From contig NZ_CP029639.1 of NCBI RefSeq assembly GCF_003268635.1, positions 879,501 to 943,500 on the forward strand: a DNA stretch of 64,000 nt. The letters are read 5' to 3'. Positions 1 through 64,000 of the stretch are shown one piece after another; positions within the stretch are counted from its first letter, which is position 1, and each line of letters begins with the position of its first letter. The notes below the pieces were generated by a model. It had not been told where the DNA came from. It saw only the letters and a list, made by a program, of their open reading frames with translations, and did not search any database. This DNA is from Paenibacillus sp. DCT19 (lineage in GTDB: Bacteria; Bacillota; Bacilli; Paenibacillales; Paenibacillaceae). Made by a program: the position numbers and the translations under genes.

Positions 1-1
1 T

Positions 2-322
2 GGTGCATTATGGATCATTCAAGTGGTTGGGCTAGCTTCCGGTGGGAAGCTGAATTTATTTGTACAGATTGGAAAGGCCGTACTTCCTGGCAAAGGTTCA
101 GAGACCCAGGCGGTGGAACTGCAACGGTTCAATAATATTCTCGCTGTTATTTTCCTGACCTTGGCGCTATTGTCGTTTGCTCTAAGCTGGACCGTGGCTG
201 GTTATATATTCTCGGTAATGCTACTTCTTGCTGCTAGTGCTGCATTGCTGGGATATTGTGTAGGATGCACGATCTACTTCTGGTATAAACAGCTCCGTGC
301 GGGTAGAAAGATCGGTTTCTAA
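2..322 (+). CDS. C-terminal part of a small membrane protein (5' end off window)
   Basis: The reading frame is open from base 2, so the gene begins upstream of the window. A GTG at 23 exists but nothing shows it is the start. The visible 107 residues contain a soluble stretch with the sequence KLNLFVQIGKAVLPGKG followed by two hydrophobic segments (roughly residues 45-65 and 68-95 of the visible part). It ends in a basic tail (YKQLRAGRKIGF), which suggests a two-helix membrane protein with a cytoplasmic C-terminus. The layout resembles small DUF3784-type proteins of Firmicutes, but I do not recognise it with certainty. A strong intrinsic terminator follows 20 bases after the stop. Confidence 0.6.
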   Translation, partial: GALWIIQVVGLASGGKLNLFVQIGKAVLPGKGSETQAVELQRFNNILAVIFLTLALLSFALSWTVAGYIFSVMLLLAASAALLGYCVGCTIYFWYKQLRAGRKIGF

Positions 323-342
323 ATCTATATATGTAAGAAAGT

Positions 343-371
343 GCGACTTCCTGAATAGGGGGTCGTTTTTT
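343..371 (+). terminator. Rho-independent terminator
   Basis: A 9-bp stem (GCGACTTCC against GGGGGTCGT, with G-T wobbles) closes a 6-base loop and is followed by six T. It ends the membrane-protein gene. The rest of the gap up to about 815 holds only the hairpin at 652-681. Confidence 0.75.
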
Positions 372-651
372 GTTGTGACATTCCAATTATTTAGATGACT
401 TATTAAAGTATGAGGTTTGTTACGATACATCGATGTAGTAAGCATTTTGATCCAAATCATGTGAAGCAGTACGGTTTGTTAAAGCTGTCGTAGGTTAAAT
501 TTTGCTCAAGCGGGTAGAATGGTAGTTTATAAAATCTGTTTTGGAGAACATCATGTGTTATGTAAAATGAACCATTTTCATCGAGGGCTAGGTTGGTTGC
601 ATTCTATAGGCTAGGACAAGTTCACAATTGATGATATGATGTAATATAAAG

Positions 652-681
652 GCTCAGGGAATGAGACGGAATTCCTTGAGC
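652..681. other. Hairpin in the gap upstream of dgkB
   Basis: GCTCAGGGAAT and ATTCCTTGAGC can form an 11-bp stem (one wobble) around an 8-base loop. No T tract follows, so this is not a standard terminator. It lies in the otherwise empty 372-815 gap and could be part of the dgkB leader. I see no recognisable riboswitch. Confidence 0.4.
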
Positions 682-830
682 ATAGATATAGGATAACAAC
701 ATTGTTAAGGCATGATTAACGGATAGGATGAGTTGGGTAAATTTTGGATAGCGCAAGATGCTTACAATGAAAGCTAATGAGAATGAGATCGTACAGACTC
801 ATGCATAATGTGGAATAGGTGGCGTATGAG

Positions 831-1712
831 ATGAAAAAAGCTCGTTTAATATACAATCCGACCTCAGGCCGGGAAGAAATGAAAAAACGTCTGGCTGATG
901 TGCTGCAGCGTTTGGATCAAGGCGGAATTGAAGCTTCGGTACATGCAACAACGGGTGAGGGAGATGCGACTCGTGAAGCAGAACTCGCCATTGAACGTGG
1001 ATACGATATGATTATTGCTGCTGGCGGCGACGGGACGCTGTATGAAGTTATCAACGGTATGGCTGAGCGTGAGAATCGTCCACCATTAGGCGTGTTCCCA
1101 CTTGGAACGACGAATGATTTTGCGCGTGCACTGGGGATTCCAAGGCAATGGGAGGATTACGTGGATCTGGTTATTAACCAGCAGCTTCGACCTCTGGACC
1201 TTGGGAAGGTGAACGATAAATATTTTATCAACATCGCAGGTGGAGGTTCATTGACTGAGCTGACCTACGAAGTGCCGAGTCGTCTGAAAACGATGATTGG
1301 GCAACTGGCCTATTATATGAAGGGCATTGAGAAAATGGCGAGCCTGTCTCCGCAGGAACTAATTATCCGTGCGGCAGGTCAGGAGGATATTCATGATGAA
1401 TTCATGTTATTCCTTATCGCGAATACAAACTCCGTTGGGGGCTTCGAGAAGCTTGCCCCAGGTGCAACAATTGATGATGGACTGTTCGATGTCATCGGTG
1501 TGCGCAAATGTAATCTGGCTGACATGATCCGCCTCGTAACGCTTGCACTGCGTGGTGAACACCTGAACGATAAGAAGGTTGTTCATTTCCAAACGGATTA
1601 TATGGAAGTGACTTCGCCAGGCTATGTGCAATTGAATTTGGATGGAGAGCTGGGTGGTACGCTTCCGGCAACGTTCAAGAATCTACGTCACCACCTGATG
1701 CTGTATCGTTGA
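831..1712 (+). CDS. dgkB: Diacylglycerol kinase, DgkB family
   Basis: Soluble lipid kinase of the DAGK_cat/YegS/DgkB family. It phosphorylates diacylglycerol with ATP to phosphatidic acid and recycles the diacylglycerol released during lipoteichoic acid synthesis at the membrane. The N-terminus ARLIYNPTSG and the glycine-rich AAGGDGTLYEVINGM (about residues 64-78) are the family's nucleotide-binding signatures, and PLGTTNDFARALG follows. The length of about 293 residues is normal. I prefer the ATG at 831, with AGGTGG eight bases upstream, over the GTG at 819, which lacks a ribosome site. The gene appears monocistronic, and a field of degenerate repeats begins directly after its stop. Confidence 0.93.
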   Translation: MKKARLIYNPTSGREEMKKRLADVLQRLDQGGIEASVHATTGEGDATREAELAIERGYDMIIAAGGDGTLYEVINGMAERENRPPLGVFPLGTTNDFARALGIPRQWEDYVDLVINQQLRPLDLGKVNDKYFINIAGGGSLTELTYEVPSRLKTMIGQLAYYMKGIEKMASLSPQELIIRAAGQEDIHDEFMLFLIANTNSVGGFEKLAPGATIDDGLFDVIGVRKCNLADMIRLVTLALRGEHLNDKKVVHFQTDYMEVTSPGYVQLNLDGELGGTLPATFKNLRHHLMLYR

Positions 1713-1719
1713 TTCAAGC

Positions 1720-2350
1720 GGGAGCTGGAAGTAGAAGTGTTTGTCATATGGGGAATCAGCAACTAGAAGTGGTGTAATGCGCTGAGGTCACCACCTGAGG
1801 TGCTACAAGATCGGGAAGCGATAACCAAAAGTGGTGCAAGATGCGAAATCTGTAATCGGAAGTGCTATGAGAAGAGGAAACGGCAATCAGAGCGCTGTAA
1901 GAGACGGAAGTTGTGATTAGGGGTGCTACGAGAGCGAGGAAGCTGGCAACTGAGGCGAATGATGCAACTAGAAGTGCTACAAGACCAGAAAGATACACCG
2001 AAGGCGAATGATGCAACTAGAAGTGCTACAAGACCAGAAAGAGACATCGAAGGCGAAGTTGTAACTAAACGTGCTACGATACTTGGAAGCTCTAACCAGA
2101 AATGATGTTTGACGCGGAAGTTGCAATTTGGAAGTGGTATAAGGTTGGCAAGCGACAAACAGATTGGCGAAAATAGCGGAAGATGTAGTCGGATGTGCTA
2201 CGATACTGGGGTCGCTGCAACCAAAAATGCTACAAGATGCGGAAGTGGAACATAAATCGGCAGACACTGGAGACACGTCTGGATTTGGAGAAAAGTTCTT
2301 AACACCCTTGTCATGAAGCGAGGAACCGTGTGCTGGGAGCTGCAAGTGGT
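1720..2350. repeat. Field of degenerate ~25-49 bp repeats, core AACYAGAAGTGCTACRAGA
   Basis: About fourteen diverged copies of a unit with core AACYAGAAGTGSTRYRAGA lie between dgkB and rlmD, for example at 1761, 1792, 1821, 1851, 1882, 1911, 1964, 2013, 2058, 2121, 2182 and 2213. The best pair is 1955-2003 and 2004-2052: two nearly identical 49-base units, with a decayed third at 2053. All copies have the same orientation. The open frames here on both strands are shifting and low in complexity and follow from the repeats. It looks like an old tandem minisatellite decaying by point mutation. Confidence 0.7.
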
Positions 2351-2473
2351 GCGAAAATAGTTCTTCGTTGAGCTACATGCTACGTGGATGAGTCGATAGA
2401 CTGAGTCGTTGATCGTAGAGCTTTTCCAGTTGCGGCGGTTGCCAAGATCACGTATAATCTCATGGGGTTCGTG

Positions 2474-2668
2474 CTAACGAACTCAGGAAGCCTTATTTTG
2501 GCGAAATGAGTAGAATTAGAATTCTAACGAATCTCAGCATCGCTATATAGACTGAAATGACCCAAAAAGATATGGAAACACGATTGTTGAATGAAATAAC
2601 GTCTCTGAAGTTCGTTAGAATTTTGGAACGTTATTTTTGATGTGAATAAGGTGTCTTAGATTCGTTAG
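2474..2668. repeat. MITE-like element with CTAACGAA / TTCGTTAG termini
   Basis: CTAACGAA occurs at 2474 and 2524, and its reverse complement TTCGTTAG at 2611 and 2661, giving nested inverted ends. The inner pair is extended: CTAACGAATCTCAG at 2524 against CTGAAGTTCGTTAG ending at 2618. No coding sequence lies between the ends. This is the form expected of a short non-autonomous repeat or REP-like element dispersed in a genome. Only one copy is in this window, so dispersal is not shown. Confidence 0.5.
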
Positions 2669-2706
2669 AGTTGATTATATATTAAGAAGAAAGAAGTGAA
2701 TGTACG

Positions 2707-4478
2707 TTGTCTAATACGAACCGCAGCGGTCGTGGAAAAAACCGCCGGAATTCGGCTGCCTCTCAGGGGCAAGGGAACGCATCAGCGTCCCGTCAGTCGA
2801 GTCAATCATCTCGTCCATCTACACGTCAGCAAGGGAAAGGGGTGCGGCCACAAGGTGCATCTCTTTCTACCGTTCGTCCGCAGGGGCGTGCGCGTGAAGC
2901 CGTGTCAATCGAAGGATTACCAGTTAGCAAAAATGAAGAGACGGTCATCGACATTATTGGCATGAACCATGATGGTGAGGGTGTGGGACGTGCCAATGGA
3001 TATACCCTTTTCGTACAAGGGGCACTTCCGGGTGAGACCGTACGTGTGCGCGTAATGAAAACCAAGAAACAGTATGGCTATGCCAAACTTCTGGAGATCG
3101 TAAAGGCTAGCCCGGATCGGGTATCCGCGCCTTGTCCAATCTACGATCAGTGTGGCGGCTGCCAGATCCAGCATATGAGTTATGCCGGACAGCTTGCGTG
3201 GAAACGCCAGCTTGTAGTGGATAATTTGCAGCGGATCGGTAAGCTGAATGTGATAGTGGAGGATGCAGAGACGCTGGCATCCAACTCGCAGGATGATTTT
3301 ACAGTTGATGCGGCGAAGCTGGAGGGACGGTTAGAACAGGATGCGAATCAGACAACTGGACAGGCTACTTCGGATGCCAACAGCAATGAAAGCAACCGCA
3401 TCCGTCTGCGGCTAGAAGGTGTCGCGAATGAAGAAGACACAGCGCAGGGGATTCGTGTACTTCCTACGATGGGCATGACCGAGCCTTGGCGTTACCGCAA
3501 TAAGGCACAGGTGCCGATTGGTGTAACCGAAGGTGGACTAGTGGGTGGATTTTATGCCAAAGGTAGTCACCGTATTATCGACATGGAGACATGCCTCATC
3601 CAGCATGAGCACAACGACGAAGTGGTTGCCAAGGTGAAGGAGATCGGCAGTCATTTTGGAATTAGTGCGTATAACGAAGAGACAGGCCGTGGACTGTTGC
3701 GTCATGTCGTTGTGAAAAAAGCGTTCCGTACAGGTGAGATGATGCTCGTGCTCGTTACCAATGGTCGGGATATTCCGTACAAGGATGAGTGGATTGGCAG
3801 TATCCGTGAAGCGATCCCGCAAGTGGCGAGCATCTGCCAGAACGTGAACAAGAAACAAACGAACGTGATCTTCGGGGATGAAACCCGTGTCCTATGGGGC
3901 GTGATGTAATCTATGATTTTATAGGCGATGTGCAATTTGCCATCTCAGCTCGTTCATTCTACCAGGTAAACCCGGTTCAGACGGAAGTGCTGTATGGCAA
4001 AACGGTGGAGTATGCTGGACTCAGCGGCAAAGAAACCGTTATTGATGCCTATTGCGGCATCGGTACAATCTCTCTTTTCCTCGCACAGCATGCAGATCAG
4101 GTGTATGGCGTTGAGATTGTGCCTGAAGCTATCGAGGATGCTCGTAGCAATGCGTTGTTGAACGAAATGAAGAACGTGAAGTTCGAAGTCGGTGCATCTG
4201 AGGATGTCATTCCACGTTGGAAAGAGCAAGGTATCGAAGCCGATGTCATCGTTGTTGATCCACCGCGTAAGGGCTGTGACCCACGTTTGCTCAATACCAT
4301 TCTGGAGATGAAGCCAGAGCGCGTGGTGTACGTGAGTTGTAACCCAAGTACGTTGGCACGCGACCTGCGTGTGCTGGAGGATGGCGGATATCGGACGGTA
4401 GAGGTTACGCCGGTGGACATGTTCCCACATACGGTGCATGTGGAGGTAGTAATAGGAATGCAACGCAAAGATACCTAG
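2707..4478 (+). pseudogene. rlmD: 23S rRNA (uracil-5-)-methyltransferase RlmD family, frameshifted
   Basis: SAM-dependent RNA m5U methyltransferase. The first part (2707-3909, TTG start) has a basic low-complexity N-terminus, a TRAM domain (about residues 70-135) and the Fe-S cysteines CPIYDQCGGCQ (about 142-151). An acidic family-specific insert (about 185-235) and the start of the catalytic domain follow. The second part, in another frame and open to 4478, has the SAM motif [16 protein letters not shown] and the catalytic-cysteine motif [13 protein letters not shown]. At 3896-3899 a run of four G replaces an expected five. Restoring one G joins RVLWG to [20 protein letters not shown] with no loss. 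It is either a recent one-base deletion or a homopolymer sequencing error. If the sequence is correct, the product stops before its catalytic core. Confidence 0.85.
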
Positions 4479-4632
4479 AAATCCTTTGTTTTCAACACTT
4501 TGCGCCGTTTACGACTTTTACGAAGGATGGCTCTGATTTCAAAAATAAGGTTCTAAAGGAAAGAATTGAGGTTTCGGTCGTGCTGGATCTTGGTTTTGAC
4601 GTCGAGTGTGTAGACATGTAGTAAAGTGTGTG

Positions 4633-4660
4633 GAGCGTCTTTAATTAGGCGCTCTTTTTT
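4633..4660 (+). terminator. Rho-independent terminator after rlmD
   Basis: GAGCGTC pairs with GGCGCTC around an 8-base loop and is followed by a run of T to 4660. It marks the end of the core segment. Immediately to the right the sequence becomes AT-rich and the accessory island begins. Confidence 0.75.
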
Positions 4661-4825
4661 AGTTATATGGAGTGATAATTTTTGTTTATGGACACAGCTA
4701 AAAATCATATGTAATTCTCGCAAAAGTGTGAGTTTTCTTGTTTTATAGAGGTTTTTGTCAATAAAACACGAATACTACTTTATCCAATGATTTTGTAAGA
4801 ATATTCTAATGGAGGGAGAGGGGAA

Positions 4826-4864
4826 ATGAAAAGGAGAAGGTTGCAAGAGACGTGGCATAACTGA
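4826..4864 (+). CDS. Possible 12-residue leader peptide
   Basis: ATG at 4826 sits just behind an unusually strong purine-rich ribosome site (GGAGGGAGAGGGG). It opens a 12-codon, arginine-rich frame (MKRRRLQETWHN). It lies in the 4661-4982 gap upstream of the large helicase gene. The ribosome site is the only support. It could be a regulatory leader or chance. Confidence 0.2.
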   Translation: MKRRRLQETWHN

Positions 4865-4927
4865 AGATACATACTTAATTATTTAATTGTTTCCTATGGT
4901 GATGTTAACGGTAGTATAGATTCTGTA

Positions 4928-4960
4928 TTGACAAATAGTTTATTGAAAAGTTTCTACTAT
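4928..4960 (+). promoter_or_regulatory. Candidate promoter for the GHKL-helicase gene
   Basis: A perfect -35 TTGACA at 4928-4933 is followed by TTTCTA at 4951 (17-base spacing) or the better-matching TACTAT at 4955 (21-base spacing). Neither -10 is ideal. The site lies 25-30 bases upstream of the ribosome site of the 4983 gene. Confidence 0.4.
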
Positions 4961-4982
4961 AAGTGATTTTGGGGGAATACTT

Positions 4983-7900
4983 ATGAATGCTCAGGACGAA
5001 ATTTACTTTAACCAATTATCGAAGCATAGGGCGGGTCTTGCTAATGCGCTTGATGATCCTGCTCTGCGTGGAGTTAAAAACAGTGTTGTCGAGAAGTATT
5101 CTGATCAGGCCCATTTTATTTACGAGTTACTCCAAAACGCAGATGATGCAAAAGCGACATTTGCACGTTTTGTACTGTGCAGGGATAAACTAATTTTTGC
5201 TCATAACGGATCTCGGAGATTTTCTATATCTGATCCGGCAACTGAAGAAGTGGATTCAGTATATAATGCTTTAGGAGATATTAATGCAATAACGTCGATA
5301 GCTAACTCAAGTAAACGGGATCAGAGTGAAGCCTCAATTGGTAAATTCGGTGTAGGTTTCAAATCCGTGTTTCAGTATACTTCAACACCACATATTTATG
5401 ACCCTAACTTCTATTTTAAAATAGAGCGCTTTATTGTTCCGAAAATAATTAGTACAGATTATTATGATAGAAAAGAAAGCGAAACATTATTTGTTTTTCC
5501 ATTTGACCATTCGGAAAGAAGTGCTGAGGAGGCATATGAGGATATTTTTGATAAGCTTCGCTCACTAGAGTACCCTCTATTATTTCTATCGCATCTTAAG
5601 GATATTGAATTTGAACTTCCGAATGTTTTAGGATTATACGGAAAAAACATAATACAAACGCAACACTTTGATGACACAGTTGCGGAACGCGTTTGCCTTA
5701 CACAAAATGATGGAGAAGAAATCTATGACAATAATTTGTGGCTGTTTTCACGTGAACATGATCACGGACACACCTACTCGGTTGGCTTTTTTCTTGATGA
5801 AAAAGAGAATCTGATTGCAAAACAACATCCAGCCTTTTGTTTTTTCTTGACAAAGGAATCAACAGGGTTGAACTTTATCATTAATGCTCCTTTTCTGCTT
5901 ACTGATAGCCGTGAGGGAATTCGAGCAGGTGTGCAGCATAATAAAGATTTAGTTAAACTGTTGGGGGATTTAGCAGCGGATAGTTTGGTTTATCTCAAAG
6001 ATGTTGTTCTGGGCAATGGTCACTCGCTTATTAATGACGAGATATTTGAGATTATTCCGTACAATGGAAATATATTTAGTGATGTAAATGATAAAAGGAA
6101 AATATCATTCCAGCCATTCTATACTGCTATTTTGGAAAAGATGAGTAGTGAGGAGCTATTGCTTTCTTCGGATGGTTTTGTATCAAAGGAAAATGCTTAT
6201 TGGGCCTTTGTGCCTCAAATCGCAGAATTATTTACAAATGCTCAGTTGGCAGAATTAAGTGGAAACGAAAAGGCAAAATGGGTGTTTACATCGTTTGGCA
6301 GGCAGGATACACTCCGTAAAAATAAGGAACTTACTGAGTATATTGATTTAATAACACATAATTGGCTTGACGAAGACAACATTATTAGTGGATGGAGACA
6401 TGAGAGAAGCAAAACCTTAGTTGGTGGTATTAACAATGCCTATATTGAGGCACAGTCGGTTATGTGGTTACATTTATTTTATCGATGGGTTGCTGAAACA
6501 AGTGGGCGAACGAAACTGGTAAGGACTAAGCCCATATTCCTTAATCAAGATAGAAAGGCTGTTGCTGCTTTTGATGCAACCGGACACAATGTGTTGTTTT
6601 TGCCTACAGATACAGCAGGATATAATACTGTATTTCCAGATTTATTGGAAAATGAAGATACAACTAAATTTCTAGCACATCTTGGGATAGAAAAGCCTTC
6701 TTTACGAGATGAAATTTACAATCATATTCTTCCACTGTATAGAGATAGTATTAAAGCGATTAATACAGGGCCACACTTTTTGAAATTTTTTGAATACTAT
6801 CGATCTTGTACACAAAAAGAGATTAATGAATTTATTAAGCTAATTAAAGACTGCGAGTTTATTAAATATCGTTCTAGTGATAATGACACTGTTTATCGAG
6901 GAAAGGCGAGCCTTCTTTATTTTCCAAACCAATTGTTAAAAATATGGTTTCAGGCTAAGCCAAATACAAAATTCATAAAGTTTGAAGAGTATGTGCAACT
7001 TGTTGGTGAGGATAGCAAAGAAGAATTAATCAGTTTTTTAACTGACCTTGGTGTAAAGGATGAACCAAGGGTTTTAACCCGTGTATTAAGTAACCAAGAG
7101 GCTAATCAAATTCGTTCTGATTGGCCATATTCTAGTAGAGACACAAGATGGAGCGAAAAGTATATTGATGGAATGAAAGAGGTAGTAGAGTATTTAGTTC
7201 TAAACCAAGATGCTAGTTTATCAGTCATGATATGGAATCGATTATTGAAGTATGTTGAATATGGTTATTATCATAATAGTTTACGGAGTGTAATGCGTGG
7301 AAAATATGAATATTTTTACCGTACTTCGCTAATGTTAGAGTTTGATTCGAGTGAAGCCTTGAGGCTCCGTACAGAACCGTGGCTCATGAATGGAAAGGGT
7401 GAATTTGTATCAGCAGGTGAATTAACACTTCACACACTATCAGAACAATACGACAGGTCAAAAGACGAAGTAGTGGAGCTTATCCAGTACTTGGGGATTG
7501 AGAAAAATACTGTAGCAGACGAAGATAACCTAACAGATGAGCAACGAGAAAAAATTGAACGAGCCGAAGCTTTTTTTGATATTCCACTTGAAGAACTTAA
7601 ACGTTTTGCTGAACAATATCGTAATAACAAAAAAAATGCACCTTTTCATCTTTCGGAAGGTGATAAGCCTCAAGCACCAGCGAAGGAGTCACCTTCTTCA
7701 AAAGATGATGTTTTGAATATGTTAGAAGATATTATTAAGAATTTCACTCCCGATTCAACAGGAGTACATGAAAAAGTCGCTTCCAATAATAATGAGGAGA
7801 AAGTAGATTCTGACGAGGATGACTACACAAAGCCATCTATAAATTACGGTGAAAAAATCAAGCAAGCAAAACTACGGAGTGCAAGTGAAATAGAAAAAAT

Positions 7901-9779
7901 TGCAGTTCTTGATGAGCTAACACAAAAAGCAATGAATGCTAAAAAATATTCTTTTGGCTGGTTTAATGCTCTGCTTGAACTTGAATCTTTAAATAGTGGC
8001 GAGAATAATGCTAACAGTAGGGAAATTTCTATAACTTTCTCCAAGGTGGAGTTGGATGAAGGGACATCAAGAACTCTTATTTTAAAGCATCCAAACCGTT
8101 ATATACCTCAATCTATGGAAGACCTTGCAGATATCCCACTTGAATTACATTTTGCTAATCTTCCGACGGTAAAAGTTGCAGTTGAGGTAGTTAGCGTTAA
8201 ATCATACACGCTAAGAGCGAAATTGCGGACCAATGCGCAGATTGAAGGAGTAGATCTGAATCTCGTTAGAGAAGCAAAAATTGAAGCTAGAAATCCTGTT
8301 TTCTTAATAGAAGAGTTGCGGAAAGGGTTCACAAAACTGGATTTCAATGATGATTATGATATGCAAAGCAATCTTTGTGATAATATCGAATTTGTTTTTG
8401 GTCCACCTGGAACTGGAAAAACAACACATTTGGCTAGAGAAGTTATTCTGCCATTAATGAAAAAGCCTAATGAATTAAAGGTTCTTGTGTTGGCTCCGAC
8501 CAATAAAGCAGGAGATGTTCTTACACGACGTCTTATGGATTGTATGGGATCTGATCTTAGTTATACTGACTGGTTAGTACGCTTTGGAGCTACCAACGAC
8601 AGTGTTATTGAGCAGAGTGGTGTGTTTCGTGACAAGACAACTGATATTCGATCTTTCCCGAGAAATGTCACGGTTACAACAATTGCTCGTTTCCCGTATG
8701 ACTACTTCTTACCCGATACAAGCACACGACTTCATTTAAATGCTCTTAAATGGGACTACATTATAATTGATGAAGCATCAATGATTTCGCTCGCCAATAT
8801 CATTTTTCCACTTTACAAAAAAACACCGGAGCGATTTATTATTGCGGGAGACCCTTTTCAGATTGAGCCTATTACTACCAGTGATATTTGGAAAAATGAA
8901 AATATATATACTATGGTCCAACTTAACTCGTTTACTGAACCTAAAACCATTCCTCATACTTACCCTATTGAGCTTTTGACTACTCAATATAGAAGTATTC
9001 CTGAAATTGGAGAGGTGTTCAGTAAGTTTGCTTATGGTGGAGTACTAAAGCACAATCGAAGTTCAAAAAGTAAGCGCTCGTTGCCTGTTGAGAAATTTAT
9101 TGATTTTAAGCCTTTAAACATTATTAAGTTCCCAGTCAGTAAACATGAAAGTATCTATCGACCAAAGCGATTACAGAGCAGAAGTAACTATCAGATATAC
9201 TCAGCATTATTCTCTTTTGAGTTTATAAAACACTTATCTTCAGCTATCCAATCTGATGAAACATTTCGTATTGGTTTAATTGCCCCTTATCGGGCACAGT
9301 CAGATTTAATTGATAGGCTATTATCTTCAACTACACTACCAAAAAACGTAGATGTCCAAGTTGGAACGATACACGGTTTCCAAGGAGATGAATGTGATAT
9401 TATTATCGCATTATTTAATCCTCCTCCATCAATTTCATCTTCCAAGGAAATGTTTCTAAACAAACTAAACATTATAAACGTATCAATCAGCCGTGCAAAG
9501 GATTATTTTTTTGTAATAATGCCAGATGATGTAACTGAAAACGTGGGTAATCTCACATTGATTAAGAAGGTTGAGAATTTAATTAAAGAACAGTCTTGCT
9601 GGCAGGAACATCACTCTTCTTCAATTGAAGAGTTGGTCTTTGGGAGCAGTACCCACATTGAGGATAACTCATTTTCAACAAGTCATCAGTTGGTAAATGT
9701 CTATGGAAAGCCAGAAAAACGTTATGAAGTAAGGAGCGAAGATAATGCTGTTGACGTTCAGATTCATGAGCAGGATTAA
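4983..9779 (+). CDS. Giant GHKL ATPase - SF1 helicase fusion protein
   Basis: This 1598-residue protein has two ATPase modules. The N-terminus has the HSP90/sacsin-like GHKL fold: N-box ELLQNADDA (residues 48-56, Asn52) and G2 box GKFGVGFKS (about 119-127), with NSSK before it. The middle (about 330-1100) is unrecognised and contains a charged linker (about 870-970). The C-terminus is a UPF1-like superfamily 1 helicase: Walker A FGPPGTGKTT (about 1139), Walker B IIIDEASM (about 1260), GDPFQIEPI, LTTQYRSIPEIGE, GTIHGFQGDECD (about 1460) and NVSISRAKD (about 1500). The start has GGGGGAA seven bases upstream. GHKL-plus-helicase fusions are typical of defence islands. It is monocistronic, between a candidate promoter and its own terminator. 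A DNA-sensing or DNA-processing defence role is inferred. Confidence 0.85.
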   Translation: MNAQDEIYFNQLSKHRAGLANALDDPALRGVKNSVVEKYSDQAHFIYELLQNADDAKATFARFVLCRDKLIFAHNGSRRFSISDPATEEVDSVYNALGDINAITSIANSSKRDQSEASIGKFGVGFKSVFQYTSTPHIYDPNFYFKIERFIVPKIISTDYYDRKESETLFVFPFDHSERSAEEAYEDIFDKLRSLEYPLLFLSHLKDIEFELPNVLGLYGKNIIQTQHFDDTVAERVCLTQNDGEEIYDNNLWLFSREHDHGHTYSVGFFLDEKENLIAKQHPAFCFFLTKESTGLNFIINAPFLLTDSREGIRAGVQHNKDLVKLLGDLAADSLVYLKDVVLGNGHSLINDEIFEIIPYNGNIFSDVNDKRKISFQPFYTAILEKMSSEELLLSSDGFVSKENAYWAFVPQIAELFTNAQLAELSGNEKAKWVFTSFGRQDTLRKNKELTEYIDLITHNWLDEDNIISGWRHERSKTLVGGINNAYIEAQSVMWLHLFYRWVAETSGRTKLVRTKPIFLNQDRKAVAAFDATGHNVLFLPTDTAGYNTVFPDLLENEDTTKFLAHLGIEKPSLRDEIYNHILPLYRDSIKAINTGPHFLKFFEYYRSCTQKEINEFIKLIKDCEFIKYRSSDNDTVYRGKASLLYFPNQLLKIWFQAKPNTKFIKFEEYVQLVGEDSKEELISFLTDLGVKDEPRVLTRVLSNQEANQIRSDWPYSSRDTRWSEKYIDGMKEVVEYLVLNQDASLSVMIWNRLLKYVEYGYYHNSLRSVMRGKYEYFYRTSLMLEFDSSEALRLRTEPWLMNGKGEFVSAGELTLHTLSEQYDRSKDEVVELIQYLGIEKNTVADEDNLTDEQREKIERAEAFFDIPLEELKRFAEQYRNNKKNAPFHLSEGDKPQAPAKESPSSKDDVLNMLEDIIKNFTPDSTGVHEKVASNNNEEKVDSDEDDYTKPSINYGEKIKQAKLRSASEIEKIAVLDELTQKAMNAKKYSFGWFNALLELESLNSGENNANSREISITFSKVELDEGTSRTLILKHPNRYIPQSMEDLADIPLELHFANLPTVKVAVEVVSVKSYTLRAKLRTNAQIEGVDLNLVREAKIEARNPVFLIEELRKGFTKLDFNDDYDMQSNLCDNIEFVFGPPGTGKTTHLAREVILPLMKKPNELKVLVLAPTNKAGDVLTRRLMDCMGSDLSYTDWLVRFGATNDSVIEQSGVFRDKTTDIRSFPRNVTVTTIARFPYDYFLPDTSTRLHLNALKWDYIIIDEASMISLANIIFPLYKKTPERFIIAGDPFQIEPITTSDIWKNENIYTMVQLNSFTEPKTIPHTYPIELLTTQYRSIPEIGEVFSKFAYGGVLKHNRSSKSKRSLPVEKFIDFKPLNIIKFPVSKHESIYRPKRLQSRSNYQIYSALFSFEFIKHLSSAIQSDETFRIGLIAPYRAQSDLIDRLLSSTTLPKNVDVQVGTIHGFQGDECDIIIALFNPPPSISSSKEMFLNKLNIINVSISRAKDYFFVIMPDDVTENVGNLTLIKKVENLIKEQSCWQEHHSSSIEELVFGSSTHIEDNSFSTSHQLVNVYGKPEKRYEVRSEDNAVDVQIHEQD

Positions 9780-9828
9780 AGAGTAACTATTAGTTATTAC
9801 CAAAGACAAAGAATTATATAAATTATCC

Positions 9829-9861
9829 AAGAGAGTATCCTTCATCGGATACTCTCTTTTC
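9829..9861 (+). terminator. Rho-independent terminator of the GHKL-helicase gene
   Basis: AGAGAGTATCC and GGATACTCTCT form a perfect 11-bp stem with a 6-base loop, followed by TTTT. Confidence 0.85.
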
Positions 9862-9876
9862 ATATAGATATTCTTT

Positions 9877-9916
9877 AAAGCCGATTGCCCTGAATTTCAG
9901 CGCAGTCGGCTTTTTT
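9877..9916 (+). terminator. Terminator just upstream of the parA remnant
   Basis: AAAGCCGATT pairs with AGTCGGCTTT (one wobble) across a 17-base loop, followed by six T. Only 21 bases separate it from the parA start. It therefore probably ended the gene that originally preceded parA in the integrative element. Confidence 0.7.
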
Positions 9917-9937
9917 ACGTTGAAGGGAGGACATGAG

Positions 9938-10600
9938 ATGACCAAGGTAGTCTCCCTGGCTAATCAAAAGGGCGGTGTGGGCAAAACAACAACGGCTGTA
10001 AATTTGGGAATCGGCTTGGCTAAGGAAGGTAAGAGGGTGCTACTAGTGGATGCAGATGCGCAAGGAAATTTAACAGATTCCTTGGGCTATCGGGAACCAG
10101 ATAGCATTTCTGTTTCGTTAGCCACTCTGCTTGTCAAAACGATGATGGAGGATTCTTACGATTCACATGAAGGTATTTTACACTATCAGGAAGGCGTTGC
10201 ACTCATGCCAGGCAATATTGAGCTGTCGGCGGTTGAGGTGTCCATTGTGAATACGATGAGCCGTGAAACGATTCTGCGCTCATATATCGACCAGGTAAAG
10301 TCAGATTACGATTATGTTCTTATTGATTGCATGCCAAGCCTGGGGATGCTGACAATCAATGCCTTGGCAGCGGCAGATAGTGTAATTATTCCGGTACAGG
10401 CGCATTATTTTCCAGCCAAGGGAATGGCTCAGCTTTTGCAAACCATTGCTCGTGTGCGTCGTCAAATTAATCCGAAGCTGCCGCTGGATGGCGTGCTGCT
10501 TACGATGGTGATATTACGCATGTCGGCATTTATGCCAGGCAATGGAAAGGTCGTCGATGCTTCCTCTAGCCGCGGACAGGTGGTTTCAAGTCCATTGTAA
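9938..10600 (+). pseudogene. parA truncated and fused to an NlpC/P60 fragment
   Basis: From ATG 9938 (AAGGGAGG seven bases upstream) the product is a ParA/Soj-type partition ATPase: deviant Walker A KGGVGKTT, VDADAQGNLTDSLGY, LIDCMPSLGMLTINAL and PVQAHYFPAKGM. After KLPLDGVLLTMV, where ParA proteins continue with DSRTN, the frame changes family. The following DNA encodes, with one internal shift at about 10539, DITHVGIYA/GNGKVVDASSSRGQVV, which matches the C-terminal motif of NlpC/P60 cell-wall hydrolases. The junction at 10507-10512 is GGTGAT, a sequence both parent genes plausibly share. A deletion thus joined parA to an NlpC/P60 gene and removed what lay between, presumably the conjugation module. 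The product is unlikely to work. Confidence 0.8.
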
Positions 10601-10863
10601 TAAGAAGTTTTTAAAAAAGTTTAACTTGTATATTAGAAATAATAGTGGGAAGCATTTATAATCAAATCAACATTTTGCGAGTATGTCCTGCTCTTTGAAA
10701 ACTGCAGCTAATCCTTTCATTTGAACAATTGTTTTTATAGATTAAAGTACAGAAAAAATATTCTGAAAATGCGATCAACCTAAGTGTGAGCAAGTACACA
10801 GAAATTATTTATACTTTTAATACTCTGAAAAGTCCACAATGTATAATAACGAAACAATATAAC

Positions 10864-10890
10864 TAGCCCGGCAAAACTTGTACCGGGCTA
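10864..10890. other. Inverted repeat in the gap between the parA scar and the minus-strand gene
   Basis: TAGCCCGG and CCGGGCTA form a perfect 8-bp stem with an 11-base loop. No T tract follows on either strand. It is the only structure I see in 10601-11031. Confidence 0.4.
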
Positions 10891-11031
10891 ACGATTCACA
10901 ATGTGATATGTGCTAAGAATTTCATCTGAAAATAATTATTAGTAGCTTGAGGTATGGAAATTTACTTATCATTGTACTTTTTACTTAAACGAGAATACTT
11001 CAGTTTGGGTTGTGCCTATTTTTGTAGAAGA

Positions 11032-11439
11032 TTAAGCTATAATATAAGTTTTAGCGGGAGAAATCATACCATTGTTCCATAGTGCCAGTACTACATCCAT
11101 TTGGAAATTATGCGACTTTTGATTTCCTTGCATAATAGCCCTCCACAACTGAAGTGATTTGTATGAAGCGTACTCTTCATTTTCTGTGAGCAGTTGAACA
11201 GCTTCAATCGCATGATCTTTGTTAATTGTTTCTTTGAGAGGCTTTTTGATATGTATCTGATGAACACCTTTTACTAAGCCTGCTTCACAAAGCCCTAAAA
11301 AAGCACTTTTGGGACATGCCTTGGTTTTAGTTGTGAAAAATTCTGTGGTGGCTTGTTTCCATGCATCTTCCGTATAAAGAACGTCACCTGATTGAATGAG
11401 TTCCACTGCTCGAATTGCAGATTTTCCATAATTATTCAA
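11032..11439 (-). CDS. DUF6979-like small protein
   Basis: This 135-residue soluble protein has the conserved blocks YGKSAIRAVELIQSG, DAWKQAT, CPKSAFLGLCEAGLVKG and a C-terminal LWRAIMQGNQKSHNFQMDVVLALW. I associate these with the DUF6979 family of unknown function, from memory. An ATG at 11463 is in frame, but the TTG at 11439 has GGAGGT six bases upstream and gives the usual short N-terminus MNNYGKSAIR, so I use it. It is the only complete gene on the minus strand within the island and is divergent from the transporter gene. It could be a regulator or accessory factor of the neighbouring system, but the sequence does not say so. Confidence 0.65.
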   Translation of the reverse strand: MNNYGKSAIRAVELIQSGDVLYTEDAWKQATTEFFTTKTKACPKSAFLGLCEAGLVKGVHQIHIKKPLKETINKDHAIEAVQLLTENEEYASYKSLQLWRAIMQGNQKSHNFQMDVVLALWNNGMISPAKTYIIA

Positions 11440-11644
11440 AAAATAACCTCCATCTTCAACCATTCTATAAAAGTTAAATATCTCATTGTAATTATTCGAC
11501 TTAAAGTAAAAAATACCTCCCTTAATAAATATTTCTTAGCAGATTTAGTCGAAATTTGTAGTATGATTTAGTTTAGCAAGGGTAGCTCGGAACCAAAAGT
11601 GGTGTTATAATTAATAATGCATTGCATAGAAGAGGTGATGTCAA

Positions 11645-12184
11645 ATTAAATACTTAACAATTGTAGCTTATTTAGTAGCTATTGTTTCATCAAACGTTGT
11701 GACGGCAGGAGTAGCCCCGTTTTTTATCGGTCCCTTCATCATTCCAGCGGGGACTTTTATTATTGGGGCAACATTTATTTTCCGTGATTTTGTGCAAAAT
11801 TTTGTGGGTCGGCGTAAGACTTACTTGCTTATTTTAATAGCAATGATTTTGTCAGCATTAACATCGTATCTACTTGGAGATACACTCTGGATTGTATTTG
11901 CTTCAATTATTACATTTGCGGTATCTGAGACCACAGATACAGAAATCTATTCTCGTCTTAAATTACCTTTTCATTTAAGGGTAGCGTATAGTGGAATTGT
12001 CGGTGGAGTCTTAGATAGTATTATTTTCGTTGTTATTGGTTTATCACCATTGGGCGCTAATATTCTTCCATGGAATGCTGTGTTCTTAGCTATCGTTGGT
12101 CAAATTATTGTTAAGACATTAGTTCAATTAGTTGCTGCAATTATTGTTAAACAAATTTTCTTTAAGCAAGGAAAAGTTATTTGA
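11645..12184 (+). CDS. VUT/YhhQ-family 7-deazapurine precursor transporter, apparent ATT start
   Basis: Integral membrane protein of the VUT family (PF02592, the YhhQ-type preQ0/preQ1 transporters). It should carry a queuosine or 7-deazaguanine precursor across the cytoplasmic membrane. Family features include the N-terminal helix KYLTIVAYLVAIVSSNVVTA, GTFIIGATFIFRDFVQ, and several further helices ending in a basic tail. No ATG, GTG or TTG precedes the first helix in frame. AGAGGTG at 11631-11637 is spaced seven bases from an ATT at 11645, which would give MKYLTIVAYL, the normal family N-terminus (179 residues). The GTG at 11699 would delete most of helix 1. It heads the deazaguanine gene set. 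Either ATT is used as a rare start or the start codon has mutated. Confidence 0.8.
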   Translation: MKYLTIVAYLVAIVSSNVVTAGVAPFFIGPFIIPAGTFIIGATFIFRDFVQNFVGRRKTYLLILIAMILSALTSYLLGDTLWIVFASIITFAVSETTDTEIYSRLKLPFHLRVAYSGIVGGVLDSIIFVVIGLSPLGANILPWNAVFLAIVGQIIVKTLVQLVAAIIVKQIFFKQGKVI

Positions 12185-12211
12185 AAATAGGGCGTTCTCG
12201 CCCTATTTTAT
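12184..12211 (+). terminator. Terminator between the transporter and the first TGT gene
   Basis: AAAATAGGGCG and CGCCCTATTTT form a perfect 11-bp stem with a TTCT loop, overlapping the transporter stop codon. The next gene begins only about 20 bases on, so it can act as an attenuator that lowers expression of the genes behind it. Confidence 0.8.
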
Positions 12212-12229
12212 ATTGTGTTAAAGGATGGG

Positions 12230-14266
12230 ATGTTTTTGTCAAACCGTATTCTTGTTGTGACTTCTTGTACTGGAGAGAAGTTACATAAACCTATAAATCA
12301 GCTTGTATTTGACGATTTTCATAATAAAGAAGTATTGAGAAGAAGAGAAGAAGAATTATTGGAATTTAAAGAACGTGCTGATGAAATGTACACTGGTAGT
12401 CAACATCTTGCGCTAATGAGTGGTATTAAAGAATACCGTCAACAAGGGGGAGACATTGATCTTTGCATTATTTCAGCGGGTTACGGCCTCTTGAATGAAG
12501 ATGAACAAATTGTTCCTTATGAAGTAACTTTTAATTCGATGGATTCACAGTCTATAAAAAGATGGGCGCGGGAACTCAAAATTACTCAGGCACTCCAAAC
12601 AAAAATTGCAGAATATGATCTTATTTTTTTCTTGCTCGGAGATAAATACTTACAAGCTGTGGAATGGCCACTGAAGCTTGATAGCAATCAAAAAGCTATC
12701 TTTTTCGCGGGAGCATCCAGTCGTGCTAGAATTTTAAATTGGGATGGTTATCATGTACTAACTATTGGTGAAAAAGAAGCTAAAACCTTTAGATATGGAT
12801 TAATCGGAATTAAAGGCTATCTTTTTGCACAATTATTAAGAAATGTTATTACAACAGATATTGATCAGAAATGGAGCACCATAATAGATCATCCAGATCA
12901 AACTAGATCATTTATTTTAGATTCCATTGCTTCAACTAAACAACTAGAGTTATTTAATGAAACATCGGATAGTGAAGATCTATTAAGGTTTTATAGTGAA
13001 ATGTTCCCTGTTCCGGATGAATTGGTTGCTATAAATTGTATTGAGGAGCCAAGATTTTATCTTCCAGAGAATGATGACAGGGTAGATCCTAAATATGATT
13101 TTATGACTGATTTCTCAGAAAAAAACAGAAATCCATTGGAAAATGATGTGTATGCTCACCAGATATTCGATAGACCACAGTTTGATGGGTTACTTGTCTC
13201 TAAAGTAAACATTGATAGTGCTACCAAACAAAAAAATCAGATGATTGAAGAAATGGGTTTGCACGATTTTTATAAACTACCTAGAGAGTATCCTATAATG
13301 GGTGATTGCGGTGCTTTTAGTTATATTGATAAAGATGTACCACCGTATACAACCGAAGAAATTATGGATTACTATCATACATTAGGTTTAGATTATGGTG
13401 TATCTATTGATCATCTGATAGTTGGCCCATTTCAAAAAGATGAAAACATTCGAAATCAGCGTTATCAATTGACCCTTACGATGGCGGAAGAGTTTTTACG
13501 TATGTATAGAGAAAGAAAAGAAATAATGAATTATCAGTTTCATCCGATAGGTATAGTCCAAGGATGGGACCCGCCTTCTTTCCGAAGAGCGGTTGAGCAT
13601 CTTATTGGATTAGGTTACGATTATGTTGCCTTAGGTGGTTTAGCCAGAGAACAATCAGAAAAAATATATGAAATTTTAAAAGAAATAGCACCTATTATTC
13701 CAAGTCCCACGTTTCGAATGCACTTATTTGGTGTTGCACGAGATGTGAGAACAATGGAGGCATTTCATAAGTTGGGTGTGACATCTTTTGACTCTTCTTC
13801 ACCATTGAGAAGAGCATGGTTAGGAACCGGGCATAATTACCACACCTTAAATGGAAAACACTACACAGCGATAAGAATTCCGGAGGCAAAGGAAACATCT
13901 GGACGAGTGAAAAAAATGTTGCAAAATAGTGATGAAATAGGTTTTGCTGAGTATAAAAGACTCGAACAAGAGGCTCTGGGTGCTCTTAGGGAGTTCAGTG
14001 CAGGCACAAGAGAGTTAGATTCAACGCTTGAAGCCATACTGGAATATGACAAAATACTTGGTGAAAAGCGTGAAGTTCATGAGGACATGTATAGAGAGGT
14101 TCTATCTGAACGACCGTGGGAGCAATGTAATTGTAATATATGCAGGGAAATTGGAATTGATGTAATTGTATTCAGGGGCAACAATAGGAACAGACGAAGA
14201 GGCTTCCATAATACCCATGTATATTACAGTCAAATTCAGGAATTAAAGAAACGGTGGAATAAATAG
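12230..14266 (+). CDS. DpdA-like tRNA-guanine transglycosylase paralog with DUF6884-like N-terminus
   Basis: This protein of about 678 residues has an N-terminal domain (about 1-165, ILVVTSCTGEKL, MYTGSQHLALMSG, LCIISAGYGLL) resembling DUF6884. The C-terminal half has the TGT fold. Seen are the DSGGFQ-equivalent MGDCGAFSY (base Asp about 359), the nucleophile motif VTSFDSSSPLRRAW (Asp about 521) and a zinc site CNCNIC (Cys 633, 635, 638) with HNTH (His 660/663). TGTs exchange a guanine for a 7-deazaguanine in tRNA, and DpdA proteins do so in DNA. The nearby queCDE and helicase genes favour DNA. Start choice is uncertain: ATG 12230 has AAGGAT only 3-4 bases away, TTG 12236 is better spaced, and GTG 12215 is possible. 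A 20-bp palindrome follows the stop. Confidence 0.8.
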   Translation: MFLSNRILVVTSCTGEKLHKPINQLVFDDFHNKEVLRRREEELLEFKERADEMYTGSQHLALMSGIKEYRQQGGDIDLCIISAGYGLLNEDEQIVPYEVTFNSMDSQSIKRWARELKITQALQTKIAEYDLIFFLLGDKYLQAVEWPLKLDSNQKAIFFAGASSRARILNWDGYHVLTIGEKEAKTFRYGLIGIKGYLFAQLLRNVITTDIDQKWSTIIDHPDQTRSFILDSIASTKQLELFNETSDSEDLLRFYSEMFPVPDELVAINCIEEPRFYLPENDDRVDPKYDFMTDFSEKNRNPLENDVYAHQIFDRPQFDGLLVSKVNIDSATKQKNQMIEEMGLHDFYKLPREYPIMGDCGAFSYIDKDVPPYTTEEIMDYYHTLGLDYGVSIDHLIVGPFQKDENIRNQRYQLTLTMAEEFLRMYRERKEIMNYQFHPIGIVQGWDPPSFRRAVEHLIGLGYDYVALGGLAREQSEKIYEILKEIAPIIPSPTFRMHLFGVARDVRTMEAFHKLGVTSFDSSSPLRRAWLGTGHNYHTLNGKHYTAIRIPEAKETSGRVKKMLQNSDEIGFAEYKRLEQEALGALREFSAGTRELDSTLEAILEYDKILGEKREVHEDMYREVLSERPWEQCNCNICREIGIDVIVFRGNNRNRRRGFHNTHVYYSQIQELKKRWNK

Positions 14267-14267
14267 T

Positions 14268-14310
14268 ACGCAAATATGCCTTAGTGTGGTACACTAAGGC
14301 ATATTTGCGT
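14268..14310. other. Perfect 20-bp palindrome with 3-base loop
   Basis: The arms 14268-14287 and 14291-14310 are exact reverse complements over 20 bp, beginning ACGCAAATATGCC, with only GGT between them. It lies between the first TGT gene and the next gene. No T tract follows, so it is not a classic terminator. It could be an mRNA-stabilising hairpin, a terminator of another type, or a binding or recognition site for a protein of the system. Confidence 0.75.
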
Positions 14311-14323
14311 TGGGGGAAATTCC

Positions 14324-15112
14324 ATGCTCTTTACTTTTGAAAACGTAAGCAATTTAACGAGAAAGCACAATGAGGTTTATTTTACTGTCTTGTCCCTAGG
14401 TCTAATCAAAGATTGGGGATTTCCAGTAGTTCAGTCTGATGTAGTTGGCGAAGATGTCGTTCTAGTCAACTATGATACTGTTGTAAGTTTAATTGATAAC
14501 AAACTACAAGTGAAAAATCCACAATTTACATACAAACTGCCGAATGGTAGTAAGAATGATGAATATGTTGTTCTCATTGTATCTGAAGTACAACAGTTTC
14601 CGAGTTACTGTGTTCATCAACTAATGGCTTATCAACGCTTTGAAAGGTTAATAGAGAGAGGAGAAAAAATAAGTAGTAACTCCACTAAATTAATGACCAT
14701 CAGATCGTTGCATGGCATTTTTGAGGATTTTTTAAACTATCGGATTGAGCGTAGTCTATATCCTCAATTAGCCAAAGATTTAATCAGGTACGTTGATTCC
14801 TTAATGAATGATTATCCTGAATTAGGATACCTCTCTGTAGTACAAAGGAAACAATTTCGAAAAAAATCTATTGGTGATTCCTCAATAGCGTGGTATTGCT
14901 ATATTAGGTATTTCATTGAACAATGGATTACTGGTTCTCAAATTTTGCCGCGGCCATTGTTATTAAATGAATTTCAATATGAAAATTGGACTGGAAACTT
15001 CTTTGACAGAGATAATCCTGTCTTACATGTAAATAATGGTCGATTTAAATTTAATGATGAACAACGCGGATTAATATATGAAATATGGAGACAATGGATA
15101 AAAGAAGCCTGA
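14324..15112 (+). CDS. Unknown 262-residue protein between the two TGT genes
   Basis: I do not recognise this protein. It is soluble and mixed alpha/beta. The N-terminal third is rich in valine strands (LGLIKDWGFPVVQSDVVGEDVVLVNYDTVVSLI). A middle helical part contains YRIERSLYPQLAKDLIRYVDSLM. The C-terminus is aromatic-rich (SSIAWYCYIRYFIEQW). It has no membrane segment and no nucleotide-binding motif. The ATG has GGGGGAA upstream. Its place between the two TGT paralogs, set off by the palindrome before it and a terminator overlapping its stop, suggests a dedicated component of the modification machinery, for example a partner subunit. That is inference from position only. Confidence 0.75.
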   Translation: MLFTFENVSNLTRKHNEVYFTVLSLGLIKDWGFPVVQSDVVGEDVVLVNYDTVVSLIDNKLQVKNPQFTYKLPNGSKNDEYVVLIVSEVQQFPSYCVHQLMAYQRFERLIERGEKISSNSTKLMTIRSLHGIFEDFLNYRIERSLYPQLAKDLIRYVDSLMNDYPELGYLSVVQRKQFRKKSIGDSSIAWYCYIRYFIEQWITGSQILPRPLLLNEFQYENWTGNFFDRDNPVLHVNNGRFKFNDEQRGLIYEIWRQWIKEA

Positions 15113-15127
15113 GGGCTTCTTTTTTTT
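15101..15127 (+). terminator. Terminator overlapping the end of the 262-residue gene
   Basis: AAAGAAGCC and GGCTTCTTT flank a TGAG loop containing the stop codon, followed by a T run. It is a strong and compact terminator. Confidence 0.85.
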
Positions 15128-15159
15128 ATATTTTTAGAGTAGTTATACGAAGAAAAATA

Positions 15160-15195
15160 TGCTAAAATCCTAATTATCACGTATAATCACGTATA
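15160..15195 (+). promoter_or_regulatory. Candidate extended -10 promoter and 10-bp tandem repeat before the second TGT gene
   Basis: TGCTAAAAT at 15160-15168 is a good extended -10 element. It is followed by two exact tandem copies of ATCACGTATA at 15176-15195, ending just before the ribosome site. The preceding terminator makes an independent promoter necessary here. The repeat could be an operator. Confidence 0.4.
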
Positions 15196-15210
15196 AGAGG
15201 AGGGCGAGAT

Positions 15211-16143
15211 GTGGATTTTTATATTGGTTGGTCACATAGTGATGCAATTTTTTGTGACTACTTTCCTACGTGTCCGGTGTTAATAAGTGCAATTCCAGAC
15301 AATAGAGGAGGAGTAAAGAAGTATAGAAACAAACCCCAAAAGTTAATAATAGATTGTGGATCAGTTTTCTATGTTAAACAAAAAAGTAGGCCGCCGCTAA
15401 AAGATGTTTTTAATATTCAACAATCAATCTTGGAAGATTGTGATTCAACGGCGAATATTCAATTGGTTCATTTTGACGAACCTCTGCTGAATAAGAGTTC
15501 TTTATCTGAACGTTATATGGCTATTGAAAGAACGCTATTTAATGCCTACGAATATTTAAATCTCTTTAATAGGTATAAGGTTCCTAAATTTGTGGAACCA
15601 ATGGGAGTAATACAAGGTTATGACCAAGCTAGTATAGAGTTTTCAGCCTATGAGTTAATTAAGATGGGATATACAAATTTCGGGATCGGGTCCTTGTTAT
15701 TTAAACATCAGACTGAACAGATTGAAATGATTAGGAGAGCTGTAGATGTTGTTGGAGCTGCCAACCTTCACGTCTTTGGAGTAACGGGGATTCCTCAACT
15801 TCATGCGATGGTTGATATTGGAGTAAAGTCATTTGATTCAACTCGACCAACAATGGCCGCTGCATTCTTTCAGGTATTTTACAGTAGACCATTTAGAACT
15901 TTTTTTCTGCCTGAATCCAGAGCAAAACCCACAAGCCCTCGATTGGAAAATCCACTTCATTGTGAGTGTCCTGTATGTGAAATTAATGCAAAACAGATTT
16001 TTATTCCTTCACCAAGAGAATATATGAAGTTAAGATCAGTCCATAATTATTATCATTTATCCAGAACATTTAAAGATATTTTAGAAAATAAGCAGAGGAG
16101 GTACAAAAATGTTGTTCCAGATGTGTTACGGACCAGAAATTGA
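15211..16143 (+). CDS. Second, shorter TGT/DpdA-like paralog
   Basis: This 310-residue protein has a compact TGT fold. IIDCGSVFYV (Asp48) corresponds to the DSGGFQ base motif and GVKSFDSTRPTM (Asp209) to the nucleophile motif. The zinc ligands are HCECPVC (Cys 251, 253, 256) and His 278/282. VEPMGVIQGYD resembles IGIVQGWD of the first paralog. All key residues seem present, so it may be active on its own or pair with the larger paralog, as heterodimeric TGTs do. The GTG start has GAGGAGG seven bases upstream. An ATG two bases earlier is in another frame. The gene overlaps the next by 35 bases, so it starts a coupled operon. Confidence 0.8.
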   Translation: MDFYIGWSHSDAIFCDYFPTCPVLISAIPDNRGGVKKYRNKPQKLIIDCGSVFYVKQKSRPPLKDVFNIQQSILEDCDSTANIQLVHFDEPLLNKSSLSERYMAIERTLFNAYEYLNLFNRYKVPKFVEPMGVIQGYDQASIEFSAYELIKMGYTNFGIGSLLFKHQTEQIEMIRRAVDVVGAANLHVFGVTGIPQLHAMVDIGVKSFDSTRPTMAAAFFQVFYSRPFRTFFLPESRAKPTSPRLENPLHCECPVCEINAKQIFIPSPREYMKLRSVHNYYHLSRTFKDILENKQRRYKNVVPDVLRTRN

Positions 16144-16885
16144 AGTAATTTATGAGGAACTAAGATCTAAGCCTGGAATGGATACAAATGAACTGAAAAC
16201 AAAATTCCAGTATAGGGAAGAGGGGGATATTACCTCTTTAATCGAGTGTGCCTTGACGATATTAGAAGATTTGCAATTTATATATAAAGACAAAACACAA
16301 TTTTATGTGTCACAAAATCAAGTTTGGACTAACAAAGAAGTTTTTCTAAGGTTAAGGGAAATCTCAAATTCTACTAATATACCTAGCGATGCTCTTGATC
16401 ATATATTTGCGTCTATTTTTGAACAGTTGTTTGTAAAGCCAGATAGACTATTTGTAAGCAATATTCATTACCAAGTTAATAGTCAGTTAATGAAGACAGT
16501 AGTTGGTCATGAAAAAATAAATGCATGGAAGCGAATGATGGAATGTTGGGGATTGGGAAGACGTGTCTACTCTGGTTTTTACGCCCTTCCACAACTCTCA
16601 TTAATGAAAAGTATCATTGAAAGAAGTGAGACATGGGAAGGTGGGTTACATCTATTTTGTGAAAAATTTGTTCATCCAGTTATTCCGTGCTTGACATCAG
16701 AAGGGAAAATATACAAGGGAATTATTTTTTCATTAATGGGATTAGCTGAGGCAGGGGAAATAGAATTGAGTTATGTGCAAGATCTTCCCTATAAATCTTA
16801 TGGGCCAAAAAATACACTGAACTGGATTAAAGTCGAGGGGAGATGTGACACTAATGCTTCCTTGTCTCAACAAAAATTCGCTTAA
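16109..16885 (+). CDS. Winged-helix-like protein of unknown function in the TGT operon
   Basis: I do not recognise the family. The first 70 residues of this 258-residue protein (VIYEELRSKPGMDTNELKTKF, ALTILEDLQFIYKDKTQFYV) read like a winged helix-turn-helix ending in a beta wing. The rest is helical, with tryptophans in the middle (INAWKRMMECWGLG). The start has GAGGAGG eight bases upstream. It overlaps the TGT gene before it (35 bases) and the ATPase gene after it (41 bases), so the three proteins are probably made together. A small winged-helix protein before a large ATPase recalls the dpdG-dpdH order of Dpd clusters. That equivalence is a guess from size and order, not from shared motifs. 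Confidence 0.7.
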   Translation: MLFQMCYGPEIEVIYEELRSKPGMDTNELKTKFQYREEGDITSLIECALTILEDLQFIYKDKTQFYVSQNQVWTNKEVFLRLREISNSTNIPSDALDHIFASIFEQLFVKPDRLFVSNIHYQVNSQLMKTVVGHEKINAWKRMMECWGLGRRVYSGFYALPQLSLMKSIIERSETWEGGLHLFCEKFVHPVIPCLTSEGKIYKGIIFSLMGLAEAGEIELSYVQDLPYKSYGPKNTLNWIKVEGRCDTNASLSQQKFA

Positions 16886-19800
16886 ACTTTTAGCAGGTAC
16901 TGCAGATGAACGATATGACCAATCACCTGAATACTTCAGAAAAACGCACTTTCCGCAAGTAATGCATAGGTATAATGATAGTCAGTTAGTCGCTGAAGTT
17001 ACAGAAGATGAACTGCTGGATGAACTTCAAGAAACTGATGCTAGCGGTAACAGAGTTTATTTAGTTTTTGGTTCCACAGGATCGGGAAAATCGGAACTGC
17101 TTCGTTGGTTAAAAGATAAGTGGTTAGTGGAAGTACCAGGTAGACCCGTGATACGAATTTCACGAACAGAGCTAAATCCTCAGATCTTAATTAAAAAATG
17201 TTTAGACACACTGAATTTATCCTTGGATGTTTGTATTGATGAAGACAGGTGGGGGATTTTGCTTAAAAAGCCTATAACGCTTGTTAACCAAATGATTTGG
17301 ACAACATTAGCAGAAGCTATGGAGTCCGATGAGGAGATCGTTCCAAGCGCACTATTATTAAGGCCAGTGATTGAGCAAAATATTATTGATTTTACATCAC
17401 AAGTCAAACGAGGAAAAATTAAAAATCCACTAGAGGTACTGCATCGGGAACAGTTTGAAACCTTGCTCGCCAATACAACCCTTCATATCCCATTAGAATA
17501 CGCAGCATTTCGACAAAATCTCTCGCGGCAGTTAGACCATTTTCTTTTTGAAGGACAAGATATCGGAACCCTTTTTAAACAAATATCTTTGCAGATAAAA
17601 AACAGAGGAATCCGTCCTTTGTTATTGATTGATGATTTAGTTCAATCAGTAAATATTTACGCAACCAGTATCCTTGATCAACTTATTACATTGGAAGAAG
17701 GAAACTGGGATGTGGTCATTGGCTTAACACCTGGTGCAGTTCAGGATACAGAGAAGGGGTTTAGTCTCACACAAAGAATACAGAATCTTGATACGATTAA
17801 TGATCGTGTAAAAAAGTTATGGCTATCGGATGAGTCGGGGAAAGACTTTTTCAATCTTGATCGTAAGCAGGTAGTACCATATATGGCAAATTATCTTACC
17901 CAACTGAAAGCGACACAGGGGTTCAGTTGCTCTCTCCAATGTCCGCATTTCAAACAATGCTCTGCTTTTCTGCCAGAGGAAAGCAACAATGTTAATTGTC
18001 TTGAAGTTCAGTTACTCCCATTCAATAGTCATATGCTAAGACGCACATTCGATGCTATCCCTGTAGGAAAAGGTAAATTACGTTACATGATATTGAATAG
18101 CAAGGAAATCCTACGTTTCTTTCTAAAAGGTAAAAAGCATATTAGTAGAGTTCTTCCACTTATACGCAGGGAAATGTTTGCGGATCATGAAGATATGTTT
18201 ATTAAAACACTATCTGAGTGGTATGCGTCTGAAGATGCAAGTCAAGTGATAATTTCTGAACCTTTGTTAAAGCACTTTGGTTATAGCGAAAACCAAATAT
18301 CTATTAAGTTAAACAAGATAGCAGCAGGTAATACAAGGGAAGAACAACCGCTTCATATAGAGAATAAAAATGATAATGCTGTCTTCAATGAAAAAGAGGT
18401 AGTCAGAGATTGGGTAGAAGGAAAAGAAGTAAACGATGAACTATTATTACCTGTTAGATCAGGAGTGGCCGCTCTGGTACATGATGTGATAAAGGGGGTA
18501 CATATGAACCGCTCATTCACCTCTCGAACCTCCTCAGTTATTCAATGGAATGAAGTTGTAAATCGAACGCGATATCCTATTAAACTAGACAAAAATGATG
18601 ATGAGTTCTTTATAAATGTAAATCGTGATTATGTTGGCATTCAAATATCCAACTTTCAAACGATGAAGTATTCAGAAAAATCAAATATATTTCAAAAAAT
18701 CTCAAATGAGTATGAAATCTCAAAGTGGATATATCAGGGAGAAAGTATTCATAAATTATGGATTGAATCTCTTGAACAGGCTCTTGGGTTGAAGTTACCT
18801 GTATTTGTGTATGGAATGAGGAATTGGGCGCAACAAGCTAGAATATATAGTGAATCTTTATGGATTTTCGATGCGAAAGAAAAATCTCCCTTCAATAAAG
18901 ACTTAATGTCATTACTTGATGAGTGTTATTCAGATTGGTATTTGTTACGTGAAAATTTTTATGAGACACCAAATGATGAGGTATTAACGGATGAAGAATT
19001 CGATCAATGGTTATTAAATTTTGTACCTTCTAAAAAGTTGGAAAGCTATATAATAGGCAATCTAACCTTGAAGGATTTCCTATCAAATTTAAAACAAAGC
19101 TATAGTGGTTATCTTGAGTTGCTTCATCAAAGCTTTAGGCAATCGATTGAAAAAAGACTAATGATGATACCATTTCTAATAGGTTCTAGTAGAGCAGAAT
19201 GGATTAAACTTGCAGACCAAATCTATATTTTTAACGAAAAGAAATCTCTTCGACAACAAGATCTTGTGAACTATACGCTGCTTGAACAACAATTAGAACA
19301 ACCAGAGTTAGTCATCCAATTTAATAGGTTCTTTGCTTTAAACAATGAAGTTGATCAGTTATTAAAACAATTTGACCATGATTTAATGGATGTAGTTGAC
19401 TTCCTTATTGAGTGTGGTATGCATATGAATCATGAAGAAGTCGGAGAAGAAATTGTTGATAATAGTAAGTTCTCTTTGCCTGAATTAGAGGAGAGAAAAA
19501 GGATAATTCTAGCTAATATGCAAAAGGTATCAGATCTAAAAAACTGTCTTGCTTTAACTCCACGTACTATAGTTAATTATTTGTTCAATATTCAAGTCCA
19601 ATTAGAAATTCTAAAGCCAATTAAGGAACTTCAGTTGAAAATGATTGCATGTGTTGAACTATTATTGGAGGGTTCACAGATTGAATCTAAACTCAATTCC
19701 GTAATTGATGAGTGGCAGTCGATGGACTTTTATGAATTAAAAGAACTGGTTGAAAGAAAACTTCAACATGAGCAAATCCAGATAAACCTTCTTGAAGTCA

Positions 19801-20036
19801 TTCGAAATGATCTTGAATATGAAGACGTTGGGAATATCTATCATCTGCTAGAAATAATAAATCACAATTCTCAAATCAGGCCTTCTATAAAAAGACATAT
19901 TAGATTGCTCATTGAGAATGGTTATAGTACCCTTCCACCAGTTCAGGGTAAGCGTTTATTAGAAGAGATTAAAGAGAAGTTTCCTAATCTGTTTGAAGTT
20001 GTAGAGATAAGATTAGTTGTGGGCAACGATAAATAG
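16845..20036 (+). CDS. Large P-loop ATPase with cysteine cluster (DpdH-like by context)
   Basis: This 1063-residue protein has an AAA/STAND-like ATPase domain: Walker A FGSTGSGKSELLRW (about residue 75) and Walker B PLLLIDDLVQS (about 258). A cluster CSLQCPHFKQC (Cys 362, 366, 372) plus Cys 385 may hold zinc or an iron-sulfur centre. The long C-terminal part (about 480-1063) is helical and not recognised. The GTG start at 16845 has GAGGGGAG close upstream and overlaps the preceding gene by 41 bases. Large ATPases of this kind couple sensing to effectors in restriction systems, and DpdH is a large ATPase of the Dpd cluster. The assignment here is contextual. Confidence 0.75.
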   Translation: MTLMLPCLNKNSLKLLAGTADERYDQSPEYFRKTHFPQVMHRYNDSQLVAEVTEDELLDELQETDASGNRVYLVFGSTGSGKSELLRWLKDKWLVEVPGRPVIRISRTELNPQILIKKCLDTLNLSLDVCIDEDRWGILLKKPITLVNQMIWTTLAEAMESDEEIVPSALLLRPVIEQNIIDFTSQVKRGKIKNPLEVLHREQFETLLANTTLHIPLEYAAFRQNLSRQLDHFLFEGQDIGTLFKQISLQIKNRGIRPLLLIDDLVQSVNIYATSILDQLITLEEGNWDVVIGLTPGAVQDTEKGFSLTQRIQNLDTINDRVKKLWLSDESGKDFFNLDRKQVVPYMANYLTQLKATQGFSCSLQCPHFKQCSAFLPEESNNVNCLEVQLLPFNSHMLRRTFDAIPVGKGKLRYMILNSKEILRFFLKGKKHISRVLPLIRREMFADHEDMFIKTLSEWYASEDASQVIISEPLLKHFGYSENQISIKLNKIAAGNTREEQPLHIENKNDNAVFNEKEVVRDWVEGKEVNDELLLPVRSGVAALVHDVIKGVHMNRSFTSRTSSVIQWNEVVNRTRYPIKLDKNDDEFFINVNRDYVGIQISNFQTMKYSEKSNIFQKISNEYEISKWIYQGESIHKLWIESLEQALGLKLPVFVYGMRNWAQQARIYSESLWIFDAKEKSPFNKDLMSLLDECYSDWYLLRENFYETPNDEVLTDEEFDQWLLNFVPSKKLESYIIGNLTLKDFLSNLKQSYSGYLELLHQSFRQSIEKRLMMIPFLIGSSRAEWIKLADQIYIFNEKKSLRQQDLVNYTLLEQQLEQPELVIQFNRFFALNNEVDQLLKQFDHDLMDVVDFLIECGMHMNHEEVGEEIVDNSKFSLPELEERKRIILANMQKVSDLKNCLALTPRTIVNYLFNIQVQLEILKPIKELQLKMIACVELLLEGSQIESKLNSVIDEWQSMDFYELKELVERKLQHEQIQINLLEVIRNDLEYEDVGNIYHLLEIINHNSQIRPSIKRHIRLLIENGYSTLPPVQGKRLLEEIKEKFPNLFEVVEIRLVVGNDK

Positions 20037-20090
20037 TCAACTTTCGATAAAATAGTACATCTGTTATCATTAAGGGAGAATGGTGAGAAA

Positions 20091-20774
20091 GTGGGTAAGA
20101 TTATGAAACAAAAAAACAGAAAAGCCGTTGTAGTTTTTAGTGGCGGTCAAGATAGTACAACTTGTTTGTTTTGGGCAATGAAGCACTTTGACGAAGTTGA
20201 AGCAATCACCTTTAGTTATGGACAAAGGCATGCTTTAGAAATTGAATGTGCTAAACAAATCGCTGATGAACTGGGAGTAAAGTGGACGCTACTTGATATG
20301 AGCCTGCTCGGTCAACTAACTCAGAATGCTCTGACGCGGAATGATCTCGAGATTGTTCATAATGATGGTGAACTTCCGAGCACATTTGTGGAAGGGCGAA
20401 ATCATTTGTTTTTAAGTTTCGCCGCCGTGTTTGCTAAAGGAGTAGATGCTAGACATATTGTAACGGGCGTCTGCGAGACAGATTTTAGTGGGTACCCTGA
20501 CTGCCGGGATGATTTTGTCAAATCCCTAAATGTGACGTTAAATTTAGCGATGGATCATAATTTTATCATCCATACTCCGTTAATGTGGATTGATAAAGCA
20601 GAGACGTGGGAAATGGCAGATCAATTAGGGGCGTTTGAATTTGTACGCCAAAAGACTTTGACTTGTTACAACGGTATTATCGGTGATGGATGTGGTACTT
20701 GTCCTGCTTGCCAGTTGAGAAAAGCGGGTTTGGATAAAATTTTGCAAGGAAAAAATTCGGAGCAAAAGTTATGA
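20091..20774 (+). CDS. queC: 7-cyano-7-deazaguanine synthase QueC
   Basis: QueC makes preQ0 from 7-carboxy-7-deazaguanine, ATP and ammonia. The PP-loop ATPase motif [14 protein letters not shown] lies at about residues 12-25. The zinc site near the C-terminus is [17 protein letters not shown] (C-x8-C-x2-C-x2-C). [12 protein letters not shown] is the usual substrate loop. The length of 227 residues is typical. The start is uncertain: GTG 20091 has GGTGAG four bases upstream, and ATG 20103 is possible. The stop TGA overlaps the queD ATG (ATGA). No QueF follows, so the pathway as encoded ends at preQ0, which is the base Dpd systems insert into DNA. Confidence 0.95.
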
Positions 20775-21262
20775 ATAAAATACCAGGGCAATTCGTCATT
20801 GTAGATGCATTGCAAAAGTTTAAAGAGGATATTACTCATGAACAGTTGAAATATCATCAGCGCAGAGTATTAGTCAGTAAAGAATTTACTTTTGACGCGG
20901 CGCATCACTTACATGCATATGAGGGTAAATGTAAAAATCTACATGGTCACACCTATAAAGTTGTATTTGGAGTGAGTGGATATACAAATGAAATTGGAAT
21001 GACGATAGATTTTGGAATGATAAAAACAATTTGGCGTGAGCAAATAGAGCCATATTTAGACCACAGATATCTAAATGAGACGTTGCCGTTAATGAATACG
21101 ACTGCTGAAAATATGGTCGTTTGGCTTTATGAGCAGATGGAAGCAGCCCTAAGTACTGATAAATACTCATCAAAAGACGTGGATGCAAGAACTGAATTTG
21201 TCCGGTTATTCGAAACTCCAACCAGCTATGCCGAAGCAAGACGGGAGTGGATGGCAGATTGA
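20771..21262 (+). CDS. queD: 6-carboxy-5,6,7,8-tetrahydropterin synthase QueD
   Basis: QueD converts dihydroneopterin triphosphate to 6-carboxytetrahydropterin, the second step to preQ0. The zinc histidines are in FDAAHHLH and HGHTY, the catalytic cysteine is Cys54 ([11 protein letters not shown]), and MTIDFG and DHRYLNE complete the active site. The N-terminal extension of about 35 residues ([16 protein letters not shown]) is usual in Bacillales QueD. It is translationally coupled to queC, and the end of the gene lies next to the queE start. FolE, which supplies the substrate precursor, is not in the island and must come from the host. Confidence 0.95.
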
Positions 21263-21267
21263 CTCAC

Positions 21268-21993
21268 ATGGAAAAGCCCATCCCGGTTCTAGAAATATTT
21301 GGTCCAACTGTTCAGGGAGAAGGTCTGGTTATTGGACAAAAAACAATGTTTGTTCGAACGGCCGGCTGTGACTATTCCTGTTCATGGTGTGATTCCTCCT
21401 TTACATGGGACGGTTCTGCAAAGAATGAAATTAAACAATTATCTGCCCAAATGATTTGGGATGAATTAATCAATCTTGGTGGAAATACTTTCGAGCATGT
21501 AACCATCTCTGGTGGTAATCCAGCACTCTTAAAGAATATTGGATACCTAGTGGATTTGCTTCACGATCAAGGAATTCGAGTTGGGTTGGAAACGCAAGGA
21601 AGCAGATGGCAAGAGTGGATGGCAGATATTGATGACTTGACGATATCTCCGAAACCACCAAGTTCAGGAATGATAACTGATTGGGATAAATTAGACGAGG
21701 TTATGGAGAACTTAAAAAATAGTTCAAATGAAATATGTATTAAAGTAGTTGTTTTTGATGAAGATGATCTTCAGTATGCAGTACGTGTTCATAAACGATA
21801 CCCTCACATGAGGTTGGTTTTGCAGGTAGGTAATAGCGATGTAACAACAGCAGATAGAGAAGGATTGGCGTCTGCTTTATTAGAGAAGTATGAATGGTTG
21901 ATTAATCAAGTCATGGCTTCCTCAGATTTGAGACAAGTTAAAGTTCTCCCGCAATTACACACTTTGTTGTGGGGTAATAAGCGTGGGGTTTAA
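21268..21993 (+). CDS. queE: 7-carboxy-7-deazaguanine synthase QueE
   Basis: Radical SAM enzyme that contracts 6-carboxytetrahydropterin to 7-carboxy-7-deazaguanine. The cluster motif CDYSCSWC (C-x3-C-x2-C) follows QKTMFVRTAG, VTISGGNPALL is the SAM glycine motif, and LTISPKPPSSG is conserved. ATG 21268 gives MEKPIPVLEIFGPTVQGEG, the family N-terminus. An in-frame GTG at 21247 lies inside queD and lacks proper spacing. The product has 241 residues. It is the last gene of queCDE, and a terminator follows 11 bases after the stop. Confidence 0.95.
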   Translation: MEKPIPVLEIFGPTVQGEGLVIGQKTMFVRTAGCDYSCSWCDSSFTWDGSAKNEIKQLSAQMIWDELINLGGNTFEHVTISGGNPALLKNIGYLVDLLHDQGIRVGLETQGSRWQEWMADIDDLTISPKPPSSGMITDWDKLDEVMENLKNSSNEICIKVVVFDEDDLQYAVRVHKRYPHMRLVLQVGNSDVTTADREGLASALLEKYEWLINQVMASSDLRQVKVLPQLHTLLWGNKRGV

Positions 21994-22003
21994 AGAGAAG
22001 ATA

Positions 22004-22036
22004 AAGAACATTCCTAATGGGAGTGTTCTTTTTTTT
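22004..22036 (+). terminator. Terminator of the queCDE operon
   Basis: AGAACATTCC pairs with GGAGTGTTCT (one wobble) across a short loop, followed by eight T. Confidence 0.85.
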
Positions 22037-22154
22037 CTCAAAAAAGTTTTCAGGGTGACGCTAAAAGAGTAGTTCTATCTTCCTATGAGCGTAAATTATG
22101 GTAATATGTAAAAAAGATGAAGCTTGCAAAAATTTAAAGAGTAGGAGGGCTTTA

Positions 22155-25028
22155 ATGCCTTACTTATGTACGTATGAAAATTCTCGACCATCTGATGCAT
22201 TAATTAAACAAGAGTTGATTGCGGGTAGATCCTATTTATATGTCACTGCAACAAAAGCACTAGCTTATGAACGTAGAGGTCTAATTAAGGATACACAAAT
22301 CTGGGACGATAAAAGGTGTGTCTTGTTTAATGATTTTCTTAAAGGATCTTTGAAACAAGAAGGTATTAAGTTTGCGACACGCGGAGAGGAAAAAACCTTT
22401 TTAAAAAGAGCTTTAGAAGAAGTAGCTGCTGACAATACGTTGTTACTTGATTTGTTTCTTAAGGACACAAGTTCTTTTTTGCGTGTTTTTTATGATTTAG
22501 CAGCCCAAGGGATTGATCTGCGTTACAAATCTCTTCCGCAGGAAAAAATAGATTTGCTTGTAAATCCAGAATTGGGTAGGCATTTGATCGCAATACATAA
22601 TTCATTTCATAATGAAATGGAAGCAAAAAATCGAGAGCTATTTGAAACTGCTGCTAGGAAGTTTCTGCTTAATACTTTTGCTCCAGAATCAGTTGTGATA
22701 ATGGAGGGATTTACATTTTTTACTGAGCTACAGAAGCTTTTTGTTCAAACTTGTTTGAACAAAGAAATTCAACTATATTTTGTTGCTCCCTTAAATCCTA
22801 ATCAACCTAAAGGGTTTGAAATAATAAGCAACACCTATAGTTCTGTTCCGAATATTACAAATAAGGTTCTGGAGACTGAACCTAATAGTAAAAAAGAAGA
22901 TTTAAACTTTTTGCAGTTAAATCTATTTTCTGATAATACATTGAAATACACAGGGGATACTTCAAATATTATCATAAAAAAATATCCAAATCGTGACAGA
23001 GAAATGTTAGCTTGTATTGACCAACTGCAAGTTTGGTTCGCAGACAAAACGTACAAACCTGATGATGTAGTAATTGTTATGAGAAGATCTAAAGAATTTA
23101 TTGATCGTTTTAGAGACCACTTAGCGATGAACCCTCTATTAATTTATCCGGACAGTTCTTCAGAACCAATTCCGGTTACATTATCAATTCAACCTCGATT
23201 GTTGTTACTCACACCAGTTGGCCGTTTTGTGTTGACTTTGTACCGTATATGGGAAGATGGAAATTTAAAGTTGACAATGGACGAACTGGAGACAATTTTG
23301 GCTTCGGGTTGGCTTGGGCCGCGGTTGCAAGATTCAGCATCGTTGTTTCGCTCTGTAAAACATCAATATTTTAGTAATTGTGAAACTCAGGAACAGTGGA
23401 ATTCGGTCTTGGAGCAACTTATTCTGAAACATAAAACACAATATAAAAGATTACCTTTACATTTAATTGAACTTGATCATCATACATTAGCAAGGTGGAA
23501 GGAAGTTGTTTCACTTCTAGAAAGCGCATGTGTTCGGTTGTTTGTTAGAGGGCAAAAAACAATTGCATCTCATATTGAGTTGTTGCAAGCTGAAATGAAA
23601 AAATTATTACCAAAACGGCTTCGTCGTGAAGAACAAGAAGTTCTAGAACAAATTCAAAAAGTATTCGAAGAACTTGGGAGCTATTATTCTATAGATATTA
23701 CATCAAGTGAATTTGGAGAGGCAATCCACGCTCTAACTCGGGGTACTACTGAGCAGGAGGAGGAGGAAGATGAGGATAACAACAACGATAACGACAATCA
23801 TGGCAAAGAAGATTACCGATTAAGCATTGTAACTCCAGAAATATTGGATGGAATCAACAAGCCAGTAGTTATGTATGTATCTGTTGACAGTCAGCACTCT
23901 CCAGTATTGTACTCTGAATCATGGCCTTTTTATGAAGACAATCGAGAGAATCATATGATGAAAGAACGTTATATGTTCTTAACCGTAATTCGTTCTGCCA
24001 GTGAAAAGCTTTGGTTATCATACTCTAGCAAGGATGGGGAACGTGCATTTCAAAAAAGTGTTTATTTTGGCGAGATTGAAAGGTTAATGAATAAGCCCAT
24101 TGAAGTTAGTAGTATTTTTGATCAAATAGATGCCTCACTTGCTAAAGTTTCACCTGTCTTTCCCCCTCCGCCTGCAGCACGAAGAAAAAGATATGAATTA
24201 AATGAGCTTGCCCATTACGGATTATGTCCGCTGCGATATCGTTTAGAACTATTGCATCCAGAAGCAATGGTTTACCGTACTGAATGGCAACTTAATATTG
24301 TGGCACAAGGAATTTGGTTAGATAAAATTTATGCAAGTCTAGCACAATATACAGGTGAATGGCCAAATCCGAGAAGGCTAAGATTAGACGGTGAGAAGAT
24401 AGCAGGATTGTACCGCTTTCTTTTGGAAGCCAAAAAGCGTGTTAAGGATCAAGTAACAGAGTTGTTCCCAACTTTCGATCCTAAGACATGGGTAGCCGTT
24501 GAACGTCAAGTTGAAGACGAACTTCAATTTCATGCAAGTAAGCGTGGACTGTACCCAGTAAGAATAATTGATGGAGAGAGTGAAGAATTTGATGTCACAC
24601 TTCCTAGTGATGATAACAAAATTATTTCGTTCAATGTGCCTAACTATTTGAATTCTGGAATCCTGACTATTCCGTTATTAGATTATGAACTAAGCCATGA
24701 ATGGCTTCTGAGTTCCACAAAAAAACAAGATGAAACCCGTGCTGAATCAATTATGATGAAAGATATTGATGGTGTAGATGTATTTGAAACATTATTTGAT
24801 GCTGTTTCTTGGTGGAGGTTAGCTATCCAAGCCCATGTAATCGAAAAATTCCAATACAAAGACAATGATTACACTAGAAAAATACTTTTGCACAAAGATC
24901 CATCGGAAGAACAACTAGCAAACTGGATAGTTTCTATAGAGGATAATAAGTTTCCAAAACATGCTGGTGAACATTGCACTACTTGTCCAGTTCGTATGGA
25001 ATGTTTGGGAATTGGAGGAGGAGAATAA
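22155..25028 (+). CDS. AddB-like protein with C-terminal Fe-S nuclease fold
   Basis: This protein of about 957 residues resembles the AddB subunit of the AddAB helicase-nuclease. The N-terminal part looks like a degenerate helicase (YLYVTATKALAYERRG). The C-terminal domain carries the four-cysteine iron-sulfur pattern of AddB nucleases: one Cys in HYGLCPLRYRLELL and three in HCTTCPVRMEC (C-x2-C-x5-C) at the very end. Between them I could not find a convincing PD-(D/E)xK triad (LLDYELSH stands where DYK might be), so nuclease activity is in doubt. An acidic E/D/N-rich tract lies at about 23757-23810. The start is ATG 22155, with GGAGGG five bases upstream. An in-frame ATG at 22098 lacks a ribosome site. 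It is followed after one base by its helicase partner. Confidence 0.75.
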   Translation: MPYLCTYENSRPSDALIKQELIAGRSYLYVTATKALAYERRGLIKDTQIWDDKRCVLFNDFLKGSLKQEGIKFATRGEEKTFLKRALEEVAADNTLLLDLFLKDTSSFLRVFYDLAAQGIDLRYKSLPQEKIDLLVNPELGRHLIAIHNSFHNEMEAKNRELFETAARKFLLNTFAPESVVIMEGFTFFTELQKLFVQTCLNKEIQLYFVAPLNPNQPKGFEIISNTYSSVPNITNKVLETEPNSKKEDLNFLQLNLFSDNTLKYTGDTSNIIIKKYPNRDREMLACIDQLQVWFADKTYKPDDVVIVMRRSKEFIDRFRDHLAMNPLLIYPDSSSEPIPVTLSIQPRLLLLTPVGRFVLTLYRIWEDGNLKLTMDELETILASGWLGPRLQDSASLFRSVKHQYFSNCETQEQWNSVLEQLILKHKTQYKRLPLHLIELDHHTLARWKEVVSLLESACVRLFVRGQKTIASHIELLQAEMKKLLPKRLRREEQEVLEQIQKVFEELGSYYSIDITSSEFGEAIHALTRGTTEQEEEEDEDNNNDNDNHGKEDYRLSIVTPEILDGINKPVVMYVSVDSQHSPVLYSESWPFYEDNRENHMMKERYMFLTVIRSASEKLWLSYSSKDGERAFQKSVYFGEIERLMNKPIEVSSIFDQIDASLAKVSPVFPPPPAARRKRYELNELAHYGLCPLRYRLELLHPEAMVYRTEWQLNIVAQGIWLDKIYASLAQYTGEWPNPRRLRLDGEKIAGLYRFLLEAKKRVKDQVTELFPTFDPKTWVAVERQVEDELQFHASKRGLYPVRIIDGESEEFDVTLPSDDNKIISFNVPNYLNSGILTIPLLDYELSHEWLLSSTKKQDETRAESIMMKDIDGVDVFETLFDAVSWWRLAIQAHVIEKFQYKDNDYTRKILLHKDPSEEQLANWIVSIEDNKFPKHAGEHCTTCPVRMECLGIGGGE

Positions 25029-25029
25029 G

Positions 25030-27324
25030 ATGAGTGGAGAAATTTCTATTATATTTGAGAACAATAAACGTGGAGGGATCGAACTTTCAGCAGAGCAGCA
25101 GTGTATAGTTGATAGTGTAATTGGTTCAGATAAGATAACAGTTGTTTCTGCCGGAGCCGGTTCTGGTAAGACGAGGGTGATGGTAGCTACTGTATTACAT
25201 TTGATAGATACTTTTCGAGGTGAAACATCTATAGATGATTTTGCCCTCATCACGTTTACTAATAAAGCTACTGATGAGATGCGTGAACGCCTTGAAGAAG
25301 GTGTTGAAAATTTGTTAAAGAAGTCGGAACTAGAGGGTAACGAACAAGAGCGTAAATTTTGGCTCGCACAGAAAGAAAGATTATCATCTACTTTTATTGG
25401 AACTATTCATGGTTTCTGTTCCATGATGCTTAAAACGTTTGGTTACCAGGAATACGTTCCGCACGAAACAGAAATTTTGATTGCCCGCAGACATTTTCTT
25501 GGAGCCTTAGATGATACAATGAACTATGCTTTAGAAAATGCAGAGATGTCAGTATTGTTTCAATCTAATAAAATACCTTGGGCTATACATGAAATGCGTT
25601 CAAAATTAGAAGAATGGTATGAACGGGTACGTGGAAATGGTAGGAAAATTGAAGATCTCTACAATGAAACAGTAAATCAACCAAATGATGATGGGAAAGA
25701 ATATCGTGTGGCAATTGCTGCCTTTTTAAATAATTTAGACAAGAGATATAAGAATATTAAAGAGTCTTTAGGCGGGGTTGATTCCAATGATTTACTTCAT
25801 AAGACTGCAACTATGATGCAGCAAAATGGAAGTACTATTGCCCCCCTTTTAGGGCGCAGATTCCAATACCTCTTTGTGGATGAATTTCAAGACACAGATC
25901 GCTTACAAAAAACAATAATTGATCAATTAATTCAAGAACTAAGACATGTCCTAGTTGTAGGAGATCGTAAACAGGCTATTTATGGGTTCCGCGGCGCAGA
26001 TGATTCAATTATTAAACAGATGGCTGAGGAAAATGGTGTGCCTATGTTGTCATTAAATGCTTCTCGTCGCCCAACAAAGCCGTTAAACGAGGCTCAATCA
26101 GCACTATTCGACAGTATGGGGGAACGATACAGTGTGATGAAAGATGTACTAGTTACCCCAAATGAAGCACATGTACCAAAGGATAGTATGGTTCCATTTC
26201 AGTATTATCATGTTTACAGTCGTAATAAAAACGAATGGGTGGAGGAATCCATAAAGCGAATTGAAATGTTTTTAAGTCAAGAGATAGATGTCCCTCGAAA
26301 GGGTCTGTGCAATGTGCAATATAAAGACATTTGCGTTCTATTTCGTTCGAATAATCAGATGCTTGATTATGAGCAACAATTCGCGAAACTTGCGCCAGAT
26401 ATTCCAGTTGTAACAGATATTAGCGGAGGTTTTTTTCAAAGAGATGAGATAGTAAATTGCTACTATATGTTGCAAGCAATGATGAAATATCGTGATGATG
26501 TTTCCTTAGACCTTGCATTAGGGACACCATTTTTACCTTTTAAGGCGCCGGTTCATATTTATCGCCAAACTGACTCAGTAACTCCTTTATGTGATTGGTT
26601 TGAGGGAACACCTGAATGTTTGGATTGGTATAAAGGAATAAAGGAATTCAGGAAACGGATTAAAATTGAACTTGTTCCGCAATTATTGATTCGTTTATAT
26701 GAATTCACAAAAATTAGAGAATATTATAAATCAAAAGGGAATGCTCAAGCTGTAGCAAATCTTGAGAAACTCGTGATGTGGTCAAGAGAACAGATGAATG
26801 CTGAAGCCTTGACGATGCAGCAGTTCTTAGAACGGTTCCAAAATGCATTTTTAACAGGGCTAGCAATGGATGATGCTGAAGTGGACGAAGAAAACCAACA
26901 AGTGAAAAATGCAGTAAGGTTTTCAACGGTTCATGCGGCAAAAGGCTTAGAATATCCTATAGTTATTATTCCTAATATCGAGAGACCTTTGTTAAATGAT
27001 GAACAGAAGCCCGAATTTTTTGATATTGATGAAGAGAATTGGGGATTGGATTTATGTCTTCGAGGAGAAAAGGGAATGTCATCTCGTTATCAAGAATGGA
27101 TTGAAAAATATAATCAAAATCATTTGGAGGAAGAAGCCCGAATATTTTATGTAGCTGTTACTCGGGCTCAACATGTAGTGTGCATGATCAGTGGCGGAGA
27201 CTATTTGAAGCAGAATAAAATGGGTTCGATTAAATGGTGGTCTTGGAAAGACGAAGTGTTATCGGCGTATAGTAAACTTACAGCATTAGGGTCAGAAAAG
27301 GTTTTACTCCCTAGTATTAAATAG
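25030..27324 (+). CDS. UvrD/AddA-like superfamily 1A helicase
   Basis: ATP-dependent DNA helicase of 764 residues. Motifs in order: SAGAGSGKTRVMV (Walker A, about residue 40), TFTNKATDEM (Ia), GTIHGFCSMM, YLFVDEFQDTD (Walker B, about 283), GDRKQAIYGFRGAD (III), STVHAAKGLEYPIVI (V) and EEARIFYVAVTRAQ (VI). It lacks the C-terminal nuclease domain of AddA. The ATG at 25030 has GGAGGAGG eight bases upstream, inside the end of the preceding gene, so the pair is coupled. With the AddB-like protein it probably forms a helicase(-nuclease) complex, a likely restriction or processing arm of the deazaguanine system. Confidence 0.9.
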   Translation: MSGEISIIFENNKRGGIELSAEQQCIVDSVIGSDKITVVSAGAGSGKTRVMVATVLHLIDTFRGETSIDDFALITFTNKATDEMRERLEEGVENLLKKSELEGNEQERKFWLAQKERLSSTFIGTIHGFCSMMLKTFGYQEYVPHETEILIARRHFLGALDDTMNYALENAEMSVLFQSNKIPWAIHEMRSKLEEWYERVRGNGRKIEDLYNETVNQPNDDGKEYRVAIAAFLNNLDKRYKNIKESLGGVDSNDLLHKTATMMQQNGSTIAPLLGRRFQYLFVDEFQDTDRLQKTIIDQLIQELRHVLVVGDRKQAIYGFRGADDSIIKQMAEENGVPMLSLNASRRPTKPLNEAQSALFDSMGERYSVMKDVLVTPNEAHVPKDSMVPFQYYHVYSRNKNEWVEESIKRIEMFLSQEIDVPRKGLCNVQYKDICVLFRSNNQMLDYEQQFAKLAPDIPVVTDISGGFFQRDEIVNCYYMLQAMMKYRDDVSLDLALGTPFLPFKAPVHIYRQTDSVTPLCDWFEGTPECLDWYKGIKEFRKRIKIELVPQLLIRLYEFTKIREYYKSKGNAQAVANLEKLVMWSREQMNAEALTMQQFLERFQNAFLTGLAMDDAEVDEENQQVKNAVRFSTVHAAKGLEYPIVIIPNIERPLLNDEQKPEFFDIDEENWGLDLCLRGEKGMSSRYQEWIEKYNQNHLEEEARIFYVAVTRAQHVVCMISGGDYLKQNKMGSIKWWSWKDEVLSAYSKLTALGSEKVLLPSIK

Positions 27325-27490
27325 AGTAAAGTGTTCAAATGCTAGTTTTTATATTGGCCGTGCGACAATTATAACCTTTTCCAATGGTAACTATATTCCT
27401 TTTGATCGTTTGTCCGGGTATAATCGAAGTCAACAAAAGGCTAAACAATCTGTTGAGTTGTTCTGCAGGACTTAAATATTTTATTCTATG

Positions 27491-27527
27491 ATGGCTACTA
27501 CAATATATAACTGTGGTAGTCATTTTT
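27491..27527 (+). terminator. Terminator after the helicase pair
   Basis: ATGGCTACTACA and TGTGGTAGTCAT form a 12-bp stem (two wobbles) around a 9-base loop, followed by TTTTT. An in-frame ATG of the next gene at 27513 lies inside this hairpin, which argues against that start. The rest of 27325-27490 holds nothing I recognise. Confidence 0.75.
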
Positions 27528-27605
27528 CACTTTATATTTTTTGTTTTAAAAGGTTACATATTCAAAAAAGAGCATAAAATTAACTTGAAAGAATGGTGGA
27601 AGGTT

Positions 27606-29366
27606 ATGCCGAAATATAATTTGGGGCAAAACGAAAGAACAAAATGTTTGCTAACGATGAATGAGCTGTGTAAAGAAATAGCAGATGAGAACGAAAATGA
27701 AAACATGGAATCAAATTCTGTAGAAGCAATAAGAAATAAGTTTAAGAATTCTGATCAAAGTGGAATTGTTGATAAATTAGAAAAATTGTTGTGTTTTCAT
27801 ATTGAAGAATTTACGGATAAATATAGTCGTCTGAAACTTTTGAAATACTTATATAATATAGAGAAAAGAGGAATTAGTAAATCGAAGAGTAAATTATACA
27901 ATAAAACGAGGGTTAGGATAATAGATATATTAAATAAACCTAGATTAGATAATATAAAAACAGATATAACGACTAAAAGTGCTTATGGTAGTATTACTGC
28001 AATGATGAAAAAAAATATTGCAATAGAACTTTCAGAAGATATCCAAAAATCAAAACAAGTCTATTTTGAGTACTTAAATTCGTACTGGGATCAAATAGTC
28101 ACAAAATTATTTGATTATGTTATAACTGATAGGGCATTATGTGATCCCACTACTGCATTGAAGGAATTAGAGAGAATTAGAGTCTTTCTAGAAGCCAGAG
28201 TGTTAAGTAGGCTTCCAAATGAAAATCTAAAACTTCCTTACAAAGAGTCCCTTTTTGAAATATTTTATAATATACTTTTGTCTCATGAAGTACTCTGTAA
28301 TGATGCAGATCGTGTAAATATTAATTATAAAATATCATTGGATGATCCACCAACAAAACAGTACTGTGAGATTTTTAAAAAACACGAAGATAAGTTTGTT
28401 GTAAAAAGTGATAAAATACCCGAAATACTTAAAAAGATTTGTATTAAGGGAGATATTGAAGATAGCGATATTGACATAATAAAAAAAATGCTGACAGGAA
28501 AAACGTTATTAGATACAGTTGATGTGAAAAACCTGAGATTTGCATTTAAATACGTTGAGACCCTACTAGGGTGGTTTGAAAATGTCAAGAAAGTTGATTT
28601 TACAGAGGGATACAATTTTTCTATTTTTACCACTGCAATACAAGAATTAATATCTGTTAATACAAACAAAGAAATATTTGTGAATGATTTTTACGGCAAT
28701 AAGTATACAGCAAAATCAATGATATCTGCATTGAAAAATGGAGAGGAAGTAGACGCGGTAATTAAGCAAGCTTGGATTACTAAATTAGAAAACAGATATG
28801 CAGCTAATTTAGGTGTTCTTGAACTTATTAAAGCAAAACGATTAGTTGAGAATGTTATTTTTGAAATAAAGAAAAAGCTGTTTATTTATAAAAATATGGA
28901 GGATTTAAAAGTTGCTAATGAAATGATTATTTATTTTATATCTAGAAGTTTAATAAGTAGAGATGTGGCTATGGGCATAGGTGGAGAATTTGGAGAACTT
29001 ATCAATAAAAGTTGCAGTGAGTATAGATTTATTATTTGTGATAGAGGAATTAATGTTTTAAATATGTTTCGAGAATTTTTACTTTATGAGAAGACTATGG
29101 AAGAAGTTGTTGATGATATTAGCGATATGATTCGCGATTTTGAGTCTGAACAAGACCACAATGATTACAGTTATATTGTTGCAAGAGAAATGGTTTACAC
29201 ATTCGGAATACAATTAAGTAATACTCATGAAAAAAGATTTCTTTTTAATTTTATTGTTAATCGAAAAGACAAGGTACTAGAGGGATTGAATTTTATGGAA
29301 GTGATCAGTGATGAAGAATCACAGAAAACAATAGAGATAGGTCTTGGAAAGTTCATGCTTGGTTGA
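27606..29366 (+). CDS. Unknown helical 586-residue protein
   Basis: I do not recognise the family. Starting at ATG 27606 (GGTGG seven bases upstream) the protein is almost wholly alpha-helical, lysine- and glutamate-rich and soluble. It has no Walker, nuclease or membrane motif. Blocks that may be conserved are LEKLLCFHIEEFTDKYSRL, LEARVLSRLPNENLKLPY and GIGGEFGELINK. An upstream in-frame ATG at 27513 would add a hydrophobic stretch, but it sits in the preceding terminator. The gene is strongly AT-rich like its neighbours and has its own terminator. It could be a helical-repeat scaffold or a helper of the defence locus. No function is assigned. Confidence 0.7.
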   Translation: MPKYNLGQNERTKCLLTMNELCKEIADENENENMESNSVEAIRNKFKNSDQSGIVDKLEKLLCFHIEEFTDKYSRLKLLKYLYNIEKRGISKSKSKLYNKTRVRIIDILNKPRLDNIKTDITTKSAYGSITAMMKKNIAIELSEDIQKSKQVYFEYLNSYWDQIVTKLFDYVITDRALCDPTTALKELERIRVFLEARVLSRLPNENLKLPYKESLFEIFYNILLSHEVLCNDADRVNINYKISLDDPPTKQYCEIFKKHEDKFVVKSDKIPEILKKICIKGDIEDSDIDIIKKMLTGKTLLDTVDVKNLRFAFKYVETLLGWFENVKKVDFTEGYNFSIFTTAIQELISVNTNKEIFVNDFYGNKYTAKSMISALKNGEEVDAVIKQAWITKLENRYAANLGVLELIKAKRLVENVIFEIKKKLFIYKNMEDLKVANEMIIYFISRSLISRDVAMGIGGEFGELINKSCSEYRFIICDRGINVLNMFREFLLYEKTMEEVVDDISDMIRDFESEQDHNDYSYIVAREMVYTFGIQLSNTHEKRFLFNFIVNRKDKVLEGLNFMEVISDEESQKTIEIGLGKFMLG

Positions 29367-29377
29367 AGTTTTGGAAG

Positions 29378-29412
29378 GACTCTCAGAAGTCAAATGAGAG
29401 CTCTTTTTTTTT
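29378..29412 (+). terminator. Terminator after the 586-residue gene
   Basis: CTCTCA pairs with TGAGAG, extended by a few further pairs, and is followed by ten or more T. Confidence 0.7.
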
Positions 29413-29506
29413 TATACGTGTTACTTACATACGATTAGCCACTCAAATGATATTTTAATACTACGCCTGCTAATCAAACTATAAAAACGAGAGCGAGGAA
29501 GTAATA

Positions 29507-29761
29507 ATGGGAAAATTAAAACGAAACAAAGAAATAATAGCACAGGTTAATCAAAGACTGAAGGATTTTCAAATTGATGATCAGTTGTTGTTTGAACCTA
29601 TTGAGAATACTTTCAAAAGCCGACCGAAGTATGGAGTATATAAGGATGGAACAAGGAGATTTTCTGCTTTTTTATGGCAACTAAATACGCTAGATAGAAG
29701 TGTTTTAGCTGTTGAAATTGACTCAATAATCAATAAAGCGAGAAAACACTTCAAGATATAA
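29507..29761 (+). CDS. Small basic protein of unknown function
   Basis: This 84-residue, lysine/arginine-rich protein begins MGKLKRNKEIIAQVNQRL and contains FLWQLNTLDRSVLAVEID. It has GAGGAAG seven bases before the ATG, so translation is plausible. No family is recognised. The size and charge suggest a nucleic-acid-binding or regulatory protein. It stands alone between terminators. Confidence 0.6.
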   Translation: MGKLKRNKEIIAQVNQRLKDFQIDDQLLFEPIENTFKSRPKYGVYKDGTRRFSAFLWQLNTLDRSVLAVEIDSIINKARKHFKI

Positions 29762-29931
29762 ATAATGACCTATAAATTGTCACAAATAATACTGATTTTC
29801 TGATTACAGGCTGAAGAGAGTTATAATAAATATTATGTCTTTCTATGTCAACTGAATAAATAGTCGTGGATTAGTACTTGATAAGTAAGTATCTCTATTG
29901 TATTCAACGTTCATATTAGTTGTATAAAGAG

Positions 29932-29962
29932 AGAGAAGACCGGAAAATTCGGTCTTCCTTTC
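29932..29962 (+). terminator. Terminator-like hairpin in the 29762-30231 gap
   Basis: GAAGACCG and CGGTCTTC form an 8-bp stem with a GAAAATT loop, followed by a weak T-rich tail (CTTTCTG). The remainder of the gap is AT-rich and shows no gene. Confidence 0.55.
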
Positions 29963-30231
29963 TGTTATATATTGATATAGCAGACTTTGTATTTGTAAGA
30001 AGGACCGTGGACACTAATACATGCATTGTTATTTACGAAATATATGTATCTTAATTATAATTAAATTGTTAGTAATTTTGGGACAAAGAAGGTTTATAGT
30101 AACTTTTTTAAGTCAGTGATTCACGTATCTTGTAACATCGAAAATTTGTATAATATATTAAAAGAGTTTTAAAAGGAACTAAAATGAATCCCTCAATAAT
30201 CTTAAAATATTAAGAAGAAGGAAAGGTAACT

Positions 30232-31713
30232 ATGAAAGCCATAAGCCTAAGCTCATATGCTGATGCATACAAGTCATTAAAAGAAGATCAGTTTAACAGA
30301 TACCTTAACTATTTTGGAATTACTGTTAAGAAACAAGAAAGCATTGATATTCAAGACATGATTTTGGAAATTCTTGATTGCGATATTCGAACTGTTCAAA
30401 TGAGCGAATTCTATATTGGCTACACCATTCCCCAAATTTCCAAAGAGTTTGATCTCTTGCGGTTTGGGACTAACTTCACGCTTAACATTGAAGTGAAAAA
30501 CAACAGCCAACCGAATCGGGTTCAGAAGCAACTATCTCAAAACAAATACTACTTACGTGCCTTAGGTTATGAAGTGAAATCATTTGCATATATTGCAAAG
30601 ACGAATGAGTTTTATAGATTAGATGATTCTGAAAATCTCATAAAGTCTACTATAGATGACTTGGTTGATATCATCAAAAATCAAAAGTCAAAAGTCATAA
30701 CTGAGATAGATGCACTATTCAAGCCAAGTGAATATCTTGTTTCCCCACTTAACTCGACGGCGAAATTTATTGGTGGAAATTACTTTCTCAACGGTAACCA
30801 ACTAACCGTTAGGGATGAAATCATCAAGATAATTAATCAAAATAAATTACCGTTTGTTGCGATTGAAGGGAAACCTGGTACAGGCAAATCACTCTTGACT
30901 TATGACATAGCTAAATATTACATAGAATCTGGATGGAACGTTGCCATTTTTCATTGTGGAATGTTATCAGAAGGACATGAGGTACTTAGTAGAAAAAATG
31001 GATGGAATATATTCGCTGCAAAGGAGATAGATGCTGCAATAGCGAGTCAGAACTTCGACTTGATAGTTGTTGACGAAACCCAACGTATATATTCCAACCA
31101 ATTAAAAAACATCATCAATACTGTCACAACCAATAAAATTAACTGTATTTTTGCGTATGACCGAGAGCAGATTTTCACTTCAGATGAAATGCATCGGGAT
31201 ACAGCAGGAGTTATTGAGCAATTAAATCATAAGAAATATAAACTTACTGATAAGATAAGAACTAACAAGGAAGTTGCATCATTTATCAGTAATTTATTTA
31301 ATAAGAGAAATGTTAGTCCTGGTATTGATTATAAAAATATACATCTATGTTACTTTGATTCTGCCTATGCTTTAAAAGATTACTTAAAACAGTTAAGAAA
31401 GAATGATTGGGAGGTAATTAATTATACTTCTTCAAATAGGTATGTTCTTTCGTATGATAAATATCAGGTTGGACAACAAAATGCACATAAAGTAATTGGG
31501 CAAGAGTTCGATCGTGTAGCAGCCGTTATAAATCAGCATTTTAGCTATAACAGCGAAGGGAGATTGATTTCAAGTCGTGAAAATGGTGCACCAAAATACC
31601 GTTTAGATAAAATGCTATACCAAATGCTTACTCGAGCAAGACAGGAGATAACGATCATAATATATAAAAACCCTGTAATGCTGGAAGCATGTTTACAAAT
31701 TTTAAATAGATGA
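30232..31713 (+). CDS. PD-(D/E)xK-like domain fused to a DUF2075 ATPase
   Basis: This 493-residue protein has two parts. The N-terminal about 150 residues contain FDLLRFGTNFTLNIEVKNN (Glu84-x-Lys86 at about 83-88), which fits the core of a restriction-endonuclease-like fold, followed by YYLRALGYEVK. The C-terminal part is a DUF2075/SF1-type ATPase: EGKPGTGKSLLTYDIA (about 211), DLIVVDETQRIY (about 278), DKIRTNKEVASFI, and GQEFDRVAAVI and MLYQMLTRARQEITIII at the end. Such nuclease-ATPase fusions occur in phage-defence islands. The ATG has GGAAAGG seven bases upstream. The gene is monocistronic with a terminator directly after it. A DNA or RNA cleavage role is inferred. Confidence 0.8.
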   Translation: MKAISLSSYADAYKSLKEDQFNRYLNYFGITVKKQESIDIQDMILEILDCDIRTVQMSEFYIGYTIPQISKEFDLLRFGTNFTLNIEVKNNSQPNRVQKQLSQNKYYLRALGYEVKSFAYIAKTNEFYRLDDSENLIKSTIDDLVDIIKNQKSKVITEIDALFKPSEYLVSPLNSTAKFIGGNYFLNGNQLTVRDEIIKIINQNKLPFVAIEGKPGTGKSLLTYDIAKYYIESGWNVAIFHCGMLSEGHEVLSRKNGWNIFAAKEIDAAIASQNFDLIVVDETQRIYSNQLKNIINTVTTNKINCIFAYDREQIFTSDEMHRDTAGVIEQLNHKKYKLTDKIRTNKEVASFISNLFNKRNVSPGIDYKNIHLCYFDSAYALKDYLKQLRKNDWEVINYTSSNRYVLSYDKYQVGQQNAHKVIGQEFDRVAAVINQHFSYNSEGRLISSRENGAPKYRLDKMLYQMLTRARQEITIIIYKNPVMLEACLQILNR

Positions 31714-31719
31714 ACCTTT

Positions 31720-31743
31720 AAGCCCCTTTAGGGGCTCTTTTAA
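31720..31743 (+). terminator. Terminator of the DUF2075 gene
   Basis: AAGCCCC and GGGGCT(C) flank a TTTA loop, followed by TTTT. From here to 32085 I see no gene. Confidence 0.8.
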
Positions 31744-32085
31744 TTATATGTTCTATTTTAATTTTCTGGCTGTAAGTATTCACTCTAATGTGTGGAGTGT
31801 GAATAATATTTTTTAGCAAATTAAAAAGTATTTAAAGGGTCCGAATTAGTATGAAAAATGAATTGATCTATAAGAAGACAATAATTATCTTCTAAACAGT
31901 TCATTGACAAATAAATACTTAACTTTTCCAGTACGTTGACCGTGTGTCCTAATTGGAAAGCCGTGCTATATGTACGCCTAGACGATATATGTTTATTTTC
32001 TTAATGGACATATAATAAGAGCGATTTTGACATGTCGCAAATAAATGATGGTTCCATTTAAGGCGATGATCCATACGGAGGAATA

Positions 32086-32163
32086 ATGATACTTCTGTCC
32101 AGCCACAGCTTATCGCAATGGGGGCAGCTCGCAGAGAACCTGGGAGAGGTTAGATACCTATGA
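32086..32163 (+). CDS. Possible 25-residue peptide in the recombinase leader region
   Basis: ATG 32086 is preceded by CGGAGGA at ideal spacing and opens a 25-codon frame (MILLSSHSLSQWGQLAENLG...). The region ends with the hairpin at 32219. It may be a tiny gene, the decayed end of a larger element gene, or part of an untranslated RNA. Support is the ribosome site only. Confidence 0.25.
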   Translation: MILLSSHSLSQWGQLAENLGEVRYL

Positions 32164-32218
32164 GAATGACTAACCATCGTTCGCTGGATAAGTGAATTGT
32201 CAAACCAAAACAGAGGAG

Positions 32219-32243
32219 AAGGGGCATTCGCATGCCCCTTTCA
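32219..32243 (+). terminator. Terminator upstream of the recombinase operon
   Basis: AAGGGGCAT and ATGCCCCTT form a perfect 9-bp stem on a TCGC tetraloop, followed by a short T stretch. Confidence 0.7.
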
Positions 32244-32328
32244 TTAAACTTGTAGCAAACTATGTGTTTATCGTGAACAAAACCCTTTAATAATGATTTT
32301 CTTAATCTGCTTTATTGGGAGGTATTGT

Positions 32329-32475
32329 ATGAAGCACAATCTGATCCGATACAGCATGCAAATTGCTATGCTCAAGCAGTTATTATCCATATCTCTAATT
32401 ACCGAACAGGAGTTTCGTGCACTCAAAAGCAAAATCATGAAGGACTACGGTGTGATTTCTGACCTGACAACCTGA
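32329..32475 (+). CDS. Small SHOCT-like protein upstream of the recombinase
   Basis: This 48-residue protein (MKHNLIRYSMQIAMLKQLL, ISLITEQEFRALKSKIMKDYGV) has the short helical pattern of the SHOCT-domain proteins that often precede large serine recombinases in Gram-positive integrative elements. GGGAGG is spaced five bases from the ATG at 32329. An in-frame ATG at 32293 lacks a ribosome site. It lies 74 bases upstream of the recombinase in the same orientation. Its function is unknown. The pairing supports reading this end as an integrative-element terminus. Confidence 0.6.
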   Translation: MKHNLIRYSMQIAMLKQLLSISLITEQEFRALKSKIMKDYGVISDLTT

Positions 32476-32549
32476 TTCGCACAATTGTTGATTACACCCA
32501 GTCTTATTATACTAATTCCGAGATAATAAGCGCTGAGGGAGGAATAACA

Positions 32550-34312
32550 ATGGCATATGAAGTAGAAGTGATTAAGGCCAGCCGAAAAATATCTGACCGA
32601 AAGGCTGGGGGAGCTTCCGATATTTTAAGAGTAGCTCCATATGCAAGAGTAAGTACAGATACTGAGGAGCAGCTAAGCAGTTATAAATCACAGGTTGCCT
32701 ATTACACTGAGCTTGTGAACAAACGAGGGGATTGGCAGCTTGTTGATATTTATGCAGATGAAGCAGTCACGGGGACACAGGTCAACAAGCGTGAGAACTT
32801 CCAGCGAATGATTGATGATTGCATGAATGGAAAAATTGATATGGTCATTACCAAATCAATTTCCCGATTCGCTAGAAATACGCTAGATACACTCAAATAT
32901 GTGCGAATGCTCAAGGAGCAGAATGTAGCTGTTTTTTTTGAGGATGAGAATATCAATACGATGACGATGGATGGCGAATTGTTATTAGTTATTTTAAGCT
33001 CAGTGGCACAGCAAGAGGTTGAAAATATATCCTCAAACGTTAAAAAGGGTTTGAAGATGAAAATGAAGCGTGGTGAGCTTGTTGGATTCCAAAGCTGCCT
33101 GGGTTATGATTATGATGTTCAAACGAAGAAAATATCTGTAAATGAGAAGGAATCGGAAATCGTTCGTTATATATTTGAGCGTTACATAGCTGGCTATGGC
33201 GCTCATATGATTGCTAAGGAATTAACTGCCGCGGGTCATAAAACACGGGCAGGTCGAAGTGTTTGGCAGGATGGTGCGATTCTTGGCATTGTTAAAAATG
33301 AAAAATATAAAGGTGATTTGCTTCAAGGAAAGACCTTTACAGTTGATCCGATTTCAAAAAGAAGGCTGGAGAATTACGGCGAGGAAGACCAATTTTATAT
33401 AAGAAACCACCACGAGGCAATAGTCAGTGAAGAGATTTTTGAAAAGGCTCAGGCTATCCTGCATCGAAGAGGAGCAAGATTAAGAGGTGTTGAAAAGGGA
33501 AAACGTAATAAATATAGCCGACAGTTTGCTTTTAGCAGTAGGAATGCGCGTTTTGTGGGAGTAACTTATCCAGGCGAAACTGGCATAGTGGAACGAACCA
33601 TACAAAGGTAATCTGGCAATGCGTGACCTCAACGAAAAAGGGCAGGAAGTATTGTACTCATAGCAAGGCTCTATTTGAAAATGTAATCGAAGGTGCTTTT
33701 CTTGAATCTTATCGGAGATTGTGCAGTAATCATACAGATGTATTAGATGAGCTGGTGGGAAATATGGAAACTGATCTTAATAATCAGAACCATATTCGAC
33801 AACTAAATAAAGTGAAAAATGAAATCAAGCTATTGGAGCAAAAGCGCTGTAAGCTTATTGACCTTTGCTTGGATGAAAAAATAGATAGAGCTACGTATGA
33901 GAGGCGGTATGGGGAAATGGAGGTCCAACTCAATAAGCTTTTAGCTGAGCAGACTCAGCTAGAGAGAGGCTCGCGGCAGGAAATTGATTTGGAAAAGAGA
34001 TTGGAGCATTTGAGAAAGGTGCTGCAAAAGCATGAAGTGCTTTCTGCCTTTGATCGTAATGTTTTCGAAAGCATTGTTGAGAAGGTTATTGTAGGAGATC
34101 TTGCTGATCCTACACAGCCAGAACCACACAAGCTGAGGTTCATTTATAAAACGGGCTTCACAAATACCGTCGAAAGTAAGATGTTCAAGCAAAAAAAATC
34201 CTGCGTAAATGAAAGGGGGGAATCGCCTTCCCTTGCTGTAAACGACACATGTGGAGTCGGTGGCTTTGTTAGAATGGAAGGGGCAGGATTAGTTCCGTTA
34301 CGTCCCTTTTAA
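32550..34312 (+). pseudogene. Large serine recombinase, frameshifted
   Basis: Site-specific recombinase of the large serine (resolvase/invertase) family. The first frame (32550-33611) has the catalytic-serine motif YARVSTDTEEQLSSY, DEAVTGT, ITKSISRFARNTLDTL and the recombinase DNA-binding domain. At about 33537-33542 the frame changes. From GAA at 33542 the second frame reads ECAFCGSNLSRRNWHSG and WQCVTSTKKGRKYC, the zinc ribbon, then a coiled coil (LNKVKNEIKLLEQKRCKL) and the C-terminal segment to 34312. A small deletion after FAFSS explains this, and at least a few bases seem missing. The last residues run over an antisense recombinase remnant. The enzyme would have mobilised the element carrying the island and is probably dead now. 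Confidence 0.85.
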
Positions 34313-34505
34313 CTTCGATTTTATGAATAAGTCTTTGAAGTACCTGCTTCACGACTTGTTTATCGTTAACGTCAATTTCGGTGAAGCGAGGTATTTGTTT
34401 TCTAAAGGCACGGAGTTGTTCTTCCGTGTCTTTTTTTTGCTTAAAGAAGGTTTTTAATCTCCGCCTTATTTATCTTCTCCAATACGTCTAAGTACTCAAC
34501 CATTA
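34269..34505 (-). pseudogene. Remnant of a second recombinase C-terminus, antisense
   Basis: On the minus strand the sequence reads MVEYLDVLEKINKAEIKNLL, then, after a frame change, TEEQLRAFRKQIPRFTEID, NDKQVVKQVLQRLIHKIEV and a stop at 34269. The last part has the form of the C-terminal segment of large serine recombinases (VLQRLIHKIEV). No catalytic domain is present. It overlaps the last bases of the plus-strand recombinase and suggests two elements inserted at or near the same place. Confidence 0.45.
34407..34438 (+). terminator. Hairpin with T tract downstream of the recombinase
   Basis: GGCACGGA and TCCGTGTC form an 8-bp stem (one wobble) with an 8-base loop, followed by eight T. It could end recombinase transcription, although it lies within the antisense remnant. 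Confidence 0.6.
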
Positions 34506-34694
34506 CAATAATGGGAGAATGTGTTTTTTTAAGTAACTATTATTTCATGGTCATCAACTCCTTACGATCAATGGTCGCTCAATGTATGCAATAAGGGACG
34601 AACATAAATACGAAGGCTGTAAAGAGGATTTTGGAAAGTTTTGTCGAATAGTTCGATATACCTACAAAACGGCATCAGGAGGGAGTCAAAAGAA

Positions 34695-35168
34695 GTGCAA
34701 AGTACTACAAGATCAACTGCCAATCAACCCAACAGGACAACGTCCGCCCAAGCCAACAGGGCCATCGAAAGCCAGGCAGGGGGAGCAGGGAGGCAATCGA
34801 ACACAGCAAATAAAGCTGTTGCATGTCGCAAATGCAAGTCACAGCAAGTCGTAGCTAACAAAAGAGGGTACAGTTTCGCAAACATGTTTAAAACATTGGG
34901 GTGGATGGGGTTATTTCCTCTCCTATTAGTGTTGATTGGTATGATTGTAGCTTTTTATGTTCAAACGAATATAAACGTCTCAAGTAGTGGAAGTAGTACT
35001 GGAGATGGACCATTTGGAGCTATAGTAGCGATCATCGGAGTTATCTGCGGGATATCCATCTTTATATCCTTACCTGTAAGTATCCTAGTCGGGTTCGCTG
35101 GAAGAAGTGAAATTGTTAACGGCTGTATGAACTGTGGCTTTAAATGGAGACCTGCTAAGAGGAAGTAA
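34695..35168 (+). CDS. Zinc-ribbon membrane protein
   Basis: This protein of about 157 residues begins with a Thr/Gln/Asn-rich disordered N-terminus. It has a CRKC pair in VACRKCKSQQVV, two transmembrane segments (about LGWMGLFPLLLVLIGMIV and GAIVAIIGVICGISIF), and a second pair in CMNCGFKWRP near the C-terminus. The two CxxC pairs may build one zinc ribbon on the cytoplasmic face. GTG 34695 has AGGAGGGAG about nine bases upstream. A TTG at 34641 is in frame but has no site. Function is unknown. A perfect terminator lies downstream at 35243. Confidence 0.65.
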   Translation: MQSTTRSTANQPNRTTSAQANRAIESQAGGAGRQSNTANKAVACRKCKSQQVVANKRGYSFANMFKTLGWMGLFPLLLVLIGMIVAFYVQTNINVSSSGSSTGDGPFGAIVAIIGVICGISIFISLPVSILVGFAGRSEIVNGCMNCGFKWRPAKRK

Positions 35169-35242
35169 ACTATTGATGGTGAGCCTCGGTCAATGTTGAG
35201 CTATAAGAGAGTTATATAATCTTACATTTACATATTCGATTC

Positions 35243-35271
35243 GACCCAAGCATCTAATGCTTGGGTCTTTT
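35243..35271 (+). terminator. Terminator of the zinc-ribbon gene
   Basis: GACCCAAGCAT and ATGCTTGGGTC form a perfect 11-bp stem with a CTA loop, followed by TTTT. Confidence 0.9.
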
Positions 35272-35436
35272 AACGATTCTATATTAATTAATTTTTTTCT
35301 AATTATGCTATCAATAATGATGTAGTGTGCTACAATTTCCTGAGATTGGGTATTATGCATTCGAAAAGCAAGTTGCTGGGCTTATCAGTCCTTGTTGAGA
35401 ACAATAGCTTTGTGTAAGTCAAAGGTGGGTTTTGTT

Positions 35437-36399
35437 ATGTCCAAAAATGATAATATGCTAACCATGCTATGGATGTTGAATTCGGGAGAGAAATGGACTG
35501 CTAAGCAAATATCGGAAAAGTTAGAGATAAGCATAAGAACCGTTTATCGGTATATTGATGCATTATGTGCCAGTGGGGTTCCGATCATATCTGACTCAGG
35601 CCATAATGGCGGGTATAGCTTACTGCACAATTTTATCAAATCTCCCCTTCTTTTTAGCATGGATGAAAAAAAGACATTGCTTCACGCTGCCCTATTTGCA
35701 AAAGAAGCCGGATATCCGTTGAGTGATGCATTAGAGAATGCAACATCCAAGTTGAAATTGTATTCGAATCAGTAGCAGGAAAGGTTACTAAGCCATCAAT
35801 TAGCCGGGTTTGAAGTGATAAACCGGAAGGGCTACCCTGCTGTTCAGCCGGTATTGCAAGAACTAGAGTATGCTGTAGGAAATGAAGAGTCTGTAGAAAT
35901 TTGTTATCGCAAAAAACATGAAGAGCAGTCTCTCAATAGGTTAATAGACCCCTATGGCGTGGTGAATTGGAACAATAAGTGGTACACCATTGCATTTTGC
36001 CACCTTCGGAATGAGATCCGAAGCTTTCGGGTAGAACGAATTCTGAACATCACACGTACGCCATTCACATTTAGTCGTCCCAATGATTTTTCAGCGCGTA
36101 CTTTTTTTATGGGAAATCTGTTGCCAGATGTAGTAGATAAATCCGGATTAATTCCTTTAATTGTTGGTGGTAGGGCAGAGACGTTGGATGATTTATGCTT
36201 ACATTGGTTTTTGGAGCATCATTTACAGGAACGAACAGCAACGCAAGCAACCTTTTTACTTGAAGAAGATTTACTGTATACACATGTTCCGTATATCATT
36301 TTTCCTTATGGGAAATCCATTCAAGTTATAGAGCCACAGAATCTCAAGAATAAACTCGTGGCGGTAGCATCAGAGTTAATGGAATATTATCAAGTTTAA
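35437..36399 (+). pseudogene. WYL-domain (YafY-type) transcriptional regulator with in-frame TAG
   Basis: From ATG 35437 the product has an N-terminal HTH (WTAKQISEKLEISIRTVYRYIDALCASGVPI) and a linker. A TAG at 35773-35775 then interrupts the frame after KLYSNQ. The same frame continues without shift to 36399 with the WYL-type domain (RLIDPYGVVNWNNKWYTIAFCHLRNEIRSFRVERI) and a C-terminal extension. A single substitution (for example GAG to TAG) explains the break. The first fragment keeps the DNA-binding part and may still bind. It precedes the DJ-1 gene and may have controlled it. Confidence 0.85.
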
Positions 36400-36438
36400 T
36401 AACTTCACTGACAGCAGTTGTCAGTGAAGTTATTTTAT
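36398..36438 (+). terminator. Terminator of the WYL regulator
   Basis: A perfect 16-bp stem (arms 36398-36413 and 36419-36434, starting AATAACTTCACTG) closes a 5-base loop and is followed by a T-rich tail. Confidence 0.85.
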
Positions 36439-36509
36439 TATAATGAGAACCACTCATTAGAGATGATTGGTTGCAGTTACCTAATAAACTTTACGAGGAG
36501 CATTTCGAA

Positions 36510-37136
36510 ATGAATAATACTGTATATCTTTATGTGTTTGATTCGATGTCCGATTGGGAGATCGGTTATTTAACCGCTGAACTGAACTCTGGGAGGTACT
36601 TCAGACAGGGGATGGCTCCAGTAAAAATAGTCACTGTTGGAATAGCAAAGACGCCAGTAACAACCATGGGCGGATTGAAAATAATACCTGAAGTTACAGT
36701 GGATGAATGCAGTATCAAAGACATAGATGCATTTATTTTACCTGGTGGAAATACATGGACAGAAGCTGTTCACGAGCCCATATTAAAAATTGCCGAGATG
36801 TGTTTAAAGGAAGGGATCGTCGTTGGAGCCATTTGCGGTGCTACCTTAGGACTTGCTCAAGCAGGATTGTTAGATTCCCGTCGGCACACAAGCAATGATT
36901 TGGCCTACCTTAAAATGATATGCCCGTCTTACACAGGCGAAGAATATTACAATATGGAATCGGCTGTCACCGATGGGAAATTGATCACTGCATCCGGAGT
37001 AGCTCCATTAGAATTTTCCGTTCATGTTTTAAAAGAGCTAGATGTATTTTCTCCAAAAACGTTGGATGCTTGGTATCGTCTTAATAAAACTCATGAAGCT
37101 ACATATTTCTATGAGTTAATGAATTCAATCCAATGA
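36510..37136 (+). CDS. DJ-1/PfpI family protein
   Basis: This 208-residue member of the class I glutamine-amidotransferase-like superfamily has VYLYVFDSMSDWEIG at the N-terminus, DAFILPGGNTW and the nucleophile elbow VGAICGATLGLA (Cys109). SAVTDGKLITASGVAPLEFS follows. Members act as deglycases, chaperones or proteases, and the substrate is not evident here. ATG 36510 has GAGGAG about nine bases upstream. It lies 110 bases after the broken WYL regulator and is probably transcribed on its own, since a terminator stands between them. Confidence 0.85.
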   Translation: MNNTVYLYVFDSMSDWEIGYLTAELNSGRYFRQGMAPVKIVTVGIAKTPVTTMGGLKIIPEVTVDECSIKDIDAFILPGGNTWTEAVHEPILKIAEMCLKEGIVVGAICGATLGLAQAGLLDSRRHTSNDLAYLKMICPSYTGEEYYNMESAVTDGKLITASGVAPLEFSVHVLKELDVFSPKTLDAWYRLNKTHEATYFYELMNSIQ

Positions 37137-37179
37137 CCGTATAGGGATATAAGCCTAAAAAATTCGTATAAGGATTATG

Positions 37180-37210
37180 AACCACGCTAACTATTGTTGG
37201 CGTGGTTTTT
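37180..37210 (+). terminator. Terminator of the DJ-1 gene
   Basis: ACCACGCTAAC pairs with GTTGGCGTGGT (one wobble) on a TATT loop, followed by TTTTT. Confidence 0.85.
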
Positions 37211-37359
37211 GCCATGAGCGTCTATCACTAAGCGATGTTTATTGATGTCTATTCTCAACCCCTCCTAGAAATTTGCAGGGTACATTCTGCTGTAATGATG
37301 ATATTATTTGGATGATCAACTTACTTATTGCGCTCTTGTAGATTGGGGTTGAGTACATA

Positions 37360-39510
37360 ATGAGAGAGAGTCTTAGAATAGGTTCTCGTACGATCTGGCT
37401 TTATATCATTGCGGCCATTGTTGCTGGCTCAGTTGGGGGTTACTTTGTTCTCTCTGCGTCGGACTCTTCTAGGTTCCAAAGTGAAAAAGGTGTTCTGGAT
37501 TTAACGCAGGTTCAGGTCAGTGCGAATCCACAAAAGTTAACAGGGGAGTGGGCGTTTTACTGGAAAGAGCTGCTGTCGCCTGAGGACATACGAGATCGTT
37601 CCGATAGGGGGAGAAATCAAAATCACTGGATCAGTATCCCGAGTTCCTGGCTAGGCTACCCATTAGAGGGTGAACGGCTGAGTGGTACAGGTTATGCAAC
37701 CTTTCGACTGGTCATCCAACTAAGCGAGCAGGATCGAAACGATAGGCTTGCTTTGCGGTTGCCTAGCATTTTTAATGCGTACAAATTATGGGTGAACGGA
37801 GAACTGTTGACAGAAGTTGGTGAGGTAGGTCAGGACAAGAGTAGCATGACACCGCATCTGGAAACGAAGCTGCTGTTTTTTCAACCTGAAAGTGACACAG
37901 TAGAACTGGTTATGCAAGTATCCAACTTTCAACATAATCGAGGTGGCATGACCAAGTATATTGAGCTGGGTGGCAGTGACGTACTAACGACCAAGACCAA
38001 TTTAAATCTGGCTAGGGATATGTTTGTCACGGCAAGTTTGTTAGTGATTGGCTTGTATAATCTACTGTTGTTCATGCTGAGACGCAAGGATAGAGCTCCG
38101 TTATATTTTGGACTGTTTACTGTACTGCTTGGCATTCGATCCTTGTTCAACGGCGAGGTTATCTTTACACAATGGCTGCCTCATTTCCCTTGGGAATTGC
38201 AGTTCAAGATGGAGTATCTGATTCTTTGCGTCAGCGGTTATATCATCACCATGTATTTTGATTGTATTTTTCCGCATTATGTATCGCGATGGTTTCGTCT
38301 GAGTACCCGGATCGCGACTGGCGCATTCTGTATCCTTGTTGTGATTACCCCTGCACTTATATATACAAAATTATTGCTGGCGATCGGTGTAATGGTTGTT
38401 CTACATATGGTTTATCTAATGGTCGGGCTGGTTCAAGTAGCTATGCGGCGTATCGAGGGAGCGCTGCTCTTCCTGCTGGTGTCGGTGATTTCTTTGGTTA
38501 CGGTTGTGAACGATTTTTTATATTTCAACGGATGGTCAGTGATTGGAAATACATCCCCGCTGGGTCTATTAATCTTCACATTTGCACAGATGATTCTGCT
38601 ATCATCGAGATTTACGAAGACAGCAACGAATGAGGAGAGAATTGCGCGTGAGTTGCAGCATGTTAACGACAAGCTAGTTGAAATGAATATGAATTTGGAA
38701 CGAACCGTGCAGGAGCGCACTCAGGCTCTTTCTGCAGCTCATGATGATCTTCGCACTTCGTATGACAAGTTGCTTCACTCCGAGCAGGGAAGAAAGAAGC
38801 TTCTTGCCTATATTACGCATGATCTACGTATGCCGTTGTCCAGTATGCTTGGGTACGTAGAAGCTGTACAGGACAGGGTCAAGCCGGAACGTAATGAACA
38901 ATATCTGAAGTATATCCGGGAGAACACGATAAGGATTAACCGCATGATCGAGGAGCTGTCTTTTTTATCTCATTTGGAGACTGGACAAGTCTCGTATCGA
39001 ATGGAGCCGGTTCAGATCATTCCTTACTTGCGTAATTTTTATGAACAATACGAGCTGGTCGTGCGTGATGCAGGATTAGATTTTATAATAGACATCGGAG
39101 ATGAAGAAGATCAACGAACTAACTTGCCTGTTGTCGAAATGGATGCAAAAAGAGTAGAGCAGGCCTTATTTAATCTAGTATCGAACGCCATGAAGTTCAC
39201 GTCCAGAGGAGGGTTGGTTCGTATTGCGCTAGCTGTGAACGAGGTGAATCATGCTCCACAGGCGATTATTAGCATACAGGATTCCGGCATTGGTATTCCT
39301 CCAGATCAGCTTGAGCAGATCTTCGAACGTAATTACAGATACGATCAGCCAGGCCTAACTAAGGAACCAGAGGGTAGTGGACTAGGGCTAGCCATTTGCA
39401 GAGAAATCATACTTGCACAAGGAGGAACGGTTCGAGCCGAGAGTGACGGTAAGATGGGAGCGACATTCTATGTAACGCTTCCTTGTATCAAGAATGAGGG
39501 AAGGGGATGA
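37360..39510 (+). CDS. 7TMR-DISM sensor histidine kinase
   Basis: This 716-residue membrane kinase has one N-terminal transmembrane segment and an extracellular 7TMR-DISMED2-like jelly-roll domain (about 45-215, GTGYATFRLVIQL, YKLWVNGELL). Seven transmembrane helices follow (about 220-420), then a coiled coil (LQHVNDKLVEMNMNLERTVQERTQAL). HisKA has YITHDLRMPLSSMLGY (His487) and the HATPase domain has NLVSNAMKF, DSGIGIP and GSGLGLAICREI. It senses an unknown extracellular ligand, probably a carbohydrate, and phosphorylates the regulator encoded 4 bases downstream. The ATG start has only a weak ribosome site. Confidence 0.9.
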   Translation: MRESLRIGSRTIWLYIIAAIVAGSVGGYFVLSASDSSRFQSEKGVLDLTQVQVSANPQKLTGEWAFYWKELLSPEDIRDRSDRGRNQNHWISIPSSWLGYPLEGERLSGTGYATFRLVIQLSEQDRNDRLALRLPSIFNAYKLWVNGELLTEVGEVGQDKSSMTPHLETKLLFFQPESDTVELVMQVSNFQHNRGGMTKYIELGGSDVLTTKTNLNLARDMFVTASLLVIGLYNLLLFMLRRKDRAPLYFGLFTVLLGIRSLFNGEVIFTQWLPHFPWELQFKMEYLILCVSGYIITMYFDCIFPHYVSRWFRLSTRIATGAFCILVVITPALIYTKLLLAIGVMVVLHMVYLMVGLVQVAMRRIEGALLFLLVSVISLVTVVNDFLYFNGWSVIGNTSPLGLLIFTFAQMILLSSRFTKTATNEERIARELQHVNDKLVEMNMNLERTVQERTQALSAAHDDLRTSYDKLLHSEQGRKKLLAYITHDLRMPLSSMLGYVEAVQDRVKPERNEQYLKYIRENTIRINRMIEELSFLSHLETGQVSYRMEPVQIIPYLRNFYEQYELVVRDAGLDFIIDIGDEEDQRTNLPVVEMDAKRVEQALFNLVSNAMKFTSRGGLVRIALAVNEVNHAPQAIISIQDSGIGIPPDQLEQIFERNYRYDQPGLTKEPEGSGLGLAICREIILAQGGTVRAESDGKMGATFYVTLPCIKNEGRG

Positions 39511-39514
39511 TAGG

Positions 39515-40243
39515 ATGAATACCTACAAAATAATGATCGTCGATGATGATCCCCATATATGCGAGATTGTTCAGGTATATTGCGATAGGGAGGGTTTTAT
39601 CTCCACCTTCAGTCATAGCGGTACGGAAGCAATGAAGCTGCTTACAACGTTTGAGCCGGATTTGATTGTGCTGGATATATTGCTGGCCAATGAGAACGGT
39701 ATTGATTGGTGCAGGAATGCACGTAACCTTACCAGTGCGCCGATCGTGTTTCTGAGCAGCCAAGAGGAAGATGAAGTGAAAATTAGCGCATTAACCTATG
39801 GTGGCGACGATTATGTGACCAAGCCGTTCAGTCCAGGAGTGCTCATGGCCAAGATCAAGGCGCACCTTCGTAGAGTGTCTTCGGGCAGAAGGGAGCAACT
39901 GCTGGAATTACCGGGTCTGACACTGGATTTCTATACACAGTCTGTCAACACCGGTGGTAAAGCTATCTTTTTATCCAAAAAAGAGTTTAGTCTACTGTCC
40001 TATATGGCACAAAACGTGAATCGAGTCGTCAGTGTCGATACATTGTTTCAAATCATCTGGGGTATGGAAAGCCTAGAGGATACAAGAACAGTCGCTGTAC
40101 ACATTAGTAATTTACGCAAAAAAATCGAGCATGACCCTGCCGACCCTGAGCGAATCATTACGGTTCGGGGAGTGGATATATGCTGGTTGCTAATAGTGCG
40201 TCATAAGCGTGAAATTAGTGATAAGGTTCGTAAAGAAAAATAG
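39515..40243 (+). CDS. OmpR-type response regulator with frameshifted C-terminus
   Basis: The receiver domain has VDDDPHICEI, phospho-acceptor Asp54 in IVLDILL, and Lys in YVTKPFSPG. The winged-helix DNA-binding domain runs from about 130 to the end (KKEFSLLSYMAQN, TRTVAVHISNLRKKIEHDP). The normal ending ITVRGVGY-x-L is disturbed. After RGV (about 40174) the frame gives DICWLLIV and a 24-residue odd tail. Adding one G to the GG there restores VGYMLVANSAS and a stop at about 40205. One G is thus missing in this sequence, altering the last recognition wing. It partners the kinase before it, with GAAGGGGATGATAGG as ribosome site. Confidence 0.85.
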   Translation: MNTYKIMIVDDDPHICEIVQVYCDREGFISTFSHSGTEAMKLLTTFEPDLIVLDILLANENGIDWCRNARNLTSAPIVFLSSQEEDEVKISALTYGGDDYVTKPFSPGVLMAKIKAHLRRVSSGRREQLLELPGLTLDFYTQSVNTGGKAIFLSKKEFSLLSYMAQNVNRVVSVDTLFQIIWGMESLEDTRTVAVHISNLRKKIEHDPADPERIITVRGVDICWLLIVRHKREISDKVRKEK

Positions 40244-40265
40244 CAAAGATGGATTTATTTGGAAA

Positions 40266-40309
40266 ATAGCGGCGTAAGGGAGGTGAATCTCTACGTCGCT
40301 ATTTTTTTA
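40266..40309 (+). terminator. Terminator of the kinase/regulator operon
   Basis: ATAGCGGCGTA pairs with TACGTCGCTAT (one wobble) across a 15-base loop, followed by seven T. Confidence 0.8.
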
Positions 40310-41150
40310 TATCTAGGACGTGTCTTATAGCTCCGAAGAGGAGGAGACTTTGGCCTAATTTTCGTTTACTATTCTCCTTTACTAGAAGGAACGAAATCCC
40401 CTCGCCACAACGATTCAACAGTTCTGCTACTTCTACGTTTCGTTGATCCATGATCGAACTTAAAGTTTTCTTTGTAATTCACTAGCGCTCCCATCTTGCA
40501 TGATAAAATACGGATGAAAAAACGACATGATTTGACTACATTGGTGACACGATTCGACAGATACGAAAGGTGGGTGAACGATTTCAATCTGTAGAGTTAG
40601 CAGCTTCTTGGAAACCATGCTGACTTGTTTAGAGGCACTCAGTTCACGCTATATTCAAGAATCTCCGTCGTTCCTCCGGTTTCAAGTAAAGAAAGAGAGA
40701 TTTCGAACCTTGAAACAGACGGGAGCTCTTCAGCCCAGATGTCTGAACAGATGTTGATGTCCCGAACGCGAGGGACGTAGCAGCTTCGACAACATCATTC
40801 TATGTGAAAGTTTTTCTTCCTCGCTTGATCTCCACACGTCGAGCAGCTCTCACTCGCAGAAAACCAGTGCTCCGATCTCGGTCACCGGTTCCGCTGCCAT
40901 TGTGCTTGATCAACATGGTTAGGAAACTCCATGAGACAGCACAGCATATAGAAAGATGCCATTTTGCGTTTTATAGCCTGCCTTCGAAATCTAGTGAATT
41001 CGAGTTAATCATGTTTGTTATTGATGAAGCCTTTGTCTAATTAAAGAGGCTAAGAGTTTATGCAAAAGCCTGCTTTTGATGACGAAGGATGTTTGGGAGC
41101 ATCTCGTCGTTTTAAATTTTGCCAGTCGTTTTTTAGTCTGATCTATACAT
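40310..41150. other. Gene-poor stretch before the S-layer protein gene
   Basis: This 840-base stretch has no convincing gene on either strand. The longest frames (72 residues minus at 40369-40587, 78 residues plus at 40804-41040) lack family motifs and good ribosome sites. Composition is mixed and the sequence looks like decayed coding DNA, possibly old element debris. I see no clear repeats. Confidence 0.5.
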
Positions 41151-41161
41151 AGAGGGGATGA

Positions 41162-44100
41162 ATGAAAGTGAAGAAAGCAATAAGACAGGGGTGGAAGGTG
41201 AGCCGACAGATCCTGATGTGGATGATGGTTATCAGCTTACTAGTGTCTGCTGTGCCCCTATTTCCGGCGCAGTCTGCAGCAGCGGCTGAACTGCCGATGC
41301 AGCAGACAACAGTAACCAAATCCAGTGGATTCCAGGATGTGAATCCGACAGACTGGTTCTATGATGCAGTCGTCCATGTGCAGGAGAAGGGCATATTTAG
41401 CGGGACAGACGCAAGCACCTTCTCGCCTAAAGGGACAATGACGCGTGCCATGTATGTGACGGCACTCGGAAGGATGGCCGGGGTAGACACAGGGGCATAT
41501 TCTACTTCTAGCTTTGCCGATGTACAGGTGGGCAGTTGGTATGCGCCGTATGTCGAGTGGGCAGTTAAGCAAGGAATTACCGACGGTACAGGCGGAGGTA
41601 AATACTCGCCAAATGCCACCGTATCTCGGGAGCAGATGGCAACGATGACGTTGCGGTATTTCGAAAGTGAACAGATTCCTTATCAGACCGAGAATGTTGT
41701 CACAACAAAACCGGGCGATCTTGCAGATGTTTCGCCTTGGGCGACTGATGCGGTCGTCATGCTGTGGCAAGCCGTGGTGTTCACTGGAGACCAAAAGGGG
41801 AACTTCAACCCTCGTGCACAAGCAACTCGTGCGGAAGCTGCGGTTCTTTTTATGCGCAACAATGCGGTTGTAGAGGCGTGGAAACAGCACAATCCAACGC
41901 CGGTGACGCCAGCACCCGAACCAACGCCGCCGGTGACACCAACACCGACGCCAGCACCAGGAACAACGCCAACAGTGACACCAACGCCGACACCTGGCGG
42001 CGGTAATAATGGTGGCGAAACGCCTGGAGATAACGGAGGTAACCCGGGCACGGGTTCCACTGCATATACGCTCACGTTTGAGAGCAACGGAGGCACGGCG
42101 ATTGCTGCGCAGACGGTACGAAAAGGCCAGGTGCTAAATAACCTGCCTGCTCCAACAAAAGAGGGATATATATTCCAAGGGTGGTTTACAGATAGCGATT
42201 TCTCGCTCATCTTTGCAGAGGGTAGTACGCTAACTGAGGATATGAAGTTGTATGCAAAGTATACGGATAGTGTGAATAATGCCGTACAAAGTACCCCTAG
42301 CTACGCCGTGCTGGATGTGGCGCCAAACTTCACCGTCACAGTGCAGGATGCGTCGAGCAGCCTGACAGTATCCGAGGTCAAAGCGGGTATGACGTTCACG
42401 GACACGGCGGATCCCGACTTTGCGGGAGTTGAGGTCACCGGCGGGAACGGAGTCTTCACCGTAGCATCTGCAGCCGAAGACGGTAAGTTCGTCGAAGGCA
42501 ACACATACCAACTGGAGTTGACGAATGACAAGCTGTCGTTCCAAGGACAAGATGAGACGACAAGCATTTACGTGTTTAGTGTTGCCAAGCAAGAGGTTAT
42601 TGATATTCCGCTTAATCCGGATATGATCTATCTTCCATTCACGGATGTCACGGATATGATATTGAATGGCGAAGCTGTTGGTTCACCATCGATTCCGGTA
42701 GTTAGCACGACAGTGGGCGGTAGCGAAAATGCGCTCGCTGAAGCGAATGCGAGCAGCGGAACGTTCGTGTATTCCGGCAACACCGTGATTCAAGTCGGCG
42801 ATACCGTCGCCATTTATCAAGGGGTTCGTCCCGATCTACGCACGTTAGAAACCACCGGCGCTGAAGACGGCGATGTGGCCTACGTCCAGATCACAGAGGT
42901 AGACGGAAGCACCTATACCTATGACCATGCAGATACCAAGCAAGTGTTGCTCAAGCCGGATGTTCTGCCGGTGAGTGTACAAGCGGATACAGATGGAGAT
43001 CCGAATAACAACTCCATCACAGTTGAGCATACCCAGATGAACTACAGCGACAGCCTGTATGAGCCGTTCGGCCTGGATGAGTTAACCACAGTCGATGTGG
43101 GCGACTTTATCGGTTTTTATGAAGGCAACTTCGCTGAAGAAGGTTCTCAAGTTGTCAGTTATGGACGTATCACTTCGATTACGCCTGTAGCAGAGATGGA
43201 TGTTATCACATATACCGATGCTACAATTGAAGATATTGAGAATGTCTTCAACATCTATCAGAAGCAAGCAATTGACGGCGAAGATCTGTTATCGGAAGAG
43301 CAGATCGCGGAGCTTGAAGAGCAGATCGAGCAGCAAGCGATCGCTAGTGGATTCGTCAATCAGGCAGCAGATTATCTATCTGATCTAGCGATGGAAACAA
43401 AGGATATCAGGGATTTGAAAGAAATCCAGCAGATCAAGGCTCAGTCTTCCCTGGCTTCGGGTAAAAGTAGCCGGGTCAGCGTGGAGAATCTGACTGTCGT
43501 TGCTTCACTCGGGACGAATCTGAAGAATATTAACGGCCGAAGTTCCGGTGTCAGCGCCACACTGCAAGTCGGCGCCGATATCGTCGTGAATATTAATGAA
43601 GACAGCGATCTGGTTATCCATATGACCAGTACATTTGTTCAAGAAATGAGCCTGGATCTCGGCATTAATGGTGATATGCAAGGGCATTGGCTGAAAAAGT
43701 GGGGGATTCCTTACTGGTACAGCATTGATGATTATGTAATTACGGCGAATCTGGATGCTTATAGCTATACCGGAATGAACATCACGGCAGAGATAGCTCT
43801 TGTTGAACACGATAAGCTAAATGATGCACTGAATGACTGGCTGGGCGAGAAGAACGCTGGCAGGTTGGGAAAGGTTCAGGACATTGCGACACAGATTAAA
43901 GCGGTAATGGCGGGTGTGCAGGATACTGCCGTAGATGCGGAATCGTTGAAGGAAAAGTATCAAGAGATGTTGGAGCAAGACACGGAGTGGGTTCCGTTAA
44001 TCAAGAAAGAACTCTTTGAAAAGAGCGTACGCGTGGCTTTAGGTATTGTGGAAGTCAAATTTGAAGCGGAGTTTGTGGTCAGCGCCCAGGTGAACCTGAC

Positions 44101-47100
44101 GGTGGGGGCAGATTTCTACTATAAGATGGCCAAGCGCTACTCGGTTAGCTTGCGCGTATTGAGTTTCAGTGGTTCGAGCAATACGGTCAGCTTGCCGGGA
44201 GACGGAGATTACCAATTTACCTTCTATGTGATGGGGACGATCGGTTTACGAGCTGGTATTCATATGGAGGTCAAAGCGGGGATTGGAAGCGTCAAGTTGA
44301 ATAGTATCGGGCTTGCTGTAGAACCCGGTGTGTATGTGAATCTGTGGGGCTACTTCTATTATCAACTGAAGAATATTAGCGGGGTGAAGACCACCAAGTC
44401 TTTAGGCGCCTTATTCGTGGAGATCGGCATCTATCTGGAGGTCGAACTCGGTGCTCAATTAGGTGATGGAGCGCTCTCGGGCGGCGTGGAGCTGGTCGAT
44501 GAAGAGTGGCCATTGTATACGATTGGGGAACCGGAAAACGTCTATGACTTCGCCTATCCGCAGGATAAGTCGCTCAGATTAAACTTGGCCGGTTCCGCGT
44601 CATCCATCGCTGTACCGGAGTTGTGGCTTACGATGAGTACGCTTGATTTGACTACAGGCGATACCGATACCCAAGCGTATGATGCCGCGAAGTTCGATAT
44701 TCAATTGGACAATGCGAATTTCAAATATAACGAGGCTGACGGGAAGATCGAAGTGGTGGACAAGAACATTCAGGTGAGTGATGGCAATCTGATCATCACT
44801 TGGAAGGGGGCACCGCTGTCGTTCACATCCGATCCGCTCAAACGCACAATCCCGTTGAGCTGGCTCGCCAGAGTGGGTGACTATATCCTTCAACTTGATC
44901 CGCAGAATGGTGGAGTAACCGATATTGTCGCGGCTCGTTATAACGCGCCGATCAGCGTGGTCACCCCGGTATATCCGGGATATACCTTTGATGGCTGGTA
45001 TACGGCTGCTTCCGGCGGCACGAAGGTGACGATTCCGAGCCGTATGGCTGCAGAGGATCGGAAACTGTACGCACACTGGACTGCGAACACGGACACGCCA
45101 TATACGGTTGAACATTATGTGTTAGATCCGAACAGCAGGACAGCGGCCCCGCCTGTAGATACGGAGAATTTGACCGGAACAACGGACACGGAGATTCGAA
45201 TCAGCTCCGATAGGTTTAAGGAACAAGGCTATGAGAACGGAACGGTAAGCGGCGTATTGATCAAGGGCGACGGCTCGACGGTCGTCAGGGTTAATTACTC
45301 TCCGGCGAATCGAAAGATGACGTTCGCTGGGGGTTATGCGGGTGCGCCCAGCGTCTCGCTAACGGGAGCAGCCGGCAAGAACATCGCTGCTCGTATACCG
45401 GTGCCGACAAGATCAGGATATACGTTTGCCGGTTGGTCGCCAGATATTCCAAGCACAATGCCGATTGAGGATACCACCTATACAGCGAAGTGGACAGGGA
45501 GAGAGGATACGCCTTATCAGGTCGCATACTTGTTGCAAAACATTGGCAGTGACACCTATACGGTTGCGAATACGGAATCGTATCGTGGAGCTACCAATAC
45601 GGAGGTAACGCTGGAGAATGTAATTCCAAGATCCTATCCAGGGTTTGAATTCGATGAGACTATTCCGGGAACGGTGTTGAAGAGCGAAATCACAAGCAAC
45701 GGTAAAACGGTGCTGAAGCTGTACTACAAGCGCGATGTCCACACCTTGACGGTTGATTACAACGGCTCCGGCCAGGAGACCAAAGTTGTTGAAGTCCCGT
45801 TAGGAGCTACGACGCAGCTCTACCTGGGTACACCGACATGGCAGGGAAATACCTTTACGGGTTGGTCGCCAACGCCTCCGACTACAATGCCTGCGGAAGA
45901 TGTTCAGTTTACCGCTCAGTGGACGACGAATGCTTACACGGTGAACTTCAACAGCAATGGCGGATCGGAAGAAGTACCTAGCCAGACAGTAGGATATGGC
46001 AGTATGGTCAACGCCCCGATTGAACCAACGAAGGAAGGCTATGTATTCGGAGGTTGGTACAATGGCAGCGATCTGACGAACCTCTACGACTTCGCGGTAC
46101 CTGTTACGGGTGACCTTATGTTGTATGCGAAGTGGCTGATCCCTTACACAATAAGCTTCGAGAGTAATGAAGGGTCGGTAGTAGATGCCCAAACAGTGAA
46201 TGAAGGAACCAAGGCTATGGCACCTGTCGCCCCAGAGCGGGAAGGCTATGTGTTTAGCGGCTGGTACAGCGAAAGCGAATTAATGAATGCCTACGATTTC
46301 ACTTCTATGGTGGTAACGGGAGACCTGACTTTGTACGCGAAGTGGACGGTTTATGTACCGAATACGTACACTGTAATTTTTGAGAGTAACGGCGGATCGG
46401 CGGTCACAGAACAGACGGTGAATGAAGGTGCCGTGGCTACTGCTCCTGGTGCTCCGATGCTGGAAGGATATACGTTCAATGGCTGGTACAGCGATAGCGA
46501 ATTGACGAGTCCTTATGGTTTCACGGAAGGTGTAATGGCGAATGTGATGCTGTACGCGAAGTGGACGAAGAACAGCTACACAGTGAGCTTCAACAGTAAC
46601 AACGGATCCTCGGTGAGCAGTCAGTCCGTGAGTGAGGGAGACACGGCAATAGTTCCTGACGCGCCGACGCGTGCAGGGCATGTATTTAACGGTTGGTATA
46701 GCGAAGCTAGTCTGAATGAAGCCTACAGCTTCACGACACCCGTGATGACTAACCTCACATTGTATGCGAAGTGGACGGCGATCTACACGGTGAGCTTCAA
46801 CAGTAACGGCGGAACGCCGGTGGCTGACCAGACGATGGAAAGTGGCGGCAATGCTACGACGCCTGCCGTACCGACGAGGGACGGATACACATTCAACGGT
46901 TGGTACAGCGATACTGGATTGAATGAAGCCTACAGCTTCACGACATCGGTGATGGGTAATCTCACGCTGTACGCAAAATGGACATTTAACAGCCACACGG
47001 TGAGCTTCGACAGTAACGGTGGGGCAGCCGTCGCCAGTCAAGTGGTCGTTCCTAACGGCAAAGCTGTGGCACCTGCTGCACTGAAATGGGCGGGCTACCG

Positions 47101-48316
47101 ATTTGATGGTTGGTACAGCGATCGTGATCTGGAGAACGTCTATGACTTCGAGGCGCCAGTGACGGCAGACATCGAGCTGTTCGCGAAGTGGACAATGACA
47201 TCTTGGCTGCAAGTGGGCGACGAGCTGGAATTGAATAGTAAGTCCAATATCGTCTTCGACAGTCAAGGGACGCCTTACATGGCTTATATAAAGGACAGTA
47301 ACGAAGTATTTGTGGTGCAATATAAGGGAGGCACGTGGCAGCCCGTTGGCAATCAAAGCGATCTTGATAAAGCGGGAGGATTGGGGAGCTCAGCTATATC
47401 GCTCGGAATAGACAGCAAGGACAAGATTTATGTTGCCTATAAGGATAGCTCAGGTAAAGTAAGCTTTAAAAATTACAATGATGAACATAAGTGGTGGAGA
47501 CCAGTATATACTATCACTGATTTCAGTTGGAATGATGGAAAGAGCAGCAGAAAAGTGGATAAAGTTAATGATAGCTTTTTCATTACCTTCGATAAGGATG
47601 ATAATCCTCTTCTGATGTTTAGAGGTGTTTTGGACGGTAATGCTGCAGAACCATCAATGCTCATGTCATGGAGGTTTTATAAAGATAGGGGACGGGTACA
47701 AGAAGCGAGGGTACAGGCATTCGCAGGTCTAAGAGCATTCCTCGCACCGTTACCAAACAACGGTATGTATTTGTTTGCTCCATCTCGTGTATCCTCTACT
47801 AATCTGGCATTAGGATATAGCTTACCAGATAGCTCATCTGGACAGGATAAATTTTGGAAATTATTAGATCCGAAACAATATCCATATCCAACATCTGCAA
47901 ATATGGATGCTGCATCCGCGCTTGATCCGTCTGGTGTACCTTATATGATCTATCTCAGCAGCTCCAACGTTGTTGAGATGTGGAAATATCCGCACACCAT
48001 TCCTTCAGAAGATGCAGCATGGGAGAAGGTGAGTGCTACTCCCGAATTCTCGGTCGGTTCGTCTAAAGAAGGAAGCATAGATATGGCCTTTGACAGCGAA
48101 GGCACGCCTTACGTTGCTTATCGAGATGCTGCAAATGGCAACAGGGTGACTGTGATGAAATACGAGAATATGGGTTGGAGACCAGTAGGGTCTGCCGGAT
48201 TCTCCAATGATGACGCTCTTGGGCTAGATATTTTCATAGACAGCACCGACCACATTTATGTGAATTATAAGAAACAAGGTAAAATGACTATGATGAAGTA
48301 TGATCCAAATTTGTAA
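41162..48316 (+). CDS. Giant SLH-anchored surface protein with InlB B-type repeats
   Basis: This secreted 2384-residue protein has a signal peptide (about residues 1-42, cut after AQSAAAA) and three S-layer-homology domains (about 57-110, 118-175, 187-240) that bind pyruvylated cell-wall polymer. A Pro/Thr linker of TPTP type lies at about 245-295. One InlB-type B repeat follows (about 300-370, NGGTAIAAQTVRKG, GYIFQGWF), then a long unrecognised middle, then a C-terminal row of at least six more B repeats (about 1590-2010), each of form VSFNSNGG-x-GYTFNGWYS-x-LTLYAKW. The last about 370 residues look like a beta-propeller (FDSQGTPYMAY, FDSEGTPYVAY). The ATG has GAGGGGATGA upstream. It is likely an adhesin or substrate-binding surface protein. 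Confidence 0.9.
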   Translation: MKVKKAIRQGWKVSRQILMWMMVISLLVSAVPLFPAQSAAAAELPMQQTTVTKSSGFQDVNPTDWFYDAVVHVQEKGIFSGTDASTFSPKGTMTRAMYVTALGRMAGVDTGAYSTSSFADVQVGSWYAPYVEWAVKQGITDGTGGGKYSPNATVSREQMATMTLRYFESEQIPYQTENVVTTKPGDLADVSPWATDAVVMLWQAVVFTGDQKGNFNPRAQATRAEAAVLFMRNNAVVEAWKQHNPTPVTPAPEPTPPVTPTPTPAPGTTPTVTPTPTPGGGNNGGETPGDNGGNPGTGSTAYTLTFESNGGTAIAAQTVRKGQVLNNLPAPTKEGYIFQGWFTDSDFSLIFAEGSTLTEDMKLYAKYTDSVNNAVQSTPSYAVLDVAPNFTVTVQDASSSLTVSEVKAGMTFTDTADPDFAGVEVTGGNGVFTVASAAEDGKFVEGNTYQLELTNDKLSFQGQDETTSIYVFSVAKQEVIDIPLNPDMIYLPFTDVTDMILNGEAVGSPSIPVVSTTVGGSENALAEANASSGTFVYSGNTVIQVGDTVAIYQGVRPDLRTLETTGAEDGDVAYVQITEVDGSTYTYDHADTKQVLLKPDVLPVSVQADTDGDPNNNSITVEHTQMNYSDSLYEPFGLDELTTVDVGDFIGFYEGNFAEEGSQVVSYGRITSITPVAEMDVITYTDATIEDIENVFNIYQKQAIDGEDLLSEEQIAELEEQIEQQAIASGFVNQAADYLSDLAMETKDIRDLKEIQQIKAQSSLASGKSSRVSVENLTVVASLGTNLKNINGRSSGVSATLQVGADIVVNINEDSDLVIHMTSTFVQEMSLDLGINGDMQGHWLKKWGIPYWYSIDDYVITANLDAYSYTGMNITAEIALVEHDKLNDALNDWLGEKNAGRLGKVQDIATQIKAVMAGVQDTAVDAESLKEKYQEMLEQDTEWVPLIKKELFEKSVRVALGIVEVKFEAEFVVSAQVNLTVGADFYYKMAKRYSVSLRVLSFSGSSNTVSLPGDGDYQFTFYVMGTIGLRAGIHMEVKAGIGSVKLNSIGLAVEPGVYVNLWGYFYYQLKNISGVKTTKSLGALFVEIGIYLEVELGAQLGDGALSGGVELVDEEWPLYTIGEPENVYDFAYPQDKSLRLNLAGSASSIAVPELWLTMSTLDLTTGDTDTQAYDAAKFDIQLDNANFKYNEADGKIEVVDKNIQVSDGNLIITWKGAPLSFTSDPLKRTIPLSWLARVGDYILQLDPQNGGVTDIVAARYNAPISVVTPVYPGYTFDGWYTAASGGTKVTIPSRMAAEDRKLYAHWTANTDTPYTVEHYVLDPNSRTAAPPVDTENLTGTTDTEIRISSDRFKEQGYENGTVSGVLIKGDGSTVVRVNYSPANRKMTFAGGYAGAPSVSLTGAAGKNIAARIPVPTRSGYTFAGWSPDIPSTMPIEDTTYTAKWTGREDTPYQVAYLLQNIGSDTYTVANTESYRGATNTEVTLENVIPRSYPGFEFDETIPGTVLKSEITSNGKTVLKLYYKRDVHTLTVDYNGSGQETKVVEVPLGATTQLYLGTPTWQGNTFTGWSPTPPTTMPAEDVQFTAQWTTNAYTVNFNSNGGSEEVPSQTVGYGSMVNAPIEPTKEGYVFGGWYNGSDLTNLYDFAVPVTGDLMLYAKWLIPYTISFESNEGSVVDAQTVNEGTKAMAPVAPEREGYVFSGWYSESELMNAYDFTSMVVTGDLTLYAKWTVYVPNTYTVIFESNGGSAVTEQTVNEGAVATAPGAPMLEGYTFNGWYSDSELTSPYGFTEGVMANVMLYAKWTKNSYTVSFNSNNGSSVSSQSVSEGDTAIVPDAPTRAGHVFNGWYSEASLNEAYSFTTPVMTNLTLYAKWTAIYTVSFNSNGGTPVADQTMESGGNATTPAVPTRDGYTFNGWYSDTGLNEAYSFTTSVMGNLTLYAKWTFNSHTVSFDSNGGAAVASQVVVPNGKAVAPAALKWAGYRFDGWYSDRDLENVYDFEAPVTADIELFAKWTMTSWLQVGDELELNSKSNIVFDSQGTPYMAYIKDSNEVFVVQYKGGTWQPVGNQSDLDKAGGLGSSAISLGIDSKDKIYVAYKDSSGKVSFKNYNDEHKWWRPVYTITDFSWNDGKSSRKVDKVNDSFFITFDKDDNPLLMFRGVLDGNAAEPSMLMSWRFYKDRGRVQEARVQAFAGLRAFLAPLPNNGMYLFAPSRVSSTNLALGYSLPDSSSGQDKFWKLLDPKQYPYPTSANMDAASALDPSGVPYMIYLSSSNVVEMWKYPHTIPSEDAAWEKVSATPEFSVGSSKEGSIDMAFDSEGTPYVAYRDAANGNRVTVMKYENMGWRPVGSAGFSNDDALGLDIFIDSTDHIYVNYKKQGKMTMMKYDPNL

Positions 48317-48344
48317 TAATATTAATAGAGCAGACTAGCTAGCA

Positions 48345-48381
48345 GAACAGCCTACTCCCTATTGGGAGCAGGCTGTTCTTT
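48345..48381 (+). terminator. Terminator of the surface-protein gene
   Basis: GAACAGCCT-A-CTCCC pairs with GGGAG-C-AGGCTGTTC on a TATT loop with one internal mismatch, followed by TTT. Confidence 0.85.
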
Positions 48382-48559
48382 GCATGCGCTCAGCATGGGC
48401 GATAACTTGGCGTATGAGATTGAGCGCAAGCTTACGGAACGCTCGCCGAAAGAGCGCTGTGACGAAAAGCAGAAACAAAGTGTTTCTGCACAGCTAACAT
48501 AAATATACTGAAGCATAAGATCAAATAGTGTAGATATTTAATAACAAAATAGCAGAAGA

Positions 48560-48608
48560 AGGAGCTGTCCCAAAAGCCATAGACATGGCTGGGACAGCTC
48601 TTTTTTTG
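48560..48608 (+). terminator. Strong orphan terminator in the 48382-48739 gap
   Basis: GAGCTGTCCCA and TGGGACAGCTC form a perfect 11-bp stem with an inner AGCCAT/ATGGCT helix, followed by seven T. No open frame ends nearby. It may end a short non-coding transcript from about 48400-48560 or be a dispersed repeat. Confidence 0.7.
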
Positions 48609-48739
48609 CATTAGCAAGATAAGGGATCTAGCATCAAATATGAGTCGAATCTATATTCTCTCTAGAGCGACTTGTTACCTACTCTGGATTACTGCGTATA
48701 AGAGGAGAACTTTATTTTTTCAAATGCAGGAGGTGTCCC

Positions 48740-50605
48740 GTGGCATTTATTCAACTGAAATGTCCGAATTGCAATGGTAAGATAGAACCAAAAGGGGAAA
48801 GGTTGTTCAAATGTCCATTCTGTGAAACGGAACTGCTACTCCAAGAGAATAACGTATACCATGTAGATCAATCGGTTCACCATTATCACGGGACAGCTGT
48901 TCCAACCAGACCTGTCAGGTCAAAACCAAAACGGAACGGCTTGCTAGCGGGTTTGTTGGTTCTTGCTCTTTCCGTCTATTTTATATGGATTTTCGCCAAT
49001 CAGGGAAGTGGAGGAGGGGTAAGCCAATCTCATGTTGTACGAACAGAGCCTGAAAGCGAGGTGCTGCAACTCTTCTTGAGAGACATCTTTGATAAGACGG
49101 AGACTGCGCCGTCGTCAGAGGAACTTGCTAGCATTCGGTTTTTATCCGTGGATAAAGTGGATGACCGATGGCGGTTCAGGTACAGCTTCGACGATCCCTT
49201 CACAAACGAGCAGCCAGAATGGAAAGAATATGTCGTGACAGATAAAGTGCTGAATACCCAGCGAATGGAGCAGAAGGACTTCGAAGCGTTTTCGGGTCTG
49301 ACGGGGCTGGACTTAAATGGGGAGTATGAAATAACCCAGACGAGAGACATGAGCTTCAGTCATATGAAGAATTTGAAAAGTTATTCGTCTGGCTTCAACG
49401 AATCGTTCCATGTATTCGCCTCTTATTTCGGTGACAAGAGCCGCATTCAGCAATTAACGACTCAGATACGCAGCAATGAAGAAATGGCGCAATTGCTTGA
49501 ATTTTCTAATCTGCAGAATTTAAGCATTACATACGTTGATGAATCGGTTACCGATTTTCAATTACTGCAGCAGCTACCGCTACATTCACTTGCGATTACA
49601 ACAATAGACGATCTGGGCTGGTTGTCCACGCTTCCTTCTCTGGAATCATTAAGCATTGGCACCAGTGAAGCGACTGACTTCAGCAGTCTGTATGCACTCA
49701 GCCAGATGCGAGAGTTAACGTTTGACAACGTGCGGAATTTGAGGACGCTCGATTTTGTAGCCAGCATGCCTAAGCTTCATACTCTGGATGTAAATCAGGT
49801 CAGCCTTGTTAGTCTGGAGCCATTGCGGAATAAAGCGTCACTCAGCAAGCTGAGGCTTGCGGATGCAGGAGCACAGGAGACACTGCAAGTAATCAACAGC
49901 CTGAGTTCGTTGTCTTCGCTTGCGGTTTCTGGTTACTACAGCACGGCGCCAGAGCTTAATCTTCCCCGCGTAACGGAATTGGTGCTGCCTTCCTCATTCG
50001 TGCCGCTCCTTCATGCACCCGCGGTTCGTCAATTAACCGTTAATCTGAACAGCGGGGGAATCAGCGGCAGTGATGTGATACGGTTCCCGCAGCTGTCGGA
50101 GCTTTCATTGCTGGAATCAGGAAGCTTTACTCAGGTGAAGGCGTTGAATCGGCTGCCGAAGCTGCGAATATTGAAAGCTAACGAGACATCCTTTTACGGG
50201 GAAACGCGGGAACTGTTTCAACTATCGAATCTTACAGCACTTGAATGTTTGGAGTGTACGTTCCAGCTGGAGGGGGAGGCTCCTTTCAATAACCGCGTAC
50301 TGGAGCAATTGAATCTAACTAACTCGTATTTCTCACTCGATAACAATCATGTTGAGGATTTGGAACGGATAACGCCCTACCTGACAGGTTTAACAGGAAT
50401 ACGTTCCTTTACTCTACAGGACAGTTCCATCCAAACGCTTGATTTCGTAAAACGCTGGAAACAACTGGAGATTCTGCACGTAGAGAATAATGCGATATCC
50501 AATCTCAGCCCGCTAAGCGCGCTTACCTCGTTAAGAAAGGTCTACATCACGGGTAATCCAGTTCAGAACAAGACGATCTTGGGGGACAGAATTGCTGTCT
50601 ATTAG
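48740..50605 (+). CDS. Zinc-ribbon, single-span membrane protein with leucine-rich repeat domain
   Basis: This 621-residue protein starts with a zinc ribbon (CPNCNGKIEPKGERLFKCPFCE, two CxxC pairs), then His-rich NVYHVDQSVHHYHG and one transmembrane helix (about 69-85). A large domain follows with irregular leucine-rich repeats (from about 190, for example LHSLAITTIDDLGWLSTLPSLESLSIGT and LEILHVENNAISNLSPLSALTSLRKVYITGN). The zinc ribbon would be cytoplasmic and the repeats outside. It probably serves protein-protein interaction at the surface. The GTG start has AGGAGGTG at good spacing. It is monocistronic. Confidence 0.8.
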   Translation: MAFIQLKCPNCNGKIEPKGERLFKCPFCETELLLQENNVYHVDQSVHHYHGTAVPTRPVRSKPKRNGLLAGLLVLALSVYFIWIFANQGSGGGVSQSHVVRTEPESEVLQLFLRDIFDKTETAPSSEELASIRFLSVDKVDDRWRFRYSFDDPFTNEQPEWKEYVVTDKVLNTQRMEQKDFEAFSGLTGLDLNGEYEITQTRDMSFSHMKNLKSYSSGFNESFHVFASYFGDKSRIQQLTTQIRSNEEMAQLLEFSNLQNLSITYVDESVTDFQLLQQLPLHSLAITTIDDLGWLSTLPSLESLSIGTSEATDFSSLYALSQMRELTFDNVRNLRTLDFVASMPKLHTLDVNQVSLVSLEPLRNKASLSKLRLADAGAQETLQVINSLSSLSSLAVSGYYSTAPELNLPRVTELVLPSSFVPLLHAPAVRQLTVNLNSGGISGSDVIRFPQLSELSLLESGSFTQVKALNRLPKLRILKANETSFYGETRELFQLSNLTALECLECTFQLEGEAPFNNRVLEQLNLTNSYFSLDNNHVEDLERITPYLTGLTGIRSFTLQDSSIQTLDFVKRWKQLEILHVENNAISNLSPLSALTSLRKVYITGNPVQNKTILGDRIAVY

Positions 50606-50658
50606 GCTATATTAGGCTGTGCAAGTCACTGGAAGTTTAGTTTTATGCGTTTATGTAG

Positions 50659-50696
50659 AAACCCGGACTGGCATGGGAGCCTGATCCGGGTTTTTG
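50659..50696 (+). terminator. Terminator after the LRR membrane protein
   Basis: AAACCCGGA and TCCGGGTTT form a 9-bp stem across a 17-base loop, followed by T. The hairpin is symmetric but lies 26 bases before the end of the minus-strand gene, so it may serve both. Confidence 0.75.
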
Positions 50697-50721
50697 TCTG
50701 TTAGCAAGATTCTCTGTCCCA

Positions 50722-50928
50722 TCAATCCATTGCAAAATGTACAACGGCACTATATAACATCTTGTTGAGAATTGGGTGGTACGTCACTTGATGCTGAACG
50801 TGTTTCACTCGCAGCATCAGCGCTTTGTTGATTCCGATTCGGTCTTCAATCGTACGCTCCAGTTCATTGAAGTCGTAAGCCTGCAACCATTCGACTTTGT
50901 CTTTGATCATATCCAGTGAAATTTCCAT
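50722..50928 (-). CDS. DUF2536-like small protein
   Basis: This 68-residue protein (ISLDMIKDKVEWLQAYDFNELERTIEDRI, NKALMLRVKHVQHQVTYHP, YSAVVHF) matches what I recall of the Bacillales DUF2536 (YrzA-like) family of unknown function. It is soluble and acidic. GGAGGAGG lies about 14 bases upstream of the ATG, rather far. The gene is convergent to the LRR gene. Confidence 0.7.
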   Translation of the reverse strand: MEISLDMIKDKVEWLQAYDFNELERTIEDRIGINKALMLRVKHVQHQVTYHPILNKMLYSAVVHFAMD

Positions 50929-51089
50929 ATATCTTCAGGCGCCTCCTCCAAATTTTAATTTGCAGGTTAAGAGCCTGCCGAGCTTCATTGTAGAGCAGCT
51001 TCTGCAGTTCGACAAGAGTAATGATACAAAAAGTGAACGACAGAAACTAGCAGTGTGAGAATCACGTTATCGCTGAAAATGAAAAGAAT

Positions 51090-51221
51090 CTAATGAGACA
51101 AAGCCACCAGCCCGATAAATATATAAATCATCATCAAATGTGAACATCCATATTCGCAAAGGTAATCAGGGTGTCTCTGCTGAACCAAATATTGGACGAA
51201 GAGAATATACATGAGAAGCAT
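51090..51221 (-). CDS. Possible 43-residue membrane peptide
   Basis: On the minus strand ATG 51221 opens a 43-codon frame (MLLMYILFVQYLVQQRHPDYLCEYG... and a second hydrophobic stretch MMIYIFIGLVAL). The pattern, hydrophobic-loop with two Cys-hydrophobic, looks like a real small two-helix membrane protein. There is no evident ribosome site at this ATG and the start could lie further upstream. It is the only coding signal I see in 50929-51280. Confidence 0.3.
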   Translation of the reverse strand: MLLMYILFVQYLVQQRHPDYLCEYGCSHLMMIYIFIGLVALSH

Positions 51222-51280
51222 TACAATCAGATGAACGAGATGTACGTGTTCAGCTTGGAACAGAATTAGAGGAGGAAACT

Positions 51281-51337
51281 ATGTTACTAGTTCAACAAAC
51301 GATGGAAAGACAGAGTGCACATCCCAATGAGTCGTAA
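51281..51337 (+). CDS. 18-residue upstream peptide overlapping the kinase start
   Basis: AGAGGAGGAAACTATG is an excellent start region at 51281. It opens an 18-codon frame (MLLVQQTMERQSAHPNES) whose stop at 51335-51337 overlaps the kinase ATG at 51327. The kinase gene itself lacks a good ribosome site, so translation is probably handed over from this leader. Confidence 0.45.
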   Translation: MLLVQQTMERQSAHPNES

Positions 51338-54300
51338 AATCATTGCGACGCTTATTACAATAGCGATGCTGTTCGCCACTTACGGGTTATTGCTGACATA
51401 TTTCACAGTGAATAAAAAAACGATGCCCATTGCAACGAATGGAACGATGGACTTGACTAATTGGGCATTTGAAGAGAACGGTGTCGTTCGGTTGGATGGA
51501 CAATGGGAGTTTTATCCCCATCGGCTTCTCTTCAGCCGCCCACTGGATTCAGAGAGTATAGGAGATCAGGAACCTTCATTGATTCAAGTACCTGGTTATT
51601 GGGCCAAACAGATGGACACGTTGGGCGTGGCAACATACCGGCTGAGAGTTCTAATAGATGATGACAGTGTCGTCTATGGGATCAAAACGGCAGCCGTTCT
51701 AATCTCTAACAGGCTTATCGTTAATGGTCAAGTCGTAGGCTCCAGCGGAGATCCTAATCTGGCAGAGGATTATCGGGCGCTTAATAAGCCTTATGTTAGC
51801 TACTTCACATTAAAACAGGGTTGGAACGACATTCTCGTCGAGGTCGCCAATCATGAATTTCGCGTTGCAAGTGGAATTGGTGAATCAATTCATTTTGGTA
51901 AGGCTGATCAGATTTCAAGAATTCGGGATCTTGCGACTGCACATGACTGGGTGGTATTGACCGCTTTTCTGATCATGGGACTTTATTTTATCGGGTTATT
52001 CTCTCAGCGGAGGAATGATCTTTCTCTTGTCGTATTTGGACTTGTCTGTCTTTTTATCGCAGCGTTTACAAGTGTCAGTGGCGAGAGGGTGCTGTTTGAT
52101 GTGATTGGGCCGTTCCCATTCTGGCTCTATTTCCGGATTCAAATGGTGGTGACAGTCGGAGTCGGAATAGGCTTTTTCCTGTATGTGTATACTGCATTCC
52201 GCCCTTACAGTCACAAATGGCTTACGAAAGGAGGCTTGGTTACAGGGACATGTCTACTCCTCCTGCATCTAGGCTTTGCTACGCAGCTTACAACAGGACT
52301 GTTACGTCTTGTGACGTCACTATATGTCACGTTAGCTTTGCTGTACGCAACATATGTGTTTGTTCACGCAGTTCTACATAAGGTAGCCGGTAGTTGGTAT
52401 CTTGCCGTGGCGGCTATGGCGTTGAACGCAATGATCCTGAACCAGAACTTGAACGTATATTTTGGAGTACCCATCTATTCGTTGGCACCCGTTGAGCCAT
52501 TTCTTGTGCTCCTCATGCTTGCGCTATTGATGTCGCTTCGCTTTTCCAATGCTTTTCAGCGGATTGAAGAGCTTTCCGAGCAACTGCTGGAGACAGACAA
52601 ACACAAGGATGATTTTCTTGCGCGTACCTCGCATGAATTCAAGACGCCTCTGCACGGCGTGATAAACATATCCCGATCCATGCTTGATGATGTTGCTAAT
52701 CCGGTTACAGCTGGGCAGCGAGAAAAGCTTCAGTTAATGATTGAGGTCACCCGAAAGCTGTCTCAGCTCGTCTATGACATTCTGGACTTGTCCAAACTGA
52801 AACAGGGAGAATTCAGGATCGTGCTTGCACCAGTGGATGTGCGTTCTGTCGTGGAGATTCAGATCCGTTTCTACGCCTATCTCTGCACAGAGAAGGATAT
52901 TCAACTCATCAACCAGATTCCGGCGGACTTACCTCTCGCGCAAGCTGATGAAAATCGGATAAGCCAAGTCATCAGTAATTTGCTTGATAACGCGATCAAG
53001 CACACGGAGCATGGAACGATTGTTGTCACTGGAAAAGAACACGGAGGGTTGCTCCAATTCGAAGTTAGGGACACAGGTGCAGGCATTGACCCGGAGAATC
53101 TGCCGCATATTTACGAGCCGTTCAAATCCACGGAGGAAACACGGAAACGCGGCTTCGGGCTTGGGCTGCCAATTGCGAAGCAACTGATTGATCTGCAAGG
53201 AGGTGAGCTTGCTGTAATGTCTACGTTGGGAGTTGGCACAACCTTTACATTTACACTGCCGATGGCATTACAACATAGCGACCCATGGGTTCCTTCATCC
53301 ACATCCTATGCTCATCCTTTGGAAAAGGAATATTCATTCTCGACGCCTTATATTATGAATCCCGAAGGCCACCGTACGGTATTAATCGTCGACGATCAGT
53401 ATGTGAATCTAAAGGTATTGCTGGATGCGTTGCAATCGCTCAATTATCGTGTTATTGCAGTCAAGGATGGATATGAGGCGCTTGAACAGATCGACCAGCC
53501 GGGTAGAATTGATCTGGTCATTCTTGATCTGATGATGCCTGGTATGTCTGGATACGAAGTATGTCTTGAAATTCGCAAGCGTTACTCACTGCTGGACTTG
53601 CCTGTGCTTATGGTAACAGCAGCGTTGCAACCGCAGGATAAAGTGGCGGCATTCCAGGTGGGAGCCAACGATTATTTACCCAAGCCATTTGACCTGGAAG
53701 AACTGAAGGCTCGAATTGGAAGCTTGCTTGCCATGAAGGAATCGCTGGGACGGGCGGTACATATGGAAGTGGCGTTCCTTCAATCACAGATCAAGCCACA
53801 CTTTCTATATAATGTCCTCAATAGTATCGTTTCTTCTAGTTATACAGATGTGGAGCTTGCAAGGAACATGATTATTGCATTAGCAGATTACTTACGTGGA
53901 AGCTTCCGGTTCAGCAATACGGATGAACGTATTGAATTTGATGAAGAGTTCCAGCTTATTCAAACGTATGTGGAGATTGAGCAAGCAAGGTTCGGGGATC
54001 GGATCTGCTTCAAATATGATATTCCTGAAGCGGCTTATCGCTCGAAGATGCCGCCGCTGCTGTTGCAGCCGTTGGTTGAAAATGCAATTCGCCACGGCAT
54101 CGGAGCTCGAAATGAAGGCGGAACGGTAAAATTGAAAGCAGAGAGATATGAGGATTATTGGTTATTCACTGTAACTGATGATGGAGTCGGCATTTCTCCT
54201 GAACGAATAGACCTGCTTTTGGAACAAAATGAATCGAATGTTGAGCACGGAGTAGGCTTGCGGAATATCAATAAGCGACTGAGATTTGAATACGGAACTT

Positions 54301-54371
54301 CACTGGAGCTTGCGAGTGAGCCGGGGCGTGGAACGAGTGTTGCCTTCCGTATACCGGATATGCAGTCATAA
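51327..54371 (+). CDS. Hybrid multi-domain sensor kinase (7TMR-DISM, HisKA, REC, LytS-type)
   Basis: This protein of about 1014 residues has an N-terminal helix, an extracellular 7TMR-DISMED2-like domain (about 45-195, GVATYRLRV) and seven transmembrane helices (about 210-410). Then come HisKA with TSHEFKTPLHGV (His436) and HATPase with NLLDNAIKH, DTGAGI and GFGLGLPIAKQL. A receiver follows with VDDQYVN, Asp734 in VILDLMMPG, and LPKPF. At the end lies a second kinase of LytS/YpdA type (QIKPHFLYNVLNS, His825) with its own HATPase (LLQPLVENAIRHG). An internal phosphorelay is likely. The target regulator is not encoded next to it. ATG 51327 is the likely start, with GTG 51315 as an alternative. 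Confidence 0.9.
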   Translation: MSRKIIATLITIAMLFATYGLLLTYFTVNKKTMPIATNGTMDLTNWAFEENGVVRLDGQWEFYPHRLLFSRPLDSESIGDQEPSLIQVPGYWAKQMDTLGVATYRLRVLIDDDSVVYGIKTAAVLISNRLIVNGQVVGSSGDPNLAEDYRALNKPYVSYFTLKQGWNDILVEVANHEFRVASGIGESIHFGKADQISRIRDLATAHDWVVLTAFLIMGLYFIGLFSQRRNDLSLVVFGLVCLFIAAFTSVSGERVLFDVIGPFPFWLYFRIQMVVTVGVGIGFFLYVYTAFRPYSHKWLTKGGLVTGTCLLLLHLGFATQLTTGLLRLVTSLYVTLALLYATYVFVHAVLHKVAGSWYLAVAAMALNAMILNQNLNVYFGVPIYSLAPVEPFLVLLMLALLMSLRFSNAFQRIEELSEQLLETDKHKDDFLARTSHEFKTPLHGVINISRSMLDDVANPVTAGQREKLQLMIEVTRKLSQLVYDILDLSKLKQGEFRIVLAPVDVRSVVEIQIRFYAYLCTEKDIQLINQIPADLPLAQADENRISQVISNLLDNAIKHTEHGTIVVTGKEHGGLLQFEVRDTGAGIDPENLPHIYEPFKSTEETRKRGFGLGLPIAKQLIDLQGGELAVMSTLGVGTTFTFTLPMALQHSDPWVPSSTSYAHPLEKEYSFSTPYIMNPEGHRTVLIVDDQYVNLKVLLDALQSLNYRVIAVKDGYEALEQIDQPGRIDLVILDLMMPGMSGYEVCLEIRKRYSLLDLPVLMVTAALQPQDKVAAFQVGANDYLPKPFDLEELKARIGSLLAMKESLGRAVHMEVAFLQSQIKPHFLYNVLNSIVSSSYTDVELARNMIIALADYLRGSFRFSNTDERIEFDEEFQLIQTYVEIEQARFGDRICFKYDIPEAAYRSKMPPLLLQPLVENAIRHGIGARNEGGTVKLKAERYEDYWLFTVTDDGVGISPERIDLLLEQNESNVEHGVGLRNINKRLRFEYGTSLELASEPGRGTSVAFRIPDMQS

Positions 54372-54445
54372 TGGGGAAGTGTGTTAAACCAAAGGTGTTC
54401 GAAAAACAGCGCGGTAATATGAGTATACCGCATGGAAACTAGAGA

Positions 54446-54484
54446 AGTGGAACAAGGACTACGGAGCCCTCGTTCCGCTTTTTC
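54446..54484 (+). terminator. Terminator of the hybrid kinase
   Basis: AGTGGAAC pairs with GTTCCGCT (one wobble), extended by AGG/CCT inside, and is followed by TTTTT. Confidence 0.75.
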
Positions 54485-54773
54485 TCATTCAGGGTGTAAT
54501 ACTTGATGATTTATTGAATGAAATGATTGAACAGATGGATCAAAGAAGTTGGGTTTAATGTGGGCAATGAAGTTGTCATGCTCCATACAGTGGTTTTATA
54601 ATGGTACATTCAATATGTTTAAGATATTCATTTCTGTACAGGCAACTTTGTTTATTCAGGCTAGCGTGAGAAGTATGCTTCTCTCGGGGTATGATATAAT
54701 CGGTCTACAGATGGTTTATCATTATCATTTCGGGATAAAAAATTTCCCTAGTATGCATAGAGAGGTTTTGGAT

Positions 54774-55766
54774 ATGACGAAGGACAATTTTTGGCGTGAA
54801 TTACCACGACCATTTTTTATACTGGCACCGATGGAGGATGTGACGGATGTTGTGTTTCGTCATGTTGTGAGTGAAGCAGGGCGACCAGATGTATTTTTTA
54901 CGGAATTTGCGAACACGGAGAGCTACTGTCACCCAGAGGGGAACAAAAGTGTGCGCGGACGTTTGACATTTACAGCGGACGAACAGCCCATTGTGGCTCA
55001 TATCTGGGGAGATAAACCGGAATTCTTTCGTGAGATGAGTATCGGTATGGCAAAAGAAGGCTTCCAAGGCATCGACATTAATATGGGTTGTCCTGTAGCC
55101 AATGTGGCAGAGAATGGGAAGGGGAGCGGCCTGATCTGCCGTCCCGCAATTGCTGCGGAGATCATCCAGGCTGCCAAAGCCGGAGGACTTCCTGTCAGTG
55201 TGAAAACAAGACTGGGGTTCACAGAAGTAGACGAATGGCGCGACTGGTTAACTCATATTTTGCAGCAGGATATTGTGAATCTGTCCATTCATCTGCGGAC
55301 TAGAGAGGAAATGAGCAAAGTCGATGCGCATTGGGAACTGATCCCTGAGATTAAGAAACTTCGAGATGAGATTGCGCCGCATACACTTCTGACGATTAAC
55401 GGCGATATTCCTGATCGTGAGACTGGTTTGAAGCTCGCTGAACAGTATGGGGTGGATGGTATTATGATTGGGCGGGGCATTTTCCAGAATCCGTTTGCCT
55501 TTGAGAAGGAGCCTAAGGAACACAGTAGCGAGGAATTGCTCAATCTGCTAAGGTTGCACTTGGATCTCCATGATCAATATTCAGCACAAGAGCCACGTTC
55601 ATTCAGCGCGCTTACCCGTTTCTTCAAAATCTATGTTCGTGGATTCCGAGGCGCAAGTGAGCTTCGCAATGACTTAATGAATGCAAAATCAACAAGTGTC
55701 GTGCGGACGTTACTCGACGAATTTGGAAGCAAGAGTCAAGATGGGGTAGAGGAAAGCGGAGTCTAG
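54774..55766 (+). CDS. tRNA-dihydrouridine synthase (Dus family)
   Basis: Flavin-dependent enzyme that reduces uridine to dihydrouridine in tRNA. It has [16 protein letters not shown] at the N-terminus, the FMN-barrel motif [21 protein letters not shown] with the conserved Cys, [26 protein letters not shown] and [14 protein letters not shown]. Its length of 330 residues is normal. ATG 54774 has AGAGG eight bases upstream. In-frame codons back to 54549 lack a ribosome site and add an atypical hydrophobic leader. It is monocistronic with a terminator after it. Confidence 0.92.
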
Positions 55767-55806
55767 GATACCGATACTCTGAGGAAAATTATATATACTC
55801 AAAATG

Positions 55807-55872
55807 CACCCCTTAGAATGAACATTGCGATAAACTACGAGTTAATCCAATGTAATTCTAGGGGTTTTTTGG
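55807..55872 (+). terminator. Long-stem terminator of the dus gene
   Basis: ACCCCTTAGAAT pairs with ATTCTAGGGGT (one bulged T), extended inward by ACATTG/CAATGT, followed by six T. Confidence 0.7.
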
Positions 55873-55930
55873 TATGTGGATTTATAGGAACGTTAATCTG
55901 AAGACGTCTACATATTCTCTCGCTAATAAA

Positions 55931-55964
55931 TGATATTGATAATCAAACTCATTTAGAATACGAT
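55931..55964 (+). promoter_or_regulatory. Fur box overlapping the promoter of the siderophore operon
   Basis: TGATATTGATAATCA at 55931-55945 matches the 7-1-7 Fur consensus TGATAATnATTATCA in 12 of 14 fixed positions. It overlaps a -35 TTGATA (55936-55941), and a -10 TACGAT (55959-55964) follows at 17-base spacing. Iron-loaded Fur would block this promoter, so the operon should be induced by iron starvation. Confidence 0.7.
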
Positions 55965-56000
55965 CTATATTAAAATGTAATTTAAAAGGAGTGAACAGAG

Positions 56001-58007
56001 ATGCATGGAGAACCGGGCTTAACTAATCATTTCACGGATGAAATGATTGAGAAAATTGCTCGATTATGGTCACACACTCCCATTTCATTAATAGACGTAC
56101 GCAGTCAATGGGTTCATTCGAGCCGCCCAATTGAAAATTATCGAATGCCCAGCAGTATGTTGGTGTACACATTTGGTGGGTCAGCGGATATTAAGTTGAA
56201 TCATGTCCATTACAGTATGAATCGGTTTGGGATTTTTCATGGAGGCAAAGGAACGGAACTAAGTATTTGGCCTTCTGATGTACAGATCCATGCAGTTATG
56301 GTTCTGTATAAACCAGAATCGCCGTCTTTTTATAAAAAGGAAGTGCTTCGGTTACTGGATCAGATCAATCCCTTTATACAGCTATACGGTTACTCACCCA
56401 AAAACCCGATCCAATTCCAAGACAAATTCCAGCAGATGTTGGACAGTTGGCAACGTATAACCGCAATGAATCAATTTCGTGCCAAAAATCTGCTGTATCA
56501 AATCATCTATGATATTTACAAAGATATGCAAACAGAAGGTGTACATTTTCTTCAACCCGATCCGGTCAGTTCAGCCAAACAATATCTGAATGAACATTAC
56601 ACAGAACCAATTCTGTTTCAAGAAATAGCTGATATGTTTTCCATTAGCAACGGGCAATTGACTCGTTTGTTCAAGAAAAAGGAGGGTATGGGACTACAAG
56701 AGTATTTGATCCAAAAACGACTTGAGGTAGCCCGCACGCTTCTGATCAATACGGAATCAACCATCAAAGAGATTGCTCTAGGTTGCGGTTTTATCGATGA
56801 GAAGAACCTGTTTCGTATGTTTAGGAAGCACTATAAGATGACACCTAACGATTATAGGAAAATAAATGCACTCCGCATGCCGGATTATGGTATTGATAAT
56901 GATTCTCACCATTTATACAATGAGGAAGGACTAGGTAATCTAGTCAAAATTCATAGTGACGGGGAGCTAACCATGTTTGGACAAACAAGAAGTAAGGAAG
57001 TATTCATAGCTGCAATGATGAGCTTGATGTTGTTATTATCAGCGTGCTCGGGTGCTACACCAGTGAATAACGGAGCCTCAAGTGGGACATCTGCACAGAC
57101 ACAACAGGTTCAATCTTCAGGAAGTACGGAGAAAAATGTAACAGAATCAACATCGCAGACAAGAAAGGTCAGTACGATTATGGGGGAAATAGAGATCCCA
57201 TCTGATCCTGAGCGAGTAGTCGTGAATTGGTACGCTGGAGATGCGGTTACTTTAGGCTTAAACATTGTGGGTACAACGGTTGGGCAGAGTAAAGAGGACT
57301 CTTACAACAAGCTTCCTTATTGGGAAGAGTTATCTAAATATACGTTCATTGAGAAGTGGGAACCAGAAGATGTAATGGCATTAGAACCAGATTTGATTAT
57401 TACACATAAGGAAGAGGACTTCGATAAATTCAAAAATATTGCTCCTGTGCTTGTGATTTCAGGTAACGAAATGACACCAACAGAGAGATTGAAGTTTCTA
57501 GGAGAAGCGACTGGACGGGGAGACATTGCGACTCAAGTGCTGGATAACTTTGAGACCAAGCTGGCTTCTGCTAAACAATTAATCAGTAGTGATCGATTCA
57601 AAGACCAGACGTTTACTATTAATCAGGATTGGGGTTCAACCGGATCGTGGGCAGGCATTGGATTCGAGAGTGAGTCCCGCGGAGGAACCCTTCTCTACAA
57701 CTTCTTGGGAACGAAACTTCCAGATAAAGTACAGGCACTGCTTGATAAATCAGGAGATGATTACGCCATGCTTAGTTATGAAGTGGCTCATGAGTATTTT
57801 GGTGACTATGTATTGTGGTTTGAATCTCCGGGCAAAGAATCAGAGTACCAAAAGACAGAAATATGGAACAGTATTCCGGCGGTTACCAATCAAAAAGTTG
57901 CAATTATTTCGACAGAGGAATATGGATTATTCTTTTTCTCCGACGTAGCTGCGATGACTGCACAATTGGATTATATTACGAACCTTCTCCAGTCCCTAGA
58001 AGGCTAA
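56001..58007 (+). CDS. AraC regulator fused in frame to a FeuA-like siderophore-binding lipoprotein
   Basis: This 668-residue frame has two distinct proteins. Residues 1-290 resemble YbbB/Btr regulators: an N-terminal ligand part and two AraC HTH motifs (ILFQEIADMFSISNGQLTRLFK, IKEIALGCGFIDEKNLFRMFRKHY, TPNDYRKIN). After a 30-residue linker comes a lipoprotein signal (VFIAAMMSLMLLLSAC, lipobox Cys349) and a full periplasmic-binding domain of FeuA type (STIMGEIEIPSDPERVV, EPDLIITHKEED). ATG 56973 just before the signal has GGGGAG at six bases, so a separate 344-residue lipoprotein can start there. Regulators followed by feuA are common in Bacillales. Here the stop codon between them is missing. 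It is either a true fusion with an internal start or a lost stop. Confidence 0.85.
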   Translation: MHGEPGLTNHFTDEMIEKIARLWSHTPISLIDVRSQWVHSSRPIENYRMPSSMLVYTFGGSADIKLNHVHYSMNRFGIFHGGKGTELSIWPSDVQIHAVMVLYKPESPSFYKKEVLRLLDQINPFIQLYGYSPKNPIQFQDKFQQMLDSWQRITAMNQFRAKNLLYQIIYDIYKDMQTEGVHFLQPDPVSSAKQYLNEHYTEPILFQEIADMFSISNGQLTRLFKKKEGMGLQEYLIQKRLEVARTLLINTESTIKEIALGCGFIDEKNLFRMFRKHYKMTPNDYRKINALRMPDYGIDNDSHHLYNEEGLGNLVKIHSDGELTMFGQTRSKEVFIAAMMSLMLLLSACSGATPVNNGASSGTSAQTQQVQSSGSTEKNVTESTSQTRKVSTIMGEIEIPSDPERVVVNWYAGDAVTLGLNIVGTTVGQSKEDSYNKLPYWEELSKYTFIEKWEPEDVMALEPDLIITHKEEDFDKFKNIAPVLVISGNEMTPTERLKFLGEATGRGDIATQVLDNFETKLASAKQLISSDRFKDQTFTINQDWGSTGSWAGIGFESESRGGTLLYNFLGTKLPDKVQALLDKSGDDYAMLSYEVAHEYFGDYVLWFESPGKESEYQKTEIWNSIPAVTNQKVAIISTEEYGLFFFSDVAAMTAQLDYITNLLQSLEG

Positions 58008-58008
58008 T

Positions 58009-59036
58009 ATGGAAGAAAGTCAATACTCCGCTTCTGTACTCTCCAAAAGACGACTTCTGTTGTACACGTTAATAGGGTTGGTACTCTTAATTCTCACATC
58101 AATAGCTTCCATTTCCTTAGGTGCAGCGGATATGCAATTTTCCACCGCATGGGGAGCTATTTTTCACTTTAATGCAACAATCACAGAGCATCAGATTGTC
58201 CGAACATTACGAGTTCCTCGTACTATTGCAGACATCGTTGTTGGCAGCAGTCTTGCTCTATGTGGTGCAATCATGCAAGGAACTACGCGTAATCCTTTAG
58301 CCGACTCGGGACTGATGGGCATTAGTTCAGGTGCGGTATTTGCTATAGCACTAAGCATGGCCTTTTTTCCAACCTCTACATACGGTTTGACTATGCTGTT
58401 CGCATGTGTAGGTGCAGCCATTACAACGGGACTAACTTACTTTATTGCTTCAGTTGGCAAACGAGGTATGACACCTCAGCGGTTGGTGTTGGGGGGATGT
58501 CCATAACGATGCTCTTTGGCGCATTTTCTCAGTTCATAGCAATTAGATATCAATTGGGAGAATCACTGGCTTATTGGACTGCTGGGGGAACGGCAGGAGC
58601 AACATGGAGTGAACTGATGTTTGTTACTCCTATATTTCTAGCAGGTGTCGTTGCATCTCTGGTGTTGTCTCCTTTTGTAGCTGCGATGAGTTTAGGTGAA
58701 GAGGTAGCCTCAGGCTTAGGATTAAAAACAAAATATATTTTACTGATGTCAACGATTATCGTACTTGTTTTAACGGGTATGTCCGTTATCGTAGTAGGCT
58801 CTGTTGGATTTGTCGGTCTAATCACACCACACATTGTCCGGCGGTTAGTTGGTGTAGATTATCGTTATATCATTCCGGTATCGGGTATATATGGTGCACT
58901 CTTGACGGTTTCAGCGGATTTGGCAGGTCGTCTGATTAATAAGCCCTATGAAACGCCGATTGGCGTTACCTTTGCTGTAATTGGTGTCCCCTATTTTCTG
59001 TATCTGGTTCGTAAGCAGAGGAGGGGAATGGAATGA
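58009..59036 (+). pseudogene. FecCD-type siderophore permease, frameshifted
   Basis: First permease of the iron-siderophore ABC transporter, many helices. The first frame (58009-58506) has PRTIADIVVGSSLALCGAIMQGTTRNPLADSGLMGISSGA and ends in VLGGCP. The second frame takes over at ATG 58497 (MSITMLFGAFSQF) and runs through VGLITPHIVRRLVG to 59036. The break is at a run of six G (58491-58496). One more G restores QRLVLGGMSITML, the normal family sequence. A real deletion or a homopolymer error are both possible. It starts two bases after the binding-protein stop and overlaps the second permease (ATGA). Confidence 0.88.
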
Positions 59037-60046
59037 AAATGCGCCGAGCTTCGACTGTAAAGGCCGTCATCATGATGCTGGCCACATCCTGTCTCATCTT
59101 TGTCATTGCCCTGATTAGCATTAATTCAGGAAAGATGAATTTGACGCCGCTTGAAGTATGGCACGTACTGATGGGTCAAGGAACAGATCAGCAAAACATA
59201 ATTGTTTATGACTTTCGCCTTCCTCGCATTGTACTAGCAATCCTTGTTGGTATAGGGATGGGCGTATCGGGCTGTGTGATGCAAACCTTAATGCGTAACG
59301 ATATGGCTAGTCCAGGCACACTGGGTATTAACGCAGGAACCGGATTATTTGTCCTAATTTTCGTCGTGATTTTCTCGGTACAAGGTGTTTCTTCTGCGAT
59401 TATTTTGCCACTTTTAGCCTTCATTGGCGGGATGACGGCAGCCATTTTAATTTTTGTATTGGCTTATCGCCGTGGACAGGAGATATCTCCAACCTCGTTG
59501 ATATTAACTGGCGTGGCGCTGGCAAGCGGCTATAGTGCTTTTACGATTATGCTAACGCTCAAGCTGGATCATAATCAGATGGATTTTATGATTCGCTGGT
59601 TTGCAGGAGAATTGTGGGGAGATGATTGGCGATATCTACGTGTGTTGATCCCATGGACTTTAATTCTATGTGTATATGTATTCTACAAATCCCGAGTGCT
59701 TAATGCGTTGAAGTTAGGAAATCCGTTAGCGAGAGGGCTCGGTGTGGCAGTAAAGCCTGAATTCATCGGTTTGTCAGTAGCGGCGGTTGCCTTATCCTCA
59801 GCTAGTGTCTCGCTTGGTGGAAACTTCTTCTTCGTTGGATTGATTGCTCCACATATTTCCCGAAAATTAGTAGGTCATAATCATAAGCTTTTGGTGCCTG
59901 CCTCTTGCCTAACCGGTGCTGTGATTGTACTGCTAGCAGACACAATTAGCCGTACGATCAGCTTTGGTGTCAGTATTCCGACAGGCATTTTAATTACAAT
60001 ATTGAGCACTCCATATTTTTTGTACTTGATGTCAAAAGCAAATTGA
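59033..60046 (+). CDS. FecCD-type siderophore ABC permease
   Basis: Second permease subunit, 337 residues, about nine or ten helices. It has the signatures YDFRLPRIVLAILVGIGMGVSGCVMQTLMRN, SPGTLGINAGTG, the coupling region GNPLARGLGV and FVGLIAPHISRKLVGHNH. It forms the membrane channel with the preceding permease. No ATPase gene is present in the operon, so a shared ATPase of the YusV/FhuC kind elsewhere must energise it. It overlaps the gene before it by 4 bases. Confidence 0.92.
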   Translation: MKMRRASTVKAVIMMLATSCLIFVIALISINSGKMNLTPLEVWHVLMGQGTDQQNIIVYDFRLPRIVLAILVGIGMGVSGCVMQTLMRNDMASPGTLGINAGTGLFVLIFVVIFSVQGVSSAIILPLLAFIGGMTAAILIFVLAYRRGQEISPTSLILTGVALASGYSAFTIMLTLKLDHNQMDFMIRWFAGELWGDDWRYLRVLIPWTLILCVYVFYKSRVLNALKLGNPLARGLGVAVKPEFIGLSVAAVALSSASVSLGGNFFFVGLIAPHISRKLVGHNHKLLVPASCLTGAVIVLLADTISRTISFGVSIPTGILITILSTPYFLYLMSKAN

Positions 60047-60063
60047 ATAGAGGAGGAATCATC

Positions 60064-61110
60064 TTGGATGAACTTTACGATCTTACGATCATTGGCGGAG
60101 GACCAGCTGGCCTATATGCTGCCTTCTATAGCGGAATGCGTGATATGAAAACCAAAATAATTGAGGCAAATGAAGAATTGGGTGGTGTCTTGCGTACGTT
60201 TCCAGAAAAAATGATCTGGGATGTCGGCGGAACTGCACCGGTTCGCGGGGAAGAATTAATTCGCAGAACGATCGAACAGGGGAAAACCTTTCAGCCAACC
60301 ATGGCAATGGGACAAAAAATAACCAACTTCGAGCGGATGGAAGATGGCACAATTCGTTTATACGCCGAGACGGGGGAACAGCATCTTACCAAAACCGTGC
60401 TGCTCGCCGTAGGCTATGGTATACCTAAACCGGTTAAACTTGAATTGGATGGTGCGGAGCGCTTTGAAGTGAATAATCTGTTTTATACCGTGACCCATAT
60501 GGATTATTATCGGAATAAACGAGTACTTATTTCCGGTGGTGGCGATACGGCGGTAGATTGGGCAAATGAACTTGAAGGCATTGCAGCCGAGGTGACTGTG
60601 GTCCATAGGCGTAATCAATTTGGCGGTCACGAACAGCCTGTAAAGCAGATGATGGAGTCCTCGGTTAGAGTATACACACCTTATACTATTTCAGGTTTGC
60701 ATGCGAATGCTGGTGGAGATGCCATAGCTTACGTGGAGATATCTCGTCTTGATGAGAATGGAGAAATGCAGCAAGAGAAGGAACGGATTGATATCGATGC
60801 CGTTATTGTAAATCATGGTACACGTAGTGATTGGGGAGAACTTGGCGATTGGAAAATGGATCGAGGCGAATGGAATAAGTTCCGAGTGAATGATCGAATG
60901 GAAACCAGTTTGCCCGGTTTTTACTGTGCTGGTGATGCTGCGGGTTACGCAGCGAAAATTGGTCTAATTGCGACGGCATTCAGCGACTCCATTATTGCAG
61001 TTAACCAAGCCAAAGCTTATATTGACCCAACTGCCAGAAGAATGGCCTCTGTCTCCTCGCATAGCGAGATATTTTATGAGTGGAATAAAGCTCTTCAGGA
61101 AAGTAAGTGA
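60064..61110 (+). CDS. Ferredoxin/flavodoxin--NADP+ reductase (YumC-type, thioredoxin-reductase-like)
   Basis: FAD/NADPH flavoprotein of 348 residues without the redox-active CxxC of thioredoxin reductase. It has DLTIIGGGPAGLYAAFYSG for FAD, KRVLISGGGDTAVDWANEL and VVHRR for NADPH, and FYCAGDAAGYAAKIGLIATAFSD near the end. TTG 60064 has AGAGGAGG nine bases upstream. The in-frame TTG at 60043 overlaps the permease end. Lying last in an iron-uptake operon, it probably supplies electrons to reduce or release iron from the imported siderophore, a common arrangement in Bacillales. Confidence 0.9.
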   Translation: MDELYDLTIIGGGPAGLYAAFYSGMRDMKTKIIEANEELGGVLRTFPEKMIWDVGGTAPVRGEELIRRTIEQGKTFQPTMAMGQKITNFERMEDGTIRLYAETGEQHLTKTVLLAVGYGIPKPVKLELDGAERFEVNNLFYTVTHMDYYRNKRVLISGGGDTAVDWANELEGIAAEVTVVHRRNQFGGHEQPVKQMMESSVRVYTPYTISGLHANAGGDAIAYVEISRLDENGEMQQEKERIDIDAVIVNHGTRSDWGELGDWKMDRGEWNKFRVNDRMETSLPGFYCAGDAAGYAAKIGLIATAFSDSIIAVNQAKAYIDPTARRMASVSSHSEIFYEWNKALQESK

Positions 61111-61160
61111 TGAGTAATAGATTATGAAACGCATAGGAATTGTTTTTCAAAAATTCTAAA

Positions 61161-61193
61161 AAAAGAAGCGGGAATGATGCCGCTTCTTTTTTA
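61161..61193. terminator. Bidirectional terminator
   Basis: AAAAGAAGCGG and CCGCTTCTTTT form a perfect 11-bp stem on an 8-base loop with A and T tracts on both sides. It can end both the siderophore operon and the convergent minus-strand gene. Confidence 0.9.
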
Positions 61194-61214
61194 TCTCGTT
61201 ATACTTCCAGAACC

Positions 61215-62273
61215 TCAGCGAGAATACTCTGGTTGCGCCATCGCCACTGGCTGAGGATTAGCAAGCACCCATTGCACCGCTAATTCGCATAATCTGGCAG
61301 GCGCATCATAGTCCGAACCCTTACGAAGCCTACTAACCAGGTCAGTTGCTTCTTGCAGAAGTGCCGGAGCTAATGGTGTACCCGTGGCCAAGTGCCGAAT
61401 CAGTGCATCCAGCATCTTACGATACTGAGCATCCCAGTTGCCACCACCATTGTCCAATACTTCATGGGACACGCGCCCTGTGATCCGGATAATCTCTCCC
61501 TGTACCGTTTGGGCATGTCCCTTAGGCGGGATAAGATACTCCCACAGCTCTTGGTGCTGCTTGGGCCAGGTGCTCGTCGTTACCTGAATGGGCGTAGTTC
61601 CATCATGCATGATCCGTTTCGCTACCGGCTCCACATCAAAGAGCTGATACAGCTTGAGTAACGCGTCTGAGACTTCGTCAACACGGTCTTTATTATACTT
61701 TTCTCGGATGAATTCAAAATCCTTGCCAATTCGTTTCACCGAATCTTTCATCGCTGGGGTGACTGACGCTCCGGCATCCAATAAAACCTTAGAAATCTCT
61801 GTCACGTTAACAATATTTGTATTTCGGCAATTGACTAATCCCTTAGCCAGCGGAGTATTTCCCATTTTATTCTCCACGTTAATATCCGCACCGTGGTTAA
61901 CCAATTCTTGTACCGCTTGAGTTCTAAACGAATTTACGGCTGCGTGCAGCGGTGTTTCGTTCTGGTAATCGACGGCGTCCAGCTCTGCCCCTAACTCAAG
62001 GAGTAGAGCTACATTTCCTGACCAGTGTGAAGCATGGGCATGCAGAGGTGTACGCTGGTATTTGTCTTGAGCGTTAATATCCGCTCCTTGCTCTACTAGC
62101 CAGCGAACGAGTTCATCGGAAATCTGCCGAAAGCTGAGAGCCGTACCTTTGCTATAGCCTCCGCGGGCATCCCATTCGCATTGCTCAAATACCTCTTTGA
62201 CGGCAGCAATGTCATTATCTTTAATAAGTTGTTCAATACCGGCGGGTAAGGTTGTTTTCTTCTTCTTAGCCAT
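61215..62273 (-). CDS. Ankyrin-repeat protein
   Basis: This 352-residue cytoplasmic protein begins with a lysine-rich start (MAKKKKTTLP), then at least four ankyrin repeats (about 15-170: LVRWLVEQGADINAQDKYQRTPLHAH, NVALLLELGAELDAVDYQNETPLHAA, AVQELVNHGADINVENKMGNTPLA, ISKVLLDAGASVTPAM). A C-terminal alpha-helical region with EYLIPPKGHAQTVQGEIIRITGRVSHE resembles a domain often attached to bacterial ankyrin proteins. It probably mediates protein contacts. The ATG is preceded by GAGAGGGAGAAACG on the minus strand. Confidence 0.85.
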   Translation of the reverse strand: MAKKKKTTLPAGIEQLIKDNDIAAVKEVFEQCEWDARGGYSKGTALSFRQISDELVRWLVEQGADINAQDKYQRTPLHAHASHWSGNVALLLELGAELDAVDYQNETPLHAAVNSFRTQAVQELVNHGADINVENKMGNTPLAKGLVNCRNTNIVNVTEISKVLLDAGASVTPAMKDSVKRIGKDFEFIREKYNKDRVDEVSDALLKLYQLFDVEPVAKRIMHDGTTPIQVTTSTWPKQHQELWEYLIPPKGHAQTVQGEIIRITGRVSHEVLDNGGGNWDAQYRKMLDALIRHLATGTPLAPALLQEATDLVSRLRKGSDYDAPARLCELAVQWVLANPQPVAMAQPEYSR

Positions 62274-62309
62274 TCGTTTCTCCCTCTCATCTATAAGTAG
62301 TGACCTTCT

Positions 62310-62660
62310 TCAACTGATAAAATGGTTATACACGTACACACTAAGCCACACAGCAAGTAGAACCCATACGATAATGAACAAGGTAGCCGTGTACCAGTTT
62401 CTAGGTTTGCTTAACATCTCCTGTGCTTTGGGTCTGTTCTCTTCAATGACCACCTGAGGTATCATTTTCAGGGCGAGGATTATGCCTATTGGAACGATAA
62501 TAAGGTCATCCACATAGCCTAGAATCGGTATAAAGTCTGGAATAAGGTCGATGGGGCTGAATGCATAAGCTACAACACACAATGTAAACAGTTTAGCAAA
62601 CCATTTCACTCTAGGATCACGGTAGGATAGATACAATACGAGCAGATTGGATTTCAGCAA
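62310..62660 (-). CDS. DUF1232 (YkvA-like) membrane protein
   Basis: Small membrane protein of about 116 residues with the DUF1232 core SYRDPRVKWFAKLF, AYAFSPIDLIPDFIPILGYVDDLIIVPIGI and a C-terminal transmembrane helix (ATLFIIVWVLLAVWLSVYV). Function is unknown. The start is unclear. TTG 62660 has no good ribosome site, and the open frame continues upstream (IAVLQIIKQTAK), where GAGGGGG precedes a non-standard codon. Confidence 0.75.
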   Translation of the reverse strand: MLKSNLLVLYLSYRDPRVKWFAKLFTLCVVAYAFSPIDLIPDFIPILGYVDDLIIVPIGIILALKMIPQVVIEENRPKAQEMLSKPRNWYTATLFIIVWVLLAVWLSVYVYNHFIS

Positions 62661-62728
62661 TTTCGCAGTTTGTTTTATTATTTGTAATACGGCGATAGCC
62701 CCCTCTATATATGTACAACTTATTTACC

Positions 62729-63604
62729 TTACTTAATCGGAATATATAGATCAATTTTCGAACTAGGGTGGTCATATCCCAAATATCGATGATCGTATAC
62801 CTCAAAATCTTCTCGATCGTCCATTTCCTCTTTTGTATTAAGCAGCCATGTGCCCCAGATATACTGAAAGGTCTGAGGAAGCGTGCGCAGTGAGCCTATG
62901 TGAGTGAATACCGCGTAACGTCCTGCTGGAAGTATCTTTTGCACGAATGGGTCGGGCAGCTCTGCAAAAGAATCGACCTCCACGCCAGCAACCTCTGTGA
63001 ATATCACCTCATCACTCATCTCGTATAAGCTGTTCTCATGACACGCCTCGCAGATGCCAAATCCTCGTCCAGGAATAGAACGGTGGGGGATCTGAGTAGC
63101 GATGTGGTTGAACGCCTGCCACAAGGCGGCTAGCTTATTATCCTTAAGCGTGGTGTGTCCACGTATTCCGGCGATCCTCGTCTCGGGAAACATAACAATG
63201 GTGGGCTGTATGGTGACGTTGAGCGTGAGATGATCTAGAGCATTCGTGTGCAGTTTTGACTTGGAAGCAATAAAGGTATCTAAGCGATTGATGCGGTATT
63301 CCTGTGGGCTAATCTTATAGTTGAATTTAAACGCACGGCTAAACGACTCGGAGGACTCAAACCCATTTTCCAGCGCAATCTCAATCACCTTTTTATTCGT
63401 ATAAAGTAAAGCTTTAGCTGCACTGGCTAATCGCCGTTTCTTAATGTAACTGCCAATGCTCTCTCCCAATATCGCGCTGAATTGGCGGTTCAAATGGTAG
63501 TAGGAGTACCCTGCTGACCGCGCAACCTCCTCCACTTTAATTGCTTCACCAAGTCTATCTTCGATATAGATAATTGCCTGCTCTAATGCTGGTCGGTAGT
63601 CCAA
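62729..63604 (-). CDS. AraC-family regulator with GyrI-like effector-binding domain
   Basis: The N-terminal AraC DNA-binding domain has two HTHs (VEEVARSAGYSYYHLNRQFSAILG, VIEIALENGFESSESFSRAFKFNYKISPQEYR). The C-terminal about 155 residues form a GyrI-like/effector-binding domain (TLNVTIQPTIVMFPETRIAGIRG, ILPAGRYAVFTHIGSL, DHPSSKIDLYIPIK). Such regulators bind hydrophobic drugs or small ligands. TTG 63604 has GGAGGA eight bases upstream. An ATG at 63619 is in frame but contains that site and has none of its own. It lies 18 bases after the stop of the next gene, so they may share an operon. Confidence 0.85.
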   Translation of the reverse strand: MDYRPALEQAIIYIEDRLGEAIKVEEVARSAGYSYYHLNRQFSAILGESIGSYIKKRRLASAAKALLYTNKKVIEIALENGFESSESFSRAFKFNYKISPQEYRINRLDTFIASKSKLHTNALDHLTLNVTIQPTIVMFPETRIAGIRGHTTLKDNKLAALWQAFNHIATQIPHRSIPGRGFGICEACHENSLYEMSDEVIFTEVAGVEVDSFAELPDPFVQKILPAGRYAVFTHIGSLRTLPQTFQYIWGTWLLNTKEEMDDREDFEVYDHRYLGYDHPSSKIDLYIPIK

Positions 63605-63621
63605 TAGGAATTCCTCCATAA

Positions 63622-64000
63622 TTAACGGTGCAATGATTGGTATCCGAACATCGATGTGTCCGCTCTCTCCAAGCGAATCTGAATCGTAGTCGCCGTTTCT
63701 GGTAGGGGGTGTCTGATATCGTATGTGTGCCAGCCGTTCTCAGCTCTGCCGCCCCAACATAGCTCTATTATACCGTCTGCGGGGGAGAACAGCATGCTTT
63801 TGGTTGTGCCGAAATAGTCCTCAAAGTAATGACAACACAGCCCATGGGGATAGCTCGACAATAACATGTCCTTGAGCTGTTCAGATGTTACACCAGTCGA
63901 TCCCTCCAGCTGGGTAACAATCCATTCGGCTCGTCGCAAAGAATGAATCGCTGCCTGTGGCTCATAACGAATGAGTTCCGGAAGCACAGGATGATTGGTC
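63622..64000 (-). CDS. C-terminal part of a C45/choloylglycine-type hydrolase (5' end off window)
   Basis: The frame is open to the right edge (TNHPVLPELIRYEPQ is readable before the GTG at 63987), so the gene starts beyond the window. The visible about 125 residues contain SLRRAEWIVTQLEG, LKDMLLSSYPHGLCCHYFEDYFGTTKSMLFSPADGIIELCWGG and GWHTYDIRHPL. This fits the C-terminal half of linear amide C-N hydrolases or C45 acyltransferase-like enzymes (Ntn fold). The catalytic N-terminal Cys is outside the window. The family call is from memory of the pattern. Confidence 0.6.
   Translation of the reverse strand, partial: TNHPVLPELIRYEPQAAIHSLRRAEWIVTQLEGSTGVTSEQLKDMLLSSYPHGLCCHYFEDYFGTTKSMLFSPADGIIELCWGGRAENGWHTYDIRHPLPETATTIQIRLERADTSMFGYQSLHR

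Follow-up and report, generated by a model that had tools for sequence, protein, structure and literature searches.

Dpd islands, whose canonical form is the Salmonella Montevideo type (represented here by the Enterobacter plasmid pPOL9A, L094), commonly carry linked preQ0 genes, as reported in a large survey that demanded the presence of both dpdA and dpdB (PMC11888242). Elsewhere it has been suggested that some clusters can do without DpdB, and the same report describes BREX-Related Capture, in which a TGT occurs without DpdB or DpdC, another NTPase is proposed to take the place of DpdB, and PglZ, a BrxC-like DUF6079 protein and HerA/FtsK are present (PMC12839542). A Dpd-like hybrid with 7-deazaguanine genes, BRIGADE, has been reported from haloarchaea and usually encodes two YprA-like helicases (PMC12458937). 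Here we compare with these systems an island in a 64,000-nucleotide stretch of the Paenibacillus sp. DCT19 chromosome (the window). Judging from sequence comparisons, we consider it likely that the island is a Dpd restriction-modification variant without DpdB, in which two TGTs and a DpdG/DpdH-like pair would form the modification core and, in the window's genome, an AddAB-like pair would carry out restriction.

With canonical Dpd the variant shares DpdA and a DpdC domain, and most relatives of its core also carry dpdD-K. It differs in having no DpdB, in the fusion of the DpdC-like domain to DpdA, in a second TGT and in a second DpdG/DpdH-like pair; in addition, the window's genome has an AddAB-like pair, whereas DpdG, a long DpdH and DpdJ were not found there. 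Two haloarchaeal plasmids (L093 and L110), which we infer to be BRIGADE records, likewise carry TGT1-like, DUF6884-like and TGT2-like genes, but their TGT2-like proteins fall outside the TGT2 clade in a tree. The pair of YprA-like helicases (DpdJ/ARMADA-type) seen in BRIGADE was not found: DpdJ gives only short sub-threshold matches across the window's genome, and none of the 14 window proteins scanned is of the DpdJ type, a sacsin-helicase (4983-9779) matching at only 14.2 bits. The likeness to BREX-Related Capture lies in a TGT in the absence of DpdB, with a different NTPase proposed to stand in for it; no PglZ, BrxC-like DUF6079 or HerA/FtsK exceeds its Pfam cut-off among the window proteins scanned.

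A preliminary description of this DNA had listed a VUT transporter, two TGT-fold enzymes, an unknown protein, a winged-helix-like protein, an ATPase, queCDE and an AddB/AddA-like pair, and all of these are found in order between 11645 and 27324, on the plus strand. The island is AT-rich, as had been stated, with a G+C content of 0.33-0.40 per 2-kb segment from 11 to 27 kb compared with 0.44-0.52 in most segments of the 1-5 and 38-64 kb regions. In agreement with the integrative-element remnant proposed at the same time, the serine recombinase at 32550-34312 is split and the ParA at 9920-10600 is short; no shared words of at least 12 bases were found between 3801-5000 and 31701-36500. Nine genes, from TGT1 through AddBl, have dN/dS values of 0.07-0.19 against Fontibacillus. 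An uncharacterized protein, U617 (27513-29366, plus strand), comes after UvrDl here and in Fontibacillus too, with a dN/dS of 0.40, and its membership in the system is uncertain.

Both TGT-fold proteins exceed the Pfam TGT cut-off. The first, TGT1 (683 aa, 12215-14266), keeps the fold originally assigned to it and is now recognized as a fusion of a DpdC-like DUF6884 domain to DpdA, a DNA-guanine transglycosylase. Its N-terminal domain (residues 51-161, 12365-12697) matches DUF6884 in Pfam (49.3 bits, cut-off 30) and DpdC in PADLOC (E 1.3e-11), and DpdC occurs as this fused domain, with no separate gene. TGT1 scores 447.8 bits with the NCBIfam DpdA model NF041059 (cut-off 200) and matches PDB 7ui4 at E 5.3e-90, the alignment of residues 279-675 covering nearly the whole of the solved DNA-guanine transglycosylase; the DpdA domain (13052-14242) holds Asp364, Asp526 and the zinc-ligand motif CxCxxC...H. 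TGT2 (310 aa, 15211-16143) reaches 50.7 bits with Pfam TGT (cut-off 26.3), and its nearest solved structure is again the DpdA 7ui4 (E 6.5e-15). Its residues D48, D209, C251, C253, C256 and H282 are the same in all 20 aligned rows (the window's protein and 19 of 90 homologues). As a tRNA Tgt, TGT2 was rejected (TIGR00430, 22.5 bits against a cut-off of 306.75); for TGT1, TIGR00430 is not listed, and the archaeal TIGR00432 gives 30.1 of 350 bits.

TGT1 would swap guanine in DNA for preQ0, and its DpdC-like domain may hydrate the inserted preQ0 to the amide (dADG), with TGT2 perhaps working alongside it as a partner subunit or a second insertion enzyme. It is possible, though we doubt it, that the two are instead independent insertion enzymes with different bases or sequence targets and roles of their own. 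In favor of this, both conserve the zinc ligands and the aspartate that aligns with the nucleophile, and the proteins form separate clades in a tree. However, 13 of 15 loci and all 8 of the family genomes concerned have TGT1 and TGT2 together, and several closest strain pairs are the same for the two proteins, a pattern that fits a complex at least equally well.

The island also carries linked preQ0 synthesis genes of the kind seen in Dpd: queC (20091-20774; TIGR00364, 274.2 bits, cut-off 150.3), queD (20771-21262; TIGR03367, 105.6 bits, cut-off 89.25) and queE (21247-21993; TIGR03365, 374.7 bits, cut-off 206.1). QueD, QueE and QueC would lead to preQ0, with the GTP cyclohydrolase presumably being the host's own. 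This is a second queCDE set, as the genome retains a separate chromosomal queC/queF locus; the reported lack of QueF is thus correct for the island, with QueF encoded elsewhere in the genome. A possible importer of preQ0 is the VUT (YhhQ-type) queuosine-precursor transporter (11645-12184), which is above the Pfam Vut_1 cut-off (61.6 bits against 27.2) and below that of NCBIfam TIGR00697 (42.1 bits against 50.95). Its open frame (11639-12184) has no ATG at the 5' end, and the probable start is a rare ATT at 11645 following AGAGGTG; the string ATT-AAA-TA(C/T) is conserved in loci L020 and L026.

Besides TGT2, three further genes lie between TGT1 and queC. U262 (262 aa, 14324-15112), an uncharacterized protein that many of the Bacilli copies of the core retain, has relatives at 8 of 15 loci; it matches no Pfam or PADLOC family up to E 1, and its AF2 model (pLDDT 86) has no significant match among solved structures. 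U258 (258 aa, 16109-16885) is DpdG-like by profile alignment (hhalign 96.8%, E 2.9e-10), and misses the DpdG family cut-off, since NF041064 has no match in the window's genome (G000). The DpdH-like P-loop ATPase (1063 aa, 16845-20036, Walker A GSTGSGKS) aligns with DpdH (hhalign 99.4%, E 7e-22), but scores only 34.6 of 450 bits with the DpdH model NF041065, over residues 27-108; this N-terminal match is the only DpdH seen in the window's genome. Sub-threshold Pfam matches of its P-loop are to HerA DUF87 (15.7 of 23.2 bits) and FtsK (12.7 of 24). The winged-helix-like protein and the ATPase of the preliminary description are present, with the amendment that they resemble DpdG and DpdH, as a second such pair that goes with the TGTs. 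They are thus probably modification rather than effector genes, and would supply the ATP-driven DNA handling that is the job of DpdB in canonical systems. They could equally be assigned to restriction, and on a Deinococcus plasmid the counterpart of the ATPase scores slightly better with the DpdH profile.

The DpdA fusion, TGT2, the DpdG-like protein and the DpdH-like ATPase form a recurrent set in Bacilli, Chloroflexi and the Deinococcus plasmid. A genome search for the same gene order, which had been called for, bears this out: 13 of the 15 loci at which TGT2 was found hold TGT1, U258 and the ATPase, the gene order matching the window's in 11, and the four genes also occur together in G105, G081 and the Deinococcus plasmid. 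Given this sharing and the low dN/dS values, conservation of the island appears to be more than chance. None of the 15 genomes has DpdB (NF041060) over cut-off; there is no match in the window's genome and one sub-threshold match, of 40.3 bits, in G396. DpdG is matched in 13 of the 15 (seven over cut-off), and a long DpdH besides the core ATPase also in 13 (six over cut-off, one in two pieces); both are missing only from the window's genome and Fontibacillus. The long DpdH matches, present in 13 of the 14 relatives, lie away from the core ATPase and map mostly inside a dpdD-K operon, and in selected relatives DpdE, DpdF, DpdJ, DpdK and DpdD exceed their NCBIfam cut-offs next to the core. Because DpdB reaches its cut-off in no genome of the 15, and 13 of the 14 relatives match DpdG and have a long DpdH elsewhere, the reading we favor for the core is a modification module that lacks DpdB and brings a G/H-like pair of its own; in most relatives it would serve the dpdD-K restriction operon. 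The view that the island is a Dpd-like variant without the canonical dpdA-K layout, as first proposed, stands, and gains support from relatives that carry dpdD-K beside the core or in the same genome. The window's genome itself, with no DpdG, no long DpdH and no DpdJ over cut-off, has no such operon by these markers; the search for DpdD, DpdE, DpdF and DpdK covered the window's proteins (14 with PADLOC, 10 with NCBIfam).

What the window's genome has is AddBl (22098-25028; most aligned homologues begin at the Met at 22155) and UvrDl (24961-27324; possible start at the Met at 25030). The sequence of AddBl is far below the cut-off of the AddB equivalog TIGR02773 (24 bits against 903.7), but AddB is the top structural match of its predicted fold (Foldseek E 2.4e-21, TMq 0.57), and C710, C960, C963 and C969 do not vary among the 20 aligned rows (the window's protein and 19 of 67 homologues). 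These four cysteines may bind an Fe-S cluster, as in AddB. UvrDl is a UvrD/AddA-type helicase (Pfam UvrD-helicase, 176.8 bits) with intact helicase motifs, and its top PDB match is AddA (E 2.7e-29). The pair thus shares with the AddAB helicase-nuclease (PDB 3u44, 4cei) the AddB fold and the nearest solved relative of its helicase. The AddB/AddA-like pair noted earlier is present, but it differs from AddAB in its nuclease parts: the PD-(D/E)XK motif of AddBl is not conserved across the aligned homologues, and no nuclease domain was matched in UvrDl in Pfam. Hence, we identify no intact nuclease among the proteins of this set, and this is the main gap in our reading. A Walker A was not seen in AddBl.

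The pair is nonetheless linked to Dpd. Eight of the 394 genomes from the window's family have DpdA over cut-off; TGT2 is found in these same eight, and the five genomes with AddBl all belong to them (hypergeometric 7e-10, relatedness ignored). Four relatives carry AddBl together with dpdD-K, which suggests that it may be accessory; three genomes, those of the window, of Fontibacillus and of another Paenibacillus, carry the core and the pair with neither a long DpdH nor a DpdJ over cut-off. G105, in which AddBl is 44% identical, is among them. The AddAB-like pair is thus a Dpd-linked module, which some relatives have in addition to dpdD-K and others have by itself. The Deinococcus plasmid holds a NERD-annotated AddB-like protein (27% identical) with core-like genes, dpdE, dpdF, dpdH and queC/queD. 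In the window's genome the helicase pair would be the most likely restricting machine, acting on unmarked DNA. We entertain only tentatively the more specific proposal of a second, DpdB-independent 7-deazaguanine writer, in which a TGT1-TGT2 heteromer would be loaded onto DNA or moved along it by its own DpdG/DpdH-like ATPase pair. In the window's form, the mark would be read by a translocase of the AddAB type that tells self from foreign by the modified base instead of by Chi, and that would unwind and destroy DNA ends or forks until it met the mark.

Unlikely, in our view, is that the island only modifies: an orphan protective module whose restriction operon was lost, with AddBl/UvrDl as a repair or resection accessory for breaks or stalled forks arising from the modified base or from Dpd restriction. 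The missing DpdG, long DpdH and DpdJ, the four relatives with both AddBl and dpdD-K, and the unconserved nuclease motif would all fit. On the other hand, the core persists with AddBl/UvrDl and without long DpdH and DpdJ in three genomes in which AddBl identity falls to 44%, AddBl is under constraint (dN/dS 0.18 against Fontibacillus), and its distant relatives bear a NERD domain. A role of both TGT paralogues and of queCDE in tRNA modification (queuosine or a relative), with the helicases as unrelated defense cargo, is highly improbable: the fold of both enzymes and a housekeeping tgt that appears in two pieces in this assembly would allow it, but TGT1 is DpdA by score and far below the tRNA models matched, TGT2 reaches 22.5 of the 306.75 bits needed for a tRNA TGT, an uninterrupted tgt (frames of 379-395 aa) exists besides the island enzymes in four of four relatives searched, including Fontibacillus, and over-cut-off dpdD-K proteins adjoin the core.

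The loci described here lend genomic support to the suggestion that DpdB is dispensable (PMC12839542), and the demand for both dpdA and dpdB suggests that a DpdB-less type would have escaped the published survey (PMC11888242). They also provide an example from nature of two TGTs that come with an ATPase of their own. Modification and restriction in Dpd appear separable, one modification module being found with dpdD-K, with dpdD-K and an AddAB-like pair, or with an AddAB-like pair and neither DpdH nor DpdJ, and the short gene set of the last makes the reader of the 7-deazaguanine mark testable.

Eleven densely packed genes, several of them overlapping, occupy the plus strand of the window (G000:C1:879501-943500, in a single-contig genome of 6.67 Mb) between positions 11645 and 27324. 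They are, in order, VUT (a queuosine-precursor-type transporter), TGT1, U262 (of unassigned role), TGT2, U258, an ATPase, queC, queD, queE, and the AddAB-like pair AddBl and UvrDl. This is the full gene set and order of the preliminary description, and base composition bears out the AT-rich setting it gave for the island. Outside the window, the protein closest to the ATPase (97%) comes from Paenibacillus amylolyticus. In a comparison with Fontibacillus that left out UvrDl, the nine genes TGT1 through AddBl have dN/dS values of 0.066–0.192; the value is 0.126 for VUT (119 codons compared), 0.40 for U617 (another protein of unassigned role), and 0.38 for AbiO. Since the differences are mostly synonymous, the island genes appear to be kept by selection. 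The VUT gene (11645–12184) has an apparent rare ATT start codon after AGAGGTG; the same start, ATT-AAA-TA(C/T), is seen in P. glucanolyticus (L020) and Fontibacillus (L026), and VUT of Paenibacillus sp. 37 (L087) begins with Met instead. Weak or regulated initiation from ATT is possible.

Both genes read earlier as TGT-fold enzymes belong to that fold. TGT1 scores 447.8 bits against an NCBIfam DpdA cut-off of 200, and its residues 279–675 align to 7ui4, a solved DNA-guanine transglycosylase. Its N-terminus is a DUF6884 domain (above the Pfam cut-off) that matches PADLOC DpdC models (best E 1.3e-11); what had been described simply as a TGT-type enzyme is a DpdA fused to a DUF6884/DpdC-like N-terminus. 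On the canonical Enterobacter plasmid the gene 5' of dpdA matches the TGT1 profile too (E 4.5e-10), and TGT1 of pART37 (Paenibacillus sp. 37) is already annotated “DpdA” in the public record. TGT2 is shorter, and the first match of its profile is again 7ui4 (E 6.5e-15). Both enzymes retain the zinc ligands and two aspartates, that of the DCG/DSG motif and one that aligns with the base-exchange nucleophile; we take these positions to be catalytic by likeness to work on tRNA TGT. A tree of 42 TGT sequences groups TGT1 with canonical DpdA (support 100/99) and places the 14 core TGT2 rows in a separate clade (99/98).

Fifteen loci (one, L033, a short contig) were recovered when genome contigs were scanned with the TGT2 alignment; they lie in Paenibacillus, Fontibacillus, Brevibacillus, Bacillus, Ectobacillus, a Bacillota MAG, a Clostridiales MAG, and Chloroflexi. 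U258 and the ATPase lie near TGT2 in 14 of these and TGT1 also in 13; at L030, TGT1 was not seen within the stretch examined around TGT2. The gene order whose recurrence the preliminary description proposed to search for is found at 11 of the 15 loci, and in two Chloroflexi loci with all four core genes TGT2 is divergent from U258-ATPase-TGT1. U262 is present at eight loci. Of 394 genomes in the window's family, which we take to be Paenibacillaceae, eight have TGT2, and DpdA exceeds its cut-off in exactly those eight. Second TGT-like genes also adjoin TGT1/DUF6884 genes on haloarchaeal plasmids (L093 and L110, with a BREX ATP-binding protein) and a Nostoc plasmid (L091, there between two paralogous helicases); these are probably further two-TGT systems.

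Dpd restriction proteins lie 3' of the core in the relatives selected for scoring. NCBIfam models gave 944.8 bits for DpdE (cut-off 500) and 807.2 for DpdF (550) at L022, 1805.1 for DpdJ (800) and 189.2 for DpdK (100) at L025, and, for DpdD (300), 319.1 at L027 and 540.1 at L034; a DpdJ-like protein at L030 falls below cut-off (485.5 of 800). By similarity to the scored proteins, extended maps place a single stretch, DpdE-F-G-H-(DpdI-position protein)-J-K-D, in most relatives. The pART37 island (L087-L089/L095) combines the core and AddBl/UvrDl with two Dpd sets, DpdJ-K-D and DpdE-F-G-H-I-J-K-D, so that DpdJ-K-D is present twice. Among 15 genomes (the window's and 14 others), DpdG was matched in 13 (seven above cut-off), as was DpdH over most or all of the model, additional to the core ATPase (six above cut-off; one match in two pieces). 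Only the window's genome and Fontibacillus gave neither, and DpdB exceeded its cut-off in none of the 15 (one sub-threshold match), a departure from the canonical dpdA-K layout as had been proposed. The reported winged-helix-like protein and ATPase are present, and now look like distant relatives of DpdG and DpdH: in profile–profile comparison U258 aligns with DpdG (96.8%, E 2.9e-10), as does the ATPase with DpdH (99.4%, E 7e-22), the ATPase matching the DpdH model only across about positions 20–120. Together with the DpdG and DpdH matches additional to the core, this indicates that most islands with the core carry two G/H-like pairs, one by the transglycosylases and the other within the restriction operon.

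The AddB/AddA-like pair was likewise correctly identified. The AddBl model (pLDDT 81, pTM 0.58) is predicted to have the AddB fold, its top five Foldseek matches all being AddB chains (best E 2.4e-21); its sequence profile finds AddB 3u44_B (E 1.4e-7), and UvrDl finds AddA 3u44_A (E 2.7e-29). All 20 aligned rows (the window's protein and 19 of 67 homologues) keep four cysteines that we liken to the iron-sulphur staple of AddB; between these cysteines the alignment shows no conserved D...(D/E)xK pattern, and no Walker A was seen in the window's AddBl. UvrDl retains GAGSGKT, VDEFQD, and QAIYGFR, with no nuclease domain in Pfam. Precomputed annotation places a NERD domain (PF08378) on 3/67 AddB-like homologues. 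Five of the 394 family genomes have AddBl, and all five are among the eight with the core; the probability of this by chance is 7e-10 on the assumption, which does not hold, that genomes are independent. In the window, in Fontibacillus, and in G105 (whose AddBl is 44% identical) the gene immediately follows the core or queCDE, and these three genomes have neither a long DpdH match nor DpdJ above cut-off. Brevibacillus fluminis, Ectobacillus, P. lacisoli, and Paenibacillus sp. 37 carry AddBl on top of dpdD-K. On a Deinococcus taeanensis plasmid, an AddB-like gene (27% identity, annotated NERD domain-containing) adjoins queC, queD, and a transporter, and the plasmid also has TGT1-, TGT2-, U258-, and ATPase-like genes with dpdE, dpdF, and dpdH; an AddB-like protein is therefore linked to 7-deazaguanine systems in more than one phylum. 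Another kind of helicase pair, a UvrD-like helicase with a 339–439-aa partner, recurs within or next to Dpd-like islands in one Chloroflexi MAG, one Bacillota MAG, and Scytonema (L032:1-3452, L057:13184-16757, L111:16460-19704).

The absence of queF holds for the island's queC, queD, and queE and not for the genome, where queF (1.406 Mb) adjoins a second queC (1.408 Mb); the island queCDE is thus an extra set. The housekeeping tgt (G000:C1:5119876-5120936) matches as two pieces in this assembly, two stops lying inside the first, and is uninterrupted in Fontibacillus, P. glucanolyticus, Bacillus sp. V59.32b, and G105. An rlmD-like methyltransferase (2707–4478) and a serine recombinase (32550–34312) in the window are likewise in two pieces each; all three can alike be either true decay or assembly errors. 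Elsewhere in the window, a 1598-aa sacsin-type/SF1 helicase protein (4983–9779; PADLOC TmtA/MkoA-like) is a candidate further defence gene on the same element, and an AbiO/Nhi-like protein (30232–31713; PADLOC 541 and 542 bits) has a counterpart 3' of the Fontibacillus island (L056:14477-15403).

In the literature searched, neither a two-TGT, DpdB-less core nor a Dpd-linked AddAB-like pair was found described. A YprA-helicase preprint mentions uncharacterised Dpd-like classes and names the haloarchaeal BRIGADE (PMC12458937); “TGT”, “transglycosylase”, and “AddB” do not occur in a word search of its main text. A 2025 survey of dpd islands, which counted 11 Bacillota in 2,335 unique windows, required both dpdA and dpdB (PMC11888242); islands of the window's kind would probably be missed by it. 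The reading of the island as a variant Dpd-like system is upheld, with the corrections that TGT1 is fused to a DpdC-like domain and that the winged-helix-like protein and the ATPase look like a second DpdG/DpdH pair. DNA modification by the island is very likely, and on the simplest reading the U258/ATPase pair and TGT2 would serve modification as DpdB does in canonical systems.
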